Shown here: positions 1 to 64,000 of the stretch, piece after piece | How positions within the stretch are numbered: position 1 is the first letter of the stretch | Layout: every line of letters starts with the position of its first letter | Source: Aspidapion aeneum | Lineage: Eukaryota > Arthropoda > Insecta > Coleoptera > Brentidae | NCBI GenBank assembly: GCA_963576565.1 | Contig: OY755042.1 | Coordinates: 15,041,272-15,105,271 of the forward strand | DNA: 64,000 bases | Direction: 5' to 3' | Notes under the pieces: generated by a model | The model's input: only the letters and a program-made list of their open reading frames with translations | Database searches by the model: none | Told to the model about the DNA's origin: nothing | Made by a program: the position numbers and the translations under genes

Positions 1-1317
1 CGACGTCCATGATTGCGATTCGGTTGTAGCCCGAACGGTGCCTTAACCGTGTCAATGAAGCCCTGTTCTACATTGACACGGTTCGGTTACGTTGGCGATC
101 GATTGACAACGGTTAGGTTTCACATTCTCTAGGATCCCGGGAAAGAGGTCAGGAGTGTATGTTTTAAAAAATATATGTATGTTAGAAATTTACGAATTCT
201 TTCTTAAGAAATATTGTTCCAGACTGATTTTTAATGAACATTTTTGCGATCACGGGTGTTAGTTACCCAAGCGATTTACCATATCGTCTGCTATTCACCA
301 GAGATGTTCGGCCGACAGCCGACTGGCGATCCTGGGTGTTGTATACAAATATGCCTGCGGCACACCCGACTCCATCAAAAAACCAATAAAGTCATCCCAC
401 ATTTTTTAAAAGTTATTATTTTACTAAACGAATAAACTAAACAAAATTTTTCCTTAAGCTTGTCAAAATGATTAACTAATTTTTAATTATGGATTTTACT
501 TTAATTCTAAAAACTTTTAGGTTTTAAAGCCATTTCTATTTCTCCGGATTTTCGATGTCAACAAGGTAAAATCCAAGGCCAAACAATATTATAATTATAC
601 TTTAAGTAGTGATGTAAATTTCGATGTAGATCCGTATGCTCGCTTTTTTTCCTAATGCTTTTAGAATTCCTATTCCTATTTTTTTTGCAGAACCTTACTT
701 TGGGACAACCTATAGAATGATGCTAGTTTAAATGTTCTGTATGCTTTAGTCCATCCTTTTTCATTGAACATAGTTATTCAAGGATACTATTTATTACTCG
801 TAACGCAGGCACTTTACTGCTGGCTTTAACTGCCTCATCTTCTGATTTATGATTGTTGGTTCTTCCCTTAATCAGTTTTTATGAGATGAAATGCGGTGTA
901 TATGCTTAGCGAAGAACCAAAAAAACATAGTGAAATCGCATTTTACAGGCGCTCATCTACAACTTACCAATAAATTTTATCGCTAATTGCACAGGAAAAT
1001 AAAATTAAAATATATATTTTTTCCATTCTCACCGTTATAAAACTAACTACCTTGCTCTTTGGTACCCAATTAAAATGAAAATAAAAGGCACAATTATAAC
1101 GAATTTAATAACCCAAATTATGTTGAGTTTAACTCAGGCAGCCGTGGTGAACTTGAAAATTTCTTTCTGCGAAGCCTATAATTTAAAAATATGTTTTACT
1201 TTTTTAAAGGAATTTTATTGCACCGTGAAAGACGAAAGTGCTTCGATATCATCCGTACTAATATTTTTACCAGGTCTGCTCCGAAAGTTATAACTGGGTT
1301 TTCATAATATTCATAAC
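1..1317. other. AT-rich stretch, no gene recognised
   Basis: No reading frame longer than about 70 codons with protein-like composition is seen on either strand. The first 120 bases are less AT-rich. They contain a 13-bp inverted repeat (AACCGTGTCAATG at 45-57, complement at 71-83) with a 13-base loop. A segment near 340-375 (GCCTGCGGCACACCCGAC) weakly resembles part of the SINE at 39890-40237, but too little is shared to call it. Confidence 0.6.
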
Positions 1318-1690
1318 CTTTATGTTTAACAACATTTTCAGACTTTTTTGTTTTTTTTTCAGACAATTCGCAGATCTTTTTAGACTTTTTTGAATAATTT
1401 TAAATCTTTTAAGGGCTTTTCCTAAATTTTCCAAATTGTTTTATATTTTCAGACTTTTCAGTAGACTTCTCGATTTTTTACTTTCAACTGTTTTATATTT
1501 TCTTAGAACGTCAGATTTTTATATGTAGCATTTTTGAGAGAGTTCTAAAATTTTTGCAGACTTATCTAAAACAATTCCAAGACTATTTTGGATTTTTTAC
1601 AATGCTCTAAAATTTTCCTCACTTTCTAAAATATTTCCAAACTTTTTTCGACGTTTTTAGATCTTTTCATATTTTTTCATAATAAAAATC
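1318..1690. repeat. Degenerate pyrimidine-rich tandem repeat (CAGACTTTTT type)
   Basis: The phrase CAGACTTTTT, with variants, recurs every 20-60 bases in a strand rich in T and C. The same phrase makes up 50390-51140, so the two stretches belong to one low-complexity family. No coding potential is visible. Confidence 0.55.
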
Positions 1691-1900
1691 CTTTATGAAA
1701 TTAAAAATTCCCTAGCTTTTCCGCAACATTCTGATAAGGTCTGTGGATCTTAGATCGCTTAAATGATTGAGCACAGGAAAACTTCAGAAAATCGTTTATA
1801 ATTTAGCAACTAAAATTCAATACTTTTTATAATTTAAAGTCTTATTGAAGTAATCATATTTGACAAATTGCTAAAACAAATATTCATTTATGTGACACCT

Positions 1901-1942
1901 TAATACATTCAAATATTTTTTCAAAAATATTTGAATGTATTA
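1901..1942. repeat. Perfect 20-bp palindrome with 2-base loop
   Basis: TAATACATTCAAATATTTTT at 1901-1920 is followed, after TC, by its exact reverse complement at 1923-1942. The sequence can form an almost loopless AT-rich hairpin or cruciform. It does not match the ends of any other element in the window. Confidence 0.85.
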
Positions 1943-2084
1943 AACTGTTTTAGAACGTTTTCACATTTTTATGTCTTCCTATTAGTTCGCAAAGCGCCAA
2001 TAATGAAAAAAAGTCTTGTTTTCCTTGAAATGCTTTTGTGAATATAACGTCCAAAATCCGATATTTGAGTGTTTTTTAACTATG

Positions 2085-2190
2085 TGTATATTCGTTTTTC
2101 TGTGTCCGGGTATGTCTGTTTGACCATATAATATAATATTCTAATCCGCTTTACCGATTTTAATAAAATTTTGATCAAAAATGGTGCTCG
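2085..2190 (+). repeat. TGTCTG / ACCGATTTTAAT module, solo fragment
   Basis: A TGTCTGTTTG phrase is followed about 40 bases later by CTTTACCGATTTTAATAAAA. The same order (TGTCTG run, spacer, then CCGATTTNNATNAAAANTTT) is present in the elements at 5681, 51991 and, inverted, 55790. Here neither end of a parent element is recognisable. Confidence 0.4.
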
Positions 2191-2969
2191 ATCGATGACT
2201 TAGAGAGTTGTACGAGAAAACCTAAAATGATAAGCCATACATTTTATGGGGTTATGCGCCTTTTGAAAATAGTACGATTTTTTAGGAGAATTTTGACATA
2301 GAAATATCTTAATTTTTTATAATGGCAATTTTTAAGGATGTCTCCTTGAAGATAAAACCGAACCAAACAACTCTGTTGGCGATCAAAAGTAATTTCGTGT
2401 CTAGAAGACAAAATTCTCAAGAATCCATCAATATCTAAATGCGATTTTTTGTCGATTACAATACCTAACAAGTTGGCGTAAAAAAAGTAACACCGTCTTG
2501 TGTACAACATACAGAATGAAGTCATCCACGAAAGCTCATTAAGGTATTACATCGTATTCATTCGAGTAAGTCCTTACCAAGGTTTTTATAAACTAAAAAC
2601 CGCCTTGGCGCTGGGTTAATGATCCAAAAAGTAACAAGAGTTTTTGTGTACACACAGAACGCCTTTAGGGCAACCACAACCAAGAACTATAGTGACATGT
2701 CTACCTGGAGCTCAAAGAAAGATAAGAACCTTTTTATTGTGTTAACATCATTTTTTACTACACGACTCGTGTTTAAATTCGTTTTAAATTACCGGTTCCT
2801 TTTGAAGCTAACGACTGAAGTTAATGAAACGCTCTTTATCTAAGTGAAGTGTATCAAAATAAAGAGAGTTTTAATAAAGTTCTTAACACTGATAAACTTA
2901 TTATGATTTTATACCTATACTTTTTATTGTAAGAGATTTAATAGAAGGCATAAAGATTTATCACTTTTT
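2191..2969. other. AT-rich stretch, no gene recognised
   Basis: The open frames here (for example 2244-2525 minus and 2619-2843 plus) have the composition of random AT-rich DNA and lack splice or poly(A) context. One ACCGAACC octamer near 2357 is noted because of the AACCG pattern elsewhere, but no repeat junction can be shown here. Confidence 0.5.
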
Positions 2970-3187
2970 GAAGTATAAACTTCTTTAGGCGCGTTTAGCA
3001 GTTTTTGTGGGTAGTGAATTGAACTGAGCGCGGCTATGTAACGCTCATTCGGTTGAAGTCGGCTCGAGTCGACTAACTGTTAGAGGAACATTCAGCGAGC
3101 GATATGATGATGCAGATGAAGGCCAGTATTATTAATTTCGCCTTGTTGAAGTTTACACTTCTGCCGGGTGGTCTTAAGCACACAATT
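2970..3187 (+). mobile_element. Small TIR element (GAAGTGTAAACTTC family), copy A
   Basis: The copy starts with GAAGTATAAACTTC and ends with GAAGTTTACACTTC (3148-3161), followed by the near-palindrome GTGGTCTTAAGCACAC. Internal landmarks shared by all four copies are TTTAGGCGCG, the stretch around GAGTCGACTAAC, and GGCCAGTATTATTAATTTCG. It has no coding capacity and is a MITE-like non-autonomous element. Copy B follows at once in the same orientation, so the two form a tandem pair. Copies C and D lie inverted at 10263 and 23918. Confidence 0.8.
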
Positions 3188-3195
3188 TTTTTTTT

Positions 3196-3418
3196 AAGTG
3201 TTAACTTCTTTAGGCGCGGTTAGCAGTTTTTGTGGGTAGTGAATTGAACTGAGCCGTCAAGCTCGGCTATGTAACACTCATTCGTGTGAAATCGGCTCGA
3301 GTCGACTAACTGTGAGAAACATTCAGCGAGCGATATGATGATGCACATGAAGGCCAGTATTATTAATTTCGTCTTGTTGAAGTTTACACTTCTGCCGTGT
3401 GATCTTAAGCACACACAA
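3196..3418 (+). mobile_element. Small TIR element (GAAGTGTAAACTTC family), copy B
   Basis: Same structure as copy A directly upstream, ending with GAAGTTTACACTTC at 3379-3392 and then the CTTAAG near-palindrome up to ACACACAAT. Copy B contains GAGCCGTCAAGCTCGGC, part of which is deleted in copy A, so the pair are diverged neighbours and not an exact recent duplication. Confidence 0.8.
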
Positions 3419-5680
3419 TAATTTTTTATCCCAGGGGCACGTATAGCTGGTTGATTTTGGAGAAGATGGTCTTCCAATATACTTAGTGTCTCACAGCTAA
3501 TGACAGGTGATGTAGATTTCATGGGTAAATATATTGAGATTTCATAAATTAGTTTAAAAGTTGATAATATCAAAGATACTTACAAGGAGTTCTTGTTCTA
3601 GATATATGTTTTCGATTGCCAACTTTTGTAAGGTTCACAGATCTCGCCTACACCTAAAAATTTCCTGGGTCGACCTCTAACGTAAATACCTATTAACGAA
3701 TTGGATATGACCAAAGTTAAATTGGAAAATTCAAAATGGCCGCCGTCCCGCTAAAAAGTAAACATTCTGTTATTTTTATTCTTTGGTAGGAATGTCTAAA
3801 ATAACAAGGGCACGTTTATGGTCACAAAATTTTTTATTTTTTTTTGGGTATATAACGTATATAGAAAATTTTATTACTGATTTTAGTAGTCAACGGGCTG
3901 TAATTTAGTCCGGTTCATGTCATTTTGATATCCTTGAGCACTTTGAAATACTAATGATTAAAGATAAAAAAATCAAAATCGAAAAACTGTATTTTTTTCT
4001 CTTAAAATATTACGAAAACGCATTTCTTTCTACGAATGCCACTGAAAGCTTGGTTGCAATTTGGCTCAGGCATGTTTTATACACCATTTAAATGAAAATT
4101 TTATTGTCTATATTGTCGCGTAACTCTTTTCTTTCAAATAGCTTCATTTTCAAGAAAATAAATTAAAAAGTTAGAACTAAACTAGATATTTGACAATTTC
4201 TGTAATTTAAAAAAATAAAATATTCCTACTCGGGCGCCTTTTTAAATATTTCAATTGCTCAAGAGTGCCAGAGTGGCACCAACTGCCACTTGAAAGAAGA
4301 GCTCTTAGGCTACCAGAATCAGTAATAAAATTTTCTACATAAAGCAAATCCAACCTCTTTAAAAATCTTCCTGACTATCTGTATTTCTGTTTTTTTTCAA
4401 TGGTAATATCAAACGCATGGTGTCTCTTTATTTTGGTTATTTAATTTTCAAGCACTTGGATGAATAATATTTTATATTTTTGTAAAGTGAAATGCAAAAT
4501 TGCATCATAGTACTAACAACTTGAGAATAATATGGAGGAATTGGATTGGCAGGTAATGGACAGTTTCCTTAGATATTTGTAAGAGATAGCGGATTTATGT
4601 ATTAAATCAAAGCTCATTATATTAATAAAAAAAAACTTTGATAGTAGGTACACCAAAGAGAGAGGTTAGAAATTTGTAGCGACGTGAACGGGTATTTGAG
4701 ATTTTATCACCATTCTTAACGTATTATTTTATATCCAACTACATTCCAAGTTCAAAACTTTACCTTAGATGTCTTGGATAAAACTTGTTAGGAAATTCCT
4801 CTATGTGCAATCTTTGTTTTACAAAATAAAAAACATGGCGTCAGCTCAAAAATTATAGTTAAGCCTTATTGTCTATTGTTCAATTCAAATTCAGATGATT
4901 AGTAAAATATTGCTTTAAATGGTTCTGTTAATACAGACGGGTCTAAAACAGCTTCATTCAGGGCAATCAATTTTTATATTGCTGTGAATATATTTTTGTT
5001 TAACAGTTTTCATATCAAACTCGTTTTATTTAGAAACTTAAATACAAATTTTTTTTTGAACGATAATAGTTTTTAAAAGTTTAGAAATACATAGGACATA
5101 CACTGCAAAAAATATAAATGATTTTGGAAATACTTTAGTAGTTGCACGAGTGTTACATAAGTATAAACGAGGAAATCGCATGTTTAAAAACAAAATTCAG
5201 ATTTTTGAATTTGATATATTTTTTATTTTTTTCTGTTATAAATAAAATAAAAACAAAGGCGAAATATATTATAAATGAACAAAAAAAATCAATTTTTCAG
5301 TAGTTACAAATATAGTGACCTACCGATTTGGACACAAACTATCTTTTGATATTTTCTTTTCCAAAAAACAGAATTGAATTTTCCTCATAATTCTTTTATT
5401 TATAATATTTATTGTTACCTTAAAACTTTTACAGGAAAATTAAAAATTTTATTGCTAAAAGTTAAGTACTTTCTTCGTGTTACCTCCTCTATATTAATTA
5501 ATTTTATTATGATTTAGTATTATACCAATGCACTGTATATTTAAAAGCTAATATTTTCTGATCACTTAGGAATTTCTCGATATAGGTTAATGCTTGTAAA
5601 TAAAAATTAAATTTTTTTATTATAAAAAAAATTCCGGTAAAATTGTAATTTTTTTGTTTTATAAATAATACGGTAATTTT
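3419..5680. other. AT-rich stretch, no gene recognised
   Basis: About 2.2 kb without a convincing gene, structural RNA or dispersed repeat. Reading frames are short and rich in Phe, Leu, Lys and Ile. I see no conserved motif. Confidence 0.55.
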
Positions 5681-6155
5681 TACCTTCCTAGCCCGCGCAG
5701 CAATGGCTAGAGAAGGTATTAGTTTCGAGGAAATTTTTTTCTTTGAGATAACGCCGAACATATGTTATTTGGGTGTATTTTGACCTATCTTAGCAATATT
5801 GTCGTTATGTCTGTATGTGTGTGTGTAAACGGCTAAACCGATTTGTATAAAAATTTTAAGTAAAATAGCGTTCGACACTCTAACGAGCTGATTAGATTTT
5901 GGGCAAAATTGATTATTGCTAATGAAAGTTTTTTGACAATTCCAAAATTTAAAAATTGCTAACTTTTAAACGGAACATCAATATGCGGTTTTCGAAATAT
6001 AGTTTCTTAATAATTTGTGTTATAAGCAAAAATTTCGTGAGAGATTTAGTTTCTGAGATATTTAAAAAAAACTGTTTTCAATGCTGATTTATCATGGCTT
6101 TACTTGAAGTGTGCTAATAGGCCAGCTAGGAAGGTATCAGATCCGTCATGGATTT
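5681..6155 (+). mobile_element. TACCTTCCTAGC inverted-end element, most complete copy
   Basis: Starts with TACCTTCCTAGC (5681-5692) and ends with its exact complement GCTAGGAAGGTA (6125-6136). About 18 further bases (TCAGATCCGTCATGGAT) are conserved after the right end in every copy. Shared interior landmarks are CGCGCAGCAATGGCTAG, TTATTTGGGTGT, a TGTCTGTATGTGTG run, GGCTAAACCGATTT and a CTTCGTGAGAG-like phrase. It is non-coding. Other copies are at 8155, 36012, 43160 and, inverted, 55790. The TGTCTG / CCGATTT module is also in the element at 51991. Superfamily is unclear; no target duplication is seen. Confidence 0.75.
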
Positions 6156-6966
6156 ATTTATTTAGTTTTGTGAACAGTCGGAACTGAGTATCTTACCCTT
6201 ACCCCTTATGCCTCCGACACTGTCTTTATAAAGCATAGAGATTTATTCGTTCTAACGGTGTTGCTAACTTCTATCGACCTCGGTAAAAGTTTTAATTATT
6301 ATCAGCAGTGAAAACGAAATAACAATGTAATAGTAATTATCTATTCGTGTTATTTAACGCCAGAGCAGAAATGGAAAATGTTTTAGATCACTTTTTAAAT
6401 CACATACCTGCATTAGTTTTTAATCTTTATAAAAAAAAAATAATTACCTATCTTTATAGTGTGTGATGAAGTTCACTGATTGGGAAAAAATTTCACGTCA
6501 TGCTTTAAACGTTCGATGAGAACATGATAATAAGAAAAGACGAGGAGGAGTGTGCAGACACCTCATAAAATCATGAAGGCGTGGAAAGTGCCTAAAATTT
6601 GCATTGCAGTAAAAAGCTGTCTTAGTATAAACTGCCTAAAAACTTATATTTAAAAAGGCAATGTTAAATCATTTTACTTGGAACGGCTCATGAAATATTC
6701 ACATAATTTTTTAAATTCATGCATTTTTTATTTGTCGTTTAGTCCCACAACCAGCATTACGTGTGAATTTTAGCGCTACTTATATGTAGATATATTTTAA
6801 GCCGAAAATCGTTTAGTTTAAAAGATAAAATAAAACCAAGTGTAACAAACGCAATAATAACAGTGGCGTATCCAGTAATATGTTTTCGGGTGGCTTCATG
6901 ACGTTGTAACTTATGATATTTTATCTTTTTATTCATTAAATTTTTAAATTTATCCAACACAATTTT

Positions 6967-7122
6967 AGGGCGTCAATATTTTTTTTTCCTGGGAGGGGTA
7001 ATTTTTTTCTTGGTAGGGATAAGCAAATGAAAAAACATATAACATATATAGTGCTATAAGTTACACATATTTTTCTTGAGGGCGTGGTAATAACCCTTAT
7101 CCCCCCCCCTTATCGACGCCCT
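6967..7122. mobile_element. Small MITE-like element with AGGGCGTC ends
   Basis: AGGGCGTCAATA (6967-6978) is matched by TATCGACGCCCT (7111-7122), giving an 11 of 12 terminal inverted repeat around 130 bp of non-coding DNA with a C-rich run. No target duplication could be recognised. A hAT-like end (CAGTGGCGTATCCAG) lies just upstream at 6861-6875 but does not pair with this element. Confidence 0.5.
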
Positions 7123-7633
7123 GGACCAGTTTTAGAAACTGGTGTTCCAAGTTGTCAGATATTTGGTTCTCTGACCATTTGGAATAGATGTCGCAACTTT
7201 CAATCTTGTATATCGTGATAGCGGCCAAGACCGACATTTTTAATAAATTACTTTGTAACATAATAGGTACTTTGCACCAATTAAGAATCTTTCTTTTTAG
7301 AGGTTTCTAAATATTGATTTTTTTTTTGGTTTGATTAAATGCTTGACAGAACGTTCTATCAACGGCATGTGCGTGGGGAGAAATTGATTTTCTGCATTTG
7401 TTAGGAAAATAGGTATTATTTTTAATAGTATAGCTTAAGGATCAGTTTAAAAAAACTAATGAATCTTGAATAAAGGAAAGACAATATTAGGAATCACATA
7501 AAATGAAATGGCACATAAAATGAAATAGCAGTCTAAAAATAAAAACTTGCCTCATCCGTAAAATCATTAATATAATTCACAAAAAGACGACGGTTACATT
7601 ATAATATATTTATCGTCATAACATTTGCGTTTC

Positions 7634-7782
7634 CAGGGGGGTAACTTGGGGATTGAAGCCCTCCCCCAAGAACCCGAACATAGATAAAAAATAGTTTCCT
7701 GATTTTTATTGTGTATCAAATAAAACGGGAAAAATTTCTAAGCTTCCCCCCACCATAATGCAATCTTTGGTATACGCCACTG
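7634..7782. mobile_element. hAT-like MITE fragment
   Basis: The right end reads GTATACGCCACTG, the complement of the usual hAT start CAGTGGCGTA. The left part (CCAGGGGGGTAACTTGGGG) resembles subterminal hAT MITE sequence but lacks the terminal CAGTGGCG. That missing end could be the CAGTGGCGTATCCAG at 6861, which would imply a 0.75-kb insertion. The outer 8-mers do not match, so this is not demonstrated. Confidence 0.4.
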
Positions 7783-8154
7783 ATATAGTAAAAAACTTGT
7801 TGTGGTTTGAAAAGATTAGTAACAGTAAATTTTAGACACTTAGTAAGAATACACAATTATTAATTAGTTATTTTTAAATAATACAGAAATTTACATTGGA
7901 GGACAAGAACTAAAATAAATTTTGAAATCCAAAATAGGTTTATAAATTATGGTCTACCTATACTGCAATATACAAAATATAAATACAAAACGTTCAAATA
8001 ACTTATGGTTTTTTGCTTATGGTCAAAGGTTTTTTCCCAGATATAGCATTTGTCAATTGTGGAGTGGAGGAAAACTAGAAAATTTAAAAATGACAAATAT
8101 GACAGTGTCAAATAATTTTGTGTAAGATAAATATATATATAAGGATTTTTTTTT

Positions 8155-8420
8155 TAAATTATTGTAACGAGCTGGTTAGATTTTGGTTTAAGTCCATAAA
8201 TGCTAATAACAGTTTTTTGACAGTTAAAAAATGGAAAAAATGCTAACTTTTTGACAAAGTATCGCATCAATCTGCGGTTTTTAAAATATTGGAGCAAATA
8301 TTTTTGCAATAATTTACATTATAACCAAAAACTTCGTGAGAGCTAAAATGTTTTTAGAGGTGATATAAAATGGAGTTCACTTGGAGTGGGCTAGGAAGGC
8401 ATCAGATCCATCATGAATCC
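8155..8420 (+). mobile_element. TACCTTCCTAGC element, truncated right part
   Basis: From about GAGCTGGTTAGATTTTGG onward the sequence follows the right 260 bases of the element at 5681. Shared landmarks are the phrase near AACTTCGTGAGAGC and the right end GGGCTAGGAAGGCATCAG followed by ATCCATCATG. The left half is absent. It is non-coding. Confidence 0.7.
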
Positions 8421-9129
8421 TTTTATATTTATAAGCCATTACAGAAAAATTTTGAGATAAGTTTTGGTAAATATCCGAAGGCCCTTTAATAATTACGGAA
8501 AATAATAATATTAGCACTAAATGTAAAACCTTTTTTTGAATTGTTGAAAAGAAAAACTTTGTAACAAAAAATCTGAAAAAAATGTTAAGTTTGACACTTT
8601 TATGCATAATAATAAGAGTATTTCTCTTCTTTTGATTACCGCCCCATAAAGTTTAGTGCTTCATTTAAATTACACTCTGTATAATCACTGACGAGAAAAA
8701 CATTTTCAGTCTTTATATTTGCCTACAATTAACAGGAGTTTTTTATCTACATATATTGATGTATACTTATATTTTATTTCGACAATAGCACCATACTTTG
8801 TTTGATTAAATTTATTTATCTAATTATAAGTTTTGTATAGTTTATAGAACCTTGAGGTTAATTTATTTGCAACAAACAATAGGTGCCACCTTTTCCTTAG
8901 AACTTAGGCGGTAGCGTCCTGGAATCAACGATTATATAATATTAATTTATTTCAAAGAATTCTACATTAAGTTATTTATAAAATGCGTTATTGTTGTAAA
9001 CCTTTTTTCTTGTGTTTTAAATGTAAATGATCAGCATTGTAATGAAAACAAACAGCAGCGTCTCTAATGCAATTATCAGTTGAATATCAATTAGTATTGT
9101 TGTCTATAACAACTTCATTAACTTATTTT
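8421..9129. other. AT-rich stretch, no gene recognised
   Basis: No gene, RNA or repeat is recognised. The 76-codon minus-strand frame covering 8377-8607 overlaps the repeat end and looks accidental. Confidence 0.5.
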
Positions 9130-9886
9130 CAGCGATTTGCAGGTTTCTAGGCAATAAGTCATCGCTATTATAGGTTTTGGCTAAACTTAGGTTTGTGTTT
9201 CACCCTTCTCTGCCTGTTGCCGTGTTCATCCATCTAGTTCCCACATGTTTCTTCAAATCGTCCGTCCATCTCATTTGTGGTCTTCCCTTACTTTTATTTG
9301 CCCAAGGTCTCCAGTTTACAATACATTTATTCCATCGATTATCATATTGTCTGATATTATTAGCGACAAATTTTCATTTTATCTACCTCTCCTCTTACAT
9401 GCCTTGCTTTTGTTTTATTTCTTATACATTAATTCCTTTTTCTATTTGTTAGCTTTACATGTAATATATTTTTCCATTGATCTTTAAGCTTTTGTTAATG
9501 ATTTGGTTGTTCAGGTTCTGGGATCCATAGGTGAGTACAGGAAGGATACATTGGTTATACACCTTCGTTTTGAGAGAGGTACTGAGGATATTATTTTTTA
9601 ATATGTAGATTAATTATCGAATGCTGTCCAGGCCAATCTTCCTCGTCTCTTGATTCAGCTGTTTTTTTAGTTTAATAATTTTCCCAGATACACATATTTC
9701 CCTATTTGTTCTATTTTTTATTGGATTATTTAGGTCGGGATATCTCCATTTGCGTTTGTTATAATTTTAGGTTTAGTGTAGTTCATACTCAAGCTTATCT
9801 TTTAGCTGCTGTATCCATTTCTTCCAGCATTTTTATCAGTTTTTCTTTCTTATCTGTTATTATGGCGATATCGTCAGCATATCTTA
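9130..9886 (-). pseudogene. RTE-type LINE relic, C-terminal half of the reverse transcriptase
   Basis: In the minus strand, broken frames read YADDIAIITDKKEK next to the hAT insertion, then VYNQCILPVLTYGSQ, then the C-terminal pieces GRPQMRWTDDLKKHVG and RWMNTATGREGWNTN. These are typical of insect RTE-clade LINE proteins, which nick and copy into genomic DNA with an endonuclease and reverse transcriptase. Stops and frameshifts are frequent, so it is dead. The N-terminal continuation lies on the other side of the hAT-like element (11205-11880). Other copies of the same family are at 26026-27236 plus 30514-30803, and at 34110-34470. Confidence 0.85.
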
Positions 9887-9894
9887 GGTGGTTC
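9887..9894. repeat. 8-bp target duplication, left (GGTGGTTC)
   Basis: GGTGGTTC here is repeated exactly at 11197-11204, flanking the CAGTGGCG...CACTG element. An 8-bp target duplication is the hallmark of hAT insertion. Confidence 0.9.
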
Positions 9895-10262
9895 CAGTGG
9901 CGGCGCGTGATAAAAAGCTTTGGGGGTGCACACCAAAAAATAAAAATAAAAAATTGCGACGCAGGCGAAAATCTTTTTTCAGTGCCACGCTAACTTTTTG
10001 GGCCGTCGAGTGGGCCGTCATATCATATAATTTAGAGCAAATAATTAAAAAATGAGATATTTAGTTAGATATTAGTTACCTACCTATTATTATTGTTTCT
10101 ATAAATAAATAATAAATTATGACACCTAGTTTATTTTCTCCTCTAATGGCAAAGATGAAAATTTATTTAAATATTGCACGCTAATGCTATCAGAATTAGA
10201 AACTTCCGCCATTGTCAAAATTCCCCAGATTAATTAATCTACATTTTCGTAATAAAAAAAAA

Positions 10263-10537
10263 TTGTGTGTGATTAAGACCACACGGCAGAAGTGTAAACT
10301 TCAACAAGGCGAAATTAATAATACTGGCCCATAACATATTCTGCAAAGCGGACCGAACCGAACTCTTCTGTGTATTGGCCTTCATCTGCATCATCATATC
10401 GCTCGCTGCATGTTTCTCACAGTTAGTCGACTCGAGCCGATTTCACCCGAATGAGCGTTACATAGCCGAGCCTGACGGCTCAGTTGAATTCACTACCCAC
10501 CAAAACTGCTAAACGCGCCTAAAGAAGTTTACACTTC
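10263..10537 (-). mobile_element. Small TIR element (GAAGTGTAAACTTC family), copy C, interrupted
   Basis: Reverse orientation relative to copies A and B. GAAGTGTAAACTTC is at 10289-10302 and GAAGTTTACACTTC at 10524-10537. The conserved interior (AATAATACTGGCC, then TTCATCTGCATCATC) is interrupted by about 50 extra bases. These contain GGACCGAACCGAAC, and a second near-copy of the TGGCC flank follows. Copies A, B and D lack this insert. Confidence 0.8.
10354..10367. repeat. AACCG-type pentamer trace in a MITE insert
   Basis: GGACCGAACCGAAC, two pentamer units, lies inside the 50-base insert that distinguishes copy C from copies A, B and D. It is one of five or six places in this window where this pentamer marks a broken repeat. 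Confidence 0.6.
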
Positions 10538-11196
10538 AAAAACTACAAATATGTAAAACATCAATATTTTTATTTTTTGCACACTTAGTACTTAAAATTT
10601 TAACTCTACTCAGTGTTATATAATATAATGATTACTTAGTACCGAATACAAAATATCTGATACTCGAATAGGAAGTATCAGTATCTATTCGATACTTGCA
10701 AAAGGAATCGTTGCACACACAACTACTACTAAGTGCACGAATTAAAAGTGCCGCTAATCTGCTCTAACATGCAACGCGAACCGACGTGGCATGGGTCATC
10801 ACGGGGGTGCGGGCGGCATTGAGGCTGGTCTTGGGTATACGCGCCGTGCAGAAGGAAGGTTCAGATTCCATGTACTGTAAAATTCTATTGGGACATGTCG
10901 TTCTCTCTTTCTATATTTCGTAATTAGCATGCGACATAACATCAAGGGTGCATAGAATTTCGTTCCAGTAAATAAAAGCGTTGTTTGCATATATGTAGTC
11001 TTCCGTTTATGGAGAGTTTGAACACGAATACAAACACATACAACAGGTATTAATTCCTAGAGTATATTCCAGTCTTTAGTAAATTTCTTTTGGGATAATT
11101 ATGAATTAAATTAAGGAATGATCAAAGTTTAATATTTTTTTAAGTAAAATTTGGGAGTGCACGTGCACATGTGCACTTATGGAGAAACCGCCACTG

Positions 11197-11204
11197 GGTG
11201 GTTC
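11197..11204. repeat. 8-bp target duplication, right (GGTGGTTC)
   Basis: Exact match of 9887-9894. It marks the right boundary of the hAT-like insertion. Confidence 0.9.
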
Positions 11205-11880
11205 AAATATTGAACCGAACCGAACCGAACCAATCTAAGTTTTTAAAAACATCTTCTAGGGCCTGGTTAAATATTTTAGGGATAGATATTGTCTCCCCTT
11301 CTGACACCTCTTCTTATGTGGATTGGCTTAGTTCTTTCGTGGATTTTAATTGATATTGTTGCTTGACTATATATATTGGCTATTAAGTCTGTGTATATGC
11401 AATCTATTTGGCTATTAATTAAATATGCTTTTATTGCCCAGTGCTTAATGCTATCGGAAGCTTTTTCAAAGTGCATAAACGCAATATATATATTGGAATG
11501 TTGTATTTATTGGCAATTGGGATTTTCATGGTTAATAGGTGGTCAACTGTACTGAAACCTTATGGAAGGCTGCTTGTGGTTTTGATTAAGATCCGTCAAA
11601 TATTGTTGTTAATGTTTTTGTGAAAAGCTTATAAATTAAATTGAGAAGTTTTATAGGTTGATAGCTTTAGGTCTGCGCTATCGCCTTTCTTGTATAGAGT
11701 AATGGTTATTGATTACTTCCAGCCTCCTTGTTCAGGAGAATATGAAGGATATTAACTACAGTTTTACCACCGTATATTTCTGCCATTACTCGGTCTTTTT
11801 TAGCCTCCTATAATCACCTGAATTGTTCTAAGGAAGAACTAACTTTAGAACCCTAAACAAAACCTAACCCAAATCAAAAC
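11205..11880 (-). pseudogene. RTE-type LINE relic, reverse transcriptase core
   Basis: The minus strand reads, in broken frames, GFSTVDHLLTMKI, a degenerate phrase near FEKASDSIKHWAIKAY, IANIYSQATISIKIHE, RRGVRRGDNIYPKIFNQAL and EDVFKNLDW. This is RT motifs 2 to 4 of the RTE family, in the same order as the copy at 26026. It continues across the hAT-like element into 9130-9886. Near the element a 34-base piece present in the other copy is replaced by about 22 bases of AACCG pentamers. It is inactive. Confidence 0.85.
11213..11232. repeat. AACCG pentamer run at an RTE breakpoint
   Basis: Four tandem units of GAACC/AACCG. In the sister RTE copy the corresponding place (about 26730-26763) holds 34 different bases, so the run replaces deleted LINE sequence and does not belong to the LINE. 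Confidence 0.75.
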
Positions 11881-12872
11881 TAAATTTTATCGTAAGTGAA
11901 GCAAGTAGACGAAAACGTTTTGAATAAAATAGTCTTAGTAAGTCACGATGGTCAAAGAGTTCCTTGATGTTAACTTTGGGCATTTATGCTCAAAATGGTG
12001 CTTCGAAAAAATTTTGTGAAGAAATTGAAAGATCATGATAATTTTCTATGAAATGGAGAATGTTTAAGCTTCAGGTCACTAAGTAAGTGTTGAGTTGAAA
12101 TATGAATGTGCTACGGAGATAATAAAATACTACAGTTTTACAATATGTAAGCCTAATTTATAGATTTGTCTGCTATTAGAATCGAATGCTTGGTCTCACC
12201 CACTTTTTTAATGTCTTCATATTTTTCCTAAATTTGTAGAATACAAAAAAAACCGTGCGTTGTTTGGCAACTTCGTATGATTTAAAATCATGATTTAATG
12301 AACGACTTTCTGTCACAGTTTATAAAGCCCTCTGAAATTATGGGCTTTCTAGATAAGCTTAGTAAATTTTAAGTTGACATTTGAAAACTGGAAGATCGCA
12401 CATACATTAGAGATTGGTGTGTGTAAATAGTTGATCAATTTAAGAAACATTCTTATATTCTTTTAGTAATACCAAACAAATTTTAAATTTAAATAAAAAA
12501 TGAGTAAAACGTTACTAAACAGCGTTATAATTTGTATTTAAACAGTAAAAAAAAAACTAAAATAAAATATTTAGTGCGAAAAGGTCACTTTACCGCACTG
12601 GTGCAAAAAATATACATTACGGCACTCTTGTTTTTTTATGCGTGCGGTAAATTGACTATATTACACAAGTGTGGAAAAGTACAACATTCCGCACGCGAGT
12701 AGGAGAAATATCGATTTATTATAATTAGCCTTCTAAAAAGCGTTCTTAACATATTGGATTAAATTCACCTCTTTTATTTAATTTTCCTTTTTTTTAAATT
12801 TAACTGAGCTTTATTATATATCCAAAGGTCTGCAAAGAGTCCCTGGCGGATCTTGTACCATATCTAGAGTTT
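11881..12872. other. AT-rich stretch with a GTGCGG-rich island
   Basis: No gene is recognised. At about 12580-12710 the motifs TTACCGCACTG, GTGCGGTAA and TTCCGCACGCG recur in both orientations, which suggests a decayed small inverted-repeat element. Exact ends could not be found. Confidence 0.4.
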
Positions 12873-12983
12873 TCATTCCTCAAGCTGTACCCGTCTGGCA
12901 AAAAGATCCTCCTGCTCCTGGATCGTTTCCAAAATATCCCAAATGTTAAGTTTCCTCTTGATTCCTCTACATAAATCACGTCT
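12873..12983 (-). CDS. Candidate terminal exon fragment, unidentified
   Basis: On the minus strand a frame of about 35 codons ends with a stop and reads DLCRGIKRKLNIWDILETI then QEQEDLFARRVQLEE. It is preceded by a possible acceptor (CTAAAGTAG) and followed about 60 bases downstream by an AATAAA signal (complement at 12810-12815). The charged, helix-like composition differs from the Phe/Leu/Lys-rich random frames around it. I do not recognise the family. A plus-strand frame over the same bases is also open, so the strand is not certain. It could be the 3' end of a host gene, a retrocopy or a LINE tail. Confidence 0.25.
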   Translation of the reverse strand, partial: RRDLCRGIKRKLNIWDILETIQEQEDLFARRVQLEE

Positions 12984-13124
12984 CTACTTTAGAAGCCTGC
13001 TAGTGTTAGCTATTCAGATTTACATATTTGGTGTGTTGATTTCACACTTACCTCCATACCTGCAGTCGTCTTAGTAAATTAGGTACTCCTTGCATTTAGC
13101 AAGAGGTATAGCCTACTGCGGGCC

Positions 13125-13404
13125 CTAATAATCTGAGGGCGCGGCAGTGCCTCGCCAAGTTCGCGCGCCATAACCATCTTTTCTGGAAACATTTCAGCCG
13201 ATATTTGACCTACCTAACACTCTACTTCGGAATGAGCTACGAATCTCAAACTTTGCGTAGTCGTAGATCTCCATGGAGTTAACAACCCCTCTAAGTTTCA
13301 TGGAATTCCATAAAGTAGTAAAGTAGTTACGAAATTTCAAAAAACGTCGAAATTGCCACTCACCCACTGACTCACTCATGTATAGATCATCAATATTCTA
13401 CTGT
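13125..13404 (-). repeat. Composite repeat copy 1: conserved flank block
   Basis: This block recurs, inverted, at 19750-19990 and 41040-41330. Landmarks are GGTCAAATATGGGCTGAAATG, the phrase about ACTACTTTACTACTTTATG, and a short GAGT/CACT run (CTCACCCACTGACTCACTC) next to the satellite. A 61-codon minus frame spans it but is not preserved in the other copies, so it is treated as non-coding. Confidence 0.75.
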
Positions 13405-14570
13405 ACTTCCAGACATGCTACAAAGCTGAAATTTGGTAGACTGATAGAAATTATGACCAAACCCCTGGGAAAAATCAAAAAACCCCAAAATTTTAATTTA
13501 CTCCCCTCCCCTATACATTTAAAGTTATATAAAAGTAACATCGCCCACTTCCAGAAATGCTAGAGAGTTGAGCTTTGGCAGACTGATAGGAACTATGATA
13601 AAACTATAGGAAAAAATCAAAAAACCCCAAAATTTTAATTTACTCCCCTCCCCTATACATTTAGAGTTATGTTAAAGTAGCATTGCCCACTTCCAGAAAT
13701 GCTAGAGAGTTGAGCTTTGGTAGACTGATAGGAACTATGATAAAACTATAGGAAAAAATTAAAACACCCCAAAATTCTAATTTACTTCCCTCCCCTATAA
13801 ATGTAAAGTTAAGTAAAAGTAACATTGCCTACTTCCAGACATGCTAGAGAGCTGAGCTTTGGAAGACCGAAAAATTAAAACACCTCAAAATTCTAATTTA
13901 CTTCCTTCCCCTATAAATGTAAAGTTATGTAAAAGTAACACTGCCCACTTCCAGAAACGCTAGAGAGCTGAACTTTTTAAGACTGAAAGACAATATGATA
14001 AAACTATATAAAAAAATTTAAAAACACCAACATTTTAATTTACTTCCCTCCTATAAATTTAAATTTATAAAAAACTAACATTGCACGCTTCCAGAAACGC
14101 TAGAGAGCTGAGCATTGGAATGCTGATAGAAATTATGATAAAACCATGGGAAAAAATTTATAAAGTTCAATATTTTTATTTACTCTCCTCCCCTATAAAT
14201 GTAAAGTTATGCAAAAGTAACATTACCCACTTCCAGAAACGCTAGAGAGCTGAGCATTGAAAGACTGATAGGAACTATGATAGAACTATAGGACAAAATT
14301 TAAAAACATGACAATTTTAATTTATTTCCCTCTCCTATAAATATATTTATATAAAACTAACATTGCCCACTTCCAGAAACGCGAGAGAGCTGAGCATTGG
14401 AATGCTAATAGAAATTATGATAAAACCATGGGAAAAAATTTATAAGTCCAATATTTTCATTTACTCTCCTCCCCTATACATGTAAAGTTAAAGAGCTGAG
14501 CTTTGGAAGGCTAATAGGAACTACGATAAAACCATGGAAAAAAATTAAAAAACCTCAAAAATTTAAGTAA
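13405..14570 (+). repeat. Satellite array, about eight 141-bp units
   Basis: The marker ACTTCCAGAAAYGC falls at 13405, 13547, 13689, 13831, 13947, 14087, 14229 and 14369. This gives a unit of about 141 bp with one shortened unit of 116 bp and a partial last unit. Each unit contains GAGAGYTGAGCTTTGG, CTATGATAAAACTATAGG, an A-rich run and TACTCCCCTCCCCTATA. Copy 2 of the composite (19490-19750) has about two units and copy 3 (40900-41040) about one, so the array expands and contracts. Confidence 0.9.
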
Positions 14571-14656
14571 GGTATTGCAAAAGTTTTGAACAATATTCCG
14601 CATATTTTACTACTTTAAAAATTAAGTATTATCCAATTCCTTTAAAAAAGAAGTGA
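14571..14656 (+). repeat. Composite repeat copy 1: linker
   Basis: The 85-base linker with GTATTGCAAAAG and AACAATATTCCGCATATT joins satellite and fold-back. It is found inverted between the same two modules at 19381-19490 and 40810-40880, so the modules form a single transposing or co-amplified unit. Confidence 0.75.
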
Positions 14657-15030
14657 AATCATAACAAAAACATTTCATGTAAAAAAAGGCCAAGTACGCG
14701 AAAATGGCATTCCGTAAAAAGAATTGAGATAAAAGTAAAGCCAAGTTCTCCAATACAAATTTCAAAATGAAAGGTTCTTACTAGTTTGGAAATATTTTTC
14801 TAAACTTGGGTATTACGGCTGTAAATGACTCTTAGGCACAGTGCTAAATTGAACATAAAGAAGTTTGGTTGTAATAGCAAAGTTTTAAAAAATATTTCCA
14901 AACTAGTAAGAACCTTTCATTTTGAAATTTGTATTGGAGAACTTGGCTTTACTTTTATCTCAATTCTTTTTACGGAATGCCATTTTCGCGTACTTGGCCT
15001 TTTTTTACATGAAATGTTTTTGTTATGATT
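14657..15030. mobile_element. Fold-back element, copy 1, intact arms
   Basis: The left arm (14657 to about 14808) and right arm (about 14885-15030) are inverted copies with hardly a mismatch by eye. They start ATCATAACAAAAACATTTC and run through CCAAGTACGCGAAAATGG, GAATTGAGATAAAAG and CTTACTAGTTTGGAAAT. The about 75-base centre includes ATGACTCTTAGGCACAGTGC. It is non-coding; frames in the arms are mirror images of each other. Other copies are at 15897 (split by the jockey LINE), 40348 and 42135. Confidence 0.9.
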
Positions 15031-15896
15031 ACGTTTTCAAAAAATATTTGATACATTTAAATCGATATATTGTACCTACTGCGTCTGTCTGCTCGGGACA
15101 TTAAACCACACCGAATATTTGCGGTTTTAACGGCTTTTCTAAATAATTTTTTTTAAATTATTATTTTGTTTTTTTAAATTTTTTGTACCTAAACTCGTAA
15201 AACAAATGCCATTGCGTTTCTTCGTTTGGCGATTCTAAGAGAATCTAATTATCGCAGAAAGAAAAACAAACTATAAAATAGCTCCACTAACACGTAATCT
15301 TAAACTTCCTCTCGGTCTTCATTGTTAACAGGTTAAACTATGAAACAGTTAAATACCTACACGAAAAGTTTCCGTTATAGTTTATTTACTTTATATAATA
15401 GGTTCCCCTCTTAAATCTGAAAACATTAAAAATGCTGTGAATATACAGCAACAAACGACGTGTTAATGTAGGCCAGCGTAAAATATAGATCGTTATCTGG
15501 ATAGGCATTTTTGTTTCCCGTCTTTGAATGTTGCCTTACTGTGTTTTTATTAGCGAAGAAACAACGGTTCTAGTTTATTGGTAGCCTTTTGTCATTAAGT
15601 TCTTATACCCATATAATTTATTATATAGTGCATTAAAATATATTGGCAAAGGGGTTTTCTTTAAAGCACCGTCAGCTGCTGACTTGGCCTTGATGGCAAA
15701 TAGTTCGTTCACTTCAAGACACTTATTTGAATTGCCTGTAAAATTTATACTTCTTTCACTAAAGTCATTAGGGAAAATTGTGCGACTTTAAAATTCTTTT
15801 GCAAAATAATTATCGTAGTCAAGCAAAATTAATCATTAGTGAAATTTTTCAAGTATATTGTATCGAAGAATACTAATTAAAACATAAGAAAAGGTG
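15031..15896. other. Spacer between inverted copies of the composite repeat
   Basis: No gene or repeat is recognised. The stretch separates composite copy 1 (plus) from copy 2 (inverted). The whole 13125-19990 region could therefore be one large inverted structure, or two independent insertions. Confidence 0.45.
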
Positions 15897-16218
15897 TATC
15901 ATAACAAAAACCTTTCATGTAAAAAAAGCCAAGTACGCGAATTTGGTATTCCGTAAAAAGAATTGAGATAAAAGTAAAGCTAAGTTCTCTAATCCAAATA
16001 TCAAAATAAAAGGTTCTTACTAGTTTGGAAATGTTTTTTGAAACTTTGCTATTACAGCCAAACTTCTTTACGTTCAATTTAGCTCTGTGCCTAAGAGTCA
16101 TTTGCAGCCGTAATACCCACGTTTAGAAAAACATTTCTAAACTAGTAAGAACCTTTCACTTTGACATTTGTATTGGAGAACTTGGCTTTACTTTTATCTC
16201 AATTTTTTTATGGAATAC
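15897..16218. mobile_element. Fold-back element, copy 2, left part (split by LINE)
   Basis: Matches copy 1 from ATCATAACAAAAACC through the centre and most of the right arm. The sequence stops at TTTATGGAATACC, where the jockey-like LINE begins. The arm resumes at TTTCGCGTACTTGCC (about 19334-19380). In intact copies these two points are separated by only a few bases (GGAATGCCATTTTCGCG), so the LINE inserted here. Confidence 0.85.
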
Positions 16219-19200
16219 CAGAACTGAGTAGCGCTAAGTGGTATCACCACGTTCCGCTACTGCGCTGGCAGTCCGGTTCCAACAATGAGTAACAGATAGC
16301 ATGATGGCGCCTCCAAGATCAAAATATTCCGGAGGTAAAATACCCGACCACTCGGATCTCCGGGCGTCGGGTGATCCTGGGGGTCCTTCATGCAAAGATA
16401 TTAAAAGAAGACCAAAAACTCAACTCAGAATTGATTTTAGCAATATAAGAGGATTAAGTACCAACATGAATTCAGTTCACCAACATCTTGAAGAACAAAG
16501 ACCTGACATCCTTGTTCTCACTGAAACTAAAATCAGTTCTGCAACACCTATTGTGAGCTATCTTTATCCCGGCTATGACCTACACCACCGATTTCGACAC
16601 AATTTTGGGATTTGTGTGTACATTAAAAATGACCTTTCATGTCATCGAGAGGAGAAGCTAGAACCAGCGAACCTCGATATCATATGGCTAAAATTCACCT
16701 CAAAGTCATCGACCAAGTTCATCTGCTGCCTCTACCGACCGCCAAGTAACACCGAGTATCAAAACTTTTTTGCGACATTATCCGAAAACTGTGATAGTAT
16801 ACAGTCTAACTATCCACATGCGGAAATTGTTTTTTAGGCGATTTCAACGTCCACAATATACCCTGGTTAAAACACCACAACAAAACAGATAATGAAGGCA
16901 GGGAAGCAGAAGCTTTTGCCATAAGTTGTGGTCTAACGCAGCTTGTCGATGAACCTACCCGTATCTCAGAAAGGGGTGAATTTGCAGCGCTTTTAGACTT
17001 GTTCCTAACTACAAATCCTGACTCGTACACAATTCAAGTAGATCCCCCACTTGGTTCATCCGATCATAAACTTATAATAACAAAGTGCGAAATGCTCATA
17101 CCACCAAGCCAACAATCACTTCCTCGTAAAATGTGGCACTATAAATCGGCAAAATGGAATTACCTTAAGCAGTTTTACCTGGATTTTCCATGGCAAGAGG
17201 TTTGCTTTAAAACAGCTGATCCCACTATCTGCTGTAATGAAATAACAAAAGTAATCTTATCTGGAATGGATGCATATATCCCACATACAATAAAACGCAG
17301 AGCAAATGCAAAACATTGGTTCAACGGCCAGTGTCAAACGGCTGTACAGAAAAAACACAGAGCATATAACCTTTGGAAACGAAAACAAACCGCTCACAAC
17401 CACACAGAATTTATAGAAGCCAGAAATAGTTGCAAAATTACTATTGACGCCGCCAAAGAAACATACAATCAAAGAATAAAAAACAGGTTGCTGAATTGTC
17501 CAAGTAGTTCTAGGTCCTTTTGGTCACTTGCAAAAGCTGTTGGATCAAACTTCACCAAGTCATCCATACCACCACTTACAGATAAAAATACTCACTTAGC
17601 CACAACATCAGAGGAAAAAGCCAATATGCTGGCCAAAATCTTTTCCTACAACTCAAACCTAACAGTGCCAAATGGAAAAACTCCACCGTTCATTGGAAGG
17701 GTTTCCCACAGTATGCCAGAGGTACCCTTTTGTCACAGAGAAATACGAAAATCCCTTAAAAAGTTGGATACAAACAAAGCAATGGGTCCAGATGGCATTC
17801 CCGCGATAGTACTCAAAAATTGTGCTAACGAACTCACCCCAACTTTCGCTAAATTATTCAATTTATCTTACAGGCAAGGAGTATATCCATCATCATGGAA
17901 GTCTGCCGCAGTACAACCTATTCCAAAGAAAGGAAAAAAGACAGATCCGTTAAACTATAGACCAATTGCTCTACTTCCGGTGATATCAAAAGTAATGGAA
18001 AGAGTTGTGAACAATCACCTAACCAAGTACTTGGAAAAGTACAAAATTATCAACGACAAGCAATACGGATTTCGAAAATATAGGTCAACTGGCGATTTAC
18101 TTACATACGTCACTCACTTATGGCAGAAAGCGATTGAGTTACGGGGCGAAACAAGAACAATTGCCTTAGATATATCAAAAGCATTCGATAAAGTCTGGCA
18201 TGAAAATCTCCTCAACAAGCTCAAAGCAATGGGATTGTCGCCGAAACTTTGCACTTGGTTTGAAAGTTACCTTAAGGATAGATCCATTTATGTTGCACTG
18301 GATGGCCGGAACTCCAACTCTTACCAAATAAATGCTGGTGTGCCACAGGGAGCAATCCTTTCGCCAACACTTTTTCTGATTTACATAAATGATCTCATAG
18401 ATAAAACAGTAAATCCACTTTATTGCTTTGCAGATGATGGCAATGTAGTCTCCTCAGTCATACCACCCACTCAGTGTCTATCCGCACGTGAATTCCATCA
18501 TCTTAGACTAACTCAAATATCGCAGATAAATAACGACCTGGAGATAATAGAGGACTGGGGCAACAAAAACCTTGTACAGTTTAACGCGCAGAAAACCCAA
18601 GCAGCCCTGTTTTCAAAAAAGACCAGCACCGGTGAGCCAAACATCATGTTATCTGGAAGTGCTGTCACATTGCAGAGCCAGTTGAACATCTTAGGAGTCA
18701 CTGCAGAGACCAACATGTCTTGGCACAGTCACGTGGCAGATATAGCTAAAAGGGCGTCCCAAAAGCTTGGGGTGCTGTTTCGTACAAGACATCTGTATAC
18801 ACCAAGCCAACTGCTGACACTCTACAAAGCCCAGATTCGACCAACTATGGAGTACTGCTCACATATATGGAGTGCGGCACCCAAACATACCTTAATGCTT
18901 TTGAACACCGTGCAAAAACGAGCTATCAAGCTGATCAATGACCCCGCACTTACCCGTAGCTTGGATAGTCTCGAACATCGAAGAACTGTGGGCGATCTAT
19001 CTCTCTTCTACAGGTATTATCACGGAAAATGCTCTGAAGAGTTGGCACATATGATCCCCCCGGGAGTAGCACCTACTAGGCGAACACGTCAAACAGACGG
19101 TAACCATCAATTTACTGTCAAAATAGAGGCACCAAGAACCTCGTTATATCAGAATTCATATCTCTGGAGAACAGCATCGCTGTGGAATAAACTCCCTGCG

Positions 19201-19332
19201 ACAGTTTTCCCTGCAGGTTACAACCTGAACCGTTTCAAAACCAACACACACCAACATTTCCGCGCACTGGCCGCTTCTCGAGCGTAATAGGGATCCCCTT
19301 GCGAGTGCGCTTAACCGTAAAAAAAAAAAAAA
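16219..19332 (+). mobile_element. Jockey-like non-LTR retrotransposon, copy 1
   Basis: About 3.1 kb ending in GCGCTTAACCGT plus an A run of about 14. The shared start is CCAGAACTGAGTAGCGC. Copy 2 (27237-30513) has about 65 more 5' bases, so copy 1 is slightly 5'-truncated. It encodes an apurinic-type endonuclease followed by a reverse transcriptase. No ORF1 (gag-like) protein is seen. It sits inside fold-back copy 2 with no obvious target duplication; a few target bases seem lost. The high similarity to copy 2, allowing for that copy's damage, suggests recent activity of the family. Confidence 0.93.
16301..19287 (+). pseudogene. Endonuclease-reverse transcriptase of jockey-like LINE, one frameshift
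   Basis: The first frame (16301-16837) starts MMAPPRSKYSGGK and carries the endonuclease: DFSNIRGLSTNMN, LVLTETKIS and CCLYRPPS. It stops at a TAG because the T run at 16830-16835 has six Ts; copy 2 has seven and stays open. After the shift come the LGDFN phrase and, in the frame from 16999, GSSDHK (residues 19-24). RT motifs follow: NKAMGPDGIPA, NYRPIALLPVISKVMERV, LDISKAFDKVWHENL (catalytic Asp about residue 391), GVPQGAILSPTLF and FADDG (residues 477-481). A thumb-like region (PTMEYCSHIWSAAPKH) completes the protein, which ends with a TAA/TAG pair. FADDG replaces the commoner Y/F-ADD-D/T context. Total about 995 codons, normal for a LINE ORF2. The clade (jockey versus CR1-like) is inferred by eye. 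Confidence 0.92.
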
Positions 19333-19380
19333 GTTTCGCGTACTTGCCTTTTTTTACATAAAATGTTTTTTTATGATTTC
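19333..19380. mobile_element. Fold-back element, copy 2, end of right arm
   Basis: TTTCGCGTACTTGCC through TTATGATTTC completes the arm interrupted at 16218. Together the two parts show that the LINE is younger than the fold-back. Confidence 0.8.
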
Positions 19381-19990
19381 ATTTTTTTTAAATGAATTTA
19401 ATAATATTTAATTTTTAAAGTAGTAAAACATGCGGAATATTGTTCAAAACTTATGCAATGCCTTATTTAAAATTTTGAGGTTTTTAAATTTTTTCCCATG
19501 GTTTTATCATAGTTCCTATCATTCTTCCCAAGCTCAGCTCTATAGCGTTTTTGGAAGTAAACAATATTACTTTTTACATAACTTTACGTGTATAGGGTTC
19601 CCTCCCGTTTCCGGAAGTGGGCAATGTTACTTTTACATAACTTTACATGTATAGGGGAGGGGAGTGAATTAGAATTTTGGGGTTTTTTGATCTTTTTCAG
19701 GGGTTTTGTCATAATTTCTATTAGTCTGCCAAATTTCAGCTTTGTAACGTGTCTGGAAGTACAGTAGAATTTTGATGATCTATACATGAGTGAGTGAGTG
19801 AGTGGCAATTTCGACGTTTTTCGAAATCTCGTAACTACTTTACTACTTTATGAAAGTCCATGAAACTTAGAGGCGTTTTGGAAGTTGTTAACTCTATAAA
19901 GATCTACGACTGGGCAAGGTTTAAGATTCGTAGCTCATTCCGAAGTAGAGTTTTAGATCGATTAAATATGGGCTGAAATGTTTCAAGAAA
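19381..19990 (-). repeat. Composite repeat copy 2: linker, two satellite units, flank block
   Basis: Inverted order relative to copy 1: linker (AATATGCGGAATATTG type) at 19381-19490, satellite units with marker TGGAAGT near 19551, 19612 and 19752, a GAGTGAGTGAGTG run, and the flank block ending TATGGGCTGAAATGTTTC. It has only about two satellite units versus eight in copy 1. Confidence 0.8.
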
Positions 19991-21616
19991 AAATTATCAG
20001 ACACAAACTAACTCTTACTACAAAAACTCGCAGATGGTTCTGTCGGACAATAGTCTTATTTTAAAATGATCTGAGAAGAATTTGGTAATATACATTACGT
20101 CAAGCAGTGTTACTTAAAGTCTATTTAGTATTTGCTACTCGTGGATTGCCAAAATGTATGATATCCATTAAATGGGTCTTAATTTGTTGCCAAATATGTA
20201 AAGCATGTCTGTACATTAAACACTGTAAAATTAAATCTCTCTATCATCCTGTATCAAACGAATAAGCTTAGCAAGGTACTCTGGACGCTGAAACTGAGTC
20301 TGTGGTTTAAGATCTTAAAATTGGTTAAAAATTCTGGAGGAGAAGAATTGATAATAGTGACGAGACTGCTGAACAATACTCCACTAATTCTCCAAAAAGC
20401 ATTGCTAAACTTTTACACCTTAGTGTGTACTAAAATCAAATCCTGGTATTTAAGATTATGTTTTAATTTATTAGCAATAAAAAGCAATTTTTGCACTTTT
20501 ATTTAAATAAGTTAGTAAGTTTGTTAATTAAAATGAATGTGCTCATAACAAAACTTAAAGTAAGAGATACAACTTAGCCAGACAAAAATGACTTTGCAAG
20601 AAAAACGCTCAGAGAGTTTCAAAATAAGACATGACATACCAAAAGAATATGTTTAATGGCTGTGATGTTATTTTTACTATCTACGCAGATTTGGTAATAC
20701 TCATCAAGACAAGTGATCGCTGTAATAATGCTTTTTAGAACATAGGTATTTTATGCATATTTTATTTCTGTATATTACGATTGATTCTTTAATAAAACAA
20801 CGAATATCATTTTTTCTTAGCGCATCTTTTATAATATCTAAAATAAGAAGCCACCAATTAGATACCTCTACCTAAATCAATTAACAATAAATCTATAAAT
20901 ACTCTTGATGCAACAGACTACATAAAAATACGTGTTTTTATTTTTAATTATTAGTGTTTTTTTATTTAAAATCATGATTTTGGTTTTATTATTTATTTTT
21001 TGAAGCATACTTATTTTTAGATACTTTGGTACTTAGTTCCGTATTCATTTAATAGCTACATGCTTAAATATACTAATTTTTAAATGGTATACATTACTTA
21101 AAAATATTGCTGGCAAATTATTGTTGGTAAGTTTTAAGAAAAACTATGTTTATAAAAATAAGTTATTAACACTATCCATTCTTTAAATTAGGGAAAAAGG
21201 ATAAATCTTCCTCGAATACATGCAACTGATTGGTCGATGCATGTTATTTCATACTAATAACATTATTTTCGATGGAAAATGTTGGCTTTGATTCCTAGAA
21301 CAACTTTCATTCAAAATAATACCAACTGTGGCAATAGGGATAATAATCTCCGAGCCGTCACGTGCTATGCGACAAGACCTCTAATGCGCAAGCTTTTTAA
21401 GCCAACTGATGAGTAATGAAGAACGCGAGATGCTATTGGTCAAGACAAGTCATATCGCATAACACGCGACCACTTTAACATTATTCAACGTCTGCTATTG
21501 GCAAAAGCATGAGATGTGATGTAATCATATCGTTCACTTACGAGAATAGAGCCCCAGGTGTGTGTATTAGGGAAGTTTTCTCTATTTTTCCTAATTTGGA
21601 GTATAGATACACTGGT
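19991..21616. other. AT-rich stretch, no gene recognised
   Basis: No protein-like frame or dispersed repeat is recognised. The last 300 bases (21340-21600) are slightly richer in GC and precede the candidate signal-peptide exon. A promoter or 5' untranslated exon could lie here, but I see no definite element. Confidence 0.4.
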
Positions 21617-21751
21617 AAGAAAAGAAAAGAAAAGAAAAGAAAAGAAAAGAAAAGAAAAGAAAAGAAAAGAAAAGAAAAGAAAAGAAAAGAAAAGAAAAGA
21701 AAAGAAAAGAAAAGAAAAGAAAAGAAAAGAAAAGAAAAGAAAAGAAAAGAA
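21617..21751. repeat. AAAAG microsatellite, about 27 units
   Basis: An uninterrupted run of the pentamer AAAAG (CTTTT on the other strand) covers 135 bases. It creates long but meaningless KEKKR and SFLFF frames on both strands. Confidence 0.98.
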
Positions 21752-21956
21752 AAAATAAAATGTAACCTTTTTCGTTGAGAGGGCTGTGTTTGTCCCAAAT
21801 ATTTTTAAAGACATGCCTAAACCAATATTTATTAAAAAACACTTGGCATTTGAAATATAAATTTCTAGTATTCATAAGGGGCGTTGATGTCTCTTTGCTT
21901 TGTATTTCTATTAAAATACCAGATCATATAATTAATATTTATATTTTTATTTTTAG

Positions 21957-22018
21957 CGAAAATGAAGATCATTCTTCCGCTAGTCGTTTGGATATGGCTT
22001 TTCCACGTATCGTTAACG
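21957..22018 (+). CDS. Candidate signal-peptide exon of an unidentified secreted protein
   Basis: A pyrimidine tract and acceptor (TATTTTTATTTTTAG) lead into CGAAA and an ATG at 21962. Nineteen codons follow (MKIILPLVVWIWLFHVSLT), then a strong donor GTAAGTG exactly at the codon boundary (phase 0). The peptide has the classical layout of a secretory signal: one Lys near the start, a hydrophobic core of about 11 residues, then a small-polar end. This would be the first coding exon, with a 5' untranslated exon upstream and the mature protein encoded past a long intron. I could not identify the next exon in this window. Its position beside, and not inside, any repeat supports a host gene. A chance match cannot be excluded. 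Confidence 0.45.
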
Positions 22019-22189
22019 GTAAGTGACACTCAGCATCCTTTATATAGGAAGTATGTTACTTTTTAAAAATGTTAGGAGTAACCAAAGAAATTCATTTAGT
22101 TGAATGTTTTTGGGAGTAACATATTTGCTAATCAATTCTATTTAGGTATCCAAATAAAAAAAGGGCCTACGTGCCTTTTATAACTGTTT

Positions 22190-22990
22190 ATGAAAAATAA
22201 GTTTGATATTTACTTAATTTCTATATTTCGCCATCTTCTGATTTCCAGTCTACATTGGTTTCGGTTGGTCCAGAGATTCTCATCTACTCCTCTTTCTCTA
22301 ATGTCTCTGTCTATTCCTTCTCTACAACTCAGTCTGAGTCTTCCTCTCTTTCTTCTTCCCTGTGGCGTCCAGTTTAGTATTTTTCTTCCATCTAACTAAG
22401 TTGGTTAATTTGTATAATAATATATATTTTTTAATTTAATTTTTTTTTTTTAATTTCTCGAATTCTCCTGTTTCTCACTCTTTCCAATTTTGATTTTCCG
22501 GCAGCGGGTCTCCAGTAATCAATTTCAGTGGCTTCAAGAGACTTGCGAGCTTTTTCTTTCAGTATGCTGATGTTAATTCTATTTTTTTTTTGTTTTGATA
22601 CAGTCTTATCCCAGAGAATACTGTTGAGTTGTCTAATTGCTTGTCTTCCTTGGTTATTTCTGTGTCTGATTTCTTCATCTAAACTACCATCATTAGTGAT
22701 GTGCATTCCCAGATATTTGTACTTTTTGCTTTGTTTTATCTGATGTTGTTTTTCCAAGATAAGATCCATTGCTCCCCACTAGTGCACATATATTCCATTT
22801 TCTGAAGATTTACCTCCAGCCCCCACTTCGTATTCTTCAATTAATGTACGGGTCATATATTCTAAATCGTCGTATGGACCAGGACTATTTTAATCATCAG
22901 CGAAGCAGAGAGTGTACATGTTTTCAGGGCTTGTTCTCAATACATCTTAAACAATGTTGGTGACAAGCAACAACCCTGCTTCAGACCCTG
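22190..22990 (-). pseudogene. RTE-like LINE relic, C-terminal part
   Basis: The longest open piece (22431-22769, minus) reads KYKYLGMHITNDGSLDEEI, RNNQGRQAIRQLNSILW, then RKSLEATEIDYWRPAAGKS and KLERVRNRRIREI. This is the palm-thumb to C-terminal region of RTE-like LINE proteins. The canonical segment with the YG(S/A)ETW phrase between LKEKA and RKSLEA is missing, so an internal deletion joined them. Downstream, 22200-22420 contains GKKKERKTQTEL-like residues of the basic C-terminus. Upstream, about 22770-22990 holds a decayed RT stretch. It is a different subfamily from the RTE copies at 9130, 26026 and 34110. Inactive. Confidence 0.75.
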
Positions 22991-23917
22991 TTAAATAAAC
23001 CCCTTTGATAATGTTAATATCTATGCTAGCATTAATAAATCTGTAATATTTTTCTGAACTTAATTTTATTTTGGTTTACCTGACGAATGATGTACATATT
23101 TTGCTATAGTTAATAATATAACTGAGTCTTACCTAAAATTTTGTAAAATCATATAAATTCTTGTAAGATAAGTCAACGACAAAAGACATGGAAGGATGAG
23201 CCCACAATGTCGGCATTGCACCATTTTAAAGTAGGCTTAAATTTGTATCTCTAAAAATTGAATTAAGACATAATTGGTGAGACCGTCTATATATCCCTTA
23301 GAAAATTAAACTAGTTTCCTAAGGTCTATCCTAATTTATCCGGTTGTTTGCCCATAATCAACAAGACTAGAATCAGGATTCCGTCGTAAACACAGCAAAC
23401 ATTTTACCTAAAAGGGATAAATCCTCCGCGAACAAGAACTTAAATCTCCAACATGCTACACACGCCTACATGTTGCAGTTGTTACGAATTATACTGCAAC
23501 TTGTTCTTGTCATGTAGTACTGATTTTTTCTGGTACTTGGTACGACTTACAAACACACAGCCTTTAGAAACTTATTGTTAGCGACAACATCAAAGGTCTA
23601 GACTGACCATATCTGGTCAAACAAGCATGAAATGTTGTTTCTCTTGCCATAGACTTCATGCAGAGCATAGGGCAAATAAAAACAAAACTTATCGATGTAC
23701 TTTACTTGCAAACATTTAGAAATTATTTTTACATTTATACCCACCCGGCTGCATCATTTAATAGCAAATTAATGGATCTATAGCAGAGACATGAGAGAGG
23801 AACAGATTACCCTTCCTCAATGCGCTAATGTTGAGATTTCTTAGGCGACCATTTTTACATTTAAGGACGTCACTACTGGCAGCGTATAGTCCATTTAATT
23901 AACACTGAGAAAAAAAA
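22991..23917. other. No gene recognised
   Basis: A mixed AT-rich stretch without protein-like frames. No dispersed repeat shared with the rest of the window was found. Confidence 0.5.
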
Positions 23918-24128
23918 TTGTGTGTGCTTAAGACCACACGGCAGAAGTGTAAACTTCAACAAGGCGAAATTAATAATACTGGCCTCATCTGCATCATCAT
24001 ATCGCTCGCTGAATGTTCCTCTCACAGTTAGTCGACTCGAGCCGACTTCATCCGAATGACCGTTACATAGCCGAGCCTGACGGCTCAGTTCAATTCACTT
24101 CAAACGCGCCTAAAGAAGTTTACACTTC
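23918..24128 (-). mobile_element. Small TIR element (GAAGTGTAAACTTC family), copy D
   Basis: GAAGTGTAAACTTC at 23944-23957 pairs with GAAGTTTACACTTC at 24115-24128. The GTGTGCTTAAGACCACAC near-palindrome precedes the left end. The interior is intact at AATACTGGCCTCATCTGC, where copy C carries an insert, but lacks the CACCAAAACTGCT segment near the right end. Confidence 0.8.
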
Positions 24129-26025
24129 AATAATGAATCACTAAAATGATCATTTTCCTAAAAGGACTGAACGTATGCAAAACCCTCTGTTCTTCGGTTT
24201 TAGTGGATAACATTTTCAGGAAAATAATGCACCTACCTATTAAAAATGTCACCATCAAAAAATATAAAACAATGCGCTCCACAAAAATAAAAGAACCATT
24301 TTAAGCCGTGCGTGTTGGCTGCCTACTATATTACCGGAAGTAACTATCGATTGATTTTAATAGACTAGGCAATGTTGATGTGGTTAGATAACGAGAAGTG
24401 ATTAAAAAAACAAGCGTGTTAAGATTTTTCTTCTAATACTTTTAATAACTAAAAATTTAAGTATTGATCCCTTTGCAATCTTGTAGTAGGCAAAAAAAAT
24501 AAATGAATTTTTCTTTTTAATTATGACTATTCTGTTTGGTAAGCTGGTATCGGAAAAGAATTTAGGAGAAACCACAAAATGGCCGACTGACAGATCCCCA
24601 TGATGTCGCCAAGAAATTTAGATGCGCACTCATCGAAAAGCTATCATTGCCCCCCCCCCCCGTCTATGTCTTTGATCCATTGAAGACCTGATGGTTTTCT
24701 AGGGCATTACCTTTATAGTGCAACAACCTTTTGGAAGGAAAAAGTTAGTATTAGTATGAAAACTAATGGAAATAAAAGAAAATCTATCGCAGGAAAAAAT
24801 AAAATTAGACTTTTAGGTCCAAGTTATTTGAGTGGAATAGATTGAGTAATACTTTACACGGTTTTTAGCAAAACTAGGTCTCCTATCAAAGAAAGCTAAA
24901 AAATTCTTCAACTTGGGCAAAAATAATTTTTGCACATAACCTAAAATTTTCCGATAAAACTTGATAGAACCGGTTTTTTTTTATTTTTTGATTTTTATCT
25001 TAATTTTTTTTTCTGTTGCCCAATGTTTGTGCAAACCCACCCATTTATGTACTTAGCACTTTATTTTATCGATTTTAACCTTTTATTTTTATTTAAAACC
25101 TAAAAAAAATTTCACCGGGAAATGTTCAAGTTCTGAATGTTTTTTTTTAAACAGTGGTTGTTTTTTTCGCTAATTTAAGGTTTAAACTCAAAATATGTTA
25201 AGATCGATATTTCGATTTAAAAAAATTATGATTTTTTATGTACACAAGCGTTTTTATCAATTTTTTTTTCAAAAATTTAAAAAATCAAAAATGACCAAAT
25301 CGTTTTTCAATTTTTTTTGGAAACTTTTAGGTTTTTTTTATAAAAAACAGTCTTGACAAAAGTTGTACTGCCTTTGTTATTAGCTATAACTTTTGTATTT
25401 AACTTTTTTTTCCTTTTTTGCCTTTTTAAAAAGTCACTTGTGAAAAAAAATCAAACCTTTTAAAATCAGCAAATTTGAAGCTGGCCGGACATTCATCAGG
25501 TATGATTTGCTAAAGTCAAAAAGAATATACGATTTAAAAATTATTAGAAATTTTAATTTAAAAAAGTTTAAAAGTAACTTTATATATTTTTTAAATATAT
25601 CTAATAATGAATTAAATAAACATGTAAATTTCCAGAGATGAATTTTTTTAAATTCACTACCTTTTTTTAAGAGCTATTTATTTAGAAGACTAATTCTGTT
25701 TTTCACTGTATTTATTGAAAGTATGAAATATTCACTTTTCGGACAATTTTTGCGATTTTTATTTTGTAGTTAGTTTTCTAGCTTTTTGCTTTTAGAGTAC
25801 ATTTAATAAAGCACATAAAAAAGTGCATTTTTGTCCATTAGCAAATTGTCCTTGCTTCTCTCAGGCTTTAAATTTATTAGGGAGATAAAAAGTGGCACTA
25901 TAAATACTAGGTTTAAATAATAAACTTCATATACCAGTGTAGTACATCTTTTTAGATTTTTAATAATTATACTACACAGAATATTTTCGCGGACTTTATT
26001 CCAATAAATATTTTTAAAAATTTTA
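24129..26025. other. AT-rich stretch, no gene recognised
   Basis: Long A and T runs dominate (24900-25700), and a C run lies at about 24653-24661. No conserved motif or repeat boundary is recognised. Confidence 0.5.
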
Positions 26026-26232
26026 ATTTTGTTATATATACTCGCTAAATTAACAGATAGAGTAACAATAAGATTTGACGCATATCAATCAAAAGAACAA
26101 GCAGGCTACAGAAAAGGTTTCAGTACAGTTGACCATCTACTAATCATGAAAATCCTAATAGAACGAGCCAATATTCCACTATATATTGCATTTATATACT
26201 TTGAAAAAGCTTTCGATAGCATTGACCACTGG

Positions 26233-26487
26233 CAGTGGCGCACCCAGGAATGTGTCTTGGGGGGAGCCCGACAGCTACGAAGCGCGCCCTCAAAAAAAAA
26301 AAAAAAAAAAAAGGTCATCATGTCTTTTTGCAACTACGCCACTGCTTGGGGATGGGGGGGGGCGAAGCCTCCTGATGTCAAATTTTAAGGTATTTTTCAT
26401 GTTTTATCATCAAATATGTAGAAAATATATTAAAAAATCTAAGGCTTGGGGGGGCCCCGGCCCCCCCCCCCCCTGGGTGCGCCCATG
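26233..26487. mobile_element. hAT-like MITE (CAGTGGCGCACCC family)
   Basis: Starts CAGTGGCGCACCCAGG and ends CCTGGGTGCGCCCATG, with A- and C-rich interior runs. It is inserted in the RTE relic between GACCACTGG and GGCAAAAAAAGC, which are continuous in the RTE copy near 11430. Flanking CCACTGG (26226-26232) and CTACTGG (26488-26494) look like a diverged target duplication. Related pieces are at 33226 and, inverted, 54352. Confidence 0.82.
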
Positions 26488-26557
26488 CTACTGGGCAAAA
26501 AAAGCATTTTCTAATTAATTAATTACCAAATAGATTACAGATACAAAGGCTTAATAG

Positions 26558-26560
<3 letters not shown>

Positions 26561-26594
<34 letters not shown>
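26561..26594. repeat. AT dinucleotide run, 17 units
   Basis: Uninterrupted AT repeat inside the RTE relic, at the place where the sister copy reads TATATATTGGC. It probably grew from that short seed. Confidence 0.95.
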
Positions 26595-26598
<4 letters not shown>

Positions 26599-28067
26599 AA
26601 GCAACAACATTAATCAAAATCCACGAGGCAACCAAGCCACTCCGCATAATAAGAGGTGTCAGACTAGGTGAGACAATATTCAATAAACTATTTAACCAGG
26701 CCCTAGAAGATGTTTTTAAAAACTTAGACTGTGAAGAAATAAGCATCAAAGTAAGCGGACAATACTTAAACGACCTATATGCTGACTATCGCTTTAATAA
26801 CAGATAAGAAAGAAGAACTGATAAAAAAGCTGGAAGAACTAGATACAGCAGTGGAAAATATAGGTTTGCGTATGAACTATACTAAAACTACAATCATACC
26901 AAACACAGATAAAGATATCACGATCAGAATAAATCAAGAAAAAATAGAAGTAGTGACATATTTTATAGGACAAATTTTATTAAACTATAAAAACCAAACA
27001 GTTGAAATCAAGAAACGAGTAAGATTGGTGTGAGCATCATTCGGTAATTTAAGGTATATATTAAAAATTAAAGAATATCCTCAGTTCTTCAAAACGAAAG
27101 TGCATTAACAATGTATCCTTCTTGTACTAACTCATGGATCCTACACCTGGACACTTACAAAATCAAGCATGGATAAAGTAACAATGGAATGGAACGACAA
27201 ATGTTACATGTAAAGCTAACAGAGAAGAAAAGTAATTTTTTTTACGGTTAAGCGCACTCGCAAGGAGATCCCTATCACGCTCGAGAAGCGGCCAGTGCGC
27301 GGAAATGTTGGTGTGTGTTGGTTTTGAAACGGTTCAGGTTGTAACCTGCAGGGAAAACTGTCGCAGGGAGTTTATTCCACAGCGGTGCTGTTCTCCAGAG
27401 ATATGAATTCTGATATAATGAGGTTCTTGGTGCCCTCTATTTTGAAAGTAAATTGATCAGCTTGATAGCTCGTTTTTGCACGGTGTTCAAAAGCATTAAG
27501 GTATGTTTGGGTGCCGCACTCCATATATGTGAGCGGTACTCCATAGTTGGTCGAATCTGGGCTTTGTAGAGTATTAGCAGTTGGCTTGGTGTATACAGAT
27601 GTCTTGTACGAAATAGCACCCCAACCTTTTGGGACGCCCTTTTAGCTATATCTGCCACGTGACTGTGCTAAGACATGTTGGTCTCTGCAGTGACTCCTAA
27701 GATGTTCAACTGGCTCTGCAATGTGACAGCACTTCCAGATAGCATGATGTTTGGCTCACCGGTGCTGGTCTTTTTTGAAAACAGGGCTGCTTGGGTTTTC
27801 TGCGCATTGAACTGTACAAGGTTTTTGTTGGCCCAGTCCTCCATTATCTCCAGGTCGTTATTATCTGCGATATTTGAGTTAGTCTAAGATGATGGATTTC
27901 ACATGCGAATAGACACTAAGTGGGTGGTATGACTGAGGAGACTACATTGCCATCATCTGCAAAGCAATAAAGTGGATTTACTGTTTTATCTATGAGGTCA
28001 TTTTTGTAAATCAGAAAAAGTGTTGGCGAAAGGATTGCTCCCTGTGGCACACCAGCATTTATTTGGT

Positions 28068-28684
28068 AAAAGTAATGGAAAGAGTTGTGAACCTAACCAA
28101 GTACTTGGAAAAGTACAAAATTATCAACGACAAGCAATACGGATTTCGAAAATATAGGTCAACTGGCGATTTACTTACATACGTCACTCACTTATGGCAA
28201 AAAGCGATTGAGTTACGGGGCGAGACAAGAACAATTGCCTTAGATATATCTAAAGCATTCGATAAAGTCTGGCATGAAAATCTGCTCAACAAGCTCAAAG
28301 CAATGGGATTGTCGCCGAAACTTTGCACTTGGTTTGAAAGTTACCTACCGAACCGAACCGAACCGAACCGAACCATCCAGTGCAACATAAGTGGATCTAT
28401 CCTTAAGGTAACTTTCAAACCAAGTGCAAAGTTTCGGCGACAATCCCATTGCTTTGAGCTTGTTGAGCAGATTTTCATGCCAGACTTTATCGAATGCTTT
28501 AGATATATCTAAGGCAATTGTTCTTGTCTCGCCCCGTAACTCAATCGCTTTTTGCCATAAGTGAGTGACGTATGTAAGTAAATCGCCAGTTGACCTATAT
28601 TTTCGAAATCCGTATTGCTTGTCGTTGATAATTTTGTACTTTTCCAAGTATTTGGTTAGGTTCACAACTCTTTCCATTACTTTT
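28068..28684. repeat. 279-bp inverted duplication inside LINE copy 2
   Basis: 28068-28346 is the reverse complement of 28406-28684 with only about one mismatch seen by eye (AAGTACTTGG versus AAATACTTGG). Both arms share a 6-base deletion (GTGAACCTAACC) that copy 1 lacks, so the duplication arose from copy 2 itself, after its insertion or late in its life. The 59-base centre begins with five AACCG units and then holds the unduplicated LINE sequence ATCCAGTGCAACATAAG. About 17 LINE bases next to the break (CCGGAACTCCAACTCTT in copy 1) are missing. Confidence 0.92.
28347..28374. repeat. AACCG pentamer run at the palindrome centre
   Basis: Five tandem AACCG units (TTCGG on the LINE strand) join the duplicated arm to the original sequence. 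They are absent from LINE copy 1. This is the longest such run in the window. Confidence 0.85.
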
Positions 28685-30513
28685 GATATCACCGGAAGTA
28701 GAGCAATTGGTCTATAGTTTAACGGATCTGTCTTTTTTCCTTTCTTTCGAATAGGTTGTACTGCGACAGACTTCCATGATAATGAATATACTCCTTGCCT
28801 GTAAGATAAATTGAATAATTTAGCGAAAGTTGGGGTGAGTTCGTTAGCACAATTTTTGAGTACTATCGCGGGAATGCCATCAGGACCCATTGCTTTGTTT
28901 GTATCCAACTGTTTAAGGGATTTTTGTATTTCTCTGTGACAAAAGGGTACTTCTGGCATAATGTGGGAAACCCTTTCAATGAACGGTGGAGTGTTTCCAT
29001 TTGGCACTGTTAGGTTTGAGTTGTAGGAAAAGATTTTGGCCAGCATATTAGCTTTTTCCTCTGATGTTGTGGCTAAGTGAGTATTTTTATCTGTAAGTGG
29101 TGGTATGGATGACTTAGTGAAGTTTGATCCAACAGCTTTTGCAAGAGACCAAAAGGACCTAGAACTACTTAGACAATTCAGCAACCTGTTTTTATTCTTT
29201 GATTGTATGTTTCTTTGGCGGCGTCAATAGTAATTTTGCAACTATTTTTGGCTTCTATAAATTCTGTGTAGTTTTGAGCGGTTTGTTGTCGTTTCCAAAG
29301 GTTATATGCTCTTTGTTTTGTCTGTACAGCCGTTTGACACTGGCTCTTGACACAAGCTTTTGCATTTGCTCTGAGTTTTATTGTATGTGGGATATATGCA
29401 TCCATTCCAGATAAGATTACTTTTGTTATCTCATTACTGGAAATAGTGGGATCAGCTGTTTTAAAGCAAACCTCTTGCCATAGAAAATCTAGGTAAAACT
29501 GTTTAAGGTCATTCCATTTTGCCGATTTATAGTGCCACATTTTACGAGGAAGTGATTGTTGGCTTGGTGGTATGAGCATTTCGCACTTTGTTATTATAAG
29601 TTTTTGATCGGATGAACCAAGTGGGGGATCTACTTAAATTGTATACGAGTCAGGATTTGTAGTTACAAACAGGTCTAAAAGCGCTGCAAATTCACCCCTT
29701 TCTGAGATACGGGTAGGTTCATCGACAAGCTGCATTAGACCACAACTTATGGCAAAAGCTTCTGCTTCCCTGCCTTCATTATCTGTTTTGTTATGGTGTT
29801 TTAGCCAGGGTATATTGTGGATGTTGAAATCGCCTAAAAAAACGATTTCCGCATATGGATAGTTAGACTGTATACTATCACAGTTTTCGGATAATGTCGC
29901 GAAAAAGTTTTGGTACTCAGTGTTACTTGGCGGTCGGTAGAGACTGCAGATGAACTTGGTCGATCACTTTGAGGTGAATTTTAGCCATACGATATCGAGG
30001 TTCGCTGGTTCTAGCTTCTCCTCTCGATGACATAAAAGATCATTTTTAATGTACACACAGATCCCAAAATTATGTCGAAATCGGTGGTGTAGGTCATAGC
30101 CGGGATAAAGATAGCTCACAATAGGTGTTGCAGGACTGATTTTGGTTTCAGTGAGAACAAGGATGTCAGGTCTTTGTTCTTCAAGATGTTGGTGAACTGA
30201 ATTCATGTTGGTACTTAATCCTCTTATATTGCTAAAATCAATTCTGATTTGAGATTTTGGTCTTCTTTTAATATTTTTGCATGAAGGACCCCCAGGGTCA
30301 CCCGACGCCCGGAGATCCGAGTGGTCGGGTATTCTACCTCCGGAATATTTTGATCCTGGAGGCGCCATCATGCTATCTGTTACTCATTGTTGGAACCGGA
30401 CTGCCAGCGCAGTAGCGGAACGTGGTGATACCACTTAGCGCTACTCAGTTCTGGCATGGTGGTATCTCACCGGTCGACGCCCAATGAGTAAAAGCGTCTA
30501 CCACCTACATACC

Positions 30514-30803
30514 AGTAATGAATGGATACGAATTAAAACAAAAGTAGGGGATGTCAGAGGAGAGGTAGCAAAATTAAAATGAAAATTTGCCGGTCATAAT
30601 ATGAGACAAAAAGCCGATCGATGGAACAAATGTATTCCAAGCTGAAGACCTTGGGAAAATAAAAGTAGGAGAAGATCCCAAATGAGATTTGCAGACGATT
30701 TGAAGAAACCAGATGAATGAACACTGTGACAGACAGAAACTAGTGGAAGTTAGTAGGGGTAGCCTATGTCCAAAGATGGATCGAAGAAGGCTAAATAGAT
30801 AGA
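30514..30803 (+). pseudogene. RTE-type LINE relic, C-terminus (3' part of split copy)
   Basis: Resumes the RTE copy interrupted at 27236. Broken frames read MRQKADRWNKCIPS, then RFADDLKKPDE, the counterpart of the RW-TDDLK-HVG C-terminus at 9130-9886. The plus strand then ends with a phrase near GGATCGAAGAAGGC, coding WIEEG-like residues in intact family members. A 94-codon minus-strand frame over the same bases is a shadow. Confidence 0.8.
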
Positions 30804-30873
30804 CAGATGTAGACTCGATCCAAAAGATATGCAAAAAACAGATGTAGACTCGATCCAAAAGATATGCAAAAAA
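30804..30873. repeat. 35-bp tandem duplication
   Basis: CAGATGTAGACTCGATCC plus the following AAAAGATATGCAAAAAA occurs twice without a mismatch (30804-30838, 30839-30873), at the 3' end of the RTE relic. The lack of change suggests it is recent. Confidence 0.9.
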
Positions 30874-31484
30874 CTCATTCTTTATGTAGAGTATACGACA
30901 ACTAACCAGCTAAATTATTATTTTTATGCTTTCGACGTCTTCAAAACACGCACGCAATTCAAAAATATATAGCCGTATTTTTTTAAATTGCTTTATACTT
31001 CCAATAAAAATGTCGCAAAAAAACAACATCTAAAAAGATGATCCTGCACTTGCTTCAATTATTTTAAATACCAAACGTTTACCTGCAAGATTCAGCTTAA
31101 AGTCAAGGAGAACATATAATATTAAATCATAAATTACCTAGAGATCTCTGTGCATAGCTGTAATTACACAATTTTAGCATTTTGATTAATAAACTTGATA
31201 CGTGGTCGCACAAATGCGCTAAATTCAAACAATTTTATAATTGCCGTGGAAATATGAAAAGCTAAAATTAGGCATGTATAAGAAAATAATCTAGTTTTTC
31301 TCATCGCATATAGTACTTGTTATCTGTCTTGATCAATAAGGAGGTATTAATCACAGAAAAATTTATTACAAAAACATTTTAATTCAAATCTCAATAAAAG
31401 TAAAAGTACCTAAAGGTAAATGTTAAATTGTAATTGTTTCATTTTAAGAGTATTCTTCGGGATAGGTAATACTTAACATGAATA
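30874..31484. other. AT-rich stretch, no gene recognised
   Basis: No gene or repeat is recognised. The interval separates the RTE 3' end from the long inverted-repeat element at 31485. Confidence 0.5.
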
Positions 31485-32890
31485 TTGTAGTCCAGTCAAT
31501 ATAGAATTTTAGCTTGCAAAAGGTGTGTAGTCGCGATTTAGACAACTATTATTGAAATTGGAGTCCTAAAAACCTCGGCTCCCCCCGTCATCTTGGATTT
31601 AGTGTGCACAAAAAGAGTTTTTTTTAAATTACTTTGTTATTGTACGTTTTAGAAAAAAATGTTTTAAACAAAGATTAACGACAATGAAATTTTTTATAAA
31701 AACGTTTTTGCGAGTTTTTTGTCAAACGAATGGTTATTTATGACGCTAAGCATTTCGCCGCCATTTTGGATTTTGAGCAATATTCTTATTCAGTGACCTT
31801 TAACTTATTTTTGAGAAAATCTGTAAAAATATAAAACAAATAATATAAAATATAAATAGTAACCTCACTTAAGTCACTATATCGCGAAGAGGAATTTCGT
31901 GATATAGTGACCTTATCCTCGCTGAGGTACGAACCCTGAAATGTTAGCAGTACACCCGTTTCCTATGTACTTCCCATGGTTTTTATGTTTTAGTCAGTTT
32001 TCAAAAGGTTTTTTACGAAAAAATGTAAAAATACCTTTTTTTAGAGAAAATAAAATGTTCTTTTAAACGGCGTATCTTAAAGTTGTGTTAAATCTTTTAT
32101 TGACACTCCATGCGCGTCCTCATATTGCGGGTATATTCTCTAATTATTTTTTTTAAATTTTATTTGATTTTCCTTTAAAACTAAGCTTTCTGGAAAATCT
32201 CGTGTATTCTCTATTTTGTTGTTAATAAAAATTATCTTTAAAGCGATATGTATCTCGTTGGTTCAAGGAATATACGCACGTTTAGTGATTTTTTTTTCAA
32301 TTCAGTATTTTGACGCCCCTGGTGTATTAACGGTTCTCTAAATATTATTGCTATACATACCGTTCGAAAGAAAATTTAATTGTCTATAACCCAGAGCAAA
32401 TCGTTTTTTCCGGTAAGCCTTGCTTTTTAAAAAATTGGGAAAATACATAATAAGAATAATTTTTTTTGCGATTAAAAAAAAATCAATAAATATGCGTATA
32501 TTCTTTGAGTGTTCTCCGTTAACAAAAGCCTACTAGAAACATATCGTTTTAAAAATAATTTTATTTTGAACAATATTGAGCTAAATAATATTTTTTAGAA
32601 AGCTTAGTTTTAAACAAAATTAAATAAAAACAATAAAAAATTTTTAAAAAATTATTTAAAAAAATAACCTTGATATGCGGACGCTCCTGAGGGTAAATAA
32701 TAGCTCTTTGTGATACGCCGTTTCAAAGAATATTTTATTTTGCCTAAAAAAAGTACTTGGTCTTTTTGAAAGTATATAAAATTTTAAAAAACATTATTTG
32801 TTTTGTGATCTTAAAAAACATTCTCAATTTCTGGATGCCAATTAAGTGCTAACAGTGGATTTTAAACACTTCAAACTCTGAAGTTTGTCA
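31485..32890. mobile_element. Long imperfect inverted-repeat element (GCTTGCAAAAGGTG family), copy 1
   Basis: The left part begins TATTGTAGTCCAGTCA and runs through AGCTTGCAAAAGGTG, CATCTTGGATTTAGTGTGCAC and CACCCGTTTCCTATGTA. The middle folds back: AACGGCGTATC and CATATTGCGGG at 32070-32130, and AGCTTTCTGG then GCGATATGTATC at 32185-32260, return inverted at 32545-32735 (ATATGCGGACGC, ATACGCCGTT). A strong hairpin (TCACTATATCGCGAA...TTTCGTGATATAGTGA) lies near 31876. It is non-coding. Partial relatives are at 45850-46420 and, inverted, 56885-57398. Confidence 0.7.
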
Positions 32891-33225
32891 AAAAATTTAG
32901 AAAATATGTTTGACATAAATAAATGACGTTACGTCAACATGTTAGTTTTTGAAAGACCTTTCGAACACGCTATGGTTAGACAAAACTTGTGAAATTTGTC
33001 AAAAATGGTAAAATAATAAGTTTGACAGTCGAACATATTTTGACACGTTTGACACAATCAAGCAGCAGTTACTTACTTACTTAATGTTGGTTTTTCAAAG
33101 ATCTTTCAAACAAGTTATCACGCAATAGAGTTTTGTTTACAACAACAAACTAGTTAAAAAAAAAAGGTTTGGCAGTCCACAGCTTTTGACATGTTTGACG
33201 TAAACAATTTGTAGTTATGTTAAAA
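32891..33225. other. AT-rich stretch with TTTGACA-rich phrases
   Basis: Phrases such as TTTGTCAAAAA and TTGACATGTTTGAC recur irregularly, and GTTAGTTTTTGAAAGACC occurs near 32940, 33092 and 33358. This suggests an old degenerate tandem repeat of about 150-270 bases. No gene is seen. Confidence 0.4.
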
Positions 33226-33349
33226 CAGTAGCGTACCCAGGAATTTGTCTTGGGGGGACCCGAGACCCCATCATATCGTATTTCGTGCTATTTTTTGCTT
33301 TTATTCATGAAATATGTGGAAAATATCTAAAAAAAATCTAGGCCCTTGG
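33226..33349 (+). mobile_element. hAT-like MITE fragment (CAGTGGCGCACCC family)
   Basis: Starts CAGTAGCGTACCCAGG and follows the MITE at 26233 through TTGTCTTGGGGGGA and AAATATGTGGAAAATAT to TCTAGGCCCTTGG. The right end is missing. Confidence 0.7.
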
Positions 33350-34109
33350 TTAAAATGTTAGTTTTTCAAAGACCTTTAAAATGAGGTGTCCCCCTAATGT
33401 AGGGGCGGCACACCCGTCCTTACATATAATAGATCTCTTATTGTTGTCGATTACTGTAAAATATGGTTCAGTTATCTTTAATACTTTACAAGATAACTGG
33501 TTAGACTCGGACTTTTGGGACACCCTGTTTTTAAGAATATTGAAATTCAAAAAATCTGAAGGTTTCCTAACATAGTACAATTATAGCTAAGGAAAAACGT
33601 GTTATTTTGTACAGAGAGAGACTATTTATTTGTGAATTGTTTGACTTCCTCCTATAACTGTGGATCCAAAAAAAACATCAAGCTGTCAGTTTTTAAAAAT
33701 TATCCTGAAACTAACTCAGTCCGCCATAGGTGTATTAAGAAAAAACTTTAGCTAAATCAATCAATCAATCAATCAAAATTAATTCATAGTTTGCCATACT
33801 TGATTGCCTTAAGGCATGAATGTTTCTTATTAGCATGGAGGAGCAAATTTTTTTATTAACCTCAGGTCAAGAAAAATCATTGTTATTAAACACAGGATAA
33901 AACCAGGATGTTTAAAAGCTAAAAATAAAATAAAAAAATCATAAACTCAGTGACAAAGTGTAATGTAAATTAAAAATCATGGTCACAAAGTACTCTATCT
34001 GTAAAACTAGGTGGCCTGGGAATAAGGGATGTATCTATTCTCAGCTTACTTACTTACTACTATCAGTCTCAGCTTTTGTCGGTTGAGTTTGCGACATTAG
34101 TGATTTGCT
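33350..34109. other. No gene recognised
   Basis: A lone GGGACACCCTG near 33518 resembles the ends of the TA-flanked element at 44608. A short AATC run lies at 33757-33776. No coding region is supported. Confidence 0.45.
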
Positions 34110-34470
34110 TAAAATAATATATCTATCTGTTTAGCGTTCTTCGATCCATCTTTGGATATAGGCCAATCCACCAATCTCTTCGACTCTTCCATGTCTGTCG
34201 CCGTGTTTATTCATCTAGTTCTCGCATATTTGGGGTCTACCCCTACTCTCCAGTTTACAATACATTCGTTTCATCGATCGTCTTTTTGTCTGATATTATG
34301 ACCGGAAAACTTGCTACCTCTCCTCTGACAGCCCTTACTTTTGTTTTATTTCTTATCGATTCATTCCTTTTTCAATCTGTTTATATGTAACATTTGTCTT
34401 TCCATTATTATTTGGGTTTTATTACCTTATCCATAGGTGAGTACAGTAAGGATATTAAAATAATACTTAC
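34110..34470 (-). pseudogene. RTE-type LINE relic, C-terminal fragment
   Basis: Same family and same region as 9130-9886 and 30514-30803. The minus strand gives DDRSMKRMYCKLE-like residues, remnants of the MN(T/K)HGDRH segment near 34190-34210, and a 3' end near TTGGATATAGGCCAATC. Short deletions have removed the RW-TDDLK phrase. It is a decayed 3'-end copy. Confidence 0.7.
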
Positions 34471-34689
34471 ACAATGTCTACTTTCTCCAATTGATTCGGA
34501 ATTCAAAGATTGTTCAAACCTTTGCAAACAAACTTTTTTAAATATACAACTCCCTAAAAAACAAAAAGCTTTTTATTTGCAGATCTGCCAGATCCGGCAG
34601 GAGGCTTTATTCGCTGCGAGTCGGATCTTTTTTACTTGGTAATCTTCTAGATAACACGATATTCCTTATATTTAATACTTCTGTCGCTC

Positions 34690-34990
34690 TAACAGTTGGT
34701 TTGCCTGTGTGCCTGGAGCCAACACCATTTGTGACGAAAAAGCAGATAAAAATGGTCCTCACGGATCAGTTCATCAAATAAGAGCGACACGTGCTTCCAG
34801 GCACAGACAGATTAATGACATCATCAGGAGGTCTCTAATTTAGGGTCAAAACTCAGCTGTTCTGTGTATTTTTGAGTGACGGAAGACGTGCGGACGGAGA
34901 TAACTTTGGCACCATGGAGATTAGGCAAGGAACTGCTTTGGGATGCTACCTGCAGCTTCCTATTAAAATAAACATAAAAAAATGTGGCGG
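34690..34990 (+). pseudogene. LINE relic, C-terminal domain of another RT family
   Basis: Broken plus-strand frames read GANTICDEKADKNGPHGSVH, RASRHRQINDIIRRSLI, and then, in another frame, TEITLAPWRLGKELLWDAT. The order (Cys-rich HG segment, RH--(I/L)ND(I/V)I-R-L, then (D/T)G(I/M)TL-PW--G(K/R)-L-WD-T) matches the C-terminal part found after the RT in a widespread animal LINE group. At least two frameshifts or stops separate the pieces. The inverted GCCTGTGTGCCTGGA / TCCAGGCAC phrases here appear to be accidental. Confidence 0.65.
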
Positions 34991-35524
34991 ACCATAATGA
35001 TTCTTCTTCTTCTAGTGGCATTCAACCCCTGGTGGATTTAAAGGCCCCAACCAAACTAATTTTCTACTTCTAATAAATCTCATGATGTTTGTGCAATCTA
35101 TTTGCTCATCTTATTATTAAAAGGTCTTACGAAGGATTTTTATTTATATTTTTAGTTGTTCTTTATTATTATTTATTTCCTCTCTCCTCTCTTATTTTGC
35201 ATCGTCAACAATTTTTGCGTGTTTTCACTGGGAAAAAATTCCAGTTACTTATACTTACATTTTGAAAATCCAGCTCTATCATGTGATTCTTCCAATAATA
35301 AACTATATATTAGATTATGTAACAAAAGCTTTTTTGTATTTAAAAACTAGTCTTAATAATTTAAAAAAATTAATTAGCTAAGGCCACCAACAAAGCTGCA
35401 TCGAAATTGGTTGGTTTTATATTAATTATCTATCTCACCGGGAGGATTCAAACACAGCAATTTAAAACGGCTTTAAATATTTATTAAAATGCTAATGTGA
35501 CTATAAAGTCCCGTATAAATCTTT

Positions 35525-35890
35525 TTGGCGTTGGCTGCTGTCGGAGGTGTACGTAATGTGTATGTCAAAGTTCTTAGTGGTTTAAAAAAAACAAGAAAAC
35601 CTTTGCACATTATTGCCGTCACTATTCATACATCACATATCGTTAAGACAATGGGTCATTCAGACAAACAAAAGCAGAAACCAAGCAAGTACTCATCTAT
35701 TATGCCTTTGCACGCAACATCCACTTAGAAAAGGCAAACTTAATATCTAAATTAGACGGTTGGATATGCAGTTTGCTGGATAAATGCTTATTAAATTCAA
35801 TGCTCAAAGCACTAAATAGCCTTTGGTATCATTCTACCGCAGAAGACTTGATTAATGCCTTCAGCAAGTACCCACAAGCTGATTAGATTT
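35525..35890 (+). other. Possible decayed coding segment, unidentified
   Basis: Two overlapping frames look protein-like. They are AAVGGVRNVYVKVLSGLKKT through KTMGHSDKQKQK (35525-35728), and from about 35690 YAFARNIHLEKANLISKLDG then WICSLLDKCLLNSMLKAL and SLWYHSTAEDLINAFSKYPQ, ending at a stop near 35885. The change of frame between them suggests a broken gene or transposon protein. I do not recognise the family and see no clear splice sites. Confidence 0.3.
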
Positions 35891-36096
35891 AAAATGACAA
35901 TGAACCTAGCAACAAACTTCATCAGAAGCATTACGATTTTTATTTCATATTACTAAATATTTAAACATAGAACTATGGTTATAAAAATCTTCAAATAAAT
36001 TTTTACTTAGTGTTTTTTCCTTCCTAGCCGTAAGTCAATGGCTTTAACATATGGTTAATTTAATAATTTTTGAGACAACTTTTTTTCGTTAGCACA

Positions 36097-36935
36097 TCAA
36101 AACGGACGGGCCACGATCTACAATTTTGTTGACGTCACTGCGAAGGTTAAATTCATTTTTGATGGTCACGTCACGCCACAGCTGATTGTCTTGTTGAGGT
36201 TGGAATGACGGTTCATGAATATTTGATTTTTTTAAAATAAAGCCTGTTTTGAGATTGTTTTTACTATATTCTTCTAATATAATTTTCTTTAAATGTTTGG
36301 TAATCCTTAGTTTTTCAGAGATGCTTCATTAGCTCACTCAAAAATTAAATTTAAAGCAGAAGCGAATGTGTTCGTTTCAAGTGGAAAGTAATCGGCTCAC
36401 CTACATCTATTTGTTTATATTCGGCAGACTTTTAAAACTTAATATAGTTATTTACAGGTATTTACAAGAATTAGAACATCAAAAAATTAAATAGTGTAGT
36501 GTAATTTTGTTTTACAAAAATTACCACGGGTATTTTTGGATTTTAAATTAAATTTATTGTAAAAAATCAAAAAAGTTTTACAATACAAACAAATAAAGAA
36601 TTGCCATGATAAACACAAATAACAAAGTCAAATCCATATCAAATATTAAAATTGGCGTGCGGTGAATGGCTGGAAATTTGAACTTAAAATAAGGAATGTT
36701 AAATCTTGAAGATTTTAACCTTTTAATGATATTTCATCCATACAAAAGTTTGGTGGAATATCGGGTTAGTCTCTGGGAATATTTCACTCAAATTTCGCGA
36801 AAATCTGTAGTACCATTTTAAAAATATCACAAATAAACCTCTATTCTTCCATAAGACCCAATGTGAAATGCAGCCCACTATTATAATAACTGATGTTTTC
36901 AGGGTTGTCGCATGTATTTTTTTGTTGGCCTTGTA
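36097..36935 (-). repeat. Segment of the GAGACCC...GGGTCTC element family
   Basis: About 840 bases correspond, inverted, to the interior of the element at 57769-58755. Landmarks are GGGCCACGATC, TTGTTGACGTCA, CAGCTGATTGTCTTG, TGAACTTAAAATAAGGAATG, TTAAATCTTGAAGATTTTAA, GTCTCTGGGAATATTTCACT and CATAAGACCCAATG. The terminal GAGACCC sequences are absent here, so this is an internal fragment. Non-coding. Confidence 0.75.
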
Positions 36936-37240
36936 TTGTTATCATAACCAGCTTATAACTGTCAAAAAGTTATCTCGAAAATTATGAAATGCTCTATGTA
37001 TATGTTATAAATCTTAACCCAACTTCTAAAGACTTACTTGACCATGGAGAGGTTAAAGCACTGATGACAAAATGATTATAATAAAATTAAAAAAAAAGCT
37101 TTTTGGCCTTTCGGACAATATTTTTTTAAATAAAACTAAATTTACATTTTTTAGCAGTTTAGGCATCTTTATGGTTCACTTAAAGTGTGCTAATTAAGGT
37201 CACTATATAACGAAGTTCCTTCTAAGTGCTAATGGGCTAC

Positions 37241-37513
37241 TAGACCTATCAAGGTCATGTGACCCCTCGAGGGGCACATAGCAGGATGGATTCTCCTAGA
37301 ATCGTATTCAAGCACGAGTCTTTCTCTAAACCCATAAAAGCGAAAGAGATCTAAGCAAAATTAAACCCAGTGCAAATAATTATAGAATCTTTCTCCAAAG
37401 CTGTCACCTTCTTGGTGTGACTTTTTTTTACCTTAATTTAAAGGTGTCACCATTGCTTATAGCCTGTTTTGGTTTGTGTGCCCCTCAGTGTGACGTCAAT
37501 CCTAATAGGTCTA
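37241..37513. mobile_element. TA-flanked MITE with TAGACCTAT ends
   Basis: Left end TAGACCTATCAAGGTCA leads to GAGGGGCACA. The right end is TGTGCCCCTCAGTGTGACGT leading to ATAGGTCTA, giving imperfect terminal repeats of about 35 bp. TA flanks both sides where intact relatives read GGGCTAGGAAGG. The 273-bp interior is non-coding. Confidence 0.7.
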
Positions 37514-37540
37514 TTAGGAAAGTATCAGATTCGTCATGGA

Positions 37541-38530
37541 TCCATTAATATTTTTGATAATTTCTTTTTCGGTGTTATTTAAAAAGCTTTTTTGTGCAGT
37601 TGTCTTTAAAGAAAAGGAAATTACAAATATTTATGAACTCGCAACTTTTATTTAAGAAGTGGCAACTAGACGTTTAGTGGGCATCCGAGCATTGTTCTTC
37701 ACTTCTTGAAGCAAGGGCCGATCAAATAACAGGTATTCTTACTTAAATGCTGTGATTAATTCCTACAGTGCATGTCTTGAACACTGTTATAAAGTTATTT
37801 TTTGTTTCATCGAACAATCCATTAAATATAAAAATATCTGTATAAAATAAAATTTGAATTATTTCGTGCCTAACTAAATACAGGATGCGTTGCAAAAAAT
37901 GTATTATATTGGAAGAGGAATATTTGATCTTGTTCGGGGTCAATTTGCTTATTCCTACATTGCATTGGTGTAATTTTCTTCTTTTTCGACTGGTGGAAAA
38001 TGTTTGCTATATTCGATTATTTGACTTAAATCTTTGATACCAAGAATGCTTCTTTCAGGTCCCTTGCCTCAAAACCAGACATAACTTTTATATCCAGGGT
38101 CCAAGTCTCTATGCAAAAGCATAGTTTAAAGTTTACTGAATAATGTTTTGGTTACCAAACCGTATTTTGATTTTTTTACAGTTCACTTCACTTTGCTTTT
38201 ATTTTCTAGTGTTACCTAAATGTTAAAATACTTGACTCCTGTTTTTTTATAAATCTTATGCTTTCGTAATTGATTGATTTTCCATAATCTTTCTTATTAT
38301 TAACTCATTATTTATGTTGTCAGATGCGCATTTATGGTCAATAAAGCATGCATCAATTTTGAGTTGACTATAAAACCGCATTGCTTTTTTGAGTATGAAT
38401 TCTCAAACTAAAAGTTAAATTTCTTGAATAATTCTTGAAATTGCTCTTTTGTTTTTAAAATACAGAGTTTGAAATTGATTCTATACTTATCTTTTAAAAT
38501 TTGAGGATCACATTTTTCTTCTTTGCAAAG
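37541..38530. other. AT-rich stretch, no gene recognised
   Basis: Frames here (for example 37743-37943 minus) look random. No dispersed repeat is recognised. Confidence 0.5.
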
Positions 38531-38539
38531 AGCTTTCTT

Positions 38540-39350
38540 CTGGGTGTTCCGCAGTTAGGTGTGTTAGAGCTAAACTGGTCAGATGTGTGAATTTTTCTCT
38601 GTTTGAATCACACCTGAGATACAGTATCCAGTTTTGGGGAACCGCTAGCCAGTATCATATGAAACTTTTAACTATTCTACAAAAAAAAAGCAGTTCGGTT
38701 TATCTCTAGATAAAGGCCCACTCACATATAAATCATCATCATCATCTCTAACATCCATCAAAGGAATTCATGTAGGCCTCAAAAAATACTATTCCAAAAA
38801 GCAGAAAAGTCACTAATATATGATGGGCGAAAGATTTTAGATCATCTTGGTCTGGAAATCAAGACTGCAATCTCTGTCAAGCAATTAAGAAAAAGTTTAA
38901 AGGAACTTTTACAAGGAAAACATTATTATTGTTTAACTGAATTTTATAGTGACCAGTTTTAATTAAACTATGTTTGTGACTCTTGTTAAATGTGAAATAT
39001 ATTTTACTTTTTTTGTTTAGTCACTTTTTTAATTTCAGTTTTTTGTTTTAGTTATTTTAAAATTTTTGTTTTAGTCACTTTTTTAATTTTTACTTTTTAT
39101 CCTTCTTGTTTTTGGCTGGGTTTTTGCGTATTTATTTAAATGTTATTTATGTATAAGTGAAAACTTAATATATGTCATCGCTTTATAGGTTATTATTATG
39201 CTATTATATATTTTGTGACAATCCATTTTTAGTATAAGGTTTGATTTTTATCTGTTTTAATCACTTGCTAGTTGTAGGTTCTAGTTTTTAGCCTGCTTTG
39301 TCAATAGAATTGTATTTTTTCTTGACAATAAAGTACTGCTTGAATTGAAT
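38540..39350 (+). pseudogene. LINE relic: reverse transcriptase thumb, C-terminus and 3' tail
   Basis: One frame reads FSLFESHLRYSIQFWGTAS and HMKLLTILQKK, where an A run of nine instead of eight shifts it. The expected KKAVRFIS follows in the next frame. This is the Y-H(L/S)RY-I--WG / LQK-A-R-I region of jockey/CR1-like RTs. Further on come KILDHLGLEIKTAISVKQL and RKSLKELLQGKHYY, the family C-terminus, and a stop near 38960. An untranslated tail of about 380 bases ends with AATAAAGTACTGCTTGAATTG. The direct GAATT repeats at the end resemble LINE 3' microsatellites. It is unrelated in detail to the LINE at 16219. Confidence 0.72.
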
Positions 39351-39889
39351 TATCTAGGGTAGGCAACGCTTTTTCGCCTAAATTGTATCCACGCCACTGC
39401 AAGACATTATAGTATCCAAGAATATTATTGACAATCGTGAGTTACAAAATTTACCATGCGGTTTTTTGCAAAGCTTTAAGTCCGGCTTAAATGCAAAGTC
39501 TTGTTATTTATTACAAAGTTGGTAAGCGCAGTTGTGAAACACTTTTATTTTCATTGGACTAAACGTCATCTAGGTCAGTAAACGAAGTCAATAACTTTCC
39601 ATTTAATATATGTTAAACAATTTTGTATAGCCGATTAGAAGCCACTTCTACTTTCGATTGGTTTTTGGCGTAGGAATTATGTTTATTAACCATATTGTCG
39701 TAGGATGTACTTCTTATTGTTTAAAATCGGGATATTAGTCGTATTTGTATTATACTCCTGACAGATATTAATAACTGTGTCATTAGTTTTCTTGGTTTGT
39801 TGTAGGTGTTGCGCAATTATTGCGCAAGGTTATTTAATTAAAATCGAATTTCTTAAAATATACACTTTTTTCTCAATTTGATAACCATA
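39351..39889. other. No gene recognised
   Basis: A hAT-like end (TATCCACGCCACTG) lies near 39386-39399 without a visible partner. Otherwise AT-rich with no supported feature. Confidence 0.45.
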
Positions 39890-40237
39890 AGTTTTTCGCC
39901 GATACTAAGGCCGCCAATCGGATCTCCTAATTGCATGAGTTATCAGCCCTTGGGATTCCTCGACCGGGTATTTTTTTATCCGATCCTTTTGTCCCTTAGA
40001 ATGGCCTACCGACTGAAAGAGTGTGTAAGAAAGTTCGCCTCCACTGGATGTCCCATCTCGTCCGGCGTTGTTACTGGAGTGCATGAACGGGTAGAATAAA
40101 GTTAGTTTTACACTCCCCAGAAAATCCTATAAATGTCTGCGGCACCCGACCTCGGCAACAGAAGGGATTCGAACCAGCCACTGTAGAATTCCTTGACTTA
40201 ATTGTGTTCGATGCTCTAACGCACCGAGCCACCACCA
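39890..40237 (-). mobile_element. tRNA-derived SINE
   Basis: On the minus strand the head reads GTGGCTCGGTGCGTTAGAGC, an RNA polymerase III A box like that of a tRNA. About 45 bases later GGTTCGAATCCC, a B box, follows (complement near 40168-40179). The body continues with GAGGTCGGGTGCCGCAG and an unrelated region that runs to about 39890. The exact 3' end is not defined. Box spacing fits a tRNA-like promoter, but the acceptor stem does not fold, so it is a SINE and not a tRNA gene. Confidence 0.8.
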
Positions 40238-40347
40238 TTGCTAACATTATTTTGAATTTTAAGGTTAATTTAAATGAAAAAATTATATTCCCGATGCCAT
40301 CCCTAAGCCAGATATTTCTTATCGAGGCAAAGATGTTTTTAATAAAC

Positions 40348-40800
40348 CTTATCATAACAAAAAGATTTCATGTTAAAAAAAGCCAAGTACGCGAAAATGG
40401 TATTCCGTAAAAAGAATTGAGATAAAATTAAAGCCAAGTTCTCCAATACAAGTTTTAAAATGAAAGGTTCTCACTAGTTTGAAAATGTTTTTTTAAGCTT
40501 TGCTAGGACAGCGAAACTTCTTTATGTTCAATTTAGCACTGTGCCTAATACCCTGTTTCCACCAATGCATGCCCACCCCGATTCAAAAAACGCATCAGGT
40601 GACGCTGCATTTAAAACGGGTGCAAATTCATGGGGCATCACGTGATGCGTTTTTTGAATCGGGGTGGGCATGCATTGGTGGAAACAGGGTATAAGGGTCA
40701 TTCGCAGCCGTAATAGCCAAATTTAGAAAAACATTTCCAAACTAGTAAGAACCTTTTACTGTAAAATTTGTATTTGAGAATTTGGCTTTACTTGCACTCC
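40348..40800. mobile_element. Fold-back element, copy 3, carrying a nested MITE
   Basis: Starts ATCATAACAAAAAGATTTC and follows copy 1 through both arms up to GAATTTGGCTTTACTT (about 40790). The centre is interrupted at GTGCCTAA/GGGTCATT by the 143-bp MITE at 40549. The arms have more differences than those of copy 1, so this copy is older. Confidence 0.85.
40549..40691. mobile_element. MITE with about 50-bp perfect inverted ends, TAA-flanked
   Basis: Runs from TACCCTGTTTCCACCAATG to its complement CATTGGTGGAAACAGGGTA. The inverted repeat extends through CACCCCGATTCAAAAAACGC without a visible mismatch for about 50 bases, leaving a centre of about 43 bases. TAA at 40546-40548 and 40692-40694 is a 3-bp target duplication, as in PIF/Harbinger-type elements. 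Undamaged arms suggest a young insertion. Confidence 0.9.
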
Positions 40801-41330
40801 TTTTTTATAAGATTTTGATAATTTTTAAGTTTTAAAGTAGTAAAATATGCGGAATATTGTTCAAAGCTTTGGCAATGTCTTATTAATTTTGAGTTTTTTA
40901 AAATTTTTTCCTATAGTTTTATCATAGTTACTATCCTATCATATTCTTATAATTAGAATCTTGGGGTTTTATGATATTTTCCAAGAGTTTGGTCATAATT
41001 TGTATCAGTCTGTTAAATTTCAGCTTTGTAGCATGTCTGAAAGTATAGTAGAATGTTGATGATCTATACGTGAGCAAGTGAGTGAGTGAGTGGCAATTTC
41101 GAGGGTTTTTGAAATTTCGTAACTACTTTACTACATTATGGAAATTAATGAAACTTCGAGGGGTTATTAACTATAAAGATCTACGACTGGGCAAAGTTTG
41201 AGTTTCGTAGCTCATTCTAAAGTAGAGTTTCAGATAGGTCAAATATGGGCTGAAATGTTTCAAGAAAAGATGGTACAGCAGTTTATGCGAACTGGGCAGG
41301 GCACTACCGTGCCCCCAGATTTGTCCTTAA
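40801..41330 (-). repeat. Composite repeat copy 3: linker, one satellite unit, flank block
   Basis: AATATGCGGAATATTG (linker), about one satellite unit (40900-41040), the run GAGCAAGTGAGTGAGTGAG and the block ending TATGGGCTGAAATGTTTC follow in the same order as in copy 2. The flank block continues with AAGATGG and a GGGCACTACCGTGCCCCC hairpin, equivalent to 13125-13190 of copy 1. Confidence 0.8.
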
Positions 41331-42130
41331 TGCGAATCTAATTCCTACTCTAGACTTTATAATACTATGATATTCACAGGAAACCAACAAACAACAACAA
41401 TTATCTTGCTTATATTGTTCATATTTTAAATTACTTCTTTTAAGATTTGTTTTGCTCTTGTGACTAGTTTCTTGAAAAATCCCTTTCAATTTGCTGGGCA
41501 TATTGTTCTATTACTGATTATTATCTGTATTCGTCAAAGTTTCGTCATTACATGTAGACTACCGTGGTTAATATATACTGCAAATTGACAGTTGGTCTTT
41601 TTTCAATAAATTCATTTTAATTAAATTTATTAAATTATTTCCACAACATAAAACCCTGTATTCGAAAAATATTATTTCTATAATTAGGAATTATCTTTCA
41701 CTGAACAAGTCAAGTGTTGAATCTGTTGATTATCTTTTGGTCTTTTACTACTGACATATTTCTAGTTTATTACTAATTAAAAATTGGTCTATTAGGCACT
41801 GATTCACAGTGATTCAGCCTCAACTAGGTAATGGGTAAATAAATAAGTTGTTAATTATACTCATTAGCCAAAAACATATTAAAATTTATTTTTACATGGA
41901 TAACACATTCTTTTGAAGTACAATTGGTTATCTTTAGCTTGGTTTTTGTCTTATTTTTTTAACAATAAAATGCCGTTTAGTGTGGGGGTTAAAATTACTA
42001 GAATGATATAGGGACTGACTTAAAAATTAAGCAAAAAATTAAGCTTAAATACCATTAGATAAATATTTAACCTAAAAACTTAATAAAATAATACTTGTAT
42101 TATTCTGTGCCTATTCTTGGGAAATATTAC
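41331..42130. other. AT-rich stretch, no gene recognised
   Basis: No supported feature is visible. Confidence 0.5.
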
Positions 42131-42365
42131 AACTAAATTTGGCTATTACCACTGCAAATTACTCTTAGGCACGGTGCTAAATTGAACATAAATTAGTTTG
42201 ACTGTAATAGCAAAGTTTAAAAAAACATTTCCAAACTAGTAAGAACTTTTCATTTTGAAATTTTTATTAGAGAATTTGGCTTTACTTTTATCTCAATTCT
42301 TTTTACGGAGTAGCATTTTCGCGTACTTGGCTTTTTTTTACATGAAATGTTTTTGTTATGATTGT
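42131..42365. mobile_element. Fold-back element, copy 4, centre and right arm only
   Basis: Begins in the centre (CTATTACCACTGCAAATTAC, CTTAGGCACGGTGC) and carries a complete right arm through CAAACTAGTAAGAAC and TTTTCGCGTACTTGG to TTTTGTTATGATT. The left arm is missing. Confidence 0.85.
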
Positions 42366-43159
42366 ATTATTCTCCTCCCATTTTTGGGAAATATTGCGAC
42401 TAACTTTTTGTAAACATGGAATCACATCCACAAGAACGTTATGATCTAAAATTGGTGCGCGGTTTCCCTTAATTAACAGTACACTGGTCCATCTTTTAAG
42501 TGATGAAAAACCACTAATAAATTTTTAAAAGGCCTAGAAGAAAACTGGATTTGCTATAGTTTGGCTCTGAGCAACAGAACTATAGATTATAGAACTAAGT
42601 CTATGTAAAGCAAAATGCAGGTATAATACATTGTTTGTACTTTTTAGCATTAGTTTCTTTCTTCTGAACAATTCGGGATCTGCTTTCTGTCTGTCTCTGT
42701 ATTGAATCTTAGCCATTAATATTCCAATAAAGTATTGTTTCATTCCTAAGCGTCCATAAAGAAAATAAATTTTTAAGCTGAATACCCAATGAACCTTGGT
42801 TGCTTTTTGTTAGCTGTGTAAAATGATGATTTATTTGGTGCTTGGAATTGTCAAAATCGTCTGACCATAAATCAACTATGATGAATGAAAATATGTAACT
42901 CAAGCAACTGAAGCATTTTGAACAGGATTGCGGGTCACATCTTTAGTTTTTTTCACTACTCTCTTATTTATGTGACAGCATGTTAGGTATTTTTACACTT
43001 TTTTGCACCAAAATCTAAAATTGGATTAAATAAAAAATGGACCAACTTTTAAAAACAACGCTATGTATTTCAATCGATTAACAAGTTGAGTAGGTATAAT
43101 AATTACTATAAATAAAATCAAGCACCAAGAAGAAAGGCTTTAATTTAAGCTCTTCCATT
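42366..43159. other. AT-rich stretch, no gene recognised
   Basis: Two overlapping minus-strand frames (42534-42743 and 42709-42903) have no recognisable motif or exon signals and are treated as chance. Confidence 0.45.
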
Positions 43160-43460
43160 TTTACTTTTCTAAGCCGCGTAGCAATGGCTAAAAAAAGTAT
43201 GGCTTTTGACGAAAAAAAAATTGGGACACCTCCGAAAATGTGTTATTTGGGTGTGTCTGTCGCATTTTTATGAAATTTTTAGGCAAATTAGTGTATAATA
43301 CTATAAAGAGCTATTTTAGAGTTATAACCAAAAACTTTGTTAAGGCTTTCGTTTCTGTGATATCTACAAAAATCTGTTTTCAAGGCTAATATAGAATGGA
43401 GTTTACTTGATCTGTGCTAATGGGCTAGGAAGGTATCAAATCCGCCATGGATCCATTTAC
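43160..43460 (+). mobile_element. TACCTTCCTAGC element, internally deleted copy
   Basis: Left end ACTTTTCTAAGCCGCGTAGC then AATGGCTA; right end GGGCTAGGAAGGTATC then AAATCCGCCATGGATCC. The interior keeps TTATTTGGGTGTG and ATAACCAAAAACTTTG but lacks the segment that holds CCGATTT and AACGAGCTG in the full copy, so it is about 300 instead of 475 bases. Confidence 0.75.
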
Positions 43461-44605
43461 TTTTAGTAATCAGTGATATATACCTATTTGTTATGACGTC
43501 AGTTTTGTTTATTCTTCTTATACTAACATTAACAGGCGGTAACGAAAAATTACCATCAATTCACTGATAAATTTGTAAATTAAATACCGGTATTGTTATG
43601 TTATATTTAAAAATAAATGTGATAGACGTTACGTTTTGAGAATTAAATATATTAACTTCTCAGCAATCTTTTTTCTAGAATCTGAACTGGCTGTCAATGA
43701 ATACCAATACGATATTCATCTAAACATATTTACTTTAAATTAAATATTTGCAATAAAACTGTGTAAAATAAACAGTAGTAGGGGAGGCCGTGAAGATTTT
43801 GGGAACTTATTTTCTTTGTCAGCAAACATCGATAATACTGGTCCTTGATCAATTCTAACAACATTTGTTATATGAATAGCGGGGTTCCAATACGTTTAGG
43901 CGCAAAATCCAAAAAAATTATAAATTCGAGGAGCTATTTTTCTTAGTAGGTAATGCATATATTATTATTAGTAAAAGCTACACTTAAGCTAAGTATAAAA
44001 AATAGTCTAAATATAGGAAATATTAAATTTTATATTTTGACAATTTTGCCAGAGGTATTTTCCATATTTAGAGATAATATAATATATAATAAGTCATACT
44101 ATTTTTTTTATGCTTTGCTTAAGTATAGCTTTCACTTTTAAACATATATGCATTATTAAGAAAAAAAAGTTCCTCGAGTTCATAACTTTTATTGCATTTC
44201 GCGACTAAACCCATCAGAAAATAGAAAAGGTTTATATAGACAATTTTTTTTAGAATTGATCACTGAACAATTCTATTAATTTTTGGTGATAAAGAAAATA
44301 AGTTCAGTGCCAGTCGGAAAGTATGAAAATATGACCATTACAAAATTAAACAAATAAAAGAAAAAAATTAGCGTTGGATTTGTGAATTAGTGCAAATAGA
44401 ATTTGGGTATTTTTGAATACGGATATGAACCATTTTAATTGATGCAAACATAGAAACCTGAATGGGATATTATGTCGAGAGAATAAAAATAGAAAATTTT
44501 ATTTGCGTTCTTGTAATTTACAAAATAGATAGAGCAGTAAATTTTACGAAAATCCTATACAAAGGTCAATTTTGGATTTGGTTCTAAATAAGAATAAGTG
44601 CAAAA
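43461..44605. other. AT-rich stretch, no gene recognised
   Basis: No supported feature is visible. Long A/T runs make all frames Ile/Lys/Leu-rich. Confidence 0.5.
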
Positions 44606-44607
44606 TA

Positions 44608-45279
44608 CAGGGTGTCCCATAACTTAGGGGCCATAGTGCAGCAGGTGATAGAGGAGGTTATTTCCGAGCAAAAAGTTTATATAACATAGGGATCAACACA
44701 CATCTGTTTTTAAGATATAAGAAGTTTAAAGTTAGAGGAGTGGGGGGAAAAGGGTTTTACAAAAAAAAGAAAATCTGTCACAGCCAGCTGAATACTTAGC
44801 TAATTGTGATTCAAAAATGTGGTATTCCTTTTTTTGATAAAATCACAAGCTAAGGAAAAAAATAATTGTTGCTTACTTATTCTTTTAAAAAATATCAATA
44901 ATATTTTATTATTATGTCTTGCTAGAGACTGTTTTTATTAACAAAAAATATTTTAAAAAACATTGCGTTTAATATGGCATATTTATAAAAGTTTATACAA
45001 AAAAAATAGTTTTTTCGAAAAAAAAATTACCGACTATTTTTTTTTTAATTTTTATTTCAGTTTATTGCCCTTGTTCTAATACATGACTCAACTTAATTTT
45101 ATATTTTTATTGCGTTTTTTTAAAAAGTTATTAACAAAAAAGTTAATAAAATTGCCAACTTTGATGAATCTGTATCTCGACAAAAAAAGAGTTTTGACCC
45201 ATGCATTGAAACTTTTTTAGCAGACTTGACCTCCTCTATTACCTGTTGGCCTATGGCCCCTAAGTTATGGGACACCCTG
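44608..45279. mobile_element. TA-flanked TIR element with CAGGGTGTCCC ends, 672 bp
   Basis: Left end CAGGGTGTCCCATAACTTAG and right end CTAAGTTATGGGACACCCTG are perfect complements and continue imperfectly for about 60 bases (GGGGCCATAG...GATAGAGGAGGT). TA flanks both sides (44606-44607, 45280-45281), the Tc1/mariner-type target. There is no transposase. A lone end is seen near 33518. Confidence 0.88.
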
Positions 45280-45281
45280 TA

Positions 45282-45849
45282 TATAAAATTGAACAAAAAT
45301 ATCGTATGCACTTCGATGTCATTTTATCTTTCGACGGATTTTAGCAACGAAAATTAATTTTATGCCTTAGAATTTATTAGTATCCACTCCCATTTTTGAA
45401 ATAAAGTTAAACTTATTTAAAAAATCTATTTGAATAAAACTGGGATACGTCTTTACGGAAATCACTCATTACCCGAAGGAAATTACAATAATTTACTTCT
45501 CTATCATTAGCATTTGGCCAGTTTAACAATTGCAATTACGTCAACTTCTTCGTGGTCATTTCCCCTTAACAAAATTAGTGGTCTTTGAAGAAAACAAAAT
45601 TTAATTTAAACAAGAAACTATTATTAGTTTGCAAACAAAATCCTTGGCCGAAGTTAATTAAGGTCGTCATTTAATTCTTGTTTTCGGTAATCTAAAAGTG
45701 TGGGCTGATGTAATTTCCCAATGACTATTCTGAAATAAAGGGTTTGTATTAAAGACTTAAATATTCTTTTGTTTACAGCAACCGCCTGTTTTAGGAACAT
45801 GTGTTATTTTATTTTGTTTCATCACCAAAAGTGGATTGTAGTTAATTTT
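45282..45849. other. AT-rich stretch, no gene recognised
   Basis: No supported feature is visible. Confidence 0.45.
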
Positions 45850-46420
45850 TCTATTATTCTATTCCCCGTTAACAAAAACCCAACATATCGTTTTAAAGAT
45901 AATTTTATTTTTAACAATATAGAGTTAAACAATGTTTTTTAAAACAATAAAAAAAAATTAGTTAAAAAAAAATTACGTCAATATGCGGACCCCCTGGAGT
46001 GCCAATTATAGGTTAAACACAACTTTGTGATAAGCCGTTTGGAAGAACATTTTATTTTCTCTAAAAAAGGTACTTTAGAATTTTTCCGTAAAAAACTGAA
46101 TAAAACCTAAAAATACATGAAGTTTTTTCTGAACCTAAAAAATAACCCCAATTTATGGATGCCAATTAAGTGCTAACCGTGGACTTGGCCCACTTCGATG
46201 ATACATCGTTTAAAAGACAAATTAATTTTCTATAAAGTAATTTAAAAAAAAGCTTTTTGTGCACACTAAATCCAAGATGGCGGGGAAAGCCGACCCTCCC
46301 TTAAGATCGAAAACTAAAATTTATTTTTAGGACTCCAATGTAAACAACATATGTCAAATCGCGACTACACCACCTTTTGCAAGCTGGGGGTCTTTTTTTC
46401 GCTTTAATGACTGGCCTATA
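45850..46420. mobile_element. GCTTGCAAAAGGTG inverted-repeat family, partial copy 2
   Basis: 45860-46190 follows the right half of the element at 31485 in the same orientation (CCGTTAACAAAA, CATATCGTTTTAAA, ATATGCGGACC, GATGCCAATTAAGTGCTAAC). 46195-46420 follows its left end in inverted orientation (GTGCACACTAAATCCAAGAT, CACCTTTTGCAAGCTGG, GACTGGCCTATAATA). The copy is therefore a deleted version in which the two ends are brought together. Confidence 0.7.
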
Positions 46421-46820
46421 ATACCGGTTTAAACCCTACTTTACACTGACAATTAATCCATGGATTTTTTCATGGTCAAAAACTTTAAATAAAGAAATCG
46501 ACGTCAAATAAGTTTGCAAAATTCTTTATGGATTTACCCACGCAATTAAAACATGCTCTAATTTTAACTAATTTTGACGTCCAATTTTGATAGAACACAA
46601 GCTCAACTCAATAACGCACCAAACCGTTTTTTTTTCTACAAAACAGCAAAATCTCGTTTGGGTTTTAGTTTATTTTCTGTCAAATTTTAATTACACAACC
46701 TCTAAATTAAAATTTATGAAAAATTCTAAACAAATTACTGCCAGTAACAAATTAGTAAATATAAACAATAACTTCTGATATAAGTTCACAGCAAAATCCA
46801 TGGAAATTTTGAGCTGTATT

Positions 46821-47084
46821 CAGTGGTGGATCCAGGAGGAGGCCAGAGGGGCCCCGTCTCCCCCTCCCAGACATATAACTTATTTTTTAGTTTAGCAGCA
46901 TCACTTATTTAAAATTTGTTAGAAATTCAACTTAATTTTTAAAAAAATTTCGCCTGCGGCTTCAAAAATCTCTTTTAGATACTAAATTTTACACCTAAGA
47001 TCTATCAAAAACCGCTAATTAAAATATTTTGATGTTTAGTGCCACTTTGTTCCCTCCCCCCCGGAAATCTTGGATCCACCACTG
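46821..47084. mobile_element. hAT-like MITE (CAGTGGTGGATCC), 264 bp
   Basis: Ends CAGTGGTGGATCCAGGA and TCTTGGATCCACCACTG. It is flanked by the perfect 8-bp target duplication GCTGTATT (46813-46820 and 47085-47092). The interior is non-coding with CGCCTGCGGC and C-rich subterminal runs. The exact duplication implies a young insertion. Confidence 0.93.
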
Positions 47085-47092
47085 GCTGTATT

Positions 47093-48043
47093 ACACTGCA
47101 ACTTCACGAAAATAGCCTTGAATAAATTCATGAATTATTAATCTATCAAGAAATCCATGAATTAATAATTGTTAGTGTTAAACCCTAAGGGATGAAAGTT
47201 AAACACTAACACCAGACCTTACTAAGACCTTAAGACTTAGCATTGTAGACCGGGTTTAAGTATCAAGTCTATAGACTTGATACCGACCGGTTTAAGTGTA
47301 TTCTTTTAATAGCCGCAAAGATTTGGTTCACCCTAATGTGTAATATTGATAGTAGGCATTTCTAAGTGAGTTTAATCTCATATAAATTCAAATTAACTTT
47401 AGAAATAAAAAAAAAACCACATAAAAGTTTGTAACGAAATGTCATTTTTTGGCAATTTAGTCCGTGCAGTCGTGGGATTCCCGTTAAAAATAGTCTCAAA
47501 TTGTAGCACCACCCCTGAGGGGTGGTTTAAAGTTCGAAAACAGTAGAAATAATCCATGATTGACAAAAAAACAGATGCATTACCGTATTAAATACGTATC
47601 AATATTTAAATACTGTAAAAAGCACAAGATATATTAGAATCCCTTTTCAATTACACATTCACCAAAACAATCAACCATCGGTTTAATCGTCGCTAACTTT
47701 TCTAAAAAATTAACATGTAAAATATAGCTGACAGCTGATACTAACTTTTATTCGACATTTCCTAGTGAGGTTTGGAAGTTTAAATATGGCTATCATTTTT
47801 AAACCAAAATATTTTATTATTTTTATTTATTTATAAACTTTGTATGGAAATAATGTCTTTGTTACAACGAAAAAAGATGACCCATATCGCATGGTATTTA
47901 TGAACAATTTAATAAAAATTAAAAACTATTGCATTCACGGGAAAAATAAGTTAAACCAAACCTTCAACCAAATTGTAGACTTTTAAACCTAGGATTGTAG
48001 CACTTAGCACTGTAGACCCTCTTATAAAATGCTGGTGTAAGGA
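47093..48043. other. No gene recognised
   Basis: Contains ACCCCTGAGGGGTGG (a short palindrome at about 47512) and the direct repeat TTAAACACTAA/GGGATGAAAG near 47180-47210, which reappears at 48330-48350 around the next hAT MITE. That suggests an old tandem or dispersed repeat. No protein-like frame is seen. Confidence 0.45.
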
Positions 48044-48051
48044 TGAAAGTT

Positions 48052-48325
48052 CAAGGGCGGATCCAGAGGGGCTTCTCGGGGGGGGGGGGGGGGGGCACTT
48101 TAGGTGACATTCTCTGTTGGTAAAAAACGGTATATATTTTTTTAAGCAGCATTTTATTGAATTAGTCAGTGGTTGTAATTTCGATGATAATAACAATAGA
48201 CACTTTCATGCGCCGCAGGCAAAAATTTTGAATTTTTATTAGCAAAAACATTAATTTTTCCTAATTTTTTGTATTTCTCGGGGGGGGGCAAGTGCCCCTA
48301 GTGCCCCCCCCTGAATCCGCCACTG
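48052..48325 (-). mobile_element. hAT-like MITE (CAGTGGCGGATYCAG family), copy 1
   Basis: Bounded by CAAGGGCGGATCCAGAGG and CTGAATCCGCCACTG, with the perfect 8-bp target duplication TGAAAGTT (48044-48051, 48326-48333). The G run (48079-48094) and CGCCGCAGG are family landmarks. One end is CAAGG instead of CAGTG, as in copy 2, so the asymmetric end is a family trait. Confidence 0.93.
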
Positions 48326-48333
48326 TGAAAGTT

Positions 48334-49660
48334 AAACACTAAGGGATGAAAGGCAACTCTATTATACCGCTCTGCCTGACGTAAATTGGTATTTATCAGT
48401 TTTGGTTAGTAATTAAGGGTTATTGACTTTTTTTAATTTATTATAGTATATGTAACACGTTAATTAAATAACAAAATTTGTTTTAATCAACAAAAACAAC
48501 AGTACAAAAATATTTCTACACACACGTAATTCTAAATAATTGAAAATTAAATGTTTTTTGGGTTCATTAATGCGTTCGCGTCTTTCTTTTCATACCTATA
48601 CAAAACCGCTTTTCTCGTAAATACCTACTTGGATTTCATATCCACAGCGTAATAATTAGCTAATAATTTAGCAAGCACATAAATGCGCGAACATGGCAAC
48701 TAATTCTGCCTGCTATTAAAACGATGAAATTGTGTTTAAGTTTGATCACATAATTGCTTTTACATATCGACGAAAGGTTTTGACTGATGTACGAAGAAAC
48801 TAAATGCCAATATATATTCGTACAGTTTATTAGCCCTCAAAAATAGCCACCCGCAAACGCAATGAGCATTATTTATAAACTGACTAAGACTAAAAAATTT
48901 CGACTGCGGCATTTTGAAACATTACCACAACTTTTTGATTTCCATTTTCTCGAAAATTTTCTCATTAAATTATTGAGTTTTTATAAAAAAAATTAAATTT
49001 TCAAAAAAAAAACATTCATTCCTAACGCGTTTTTTTTCCAAAAAGAATTTTCCAACACTTTTGCCTGCCACTCAGTTCATTTCAATTTTCCAGTAGTTTT
49101 TTGATATTGCGAAAATTTTGCAAATTTTTTTTATAACTAATTAAATCAATTTTTATAATGCAATTTTAATTTTGTGAGGCCATTTTCCCCGAAAAGGAGG
49201 TTCTTCATTTTCTCAAAACTTTCTCCATATTTTTCTACAAATTTTTTACGCAGTGCGATTTTTGTAAAAAGTACCTAATTTTTCTACATTCCAATTCTCT
49301 TAAATAAGTATAGGTTTTTATTGCTATTTTTCCTATATTGGCTTAAGATATCTGTGTATCTATTTTTCAAATTAGGCAAAACGAGAAATTTGCCTTAAAA
49401 CACACAACGATTGGCCGGCGCAGGTATTTCCTCTTTTTCCCTAATTTGAAGAATAGCGCTACTATCGTAGATGGTATGGTTGGTTGTGGCCCTGGTCGAA
49501 AATAAGATATTCAGGTATATATCATGATACTATAATAGCGGGCATCTCATAAAGCAATTAGATTCTATTAGATGTACCGTCGCGTGTGAAATGTTCTTTT
49601 AAAATGAATTTTATATATATTAAATAAACTTTAATAAGATCAGCTTAAAACCCCCACTCT
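48334..49660. other. AT-rich stretch, no gene recognised
   Basis: No supported feature is visible. 48900-49280 contains repeated TTTTCCNNAANTTTT phrases that may be a degenerate low-complexity repeat. Confidence 0.5.
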
Positions 49661-49668
49661 CTGTTGCA

Positions 49669-50024
49669 CAGTGGCGGATTCAGGGGGGGCACTAGGGGCA
49701 CTTGCCCCCTCCGAGAATTTTTTGAATATACAAAAAAGAGTGTAAAAAGTAAAGTTTTTGCTAATAAAAATTCAAAATTTTTGATTGCGGCGCATGAGAG
49801 TGTCTATTGTTATTATCATCGAAATTACAACCACTTTTATTAATAAATTATCCTGACTTTTTTGTAAAGATATATGTAAGATATTGTACTTTTTAGTTAT
49901 GACTAATTTAATAAAATGCTGCTTAAAAAAATATATACCGTTTTTTACCAACAGAGAATGTCACCTAAAATGCCCCATCCCCCCTCCCCCCCCCCCCCGA
50001 GAAGCACCTCTGGATCCGCCCTTG
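49669..50024 (+). mobile_element. hAT-like MITE (CAGTGGCGGATYCAG family), copy 2, 356 bp
   Basis: Bounded by CAGTGGCGGATTCAGGG and CACCTCTGGATCCGCCCTTG. It is flanked by the perfect 8-bp target duplication CTGTTGCA (49661-49668, 50025-50032). It has about 80 bases more than copy 1, with the segment around GACTTTTTTGTAAAG present. Confidence 0.93.
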
Positions 50025-50032
50025 CTGTTGCA

Positions 50033-50389
50033 TAAATCTAATAGTAAAATGGTGAAACAATAAATATTAAAAAAGTTATAAAGTTAACAAAAATAAAAGC
50101 AAAGAAAGAAAGCACGAACCAGACAAAGTCACTAATAAAAAAAAGCCAGACTAGCACCTGCAGGGATGGTTGCTAAAAGGAGCATTTCCTCTTTAAATAG
50201 CAGCTATTGAAATTTGGTGAGAAATATAAGTACAACCATGTTTATTACCAATTAATTTTGAAATTTTGTTCAGGAAAATGTTTGGCTCACTTGCCCATTA
50301 CAAGCTTAAAAACAATTTTTTGAAAAATATGACTCTTAAACATTTTTCAAAAAAAACGGACTGTGAGTTCGACGTTACCTTTCGTGTAT
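50033..50389. other. No gene recognised
   Basis: AT-rich interval between the hAT MITE and the pyrimidine-rich repeat. Nothing further is seen. Confidence 0.5.
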
Positions 50390-51140
50390 CATCGTGCCAC
50401 TTGTAGACTTTTTCTGAACATTTTCAGACCGGTTTATAACATTTCCAGATTTTTCTGAATATTTTCAGGACATTTCCAGAGCTTTTCGGACCTTTTCACA
50501 TTATTTTCGGACTTCTAAACTTTTTCAGAATACCTTCTAAATATTTCTAGATGTTTTTAGAACATTTCCTTAATCTTTTTAAACATTTCCAGAGTTTTCC
50601 TAAACATTTCCAGACTAAAATTATTTCTACTTTTCAAAACTTACTCAAAGTTTTCCAGAACATCTTAAGACTTAGAAATAAAAAGGGGGCGGGCCGTCAC
50701 ACCTGACTGCACACCAAGTAGTATAAGTAGTAGCCTAGAGACTAGATTGTTTAGTTCACACTTGATAACGGTTAGAGATACTTACTAACCGAAACGTCGT
50801 GTTTTAAAATAAATAAAGACAATGGAAGTCCGAAATTTTATTTCTACACAATCATTGTCTACGAGTTTCAAACAAAGGATCTTAAGACTTTTTCTGGACA
50901 TTTCTAGACTTTTTAAACATTTACAGACCCTTTTTATACATTTCCAAAGTGTTCCAGACTTTTTCAAGATATTTCCAGACTTTTCCAAATATGGCTAGAG
51001 TTTCACAGAATATTTCCAGACTTTTTCTACACATTTCCAGAAATTTATAGAAATTTGCAGACTTTTCCAAGATATTTTTTAAACTTTTCCAGACTTTTTT
51101 AAAACTTTTCCAGACATTTTCCAAGCATTTCCACACTTAG
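50390..51140. repeat. Degenerate CATTTCCAGACTTTT tandem repeat, split by an insertion
   Basis: CATTTCCAGA, ATTTTCAGAC and ACTTTTCC alternate about every 18-30 bases in 50390-50670 and again in 50880-51140. The minus-strand frames at 50785-51136 (repeating KSLE and KVWK) merely reflect this repeat. The same repeat type is at 1318. Confidence 0.8.
50673..50877 (+). mobile_element. Short retroelement-like insertion with hammerhead-like motif
   Basis: About 205 bases are inserted in the pyrimidine repeat and flanked by the 12-base duplication ATCTTAAGACTT (about 50661-50672 and 50878-50889). It contains CACTTGATAAC, a 6-bp stem GGTTAG/CTAACC, then GAAACGTCGTG. The order resembles a degenerate hammerhead core (CUGANGA, stem II, GAAAC) of the kind reported in Penelope-like elements and retrozymes. 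The same order, with a different stem, occurs at 60034-60070. No pol III boxes or ORF. Ribozyme activity is unproven: the core deviates at several positions. Confidence 0.55.
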
Positions 51141-51990
51141 CCTTCGGACATTTTGAAAAAATTTTTGTTTTTTGTTTTAATCCTAAACCCTTTTCATTGG
51201 TGGAATGGGATCGGTTAATCCTTTTTTTTAAACTTAAATATTTTTTCAAAAAATTTTGTAGCTCTCCTACTAAAATCGTTAGATTAGTAGATCTACTAAA
51301 AAATCGGTGGACCTGACAACCCTGGTGCCACGTCCTGTTTGCCCATTGTTTTTTTTATCCCGGTTTTTGTACACTTGCAGCGACCAATGACTGTAGTTGG
51401 CGCTTCTGCGCACTTTGACAAATCATAAGATAAGATAGACTTATGTGAAGTTCATATACATCCATCTCACCCTGTTGGTTTAATGTGTCGCACAAAACAC
51501 GCTATATTAATGTTTTATTAATTTTATACACAGGTATTCTGTCTTGAATTTTGCGACTAGATTAGTCAAGGTTTGCTAAGCCTACGGGTCATTTTTGGCG
51601 TTGGAAATTTGGTCATTTGATTTTAAGACGCTAAAAAAAGTCATGTCATGATGAGCAAGCATTAGCTTTGCCGGGCCGCGGTCGGGGCTTAGACAAAAAC
51701 AATTGAAATGTTAAAGAGCTTGCTTCCTCCAAGCGATTTTGCACCTTTGTTCAATAGGCTAGTTTTAACACTAAAAACAGGTGCTATAAGTAATAAAAGT
51801 TTTCCTAGCAATTTATAACTGATTAAACGCATAAATAACTGTTCAAATAATGCCGGTTTTAGGCTAACCACACTCTGGGTATAGTTCAGCAGGCAATTTT
51901 TTTCGGCCATTTTTTCTTAGTTTTTTTATACGAATAAGTATGTTCTGTTAGTAAATATAATCAACAATTTTTCAGTCGGTCAAGCTTTTT
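51141..51990. other. No gene recognised
   Basis: Slightly GC-richer around 51560-51690 (TTGCCGGGCCGCGGTCGG). The 73-codon minus frame at 51689-51910 has no recognisable domain. Confidence 0.45.
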
Positions 51991-52129
51991 TAGCTCACAC
52001 ATATACTATACTATAGTAGTGTGAGCTATGGTGATCCTAATTTTTTCGAGAAAAAAAAAGTTGCTCCGATTTCAAAATTTTTTATATATCTTTGCGTTTC
52101 AGATGATTTTGAAACTTTTTTGTTGCGCC

Positions 52130-52130
<1 letters not shown>

Positions 52131-52167
<37 letters not shown>

Positions 52168-52168
52168 A

Positions 52169-52223
<55 letters not shown>

Positions 52224-52243
52224 GTGTCTGTATGTCTGTCTGT
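52131..52243. repeat. TCTG microsatellite, about 28 units
   Basis: Tetranucleotide run with a few A or G interruptions (TGTATG, TGTGTG). Long VCLS and RQTD frames on the two strands are by-products. Confidence 0.97.
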
Positions 52244-52372
52244 AACGACCAACGCGCATAACTCAAAAACCGCTTGGCCGATTTTAATGAAATTTGGTAC
52301 CTAGGCTGGGTCTTGGGTCGACATGGTCCCATTTAAAAATGAACAAAATCCACCGAACACAAACCAAATAAA

Positions 52373-52725
52373 AGGGTGGGGGTAGATTTCAAAAATTAGA
52401 GTTTATGTGAAAATATGGCGTGTGTGATATTAAACGAAAGGTAATTGAGTTTGCAGTTAAACAAAATACATTTTAATTTATTTAAAAGAAAAGGGTGGGG
52501 GTAAATTTTAAAAATTAGAGTTTAAGTGAAAATATGGCGTGTGTGATATCAAACGAAAGGTAATTGAGTCCGGACTTTAACAAAATACATTTTAGTTTTT
52601 GTTTTTTTTAAGGGTGGGGGTAGATTTCAAAAATTTGAGTTTAAGTCAAAACATGGCTTGTGTGGTATCAAACAAAAGGTAATTTAGTCTGGAGTTGAAT
52701 AAAATATATTTTAGTTTTTAGTTAT
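52373..52725 (+). repeat. Three tandem units of about 117 bp
   Basis: Each unit begins AGGGTGGGGGTAGATTTCAA and contains AATATGGCGTGTGTGATAT, AAACGAAAGGTAATTGAGT and AAAATACATTTTA. Units start near 52373, 52492 and 52611. They differ at scattered positions. Confidence 0.9.
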
Positions 52726-52979
52726 ATTAGCTCACACGTACACTATAACTGTAGTACCTAGTGTGAGCTTTGGGGCCCATATATTGGCAGAGTATTTTAA
52801 CGGATCTAAAATATTAAAGAATGACAGACTTATTTTCTTAGTTCCTAATATTTTACACTAAGAAGAAAATGCTGGAAAAGAACTCTGGTTCATCTTAAGC
52901 GTTGGAAAAAAACTTCTGACTGAAAATTTTTAGATTTTTGCCCTTGTTTAACTTATATAAAATACTGGATAGATCTACC

Positions 52980-53370
52980 AGAACTTGCTCACTCTAAAGA
53001 GTTTATTAAAGGACCATATAGAAATAGAACAGAGCCAGGAATATCATTGGAGTTACCAGACAGGAGATCCTTATAGTGACTGGACTTACGAGTCACTGTC
53101 GACTAAGACCATGCACAGAATGGGACTAACAAAAGGGACTAAATGCAGACTCCGAAGGATGATGAAAGAGTCAGACATGTACTGTGCGAATACCCGGGTA
53201 GTGCACGTTTACGTCTGCTCACTCAGAAATCTTAGATATGATATATGATTCAGAAGATCTAAACAGTGCCTCACCCAAACTGATAACTAGCTTTCTTGGA
53301 GGACTAGGCATTGAAGGGTAAGAAATCACGTAAGGTGAGCCACAATAGACCCTTTGGTGGTCGCACTGGA
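52980..53370 (+). pseudogene. LINE relic, C-terminal (RNase H-distal) region
   Basis: Broken plus-strand frames read ARNIIGVTRQEILIVTGLT, then MGLTKGTKCRLRRMMKES, then VRHVL-like residues (near GTCAGACATGTACTGTGC) and LRNLRYDI. The last piece is LNSASPKLITSFLGGLGI. The order (TGH--L--HL--MG(L), KCR-C---ES--H-L--CP, ARLR) is that of the C-terminal Cys/His region of R1/I-like LINE proteins. The 87-codon frame at 52985 catches only part of it. At least two frameshifts. Inactive. Confidence 0.7.
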
Positions 53371-54351
53371 TTGTGGAATGGCTGCAAGGCGCACTCATTT
53401 CATTTTATTTATCTCAGAATACTGGGAGATAACCCGGCACTGTTTTGATAGGTTTTTTTCTCAACCAGTCACTTTTTCTTTATGGGTTCCGGTTCTTGTC
53501 TTCTGCAACTTTAAAACATCTTTCTGCTATTAATTTCTTCACAGAAACTGTAGAAAGATTAATTGACTTTCTTGTTTTAAGACTTGAGCATCAGGTGTAA
53601 TAGCACACTTGCACCTTTTTTAGTATATCTGAACGAGTTTTTTATTTGTAAATTGCTGATAAAGCCGTTCTGGTACTACTAATGCTGGAATTTAATTTTT
53701 ATTTGCAGTAAAAATCTAAAGGTACATCTCCACCAAGCGCGCAGAACGTTCACACAAGCGAAAGAGAATATAAAGTTTCCAAGCGCTCGGGCTGGTGTGT
53801 GTTTGAATCTTTTTTACTATAGGGAAAGGTTATACTTGGGCAATCCCAAAATAGTTCGAAAATGAAAGGCAATGACCCGGGATGCGCCTAACTCGCCATG
53901 GTCAGGAGTGCGGTTAGAACCACCCGCGATTGCGCACTAGCGCTTAATTTAAAATGTATATTGTTTCTTTTGTTTTGTTTTGTGTCTCACAGTCCATTAC
54001 TTTTAATCTCTATTTGTTAAGAAAAATAAAAATACTTCTATAAAAAGTAAAAATTCTCAATCTAAATTAAAGTAAACACATTCTAATTATGTATTTACCA
54101 TCACCATGCGTCCGAAAATCCATAAGATGATAATAACCTATGGTAATTTGGTCTTTTCCCATGGTCTGTAAAGGATAGGTTACCCGGTAACTTTCTGACC
54201 AATCAGAGCCAGTTGTTGAATGCGGGAAATGACGTCATCCGGAGTGCACATTTAAATAAAAACATTTAATATAGTAGGAATTCTTCAAGTTCCTGATTTT
54301 CCTTTATTGATTTAAATCTAAATACATGGGAGTTCCCTCTCAAGCCTAAGG
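53371..54351. other. No gene recognised; GC-richer islands
   Basis: The stretches CCACCAAGCGCGCAG (about 53730) and CAAGCGCTCGGGCTGGTG (about 53778) are imperfect inverted counterparts, and a GC-rich patch lies at 53876-53945. These may be remnants of a small TIR element. No protein-like frame is supported. Confidence 0.4.
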
Positions 54352-54745
54352 ATTTTTTAGGTACTTTACACATATTTCATCAAAATAGCACGAAATACGG
54401 CATTATGGGGTTTCCCCCCCCCAATATGTTTTGTTATTTTTCTTAATAACAATATTCATAAAATACATCAACTAATGTCTTGGGAAGCTTTTAGCTTCTT
54501 AAGTCCGTTAAACTAACTACAAGTAGAAAGTATAGGTAAGCCAGAGCCAGAACAAGTATTTACAGTTTTTAAATAAATATAGTCCGAAAAAACACCAAGA
54601 ATGTAAAAAATAAACCATCAAAGATTAAAAATACTTAAAAACGCATAGGGCTCTAATCAAACGTGGCACTCCAAATGACGCGCCGTCACCTCTCACGTCG
54701 CTTTCACCATAGAGTTACCAAGCAACCTATCCTTTACAGACCTTG
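54163..54745. repeat. Inverted repeat pair GTCTGTAAAGGATAGGTT
   Basis: GGTCTGTAAAGGATAGGTTAC at about 54163 is matched by AACCTATCCTTTACAGACC at about 54722, and the pairing extends to GGTAACT / AGTTACC. The spacing of about 540 bases fits a TIR element, but outer boundaries and target duplication are not seen. A hAT-like end (TACGCCACTG) lies at about 54842. Confidence 0.5.
54352..54425 (-). mobile_element. hAT-like MITE fragment (CAGTGGCGCACCC family), inverted
   Basis: ACACATATTTCATCAAAATAG then GCACGAAATACGG and GGGGTTTCCCCCC is the reverse complement of the interior of the copy at 33226. Both ends are missing. Confidence 0.6.
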
Positions 54746-55242
54746 GCCTTCCTCTATCTACTTTCGCCTTTTATTTATTTATTTATTTAAACACACCAGC
54801 TTTGACAAATTATCCTCCAAAATATTAAGGGCTCATCACCTACGCCACTGGTAGTAACAGTAGTTCTTACTACATACTATCGCTTTAATTTGGCCGAATG
54901 CTATCGACCAAGGGAAGAAACGGTTATAAAGTGAAACGAAACTAGCTAATTAGTTATTGTTTTTTAAACAATCAAACGGTATCCTTACGAGCAAAGATCG
55001 TACTTAATAGCGGTCGTTAATCAAAAACTATCGCAACGATCTTTAAAGAAAGTTTTTGCAATTTATTCGACTTTTCAGTGCAAGAACCAAGTTAATAGTG
55101 CCTATTAAAATGTCAAATAGTTTAAACGAATATAAGAACTTTTGTATTTATCTAAACCTTATTATGCAAAAAATTAATAAAACAATAAATATAACTAATA
55201 AAAAATTTTAAAAAATAGTTCAAAAATATTATCAGACTTAGA
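54746..55242. other. AT-rich stretch, no gene recognised
   Basis: Nothing beyond random AT-rich sequence is seen. Confidence 0.45.
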
Positions 55243-55305
55243 GTATGTATGACATATTTGTACTAAAGTATTTCTTTAAAATATGTCATACATACAGGGT
55301 CTCTA
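55243..55305. repeat. Hairpin plus solo GGGTCTC end
   Basis: GTATGTATGACATATTT and AAATATGTCATACATAC form perfect arms around about 20 bases. The next bases, CAGGGTCTC followed by TA, equal the end of the element at 57769-58755. TTTCTTTAAAATATGTC also matches that element's subterminal sequence. This looks like a solo or truncated end. Confidence 0.65.
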
Positions 55306-55565
55306 GACTGACCCAACTTTAAACAGAAAAACAAGGGGAAGGATTAGTTGTCTAGCAGGTTTTCCACCGAAGATGCCAGAATGAATTTTCAGGGTCTTGT
55401 AACCCAAGAAGGCGAGCTTTATTTTTAGGGCAAATTTCATTGGATAAGATTGTATTTAAAAAAGGCTGACATAAACTTAAATAATAATACAAAGTATTAG
55501 TTAATAATTAAAAAAAAATTAATTCTTCATCATTTTCCGCAAAAGAATTGAAGATTTAATCAGGC

Positions 55566-55706
55566 AGTAGTAAAGTTAGAATTGAAGAAATATCATTAGA
55601 TGATCCAAGAAATATAGAAAAACAGAGGATAGAATCACTTATTCCAAGATCATCCAATTTTATGTCTACTGACGACCGAATCCATGCAGAGCTTCTGTCT
55701 TTTTTT
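55566..55706 (+). other. Possible short coding remnant, unidentified
   Basis: A frame of about 44 codons reads VRIEEISLDDPRNIEKQRI, ESLIPRSSNFMSTDDRI and HAELLSFF before a stop that coincides with TAACCGAACCG. The charged composition is protein-like, but I recognise no family and see no intron donor. It may be a transposon protein fragment cut at the AACCG site. Confidence 0.3.
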
Positions 55707-55707
55707 A

Positions 55708-55720
55708 ACCGAACCGACCT
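55708..55720. repeat. AACCG pentamer trace
   Basis: AACCGAACCGACC, just over two units, directly ends the coding-like stretch upstream. The intact counterpart of this locus is not in the window, so a breakpoint here is only suspected. Confidence 0.4.
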
Positions 55721-55789
55721 GGTTAAGCAGGTTTAATTATAGTTTTACAATTCATACAGGGATACAACGAAAATAAATGAATACATGAA

Positions 55790-56192
55790 CGATCTTCACA
55801 CTACATATATAAACAGTTTTTGTAAATATCTTAGGAACGGAAGCACCTACAAAGTGGAAAACCACATATTGATGCTCCGCTAAGAATTTTTCAAGTTTTT
55901 AACTGTCAAAAACCTGTCGTTAGCATTAGTAAATTTTGACCAAAATCTATTTAGCTGTTTCCAGTAATGTTGTCTATTTTACCTAAAAATTTTATGTAAA
56001 TCGGTTTGGCGGTTTGGGAGCTGTCGTGGGCCGGAGAGACAGACACACACACGAACAGACGAGACGTCACGACGATATTGCTAAGATAGGTCAAAATTCA
56101 CCCAAATAACACATCTTTCGTGTTAACTTAAAAAAAAATCGTCGAAAATAATACCTACTCTATCCATTACTGCGCGGACTAGGAAGGTAAAG
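55790..56192 (-). mobile_element. TACCTTCCTAGC element, inverted partial copy
   Basis: The right boundary GACTAGGAAGGTA (56178-56190) is the element's left end in reverse. Then TTATTTGGGTG, a TGTGTCTGTCTC-type run and CCAAACCGATTTAC, all as complements, lead to TTCTTAGCGGAGC and a phrase near TTAGGAACGG. The far end is missing. Confidence 0.7.
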
Positions 56193-56884
56193 AAGAATTG
56201 ATGACAGTAACAATTATAACAGGAGTATCTATTAATATTCACTTTAGGTCAAGGGATTTACAGCAAAGGTCAACAATCACTTTTCGCGCATGTCTTCGAT
56301 GATTATACACACCATGTCTTGTTATTGTAAATACCGTATATTTTGTTAGCTTATAGCTGTCAGCCATATGCATAGAAACCCATAAACTATGTGGCAAGGA
56401 GAGACGGATAATATGCGTGGCACGTTCATTCTTCGAACTGCATTTTTGTAAAATGCATAACAACGAATCTTGTTCTGTCTATTCGTCTGTTGCGCGGCCA
56501 GTTTTTGACACATACGATGCAATAAAAAGACAAAATCAACGTACAGTAACTGCCAGTTAAACTTGCCATTAAAACTTTATCGACGATTTCGATGCAGAGT
56601 TTATGGATCTTCGGGCTAAAACTTACGAAGGTCGTTTTTATGTGAGATTACTGACCCTCCACTTTAATTTATCTCAAATTATTAGATAAGACGAAGCGCA
56701 ATTTTTAAATATCTTTAGACTAATTATAAGAAATTAATTGCTTAAAACATCTCAACAATATTTTACGTCTTTTTTACTTTACCGAAAACTTCCGGCCTAT
56801 AAATGGATGTGCATCATTTAAAGCTTCTAAAAGCACAGTTACCATATGACCTGATATGTTCAAATCATATTCGTTCATTCCTTA
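56193..56884. other. No gene recognised
   Basis: A 74-codon minus frame (56239-56463) has an unusually even amino-acid mix (HIIRLSLPHSLWVS) but no recognised domain or splice context. Confidence 0.4.
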
Positions 56885-57398
56885 TAGAATTTTAGCTTGC
56901 AAATGCGATAAATCGTTTAAAAGATAATTTAATTTTCTACAAAAAGTTGATTACCTTTTGAGAAATTGACATAAAACTGAATAATTTCGGTTTATTTTGC
57001 TTATACTATGGAAATACATAGGAAACGGGTGTACTGCCAACACTTCAGGGTTCGTTTCTCAGTAAGGGTACTACCCAGATAACTCACTTATATCTCATTT
57101 TATAGGCTATAAGTTGGTATTTCTTTATGCTATTACAGATTTTCTCAAAAATAAGCACTTTCGAAGTTAAAGGTTACTAATTAAAAAAATTGGTAAAAAA
57201 CCAAAATAGCGGCGAAATGTTTAGCATCATAACTCGAAAACTTATCGTCTCGTAGAAAAATGTGTAACAAAGTTTTTGTAAGAAATTTTATTGTCTTCAA
57301 CTTTTGTCCAAACTAAAACTTTTTTTTCTAAAGTGTATGTACAAGGGCAAAGTAATTAAGAAAAAAACAATTTCGTGCACACTAAATCCAATATGGCG
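56885..57398 (-). mobile_element. GCTTGCAAAAGGTG family, inverted partial copy 3
   Basis: Matches, in the opposite orientation, 31590-32040 of copy 1: ACATAGGAAACGGGTGTAC, AACACTTCAGGGTTCG, TTTCTCAAAAATAAG, GGCGAAATGTTTAGC and GTGCACACTAAATCCAATAT. It stops abruptly at ATGGCGAATG, where AACCG pentamers begin. In copies 1 and 2 the family sequence continues past this point. Its beginning (TAGAATTTTAGCTTGCAAA at 56887) is joined to a different segment, so it is rearranged internally. Confidence 0.7.
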
Positions 57399-57401
57399 AA
57401 T

Positions 57402-57412
57402 GAACCGAACCA
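57402..57412. repeat. AACCG pentamer trace at a repeat breakpoint
   Basis: GAACCGAACC lies exactly between the truncated end of the inverted-repeat copy and an unrelated tandem duplication. Confidence 0.6.
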
Positions 57413-57528
57413 AAACGGATACTCAATTTTTTTTTAGGAATTTTGTACCGTTTTGGGTTGCTTAAATAACCGAAACGGATACTCAATTTTTTTTTAGGAA
57501 TTTTGTACCGTTTTGGGTTGCTTAAATA
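57413..57528. repeat. 60-bp tandem duplication
   Basis: AACGGATACTCAATTTTTTT through GTTTTGGGTTGCTTAAATA occurs at 57415-57468 and again, unchanged, at 57475-57528, with a 60-base period. Each copy is preceded by AACCNAAACGG-like bases. It follows the AACCG trace directly. Confidence 0.9.
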
Positions 57529-57766
57529 GGATAGAAGATAAATAAAAGTCCTGCTGTTTTACAGGACCAAGGGACAAAAAAGTTGGGTTAAATCCCTTAA
57601 AAGAGGAGAATTTCCTGATTCCTATCTTAAATATGCCAGAGTTTCTCTAAAACATTTTTAACAGGAAAAAAGCAAAATTAATACTATAATTTAGGCAATA
57701 ATATATTTAGTGCTTAATTTGTCTATATCAGTAACTTAACTCCATTTTCTAACTGCATCATAGCAC
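57529..57766. other. AT-rich stretch, no gene recognised
   Basis: No supported feature is visible between the tandem duplication and the next element. Confidence 0.45.
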
Positions 57767-57768
57767 TA

Positions 57769-58755
57769 GAGACCCTGTATGTAAGACAGATTTTAAAGAA
57801 ATGGAGACGCGACAAACCAATCAAAGTCACTGAAACTCATATTTTTTGTTTATGCAAGGCCAACACAAAAATAGAGGCCACGACCCTGAAAAAATCAGCT
57901 GTTCTCCCGGAGCTGAATTTTACATTGGGTCTTATAGGAGGTCAGACGTTTTTTTATGATATTTTCAAAATGGCACTACAGATTTCCGCAAAATTTCAGT
58001 GAAATATTCTCAGACACCATCCTGATATTCCACCAAAGGTTTATAAGGAAGCAACATGATTAAAAGGTTAAAATCTTCAAGATTTAGCATTCCTTATTTT
58101 GAATTCAAATTACCCGCCATGTACCACATGCCAACTGTTATATTTGACATGTATTTGACTTTGTCATATGTGATTGTCACATTCGCTTCTGCTTTAAACT
58201 TAATTTTTGTGTGAGCTATTGAAGCGGCTATGAAAAATTAGGGCTTACTATACATTAAAAAAAATTGTTCTGCCAGAATAAAGTAAAAACAATCTAAAAA
58301 ACGGCTTTATTTAAAAAAAATCAATTATCCATGAACCGTCATTTCAACTTCAATATTTTCAATCAATCAATCAAGACAATCAGCTGTGTCGTAACGTGAC
58401 CATCAAAAAAAAATCAGCCCCGGATGTGACGTCAACAAAGTGGAGGATCGTGGACCGTCCATTTTGATAGCCCTGGTTTATGTTATTTCCTTGTCAAGTT
58501 GATTGGCGTTTTACAAAAGTTTTTGTTGGCGGTGAGTGACATCAATCATCATGCAAAATAAAACAGACAGGTTTGTTCATCACTCCCGGTATATGTTTTG
58601 TTAGAAATTGTTTATTTTTACTTTTCGACGCCTATAAATTAACCAGGATGGAAGGTGCATTTCTCTGTAAACAACGCTTAAATATAAAGGACCGATACCT
58701 CCCTCCTTTAAGTTTGTCGCGTCTCTATTTCTTTAAATGTTAAGTACAGGGTCTC
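57769..58755. mobile_element. TA-flanked TIR element with GAGACCCTGTA ends, about 990 bp
   Basis: The left end GAGACCCTGTATGTAAGAC, then TTTTAAAGAAATGGAGACGC and GACAAACC, pairs with GTTTGTCGCGTCTCTATTTC, TTTAAATGTTAAG and TACAGGGTCTC at the right, about 50 bp imperfect. TA is present on both sides (57767-57768, 58756-58757). The interior has no transposase but includes TGACGTCAAC and CAGCTGTG stretches and corresponds, inverted, to 36097-36935. The solo end at 55295 belongs to the same family. Confidence 0.82.
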
Positions 58756-58757
58756 TA

Positions 58758-59150
58758 TATAACACTATTTTTAAAAATCATTAATTCACAGAAAAAAAAA
58801 ACAAAAATAAACACTGGGAATAGGCACAGAAACCAAAAAACAACGCTCTGTCATCCATGCCTGAAAATAATCACGTGACCAAAAATAACCAATGCTTTTT
58901 GTACCAAAAACTGATTTTAAATCACTTCCGTCACATAGCGAACACCAGTTACTAAAATACCAAATTCGTTACATGATAATTTTTTCCAAGGGGTAAAAAA
59001 AGGAGATTCGTCTGTAAAATTGGAAGCAAGTTAGGTATGTTCGTGTATTTTGTTTAGTCGATGCATTCTAGTTCTTGTTGGTTCCCTTTTTTTCGCTCTC
59101 TACTACTTATTAATAGTACAAATTAAAAACTATTTTAAAAAACCTTATGA
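58758..59150. other. No gene recognised
   Basis: No repeat or protein-like frame is identified. Confidence 0.45.
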
Positions 59151-59624
59151 TCACAGATTTCTTAACCACCAACTGGATTGCTGCCAAATATCGCTGAAAA
59201 ATTTAAAAATAAATGCACCGATGAGCTCATCGAGAAGAATAATCGGGTTCCTAAATGCATCGGTGAAACATCGATGAAATCCATCAGGTTTCGGTAGTTG
59301 CGATGGATTCCGCCGATTCACCAATCGATGCCACCAAAACTCACCGACACTGGCAGATGCTGAGCAATTCCTGATGAATTTGATTTGTGTGTCATTTGTC
59401 ATTCGAATCAGCTGTATATTTTTATATACAAAAATTTGATCCTCGCCCTCTACCTTGATGCCCACCAAAATAGTTTCCTCCGTTTCTTTCATTTCCATTT
59501 TTGTTGTGTAGGAAAAAAATATATTTTTAGAAAAAACAGATACATTTCTATATAATTTCATCAGGTTTCTTTTTATTTTTCGATGGCTCATCAGCATTCC
59601 ATCGATGAATATCCGATGGGTCAC
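59151..59624 (-). CDS. Unidentified 157-codon open frame rich in ATCGATG-type palindromes
   Basis: The longest open frame in the window outside LINEs and simple repeats. Protein-like parts are KMEMKETEETILVGIKVEGE, DQIFVYKNIQLIRMT and FWWHRLVNRRNPSQLPK. The DNA is unusual: CATCGATG, GATGAGCTCATC, CCATCAGGTTTC and ATCGATGG recur on both strands at its two ends (59210-59330 and 59560-59630). It may therefore be the interior of an inverted-end element with an accidental frame. No known domain, intron or poly(A) signal was recognised. Confidence 0.25.
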   Translation of the reverse strand: MTHRIFIDGMLMSHRKIKRNLMKLYRNVSVFSKNIFFSYTTKMEMKETEETILVGIKVEGEDQIFVYKNIQLIRMTNDTQIKFIRNCSASASVGEFWWHRLVNRRNPSQLPKPDGFHRCFTDAFRNPIILLDELIGAFIFKFFSDIWQQSSWWLRNL

Positions 59625-59897
59625 TTGTCATTTCTTAACAATCTAGATTCTATTGATAAAAAAAACCGGATAAATTTAGAGATTCTCCCCAGCATGTGTT
59701 TGACGTATGACCCCGCTTCTGTTGGCTGTTTGCATCACTGAAATAGAGGTAGGCGCGTTGCTTTTAGGGTTTGGTTAGGTTTCTACCTTCCGCACCCAAA
59801 CCACCGCTCCGTGGGCTTTACAACAATTATTTTAATCGATTATTAATGATCCCACCAACACTGACTAACCTGTTAACAGACCCAAAATTGTCTGGAC
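59625..59897. other. No gene recognised; likely part of the 254-bp unit element
   Basis: The sequence becomes GC-richer from 59690 and leads into the direct repeat at 59898. A 72-codon frame (59771-59989) crosses the boundary and is not conserved in the second unit. Confidence 0.35.
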
Positions 59898-60245
59898 GAA
59901 AGTTAAAACCACATAGTTTTAACAAGTTCCTTACGAAAGCATCAAGCCATCAGTATATTGCAATGTCGTTAGGGGTATTTTCCCTCTGAGTAGTTGTTTC
60001 TGTTGGTTCTACATGGAGCTATCGCCTGCATTCACTTGAAGATGGCCCAAGAAGGCCGAAACCGGTCGTGGATGAACATGGATCACTGTTCCTGCAGCCT
60101 GTCAGGAAGTGTTCCAAATAAGGATGTCATATACTTGTAATCGACGTTGCAGAAAGTGAAAATCACATAGTTTTAACAAGTTCCCTACGAAAGCATTTAA
60201 CCATCAGTCTAATTCAATGTCGGTAGGGGTATTCTCCCTCGGAGT
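59898..60245 (+). repeat. 1.4 copies of a 254-bp unit with hammerhead-like motif
   Basis: 59898-59991 (GAAAGTTAAAACCACATAG to TCCCTCTGAGT) is repeated at 60152-60245 with about a dozen differences, an offset of 254 bases. Between them, CACTTGAAGAT, stem GGCC (loop CAAGAA) GGCC, then GAAACCGGTCGTG (60034-60070) has the layout of a degenerate hammerhead core, as at 50761-50801. Tandem units of this size with such a motif resemble animal retrozyme or Penelope-related repeats. The hAT MITE at 60246 interrupts the second unit, so the original copy number is unknown. Confidence 0.5.
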
Positions 60246-60497
60246 CAGTGGCGGATCCAGGGGGGGGGGGGGCACTAGTGGCACTTGCCTCCCCCCCCCC
60301 CGAGAATTTTTTGAATATACAAAAATGAGTAAAATGTAAAGTTTTTGCTAATAAAAATTCAAAATTTTGGCTTGCGGCGCATGAAAGTGTTTAGTGTTAT
60401 TATCATCAAAATTACAACCACTTTTAAATTATCCTGAATTTGTAGCCGTTTTTTACCAACAGAGAATGTCACCTAAAGTGCCTCCCCCCCTCCCGGA
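60246..60497 (+). mobile_element. hAT-like MITE (CAGTGGCGGATYCAG family), copy 3, right end lost
   Basis: Starts CAGTGGCGGATCCAGG and follows copy 2 through GAGAATTTTTTGAATATAC, TTGCGGCGCATGAAAGTG and CAACAGAGAATGTCACC to the C-rich run. The expected right end (GAGAAGCACCTCTGGATCC) is missing. The run is followed by GGACCGAACCGAACACC and further C runs. The left flank is CTCGGAGT; no matching right duplication is found. Confidence 0.88.
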
Positions 60498-60540
60498 CCG
60501 AACCGAACACCCCCCCCCCCGAACCAAACCCCCCCCCCCC
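60496..60540. repeat. AACCG pentamers mixed with C runs at the broken MITE end
   Basis: GGACCGAACCGAAC, a C run, CGAACCAAA and another C run replace the normal hAT end. Homopolymers make this a difficult place to sequence or assemble, so an artefact is possible. Confidence 0.55.
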
Positions 60541-62295
60541 AAACAGTACCTATTAGAATTATTTGTTTTGGGTTTTTTTAAAAGTGAAAAACAAAAATGT
60601 TGAGGGTTTGTTGTAAAAACACGTTCGAAAAACTATCCCACTTGGAGCACCTTAATTAGGAAGAAGCCAATTCTGACCGGTCGAAGGCAGTCTTGATCGA
60701 AAATGGTATAAAATTATCCTTGTTTTTATCGCGTCCCACTAGGTGGCAGCATTTTATGACAAGTTGCATGTTCAAAGAATAATAAAACCAAATATATCAA
60801 TTAATCATTAACTGAACTCAGGAAAGAAAAGTATTTTATTTATTACATACCGTTGATTGCTTTCCTTAACAGTATTTTTACGGCTTAATAATTGTCTCCA
60901 TAGGAACAATTTAATAGTTTATTATTAAATTGTGACCTTTCCTATCTAACCGAGGTGGAGTTTTTTCCTAATATAGTGACCACTACATACTTACCGTCCG
61001 GTTGGACTTTTGCCATGGTAGAGTCCCACGTTCGGCTAACTTCCGGTATATCTTAGTCATTGTATGCGGCAATGTCATTGACGCCTTTCGACAATAAGGC
61101 ATTAAATAAATATTCTAAGCAGACGATACCTGTAATATCGTTGTCTTGTATATTAACGAAAGTAATTGACTAATTTGTTTTTAAGATGTAAATTTTATCA
61201 ACCGCTTCAGCACGTTATGGCCATTCTTATCGCCTAACTTTGTGGCCAGACAATCCTATGCACCACAAATTTATTTAAATCCTCGAATGACCAAAAAAAG
61301 GAAATCATATAGGGTTAATCTCACATGAAATACCGAACGGCGCGAAGGCGGTGCACAGTGGTTTTTATAGGGTCAGAAGCGGCCAATATTCGGAAAATAA
61401 TCAGTGATTAATATTTTTGTGAAAATCCTGTATTTGAACTGCTAATAAGTCCCAACCTCTGGAACTAGAACTTTCGTTTCTATTTTGATTTCCCGCACAA
61501 ATTTCTTAAGAACTTGATAAATTTGTGATATTATCGATAAACCTGTATCTATAAGGCCAGATTTGATAGAAAAAATCTAGTAGCGCTTAGATTTGCTTAA
61601 GAAATTGAAAAATCTTTAGTGAAGTATAGTCTTCAAGAAATTTCAAGTATTGTAACCATATCTAACCATCATTGTTGGGCAAACAGTTACCGTATACTAT
61701 TGAAAATTTCATATAACATTAAACAAATATTAAATATAGAATGACATTTGTCTTATAAGAAAAATGGCGTATAAGCTATGTGATAAAGTGCTTTTATCTC
61801 TCAACAGATTATAATCCTTACTACGCCCCTGCTAGGAACTTTCCGCTCCGGGATAAAAATTGCTTCTTTGATCCCTTGGTAAAACATATGCTATTATAAA
61901 CTTCGTTTTTATTTATTCTCTTCGCAGTCCTTTTCTACTCAAACAATTATAGTCCTTGCTACGCTCGTGCTACAAACTTTATGTTTTAAAATAACAAGTG
62001 TCTTTACATTACCAAGTGTAGTACTAAACTTCATATTTGTGAATTAAGCTTTAAAAAAAAAGAAAAGTGTTTCGCTTTACATAAAATTACGAAAATTAGT
62101 TTTACTAATAAACGTGCCAGGAGTAAGTGAGGTGGTTGCACTTTTATCGAAATGTAGATATTTTTAATGTTTTAATATACGCATTAAAGAAATAATTCTT
62201 TTTGGCCGCGTCCTACACCATTTAAACCACCGTGTGGAGTGATAATTTTTTTTAATTAAAAATTTTGTCAATAAAAAACTTGAAATGAAATAAAA
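60541..62295. other. No gene recognised
   Basis: About 1.7 kb of AT-rich DNA. No dispersed repeat shared with the window and no convincing exon was found. Confidence 0.5.
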
Positions 62296-62297
62296 TA

Positions 62298-62446
62298 CAG
62301 TAAATATCGGTTATAACGACATTGAACGGACCGCTTAATTTCGGACGTTATAACCGAGCGTCGTTATAGATAAAAAAGCTAACACAATGGGTTATAATAT
62401 TATAGAATATCATAATATCCAATATCGTTTTAAGCGATATTCACTG
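62298..62446. mobile_element. TA-flanked MITE, pogo/Tigger-like ends, 149 bp
   Basis: CAGTAAATATCGGTTATAAC at the left pairs imperfectly with GTTTTAAGCGATATTCACTG at the right. TA is on both sides (62296-62297, 62447-62448). The interior GGACGTTATAACCGAGCGTC repeats the GGTTATAACG phrase. The CAGT...GTTATAACG pattern is typical of Tigger/pogo-derived MITEs. Confidence 0.8.
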
Positions 62447-62448
62447 TA

Positions 62449-63409
62449 CAGGCAGAAAAGCAATAAACTCTCGCATATTCTTAAAACTTTAAATCCTCCT
62501 GAAGCCTTAAGACTCTTGTAAGGAACTTACTAAACTTGATATTTGTGGTATTGAACTATTGAATAGACTATTCTAAAACTGCAAGTGATCTTCTTGCATT
62601 ATTTGTTCACCACAAAACTGTATACTTGTATACAATAATTAAATAAAATTGACAACTCCTCCCTTACCTTACCCTTACTCAAGAAAAAAACTAAAATATG
62701 ACTTTTTTAAGGATTTGGTTAAATTATTATTCTCTCCCTTAAATAACATTTGGTTAAAAACTGATTTAAGCATTAAATATTCAAATTTTAAGATTAAACT
62801 AAGAGATAAATTTGGAGATTTATTACTTAACAACTGCAAAAATACATGAAAATACTGTTAAAAGTTTCGAATATTTAAATTTATAATAATAAATAAAACG
62901 TAGGTGTTTGCTCATTTTAATAATATGTAATAATCTATTCACTCAACAAAATCTAAAATTTTACATTAGTGCTTACTTTTTATATCTTGGTTTATCATCG
63001 TAGTCATAATCATCATCATCATCATTGTCCTTAAACTTAAAATAAATCACATGGTAAAATAATGAGCTTATTTTACCGGGTCATTAAGACAAAGCTTTCA
63101 TTTAAAATTGGTTAGGCATTTAATCAAAACTTCTAGATAATTTTAACTCGGTATCTAGAAGAAATATCGGCAAATCTTCATTGAAAATCTATAATAAATG
63201 ATAAATAAATGGGTAATTACGAAATAAATTGTACAGAATGTACTTTCGATTTTATGGAGAGTAGTGTTTATAGGCGCTCCATATTTAATGGTACAATAAA
63301 ATTATTTTACTTGCCATTGAAAGAGCATAACATGTAATTTTTAAGGGTTGTGTGGGAATACTAAAGATATTACAAATTTATATAAACAAAATATTTTTAT
63401 TTTCTTTTA
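62449..63409. other. AT-rich stretch, no gene recognised
   Basis: Includes a short ATC run at about 63010-63026 and a 66-codon frame (62649-62849) whose composition is indistinguishable from chance. Confidence 0.45.
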
Positions 63410-63573
63410 AGGGACCGTCGTTAAATTATGTAACGACCAAGGGGGGGAGGGGGGGTTTGGCCTTGCGTTACACTTACTGTTTTTTTAATGCGTTTTTTCT
63501 TGAAATGTGTTCACAGGGGATGGAGAGTCAAAAATCCTGAATTTTTGTGTTACGTAATTTAAGAACATGCCCT
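63410..63573. mobile_element. TA-flanked MITE with AGGGACCGTCGTTAAATTA ends, 164 bp
   Basis: The left AGGGACCGTCGTTAAATTA plus TGTAACG pairs with the right CGTAATTTAAGAACATGCCCT, about 20 of 27 positions. TA flanks both sides. The interior has a G-rich run and no ORF of note. Confidence 0.78.
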
Positions 63574-64000
63574 TACAGTTTTCTATCGAAATAACATACA
63601 TTAACATGGATTATTAAACATAAACAAGTTAGATCTTACCTTAGAAAATTGAACTTAATGTTCGAAAGATCTTACCAAAGTTTAAATGGCACATCCAGAA
63701 TGAGTGCGTTTTTTATCTTGGTATTTCATTATGTGGTTAAGAAATGTCAAGTGCTTGTCAACCGCTGTTTTTGCTTTTTTTTGTTTTTGCTAGTTTTTTT
63801 CAAATTAAATTTGAAATAAAATTGCAATAACGATAACTGTTAAACACTGTTCTGCGTCTTACAACATTACTTTAATAATAAACAACAAAAATAACAACAA
63901 CTGACAGTCTACGCATTTTTGCCAAGGCTGCGATAAAATCAAAGTATAGTAAGTTTGGGCAGTGGTACAAAATAGCACAAGCCATAATAGCGCGGCCAAA
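63574..64000. other. No gene recognised
   Basis: AT-rich end of the window. Nothing is supported. Confidence 0.5.

Follow-up and report, generated by a model that had tools for sequence, protein, structure and literature searches.

Introduction

Telomeric repeats inserted inside chromosomes at double-strand breaks have been described in vertebrates. According to Nergadze et al. 2007 (PMC2246262) and Santagostino et al. 2020 (PMC7215372), such interstitial telomeric sequences (ITS) carry the same signature as the runs reported here, with small deletions, filler or duplication at the flanks. The short mammalian ITS in those accounts likewise consist of the species' own telomere unit, are absent from unbroken copies and adjoin ancestral bases that already match the repeat register. 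They differ from our cases in that the host here is an insect, the unit is TTCGG, the empty sites are paralogous and one run sits in a fold-back inverted duplication. The vertebrate TERC-ITS loci, as outlined in PMC8537989, resemble our site 10352 in having extra sequence beside the telomeric run. In the yeast work of PMC7467729, a 3' end exposed by a break may undergo either fold-back inversion or de novo telomere addition, the two processes competing for it, although in one fold-back inversion there a secondary rearrangement also ended in telomere addition. In contrast to these competing outcomes in yeast, both fates appear to have met here at a single junction of a wild genome.

For insects, PMC9693754 gives cytogenetic cases and mentions healing by addition of a new telomere in Planococcus lilacinus. 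Among the matches listed, no title or abstract opening describes insect break scars of this kind; the phenomenon is known from vertebrates, while an insect host, the present abundance and a fold-back example are absent from those matches. In the literature cited here, the case for telomerase-assisted break repair has so far been built on the genomes of vertebrates. An insect that has a different repeat, and whose multicopy repeats carry abundant scars, supplies many internal empty sites, so that a single genome, with no relative, is enough for tests of polarity, register and template phase.

We analysed a window of 64,000 nucleotides from the beetle Aspidapion aeneum, in which a sequence-only reading had noted six AACCG (TTCGG) runs, most of them at broken repeats, and had suggested telomerase-like or templated addition during break repair, with an assembly artefact as the alternative. 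All six runs exist, at coordinates 0-2 bases from those first given.

The terminal repeat and the abundance of internal runs

TTCGG is the chromosome-end repeat of this genome. The 11 large contigs have 22 ends, of which 9 terminate in arrays of it (6/11 left ends and 3/11 right ends) in outward orientation, and the terminal arrays that the sequence-only reading had proposed to look for are thereby found. The window is internal, at 15.04-15.11 Mb of a 123-Mb contig (C5). Since the unit is identical to the terminal repeat and the position is internal, the pentamer runs in the window are ITS. The same telomere motif has been published for earwigs (Lukhtanov 2025, PMC11829193), and the beetle repeat agrees with this dermapteran terminal repeat in its motif and in pointing outward at the ends of chromosomes. 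The genome of the earwig Labia minor differs in size and in the incidence of internal copies: it has 7 chromosomes and 604.5 Mb, and its interstitial (TTCGG)3-4 are called rare (PMC11829193), whereas internal runs are common in the present genome, which comprises 1.286 Gb with 11 large contigs.

The window holds seven runs of at least 10 bp, against 0.16 expected from composition. Of the 32 pentamer classes containing three G/C, 26 lack such runs in the window altogether, and the two classes ranking next show 4 and 3. A mismatch-tolerant scan (score at least 11) returned 5 matches for AACCG and 7 in total for the other 31 classes, five of which overlap the run at 28347 itself. The window is not exceptional, as 13 interior 4-kb pieces gave 6 runs per 52 kb (0.16 expected), the same density. 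Genome-wide, exact 18-bp TTCGG runs of one boundary class number 470, whereas the reversed pattern never occurs (0) and a TTAGG control of identical pattern shape occurs 52 times; exact-run counts over six boundary classes sum to 4279. Mammalian genomes hold far fewer ITS sites than the present counts give for the beetle. Of the enrichment at junctions that had been proposed as a check, a genome-wide excess of runs was found; enrichment at junctions over unbroken unique sequence was judged from a sample of places.

Not every run is a scar. We read by eye 23 places in the genome for one exact run class; 11 were clean, and the other 12 lay inside arrays or other repeats. Right ends at AACC number 470, against 174 and 83 for the neighbouring phases, a surplus that fits primed addition yet is confounded by degenerate AACCN arrays; because these arrays break at the identical phase, phase is not used here to support a mechanism.

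All six runs first noted read AACCG on the plus strand, which had suggested healing of a centromere-carrying fragment. This orientation bias is ruled out by balanced strand counts genome-wide (242/228, 534/567, 451/449 and 763/788 per boundary class), and the strands are mixed within every quarter of C1 (78 places, one class).

A run at the centre of an inverted duplication

The best site in the window is a 28-bp run at 28347..28374, with its G-rich TTCGG strand on the minus strand, in a reverse-transcriptase element. To its left lies one arm of an inverted duplication (28068..28346, plus strand), which matches the right arm (28406..28684, minus strand), read as its reverse complement, at 278/279 bases, so that the arms are 99.6% identical; an unduplicated loop (28375..28405) separates the run from the right arm. 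The right arm is collinear with a paralogous segment at 17895..18443 (plus strand; frame 16810-19287 with Pfam RVT_1), where the element is unbroken and has no run. The break originally claimed for this site, with the run at the centre of an inverted duplication, is fully supported.

These features suggest a sequence of four events. A break would have opened the element, the right fragment would have received units at its minus-strand 3' end, that end would have folded back onto its own strand with 279 bases copied, and the product would have been joined to the left fragment through a 2-base AA overlap. We regard this order (break, addition, fold-back, joining) as likely; no clear microhomology was seen at the fold-back junction. 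The site ties telomere addition to fold-back inverted duplication, outcomes usually regarded as alternatives.

Other sites in the window

The expectation that an intact relative would show the pentamer to be foreign at the first five sites holds for 10352, 28347 and 60497, partly for 11212 and weakly for 57402. At 10352..10363 a 12-bp run (minus strand) lies within a 51-bp insert (10325..10375) in a MITE-like repeat, composed of filler, run and filler with TGGCC at both junctions. As first reported, three sister copies in the window (3190..3429 and 2965..3196, minus strand; 23910..24133, plus strand) lack this insert. A second 12-bp run (60497..60508, minus strand) stands within a poly-C tract at the lost end of a MITE: beyond the poly-C, where two sisters continue, this copy passes through the run into unrelated sequence, in agreement with the missing end originally described.

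The 20-bp run at 11212..11231 (minus strand) abuts a LINE-like repeat on its right. Homology to the minus-strand relative at 26490..26731 begins directly after the run, at base 26731; homology on the left, and with it the replacement of 34 bases, was unconfirmed, and the sister of this repeat gave only a sub-threshold RVT_1 match in Pfam.

Three further runs are weak candidates for scars. The sixth trace first noted is indeed present as an 11-bp run (55707..55717, minus strand), for which no sister copy was found in the comparison. A 10-bp run also exists at 57402..57411 (minus strand), but the break claimed there is weak: a sister reads AGCCGACCC at the corresponding place, and AACCGAACC may therefore be a diverged stretch of the element. 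The seventh run of the window, a 10-bp CGGTT run at 79..88 (plus strand) that had gone unlisted, is shared with another repeat copy (L027); it is thus part of the repeat and probably not a scar.

Register and polarity at the breaks

The run is absent from an unbroken paralogous copy at 10352, 28347, 60497, L048 and L055. Register, defined as ancestral bases matching the repeat beside the run, was judged by eye from alignments to the unbroken copy; the ancestor proxies are thus paralogous repeat copies rather than orthologous empty sites, and those for 11212 and L067 are diverged. Seven events were readable (28347, 11212, L048, L055, L056, L064 and L067), with 10352 (filler), 60497 (poly-C), L074 and L051 excluded as unreadable.

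On the side that telomerase would prime, the in-register bases number 2 nt at 28347, 1 at 11212, 4 at L048, 3 at L055, 2 at L056, 2 at L064 and 0 at L067, the last having no register on the predicted side. At least 1 nt is in register in 6/7 events and at least 2 nt in 5/7, in what is a small sample (binomial P = 0.0013 at 0.25 and P = 1.8e-5 at 0.0625, respectively); with L056 and L064 counted once, the figures are 5/6 (P = 0.0046) and 4/6 (P = 2e-4). The opposite side, where readable, has 0 at 28347, L048 and L055 and 1 at L067. The ancestral bases are usually already in register on the extended strand, as GG, GGT or GTTC.

Origin of the runs

Together with the terminal arrays and the excess of runs, the register in 6/7 events makes telomerase-like addition at double-strand breaks the best supported of the original suggestions. 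We think it probable, on these comparisons of sequence, that the clean runs are double-strand-break scars to which telomerase added a few TTCGG units before rejoining. A break would expose a 3' end, telomerase would add a few units onto that one end, and the ends would then be rejoined, with end-joining closing the break. The units would be made by telomerase itself, and not by another enzyme copying telomeric DNA.

The reading that survives best beside this one, though we judge it unlikely, is that repair captured or copied existing telomeric DNA (fragments, extrachromosomal telomere circles or Pol theta-type template switching) and telomerase did not act at the break. It would account for the extra filler that flanks the run at 10352 to left and right, as in templated insertions, and for the templated inverted copy at 28347. 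Capture of duplex fragments predicts no polarity, however, and the contrast between the primed side (6/7) and the other side (1/4 readable), in this small sample, argues against it.

We consider it quite improbable, and disfavour for the clean sites, that the runs were carried by mobile or tandem repeats with telomere-like units and were not made at breaks. Such carriage does occur: a TIR-bearing family has interior AACCG units (L012; L063, L065, L069, L071, L072), and there are further runs in arrays that are longer or degenerate, the two together making up the 12 unclean places. The examined flanks of the 11 clean places lack such units, however, and the five sites with a run-free paralog lie in unrelated repeats.

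An assembly or gap-closing artefact, the alternative first offered, seems very improbable. Several sites do lie within repeats, but the window and the 10 interior pieces inspected for it, out of 13, are free of N, runs divide near-equally between the two strands, run lengths vary and junctions appear base-exact (e.g. L055). Ordinary microsatellite growth from chance seeds is just as improbable and is disfavoured, for although the runs resemble young microsatellites in being short and perfect, same-composition pentamers in the window behave otherwise, any repeat seed in the ancestors of L055 and L048 is no longer than 3-4 bases, and the run at 28347 is linked to an inverted duplication.

Returning to addition by telomerase, a broader version, which we put forward as speculative and rather doubtful, is that in this lineage telomerase may be a routine partner in germline break repair, leaving scars in the thousands to tens of thousands, many more than in mammals and often where transposable elements are G-rich or fragile, that it can feed fold-back duplication, and that filler beside the runs may preserve copies of telomerase RNA. 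The scars could show when TTCGG replaced TTAGG, and could help to locate the telomerase RNA. As a possible trace of that RNA, the left flanks of the runs at 10352 and 60497 have CGG in common, a match expected about 1 time in 64 by chance.

Telomere unit and genome-wide abundance of its runs

Kilobases of AACCG occupy the left ends of six of the 11 large contigs (C1, C2, C3, C5, C6 and C10; first 10 kb read) of this 1.286-Gb, 149-contig genome, and CGGTT the right ends of three (C4, C5 and C6; last 2 kb read), oriented as in telomeres. Terminal TTCGG arrays, which the sequence-only reading had named as a check on its proposal of pentamer scars at breaks, are therefore present. The same unit forms the telomeres of the earwig Labia minor, with extended arrays in three further earwigs (Lukhtanov 2025, PMC11829193); PMC11937785 reports for L. 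minor a genome of 604.5 Mb on 7 chromosomes. At the telomere inner edge, five of the pieces read (L009, L010, L011, L013, L018) carry a variant unit, AACCGTGCCGT, with its kin.

The window (C5:15041272-15105271) holds seven AACCG/CGGTT runs of at least 10 bp versus 0.16 predicted from composition, and the two longest (28 and 20 bp) are unmatched there by any of the 31 other pentamer classes of the same G+C. Thirteen interior 4-kb pieces (52 kb in total), at round coordinates that we picked, contained six such runs against 0.16 expected, with AACCA, AACCT and AACCC giving 4, 1 and 1. Two of the six lie in an inverted-repeat region with degenerate GGTTN units (L044) and one (L049) in kin of a terminal-inverted-repeat (TIR) family read in L012; none of the three is a clean scar. 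Two others (L045, L051) lack a readable ancestor.

Across the whole genome, six boundary classes together comprise 4279 exact runs of 16-19 bp; the reversed pattern scored 0 in each class. A few of these runs are telomeric, such as 6 within the first 8 kb of C3 and 3 close to where C10 begins, and about half may belong to arrays or the TIR family, extrapolating from 23 places of one other class. The plain 20-mer without boundaries gave 97,006 hits, mostly or partly telomere, versus 1,613 reversed. TTAGG, in the pattern shape of one boundary class that yields 470 for TTCGG, gave 52, of which at least 16 fall into three tight clusters; the excess therefore belongs to the present telomere motif. 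These AACCT clusters (C7:7858942-7860661, C9:1211286-1212742, C6:80768308-80774602) are possibly satellites or relics of an older insect telomere motif.

Runs in register with ancestral sequence

As had been proposed, an inverted duplication affecting a reverse-transcriptase element has the 28-bp run (28347-28374) at its centre: the duplication arms (28068-28346 and 28406-28684) are identical at 278/279 positions, and Pfam RVT_1 is found on both pieces. Against the paralog at 17895-18443 the arms show 98.2-98.6% identity, with 6 gap columns per comparison, and because they share 4 substitutions the duplication postdates the divergence of the element copies. Approximately 11 bp are missing relative to the paralog (near 18306-18316, from alignment coordinates). 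To the right of the run the element resumes at CCATCCAG, whose CC stems from the ancestral sequence and also fits the register of the run; AA is common to both sides of the outer left junction. Telomeric addition onto the 3' end of the right fragment, followed by snap-back synthesis and then end joining, would explain every part of this structure, the order of steps being our inference.

Exact 23-bp runs of the form T|ACCG...AACC|A occur at 24 genome places, of which we sorted 23 by eye, the omitted one lying 1.6 kb from another. Eleven appeared clean (L055, L056, L058, L059, L061, L064, L066, L067, L070, L073, L076), five fall in the TIR family (L063, L065, L069, L071, L072), six within longer arrays (L054, L057, L060, L062, L068, L075) and one in a degenerate tract of a reverse transcriptase (RT)-like repeat (L074). 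L055 reads GGAT(ACCG...AACC)ATAGC where three sisters have GGATCACCATAGC: telomeric DNA was gained at the cost of 1 bp, and 3 nt are in register. L056 and L064 begin, with CC in register, within an element whose relatives in L022 and L012 have poly-C ahead of it; another relative, on the minus strand at window 33343, lacks both poly-C and run at that position. L067 has 0 bases in register on the side telomerase would prime and 1 on the opposite side. Among the interior pieces, a 22-bp run (L048) interrupts the MITE family found at 10352, at a different place within the element; it reads CAGTTC(GGTTC)n where sisters have CAGTTCAATTCACT, so that GTTC is in register.

The register sample comprises seven events read by eye (28347, 11212, L048, L055, L056, L064, L067) and is small; ancestors are represented by paralogous sisters, L055, L056, L064 and L067 come from a class selected by boundary letters, and L056 and L064 may share one origin. 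We infer from the junctions that telomerase probably made the units at breaks. The kind of event is known, since telomeric repeats inserted at breaks are already published for mammals (PMC2246262, PMC7215372) and TERC-flanked insertions for vertebrates (PMC8537989). These papers report bases in register at 77% (mouse), 75% (rat), 80% (human) and 67% (chimpanzee) of informative loci (PMC2246262) and in 31/40 (PMC7215372). Among the matches listed, whose coverage takes in few subscription papers, titles and abstract openings describe neither an insect host, nor this number of sites, nor a fold-back example; relative to those matches, these three are new.

Other window sites and other sources of runs

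At 10352, alignment to three sister MITE copies confirmed that the pentamer-bearing insert (51 bp, TGGCC at each junction) is absent from them, and at 60497 the run does stand at a missing MITE end, lost inside a poly-C tract. The run at 11212, read as replacing part of a LINE, has a LINE-like repeat adjoining it on just one of its two sides. The run at 57402, also proposed as a break site, and the further trace at 55707 are present as runs; together with that at 79, they are weak or not scars.

The runs of L056, L064 and window 60497 occupy the poly-G/poly-C position of their MITE-like relatives, as if G-rich tracts of such elements broke often and primed telomerase. L067 and L074 carry runs at almost the same position in two related RT-like repeats, with differing junctions.

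An inverted-end repeat family of GGATCCTAGAGG type, with an interior of telomere-like AACCN units (L012:9280-9580, L063, L065, L069, L071, L072, L049), is a separate source of AACCG runs. Longer interstitial AACCG arrays, some degenerate, lie distant from contig ends (L054, L057, L060, L062, L068). A further copy of the 10352 MITE (L042:2460-2566) carries an AT-rich insert of ~100 bp at the same point; this and the insert at 10325 (51 bp with a telomeric run) are unrelated, both following AATAATAC, possibly a fragile or targeted spot.
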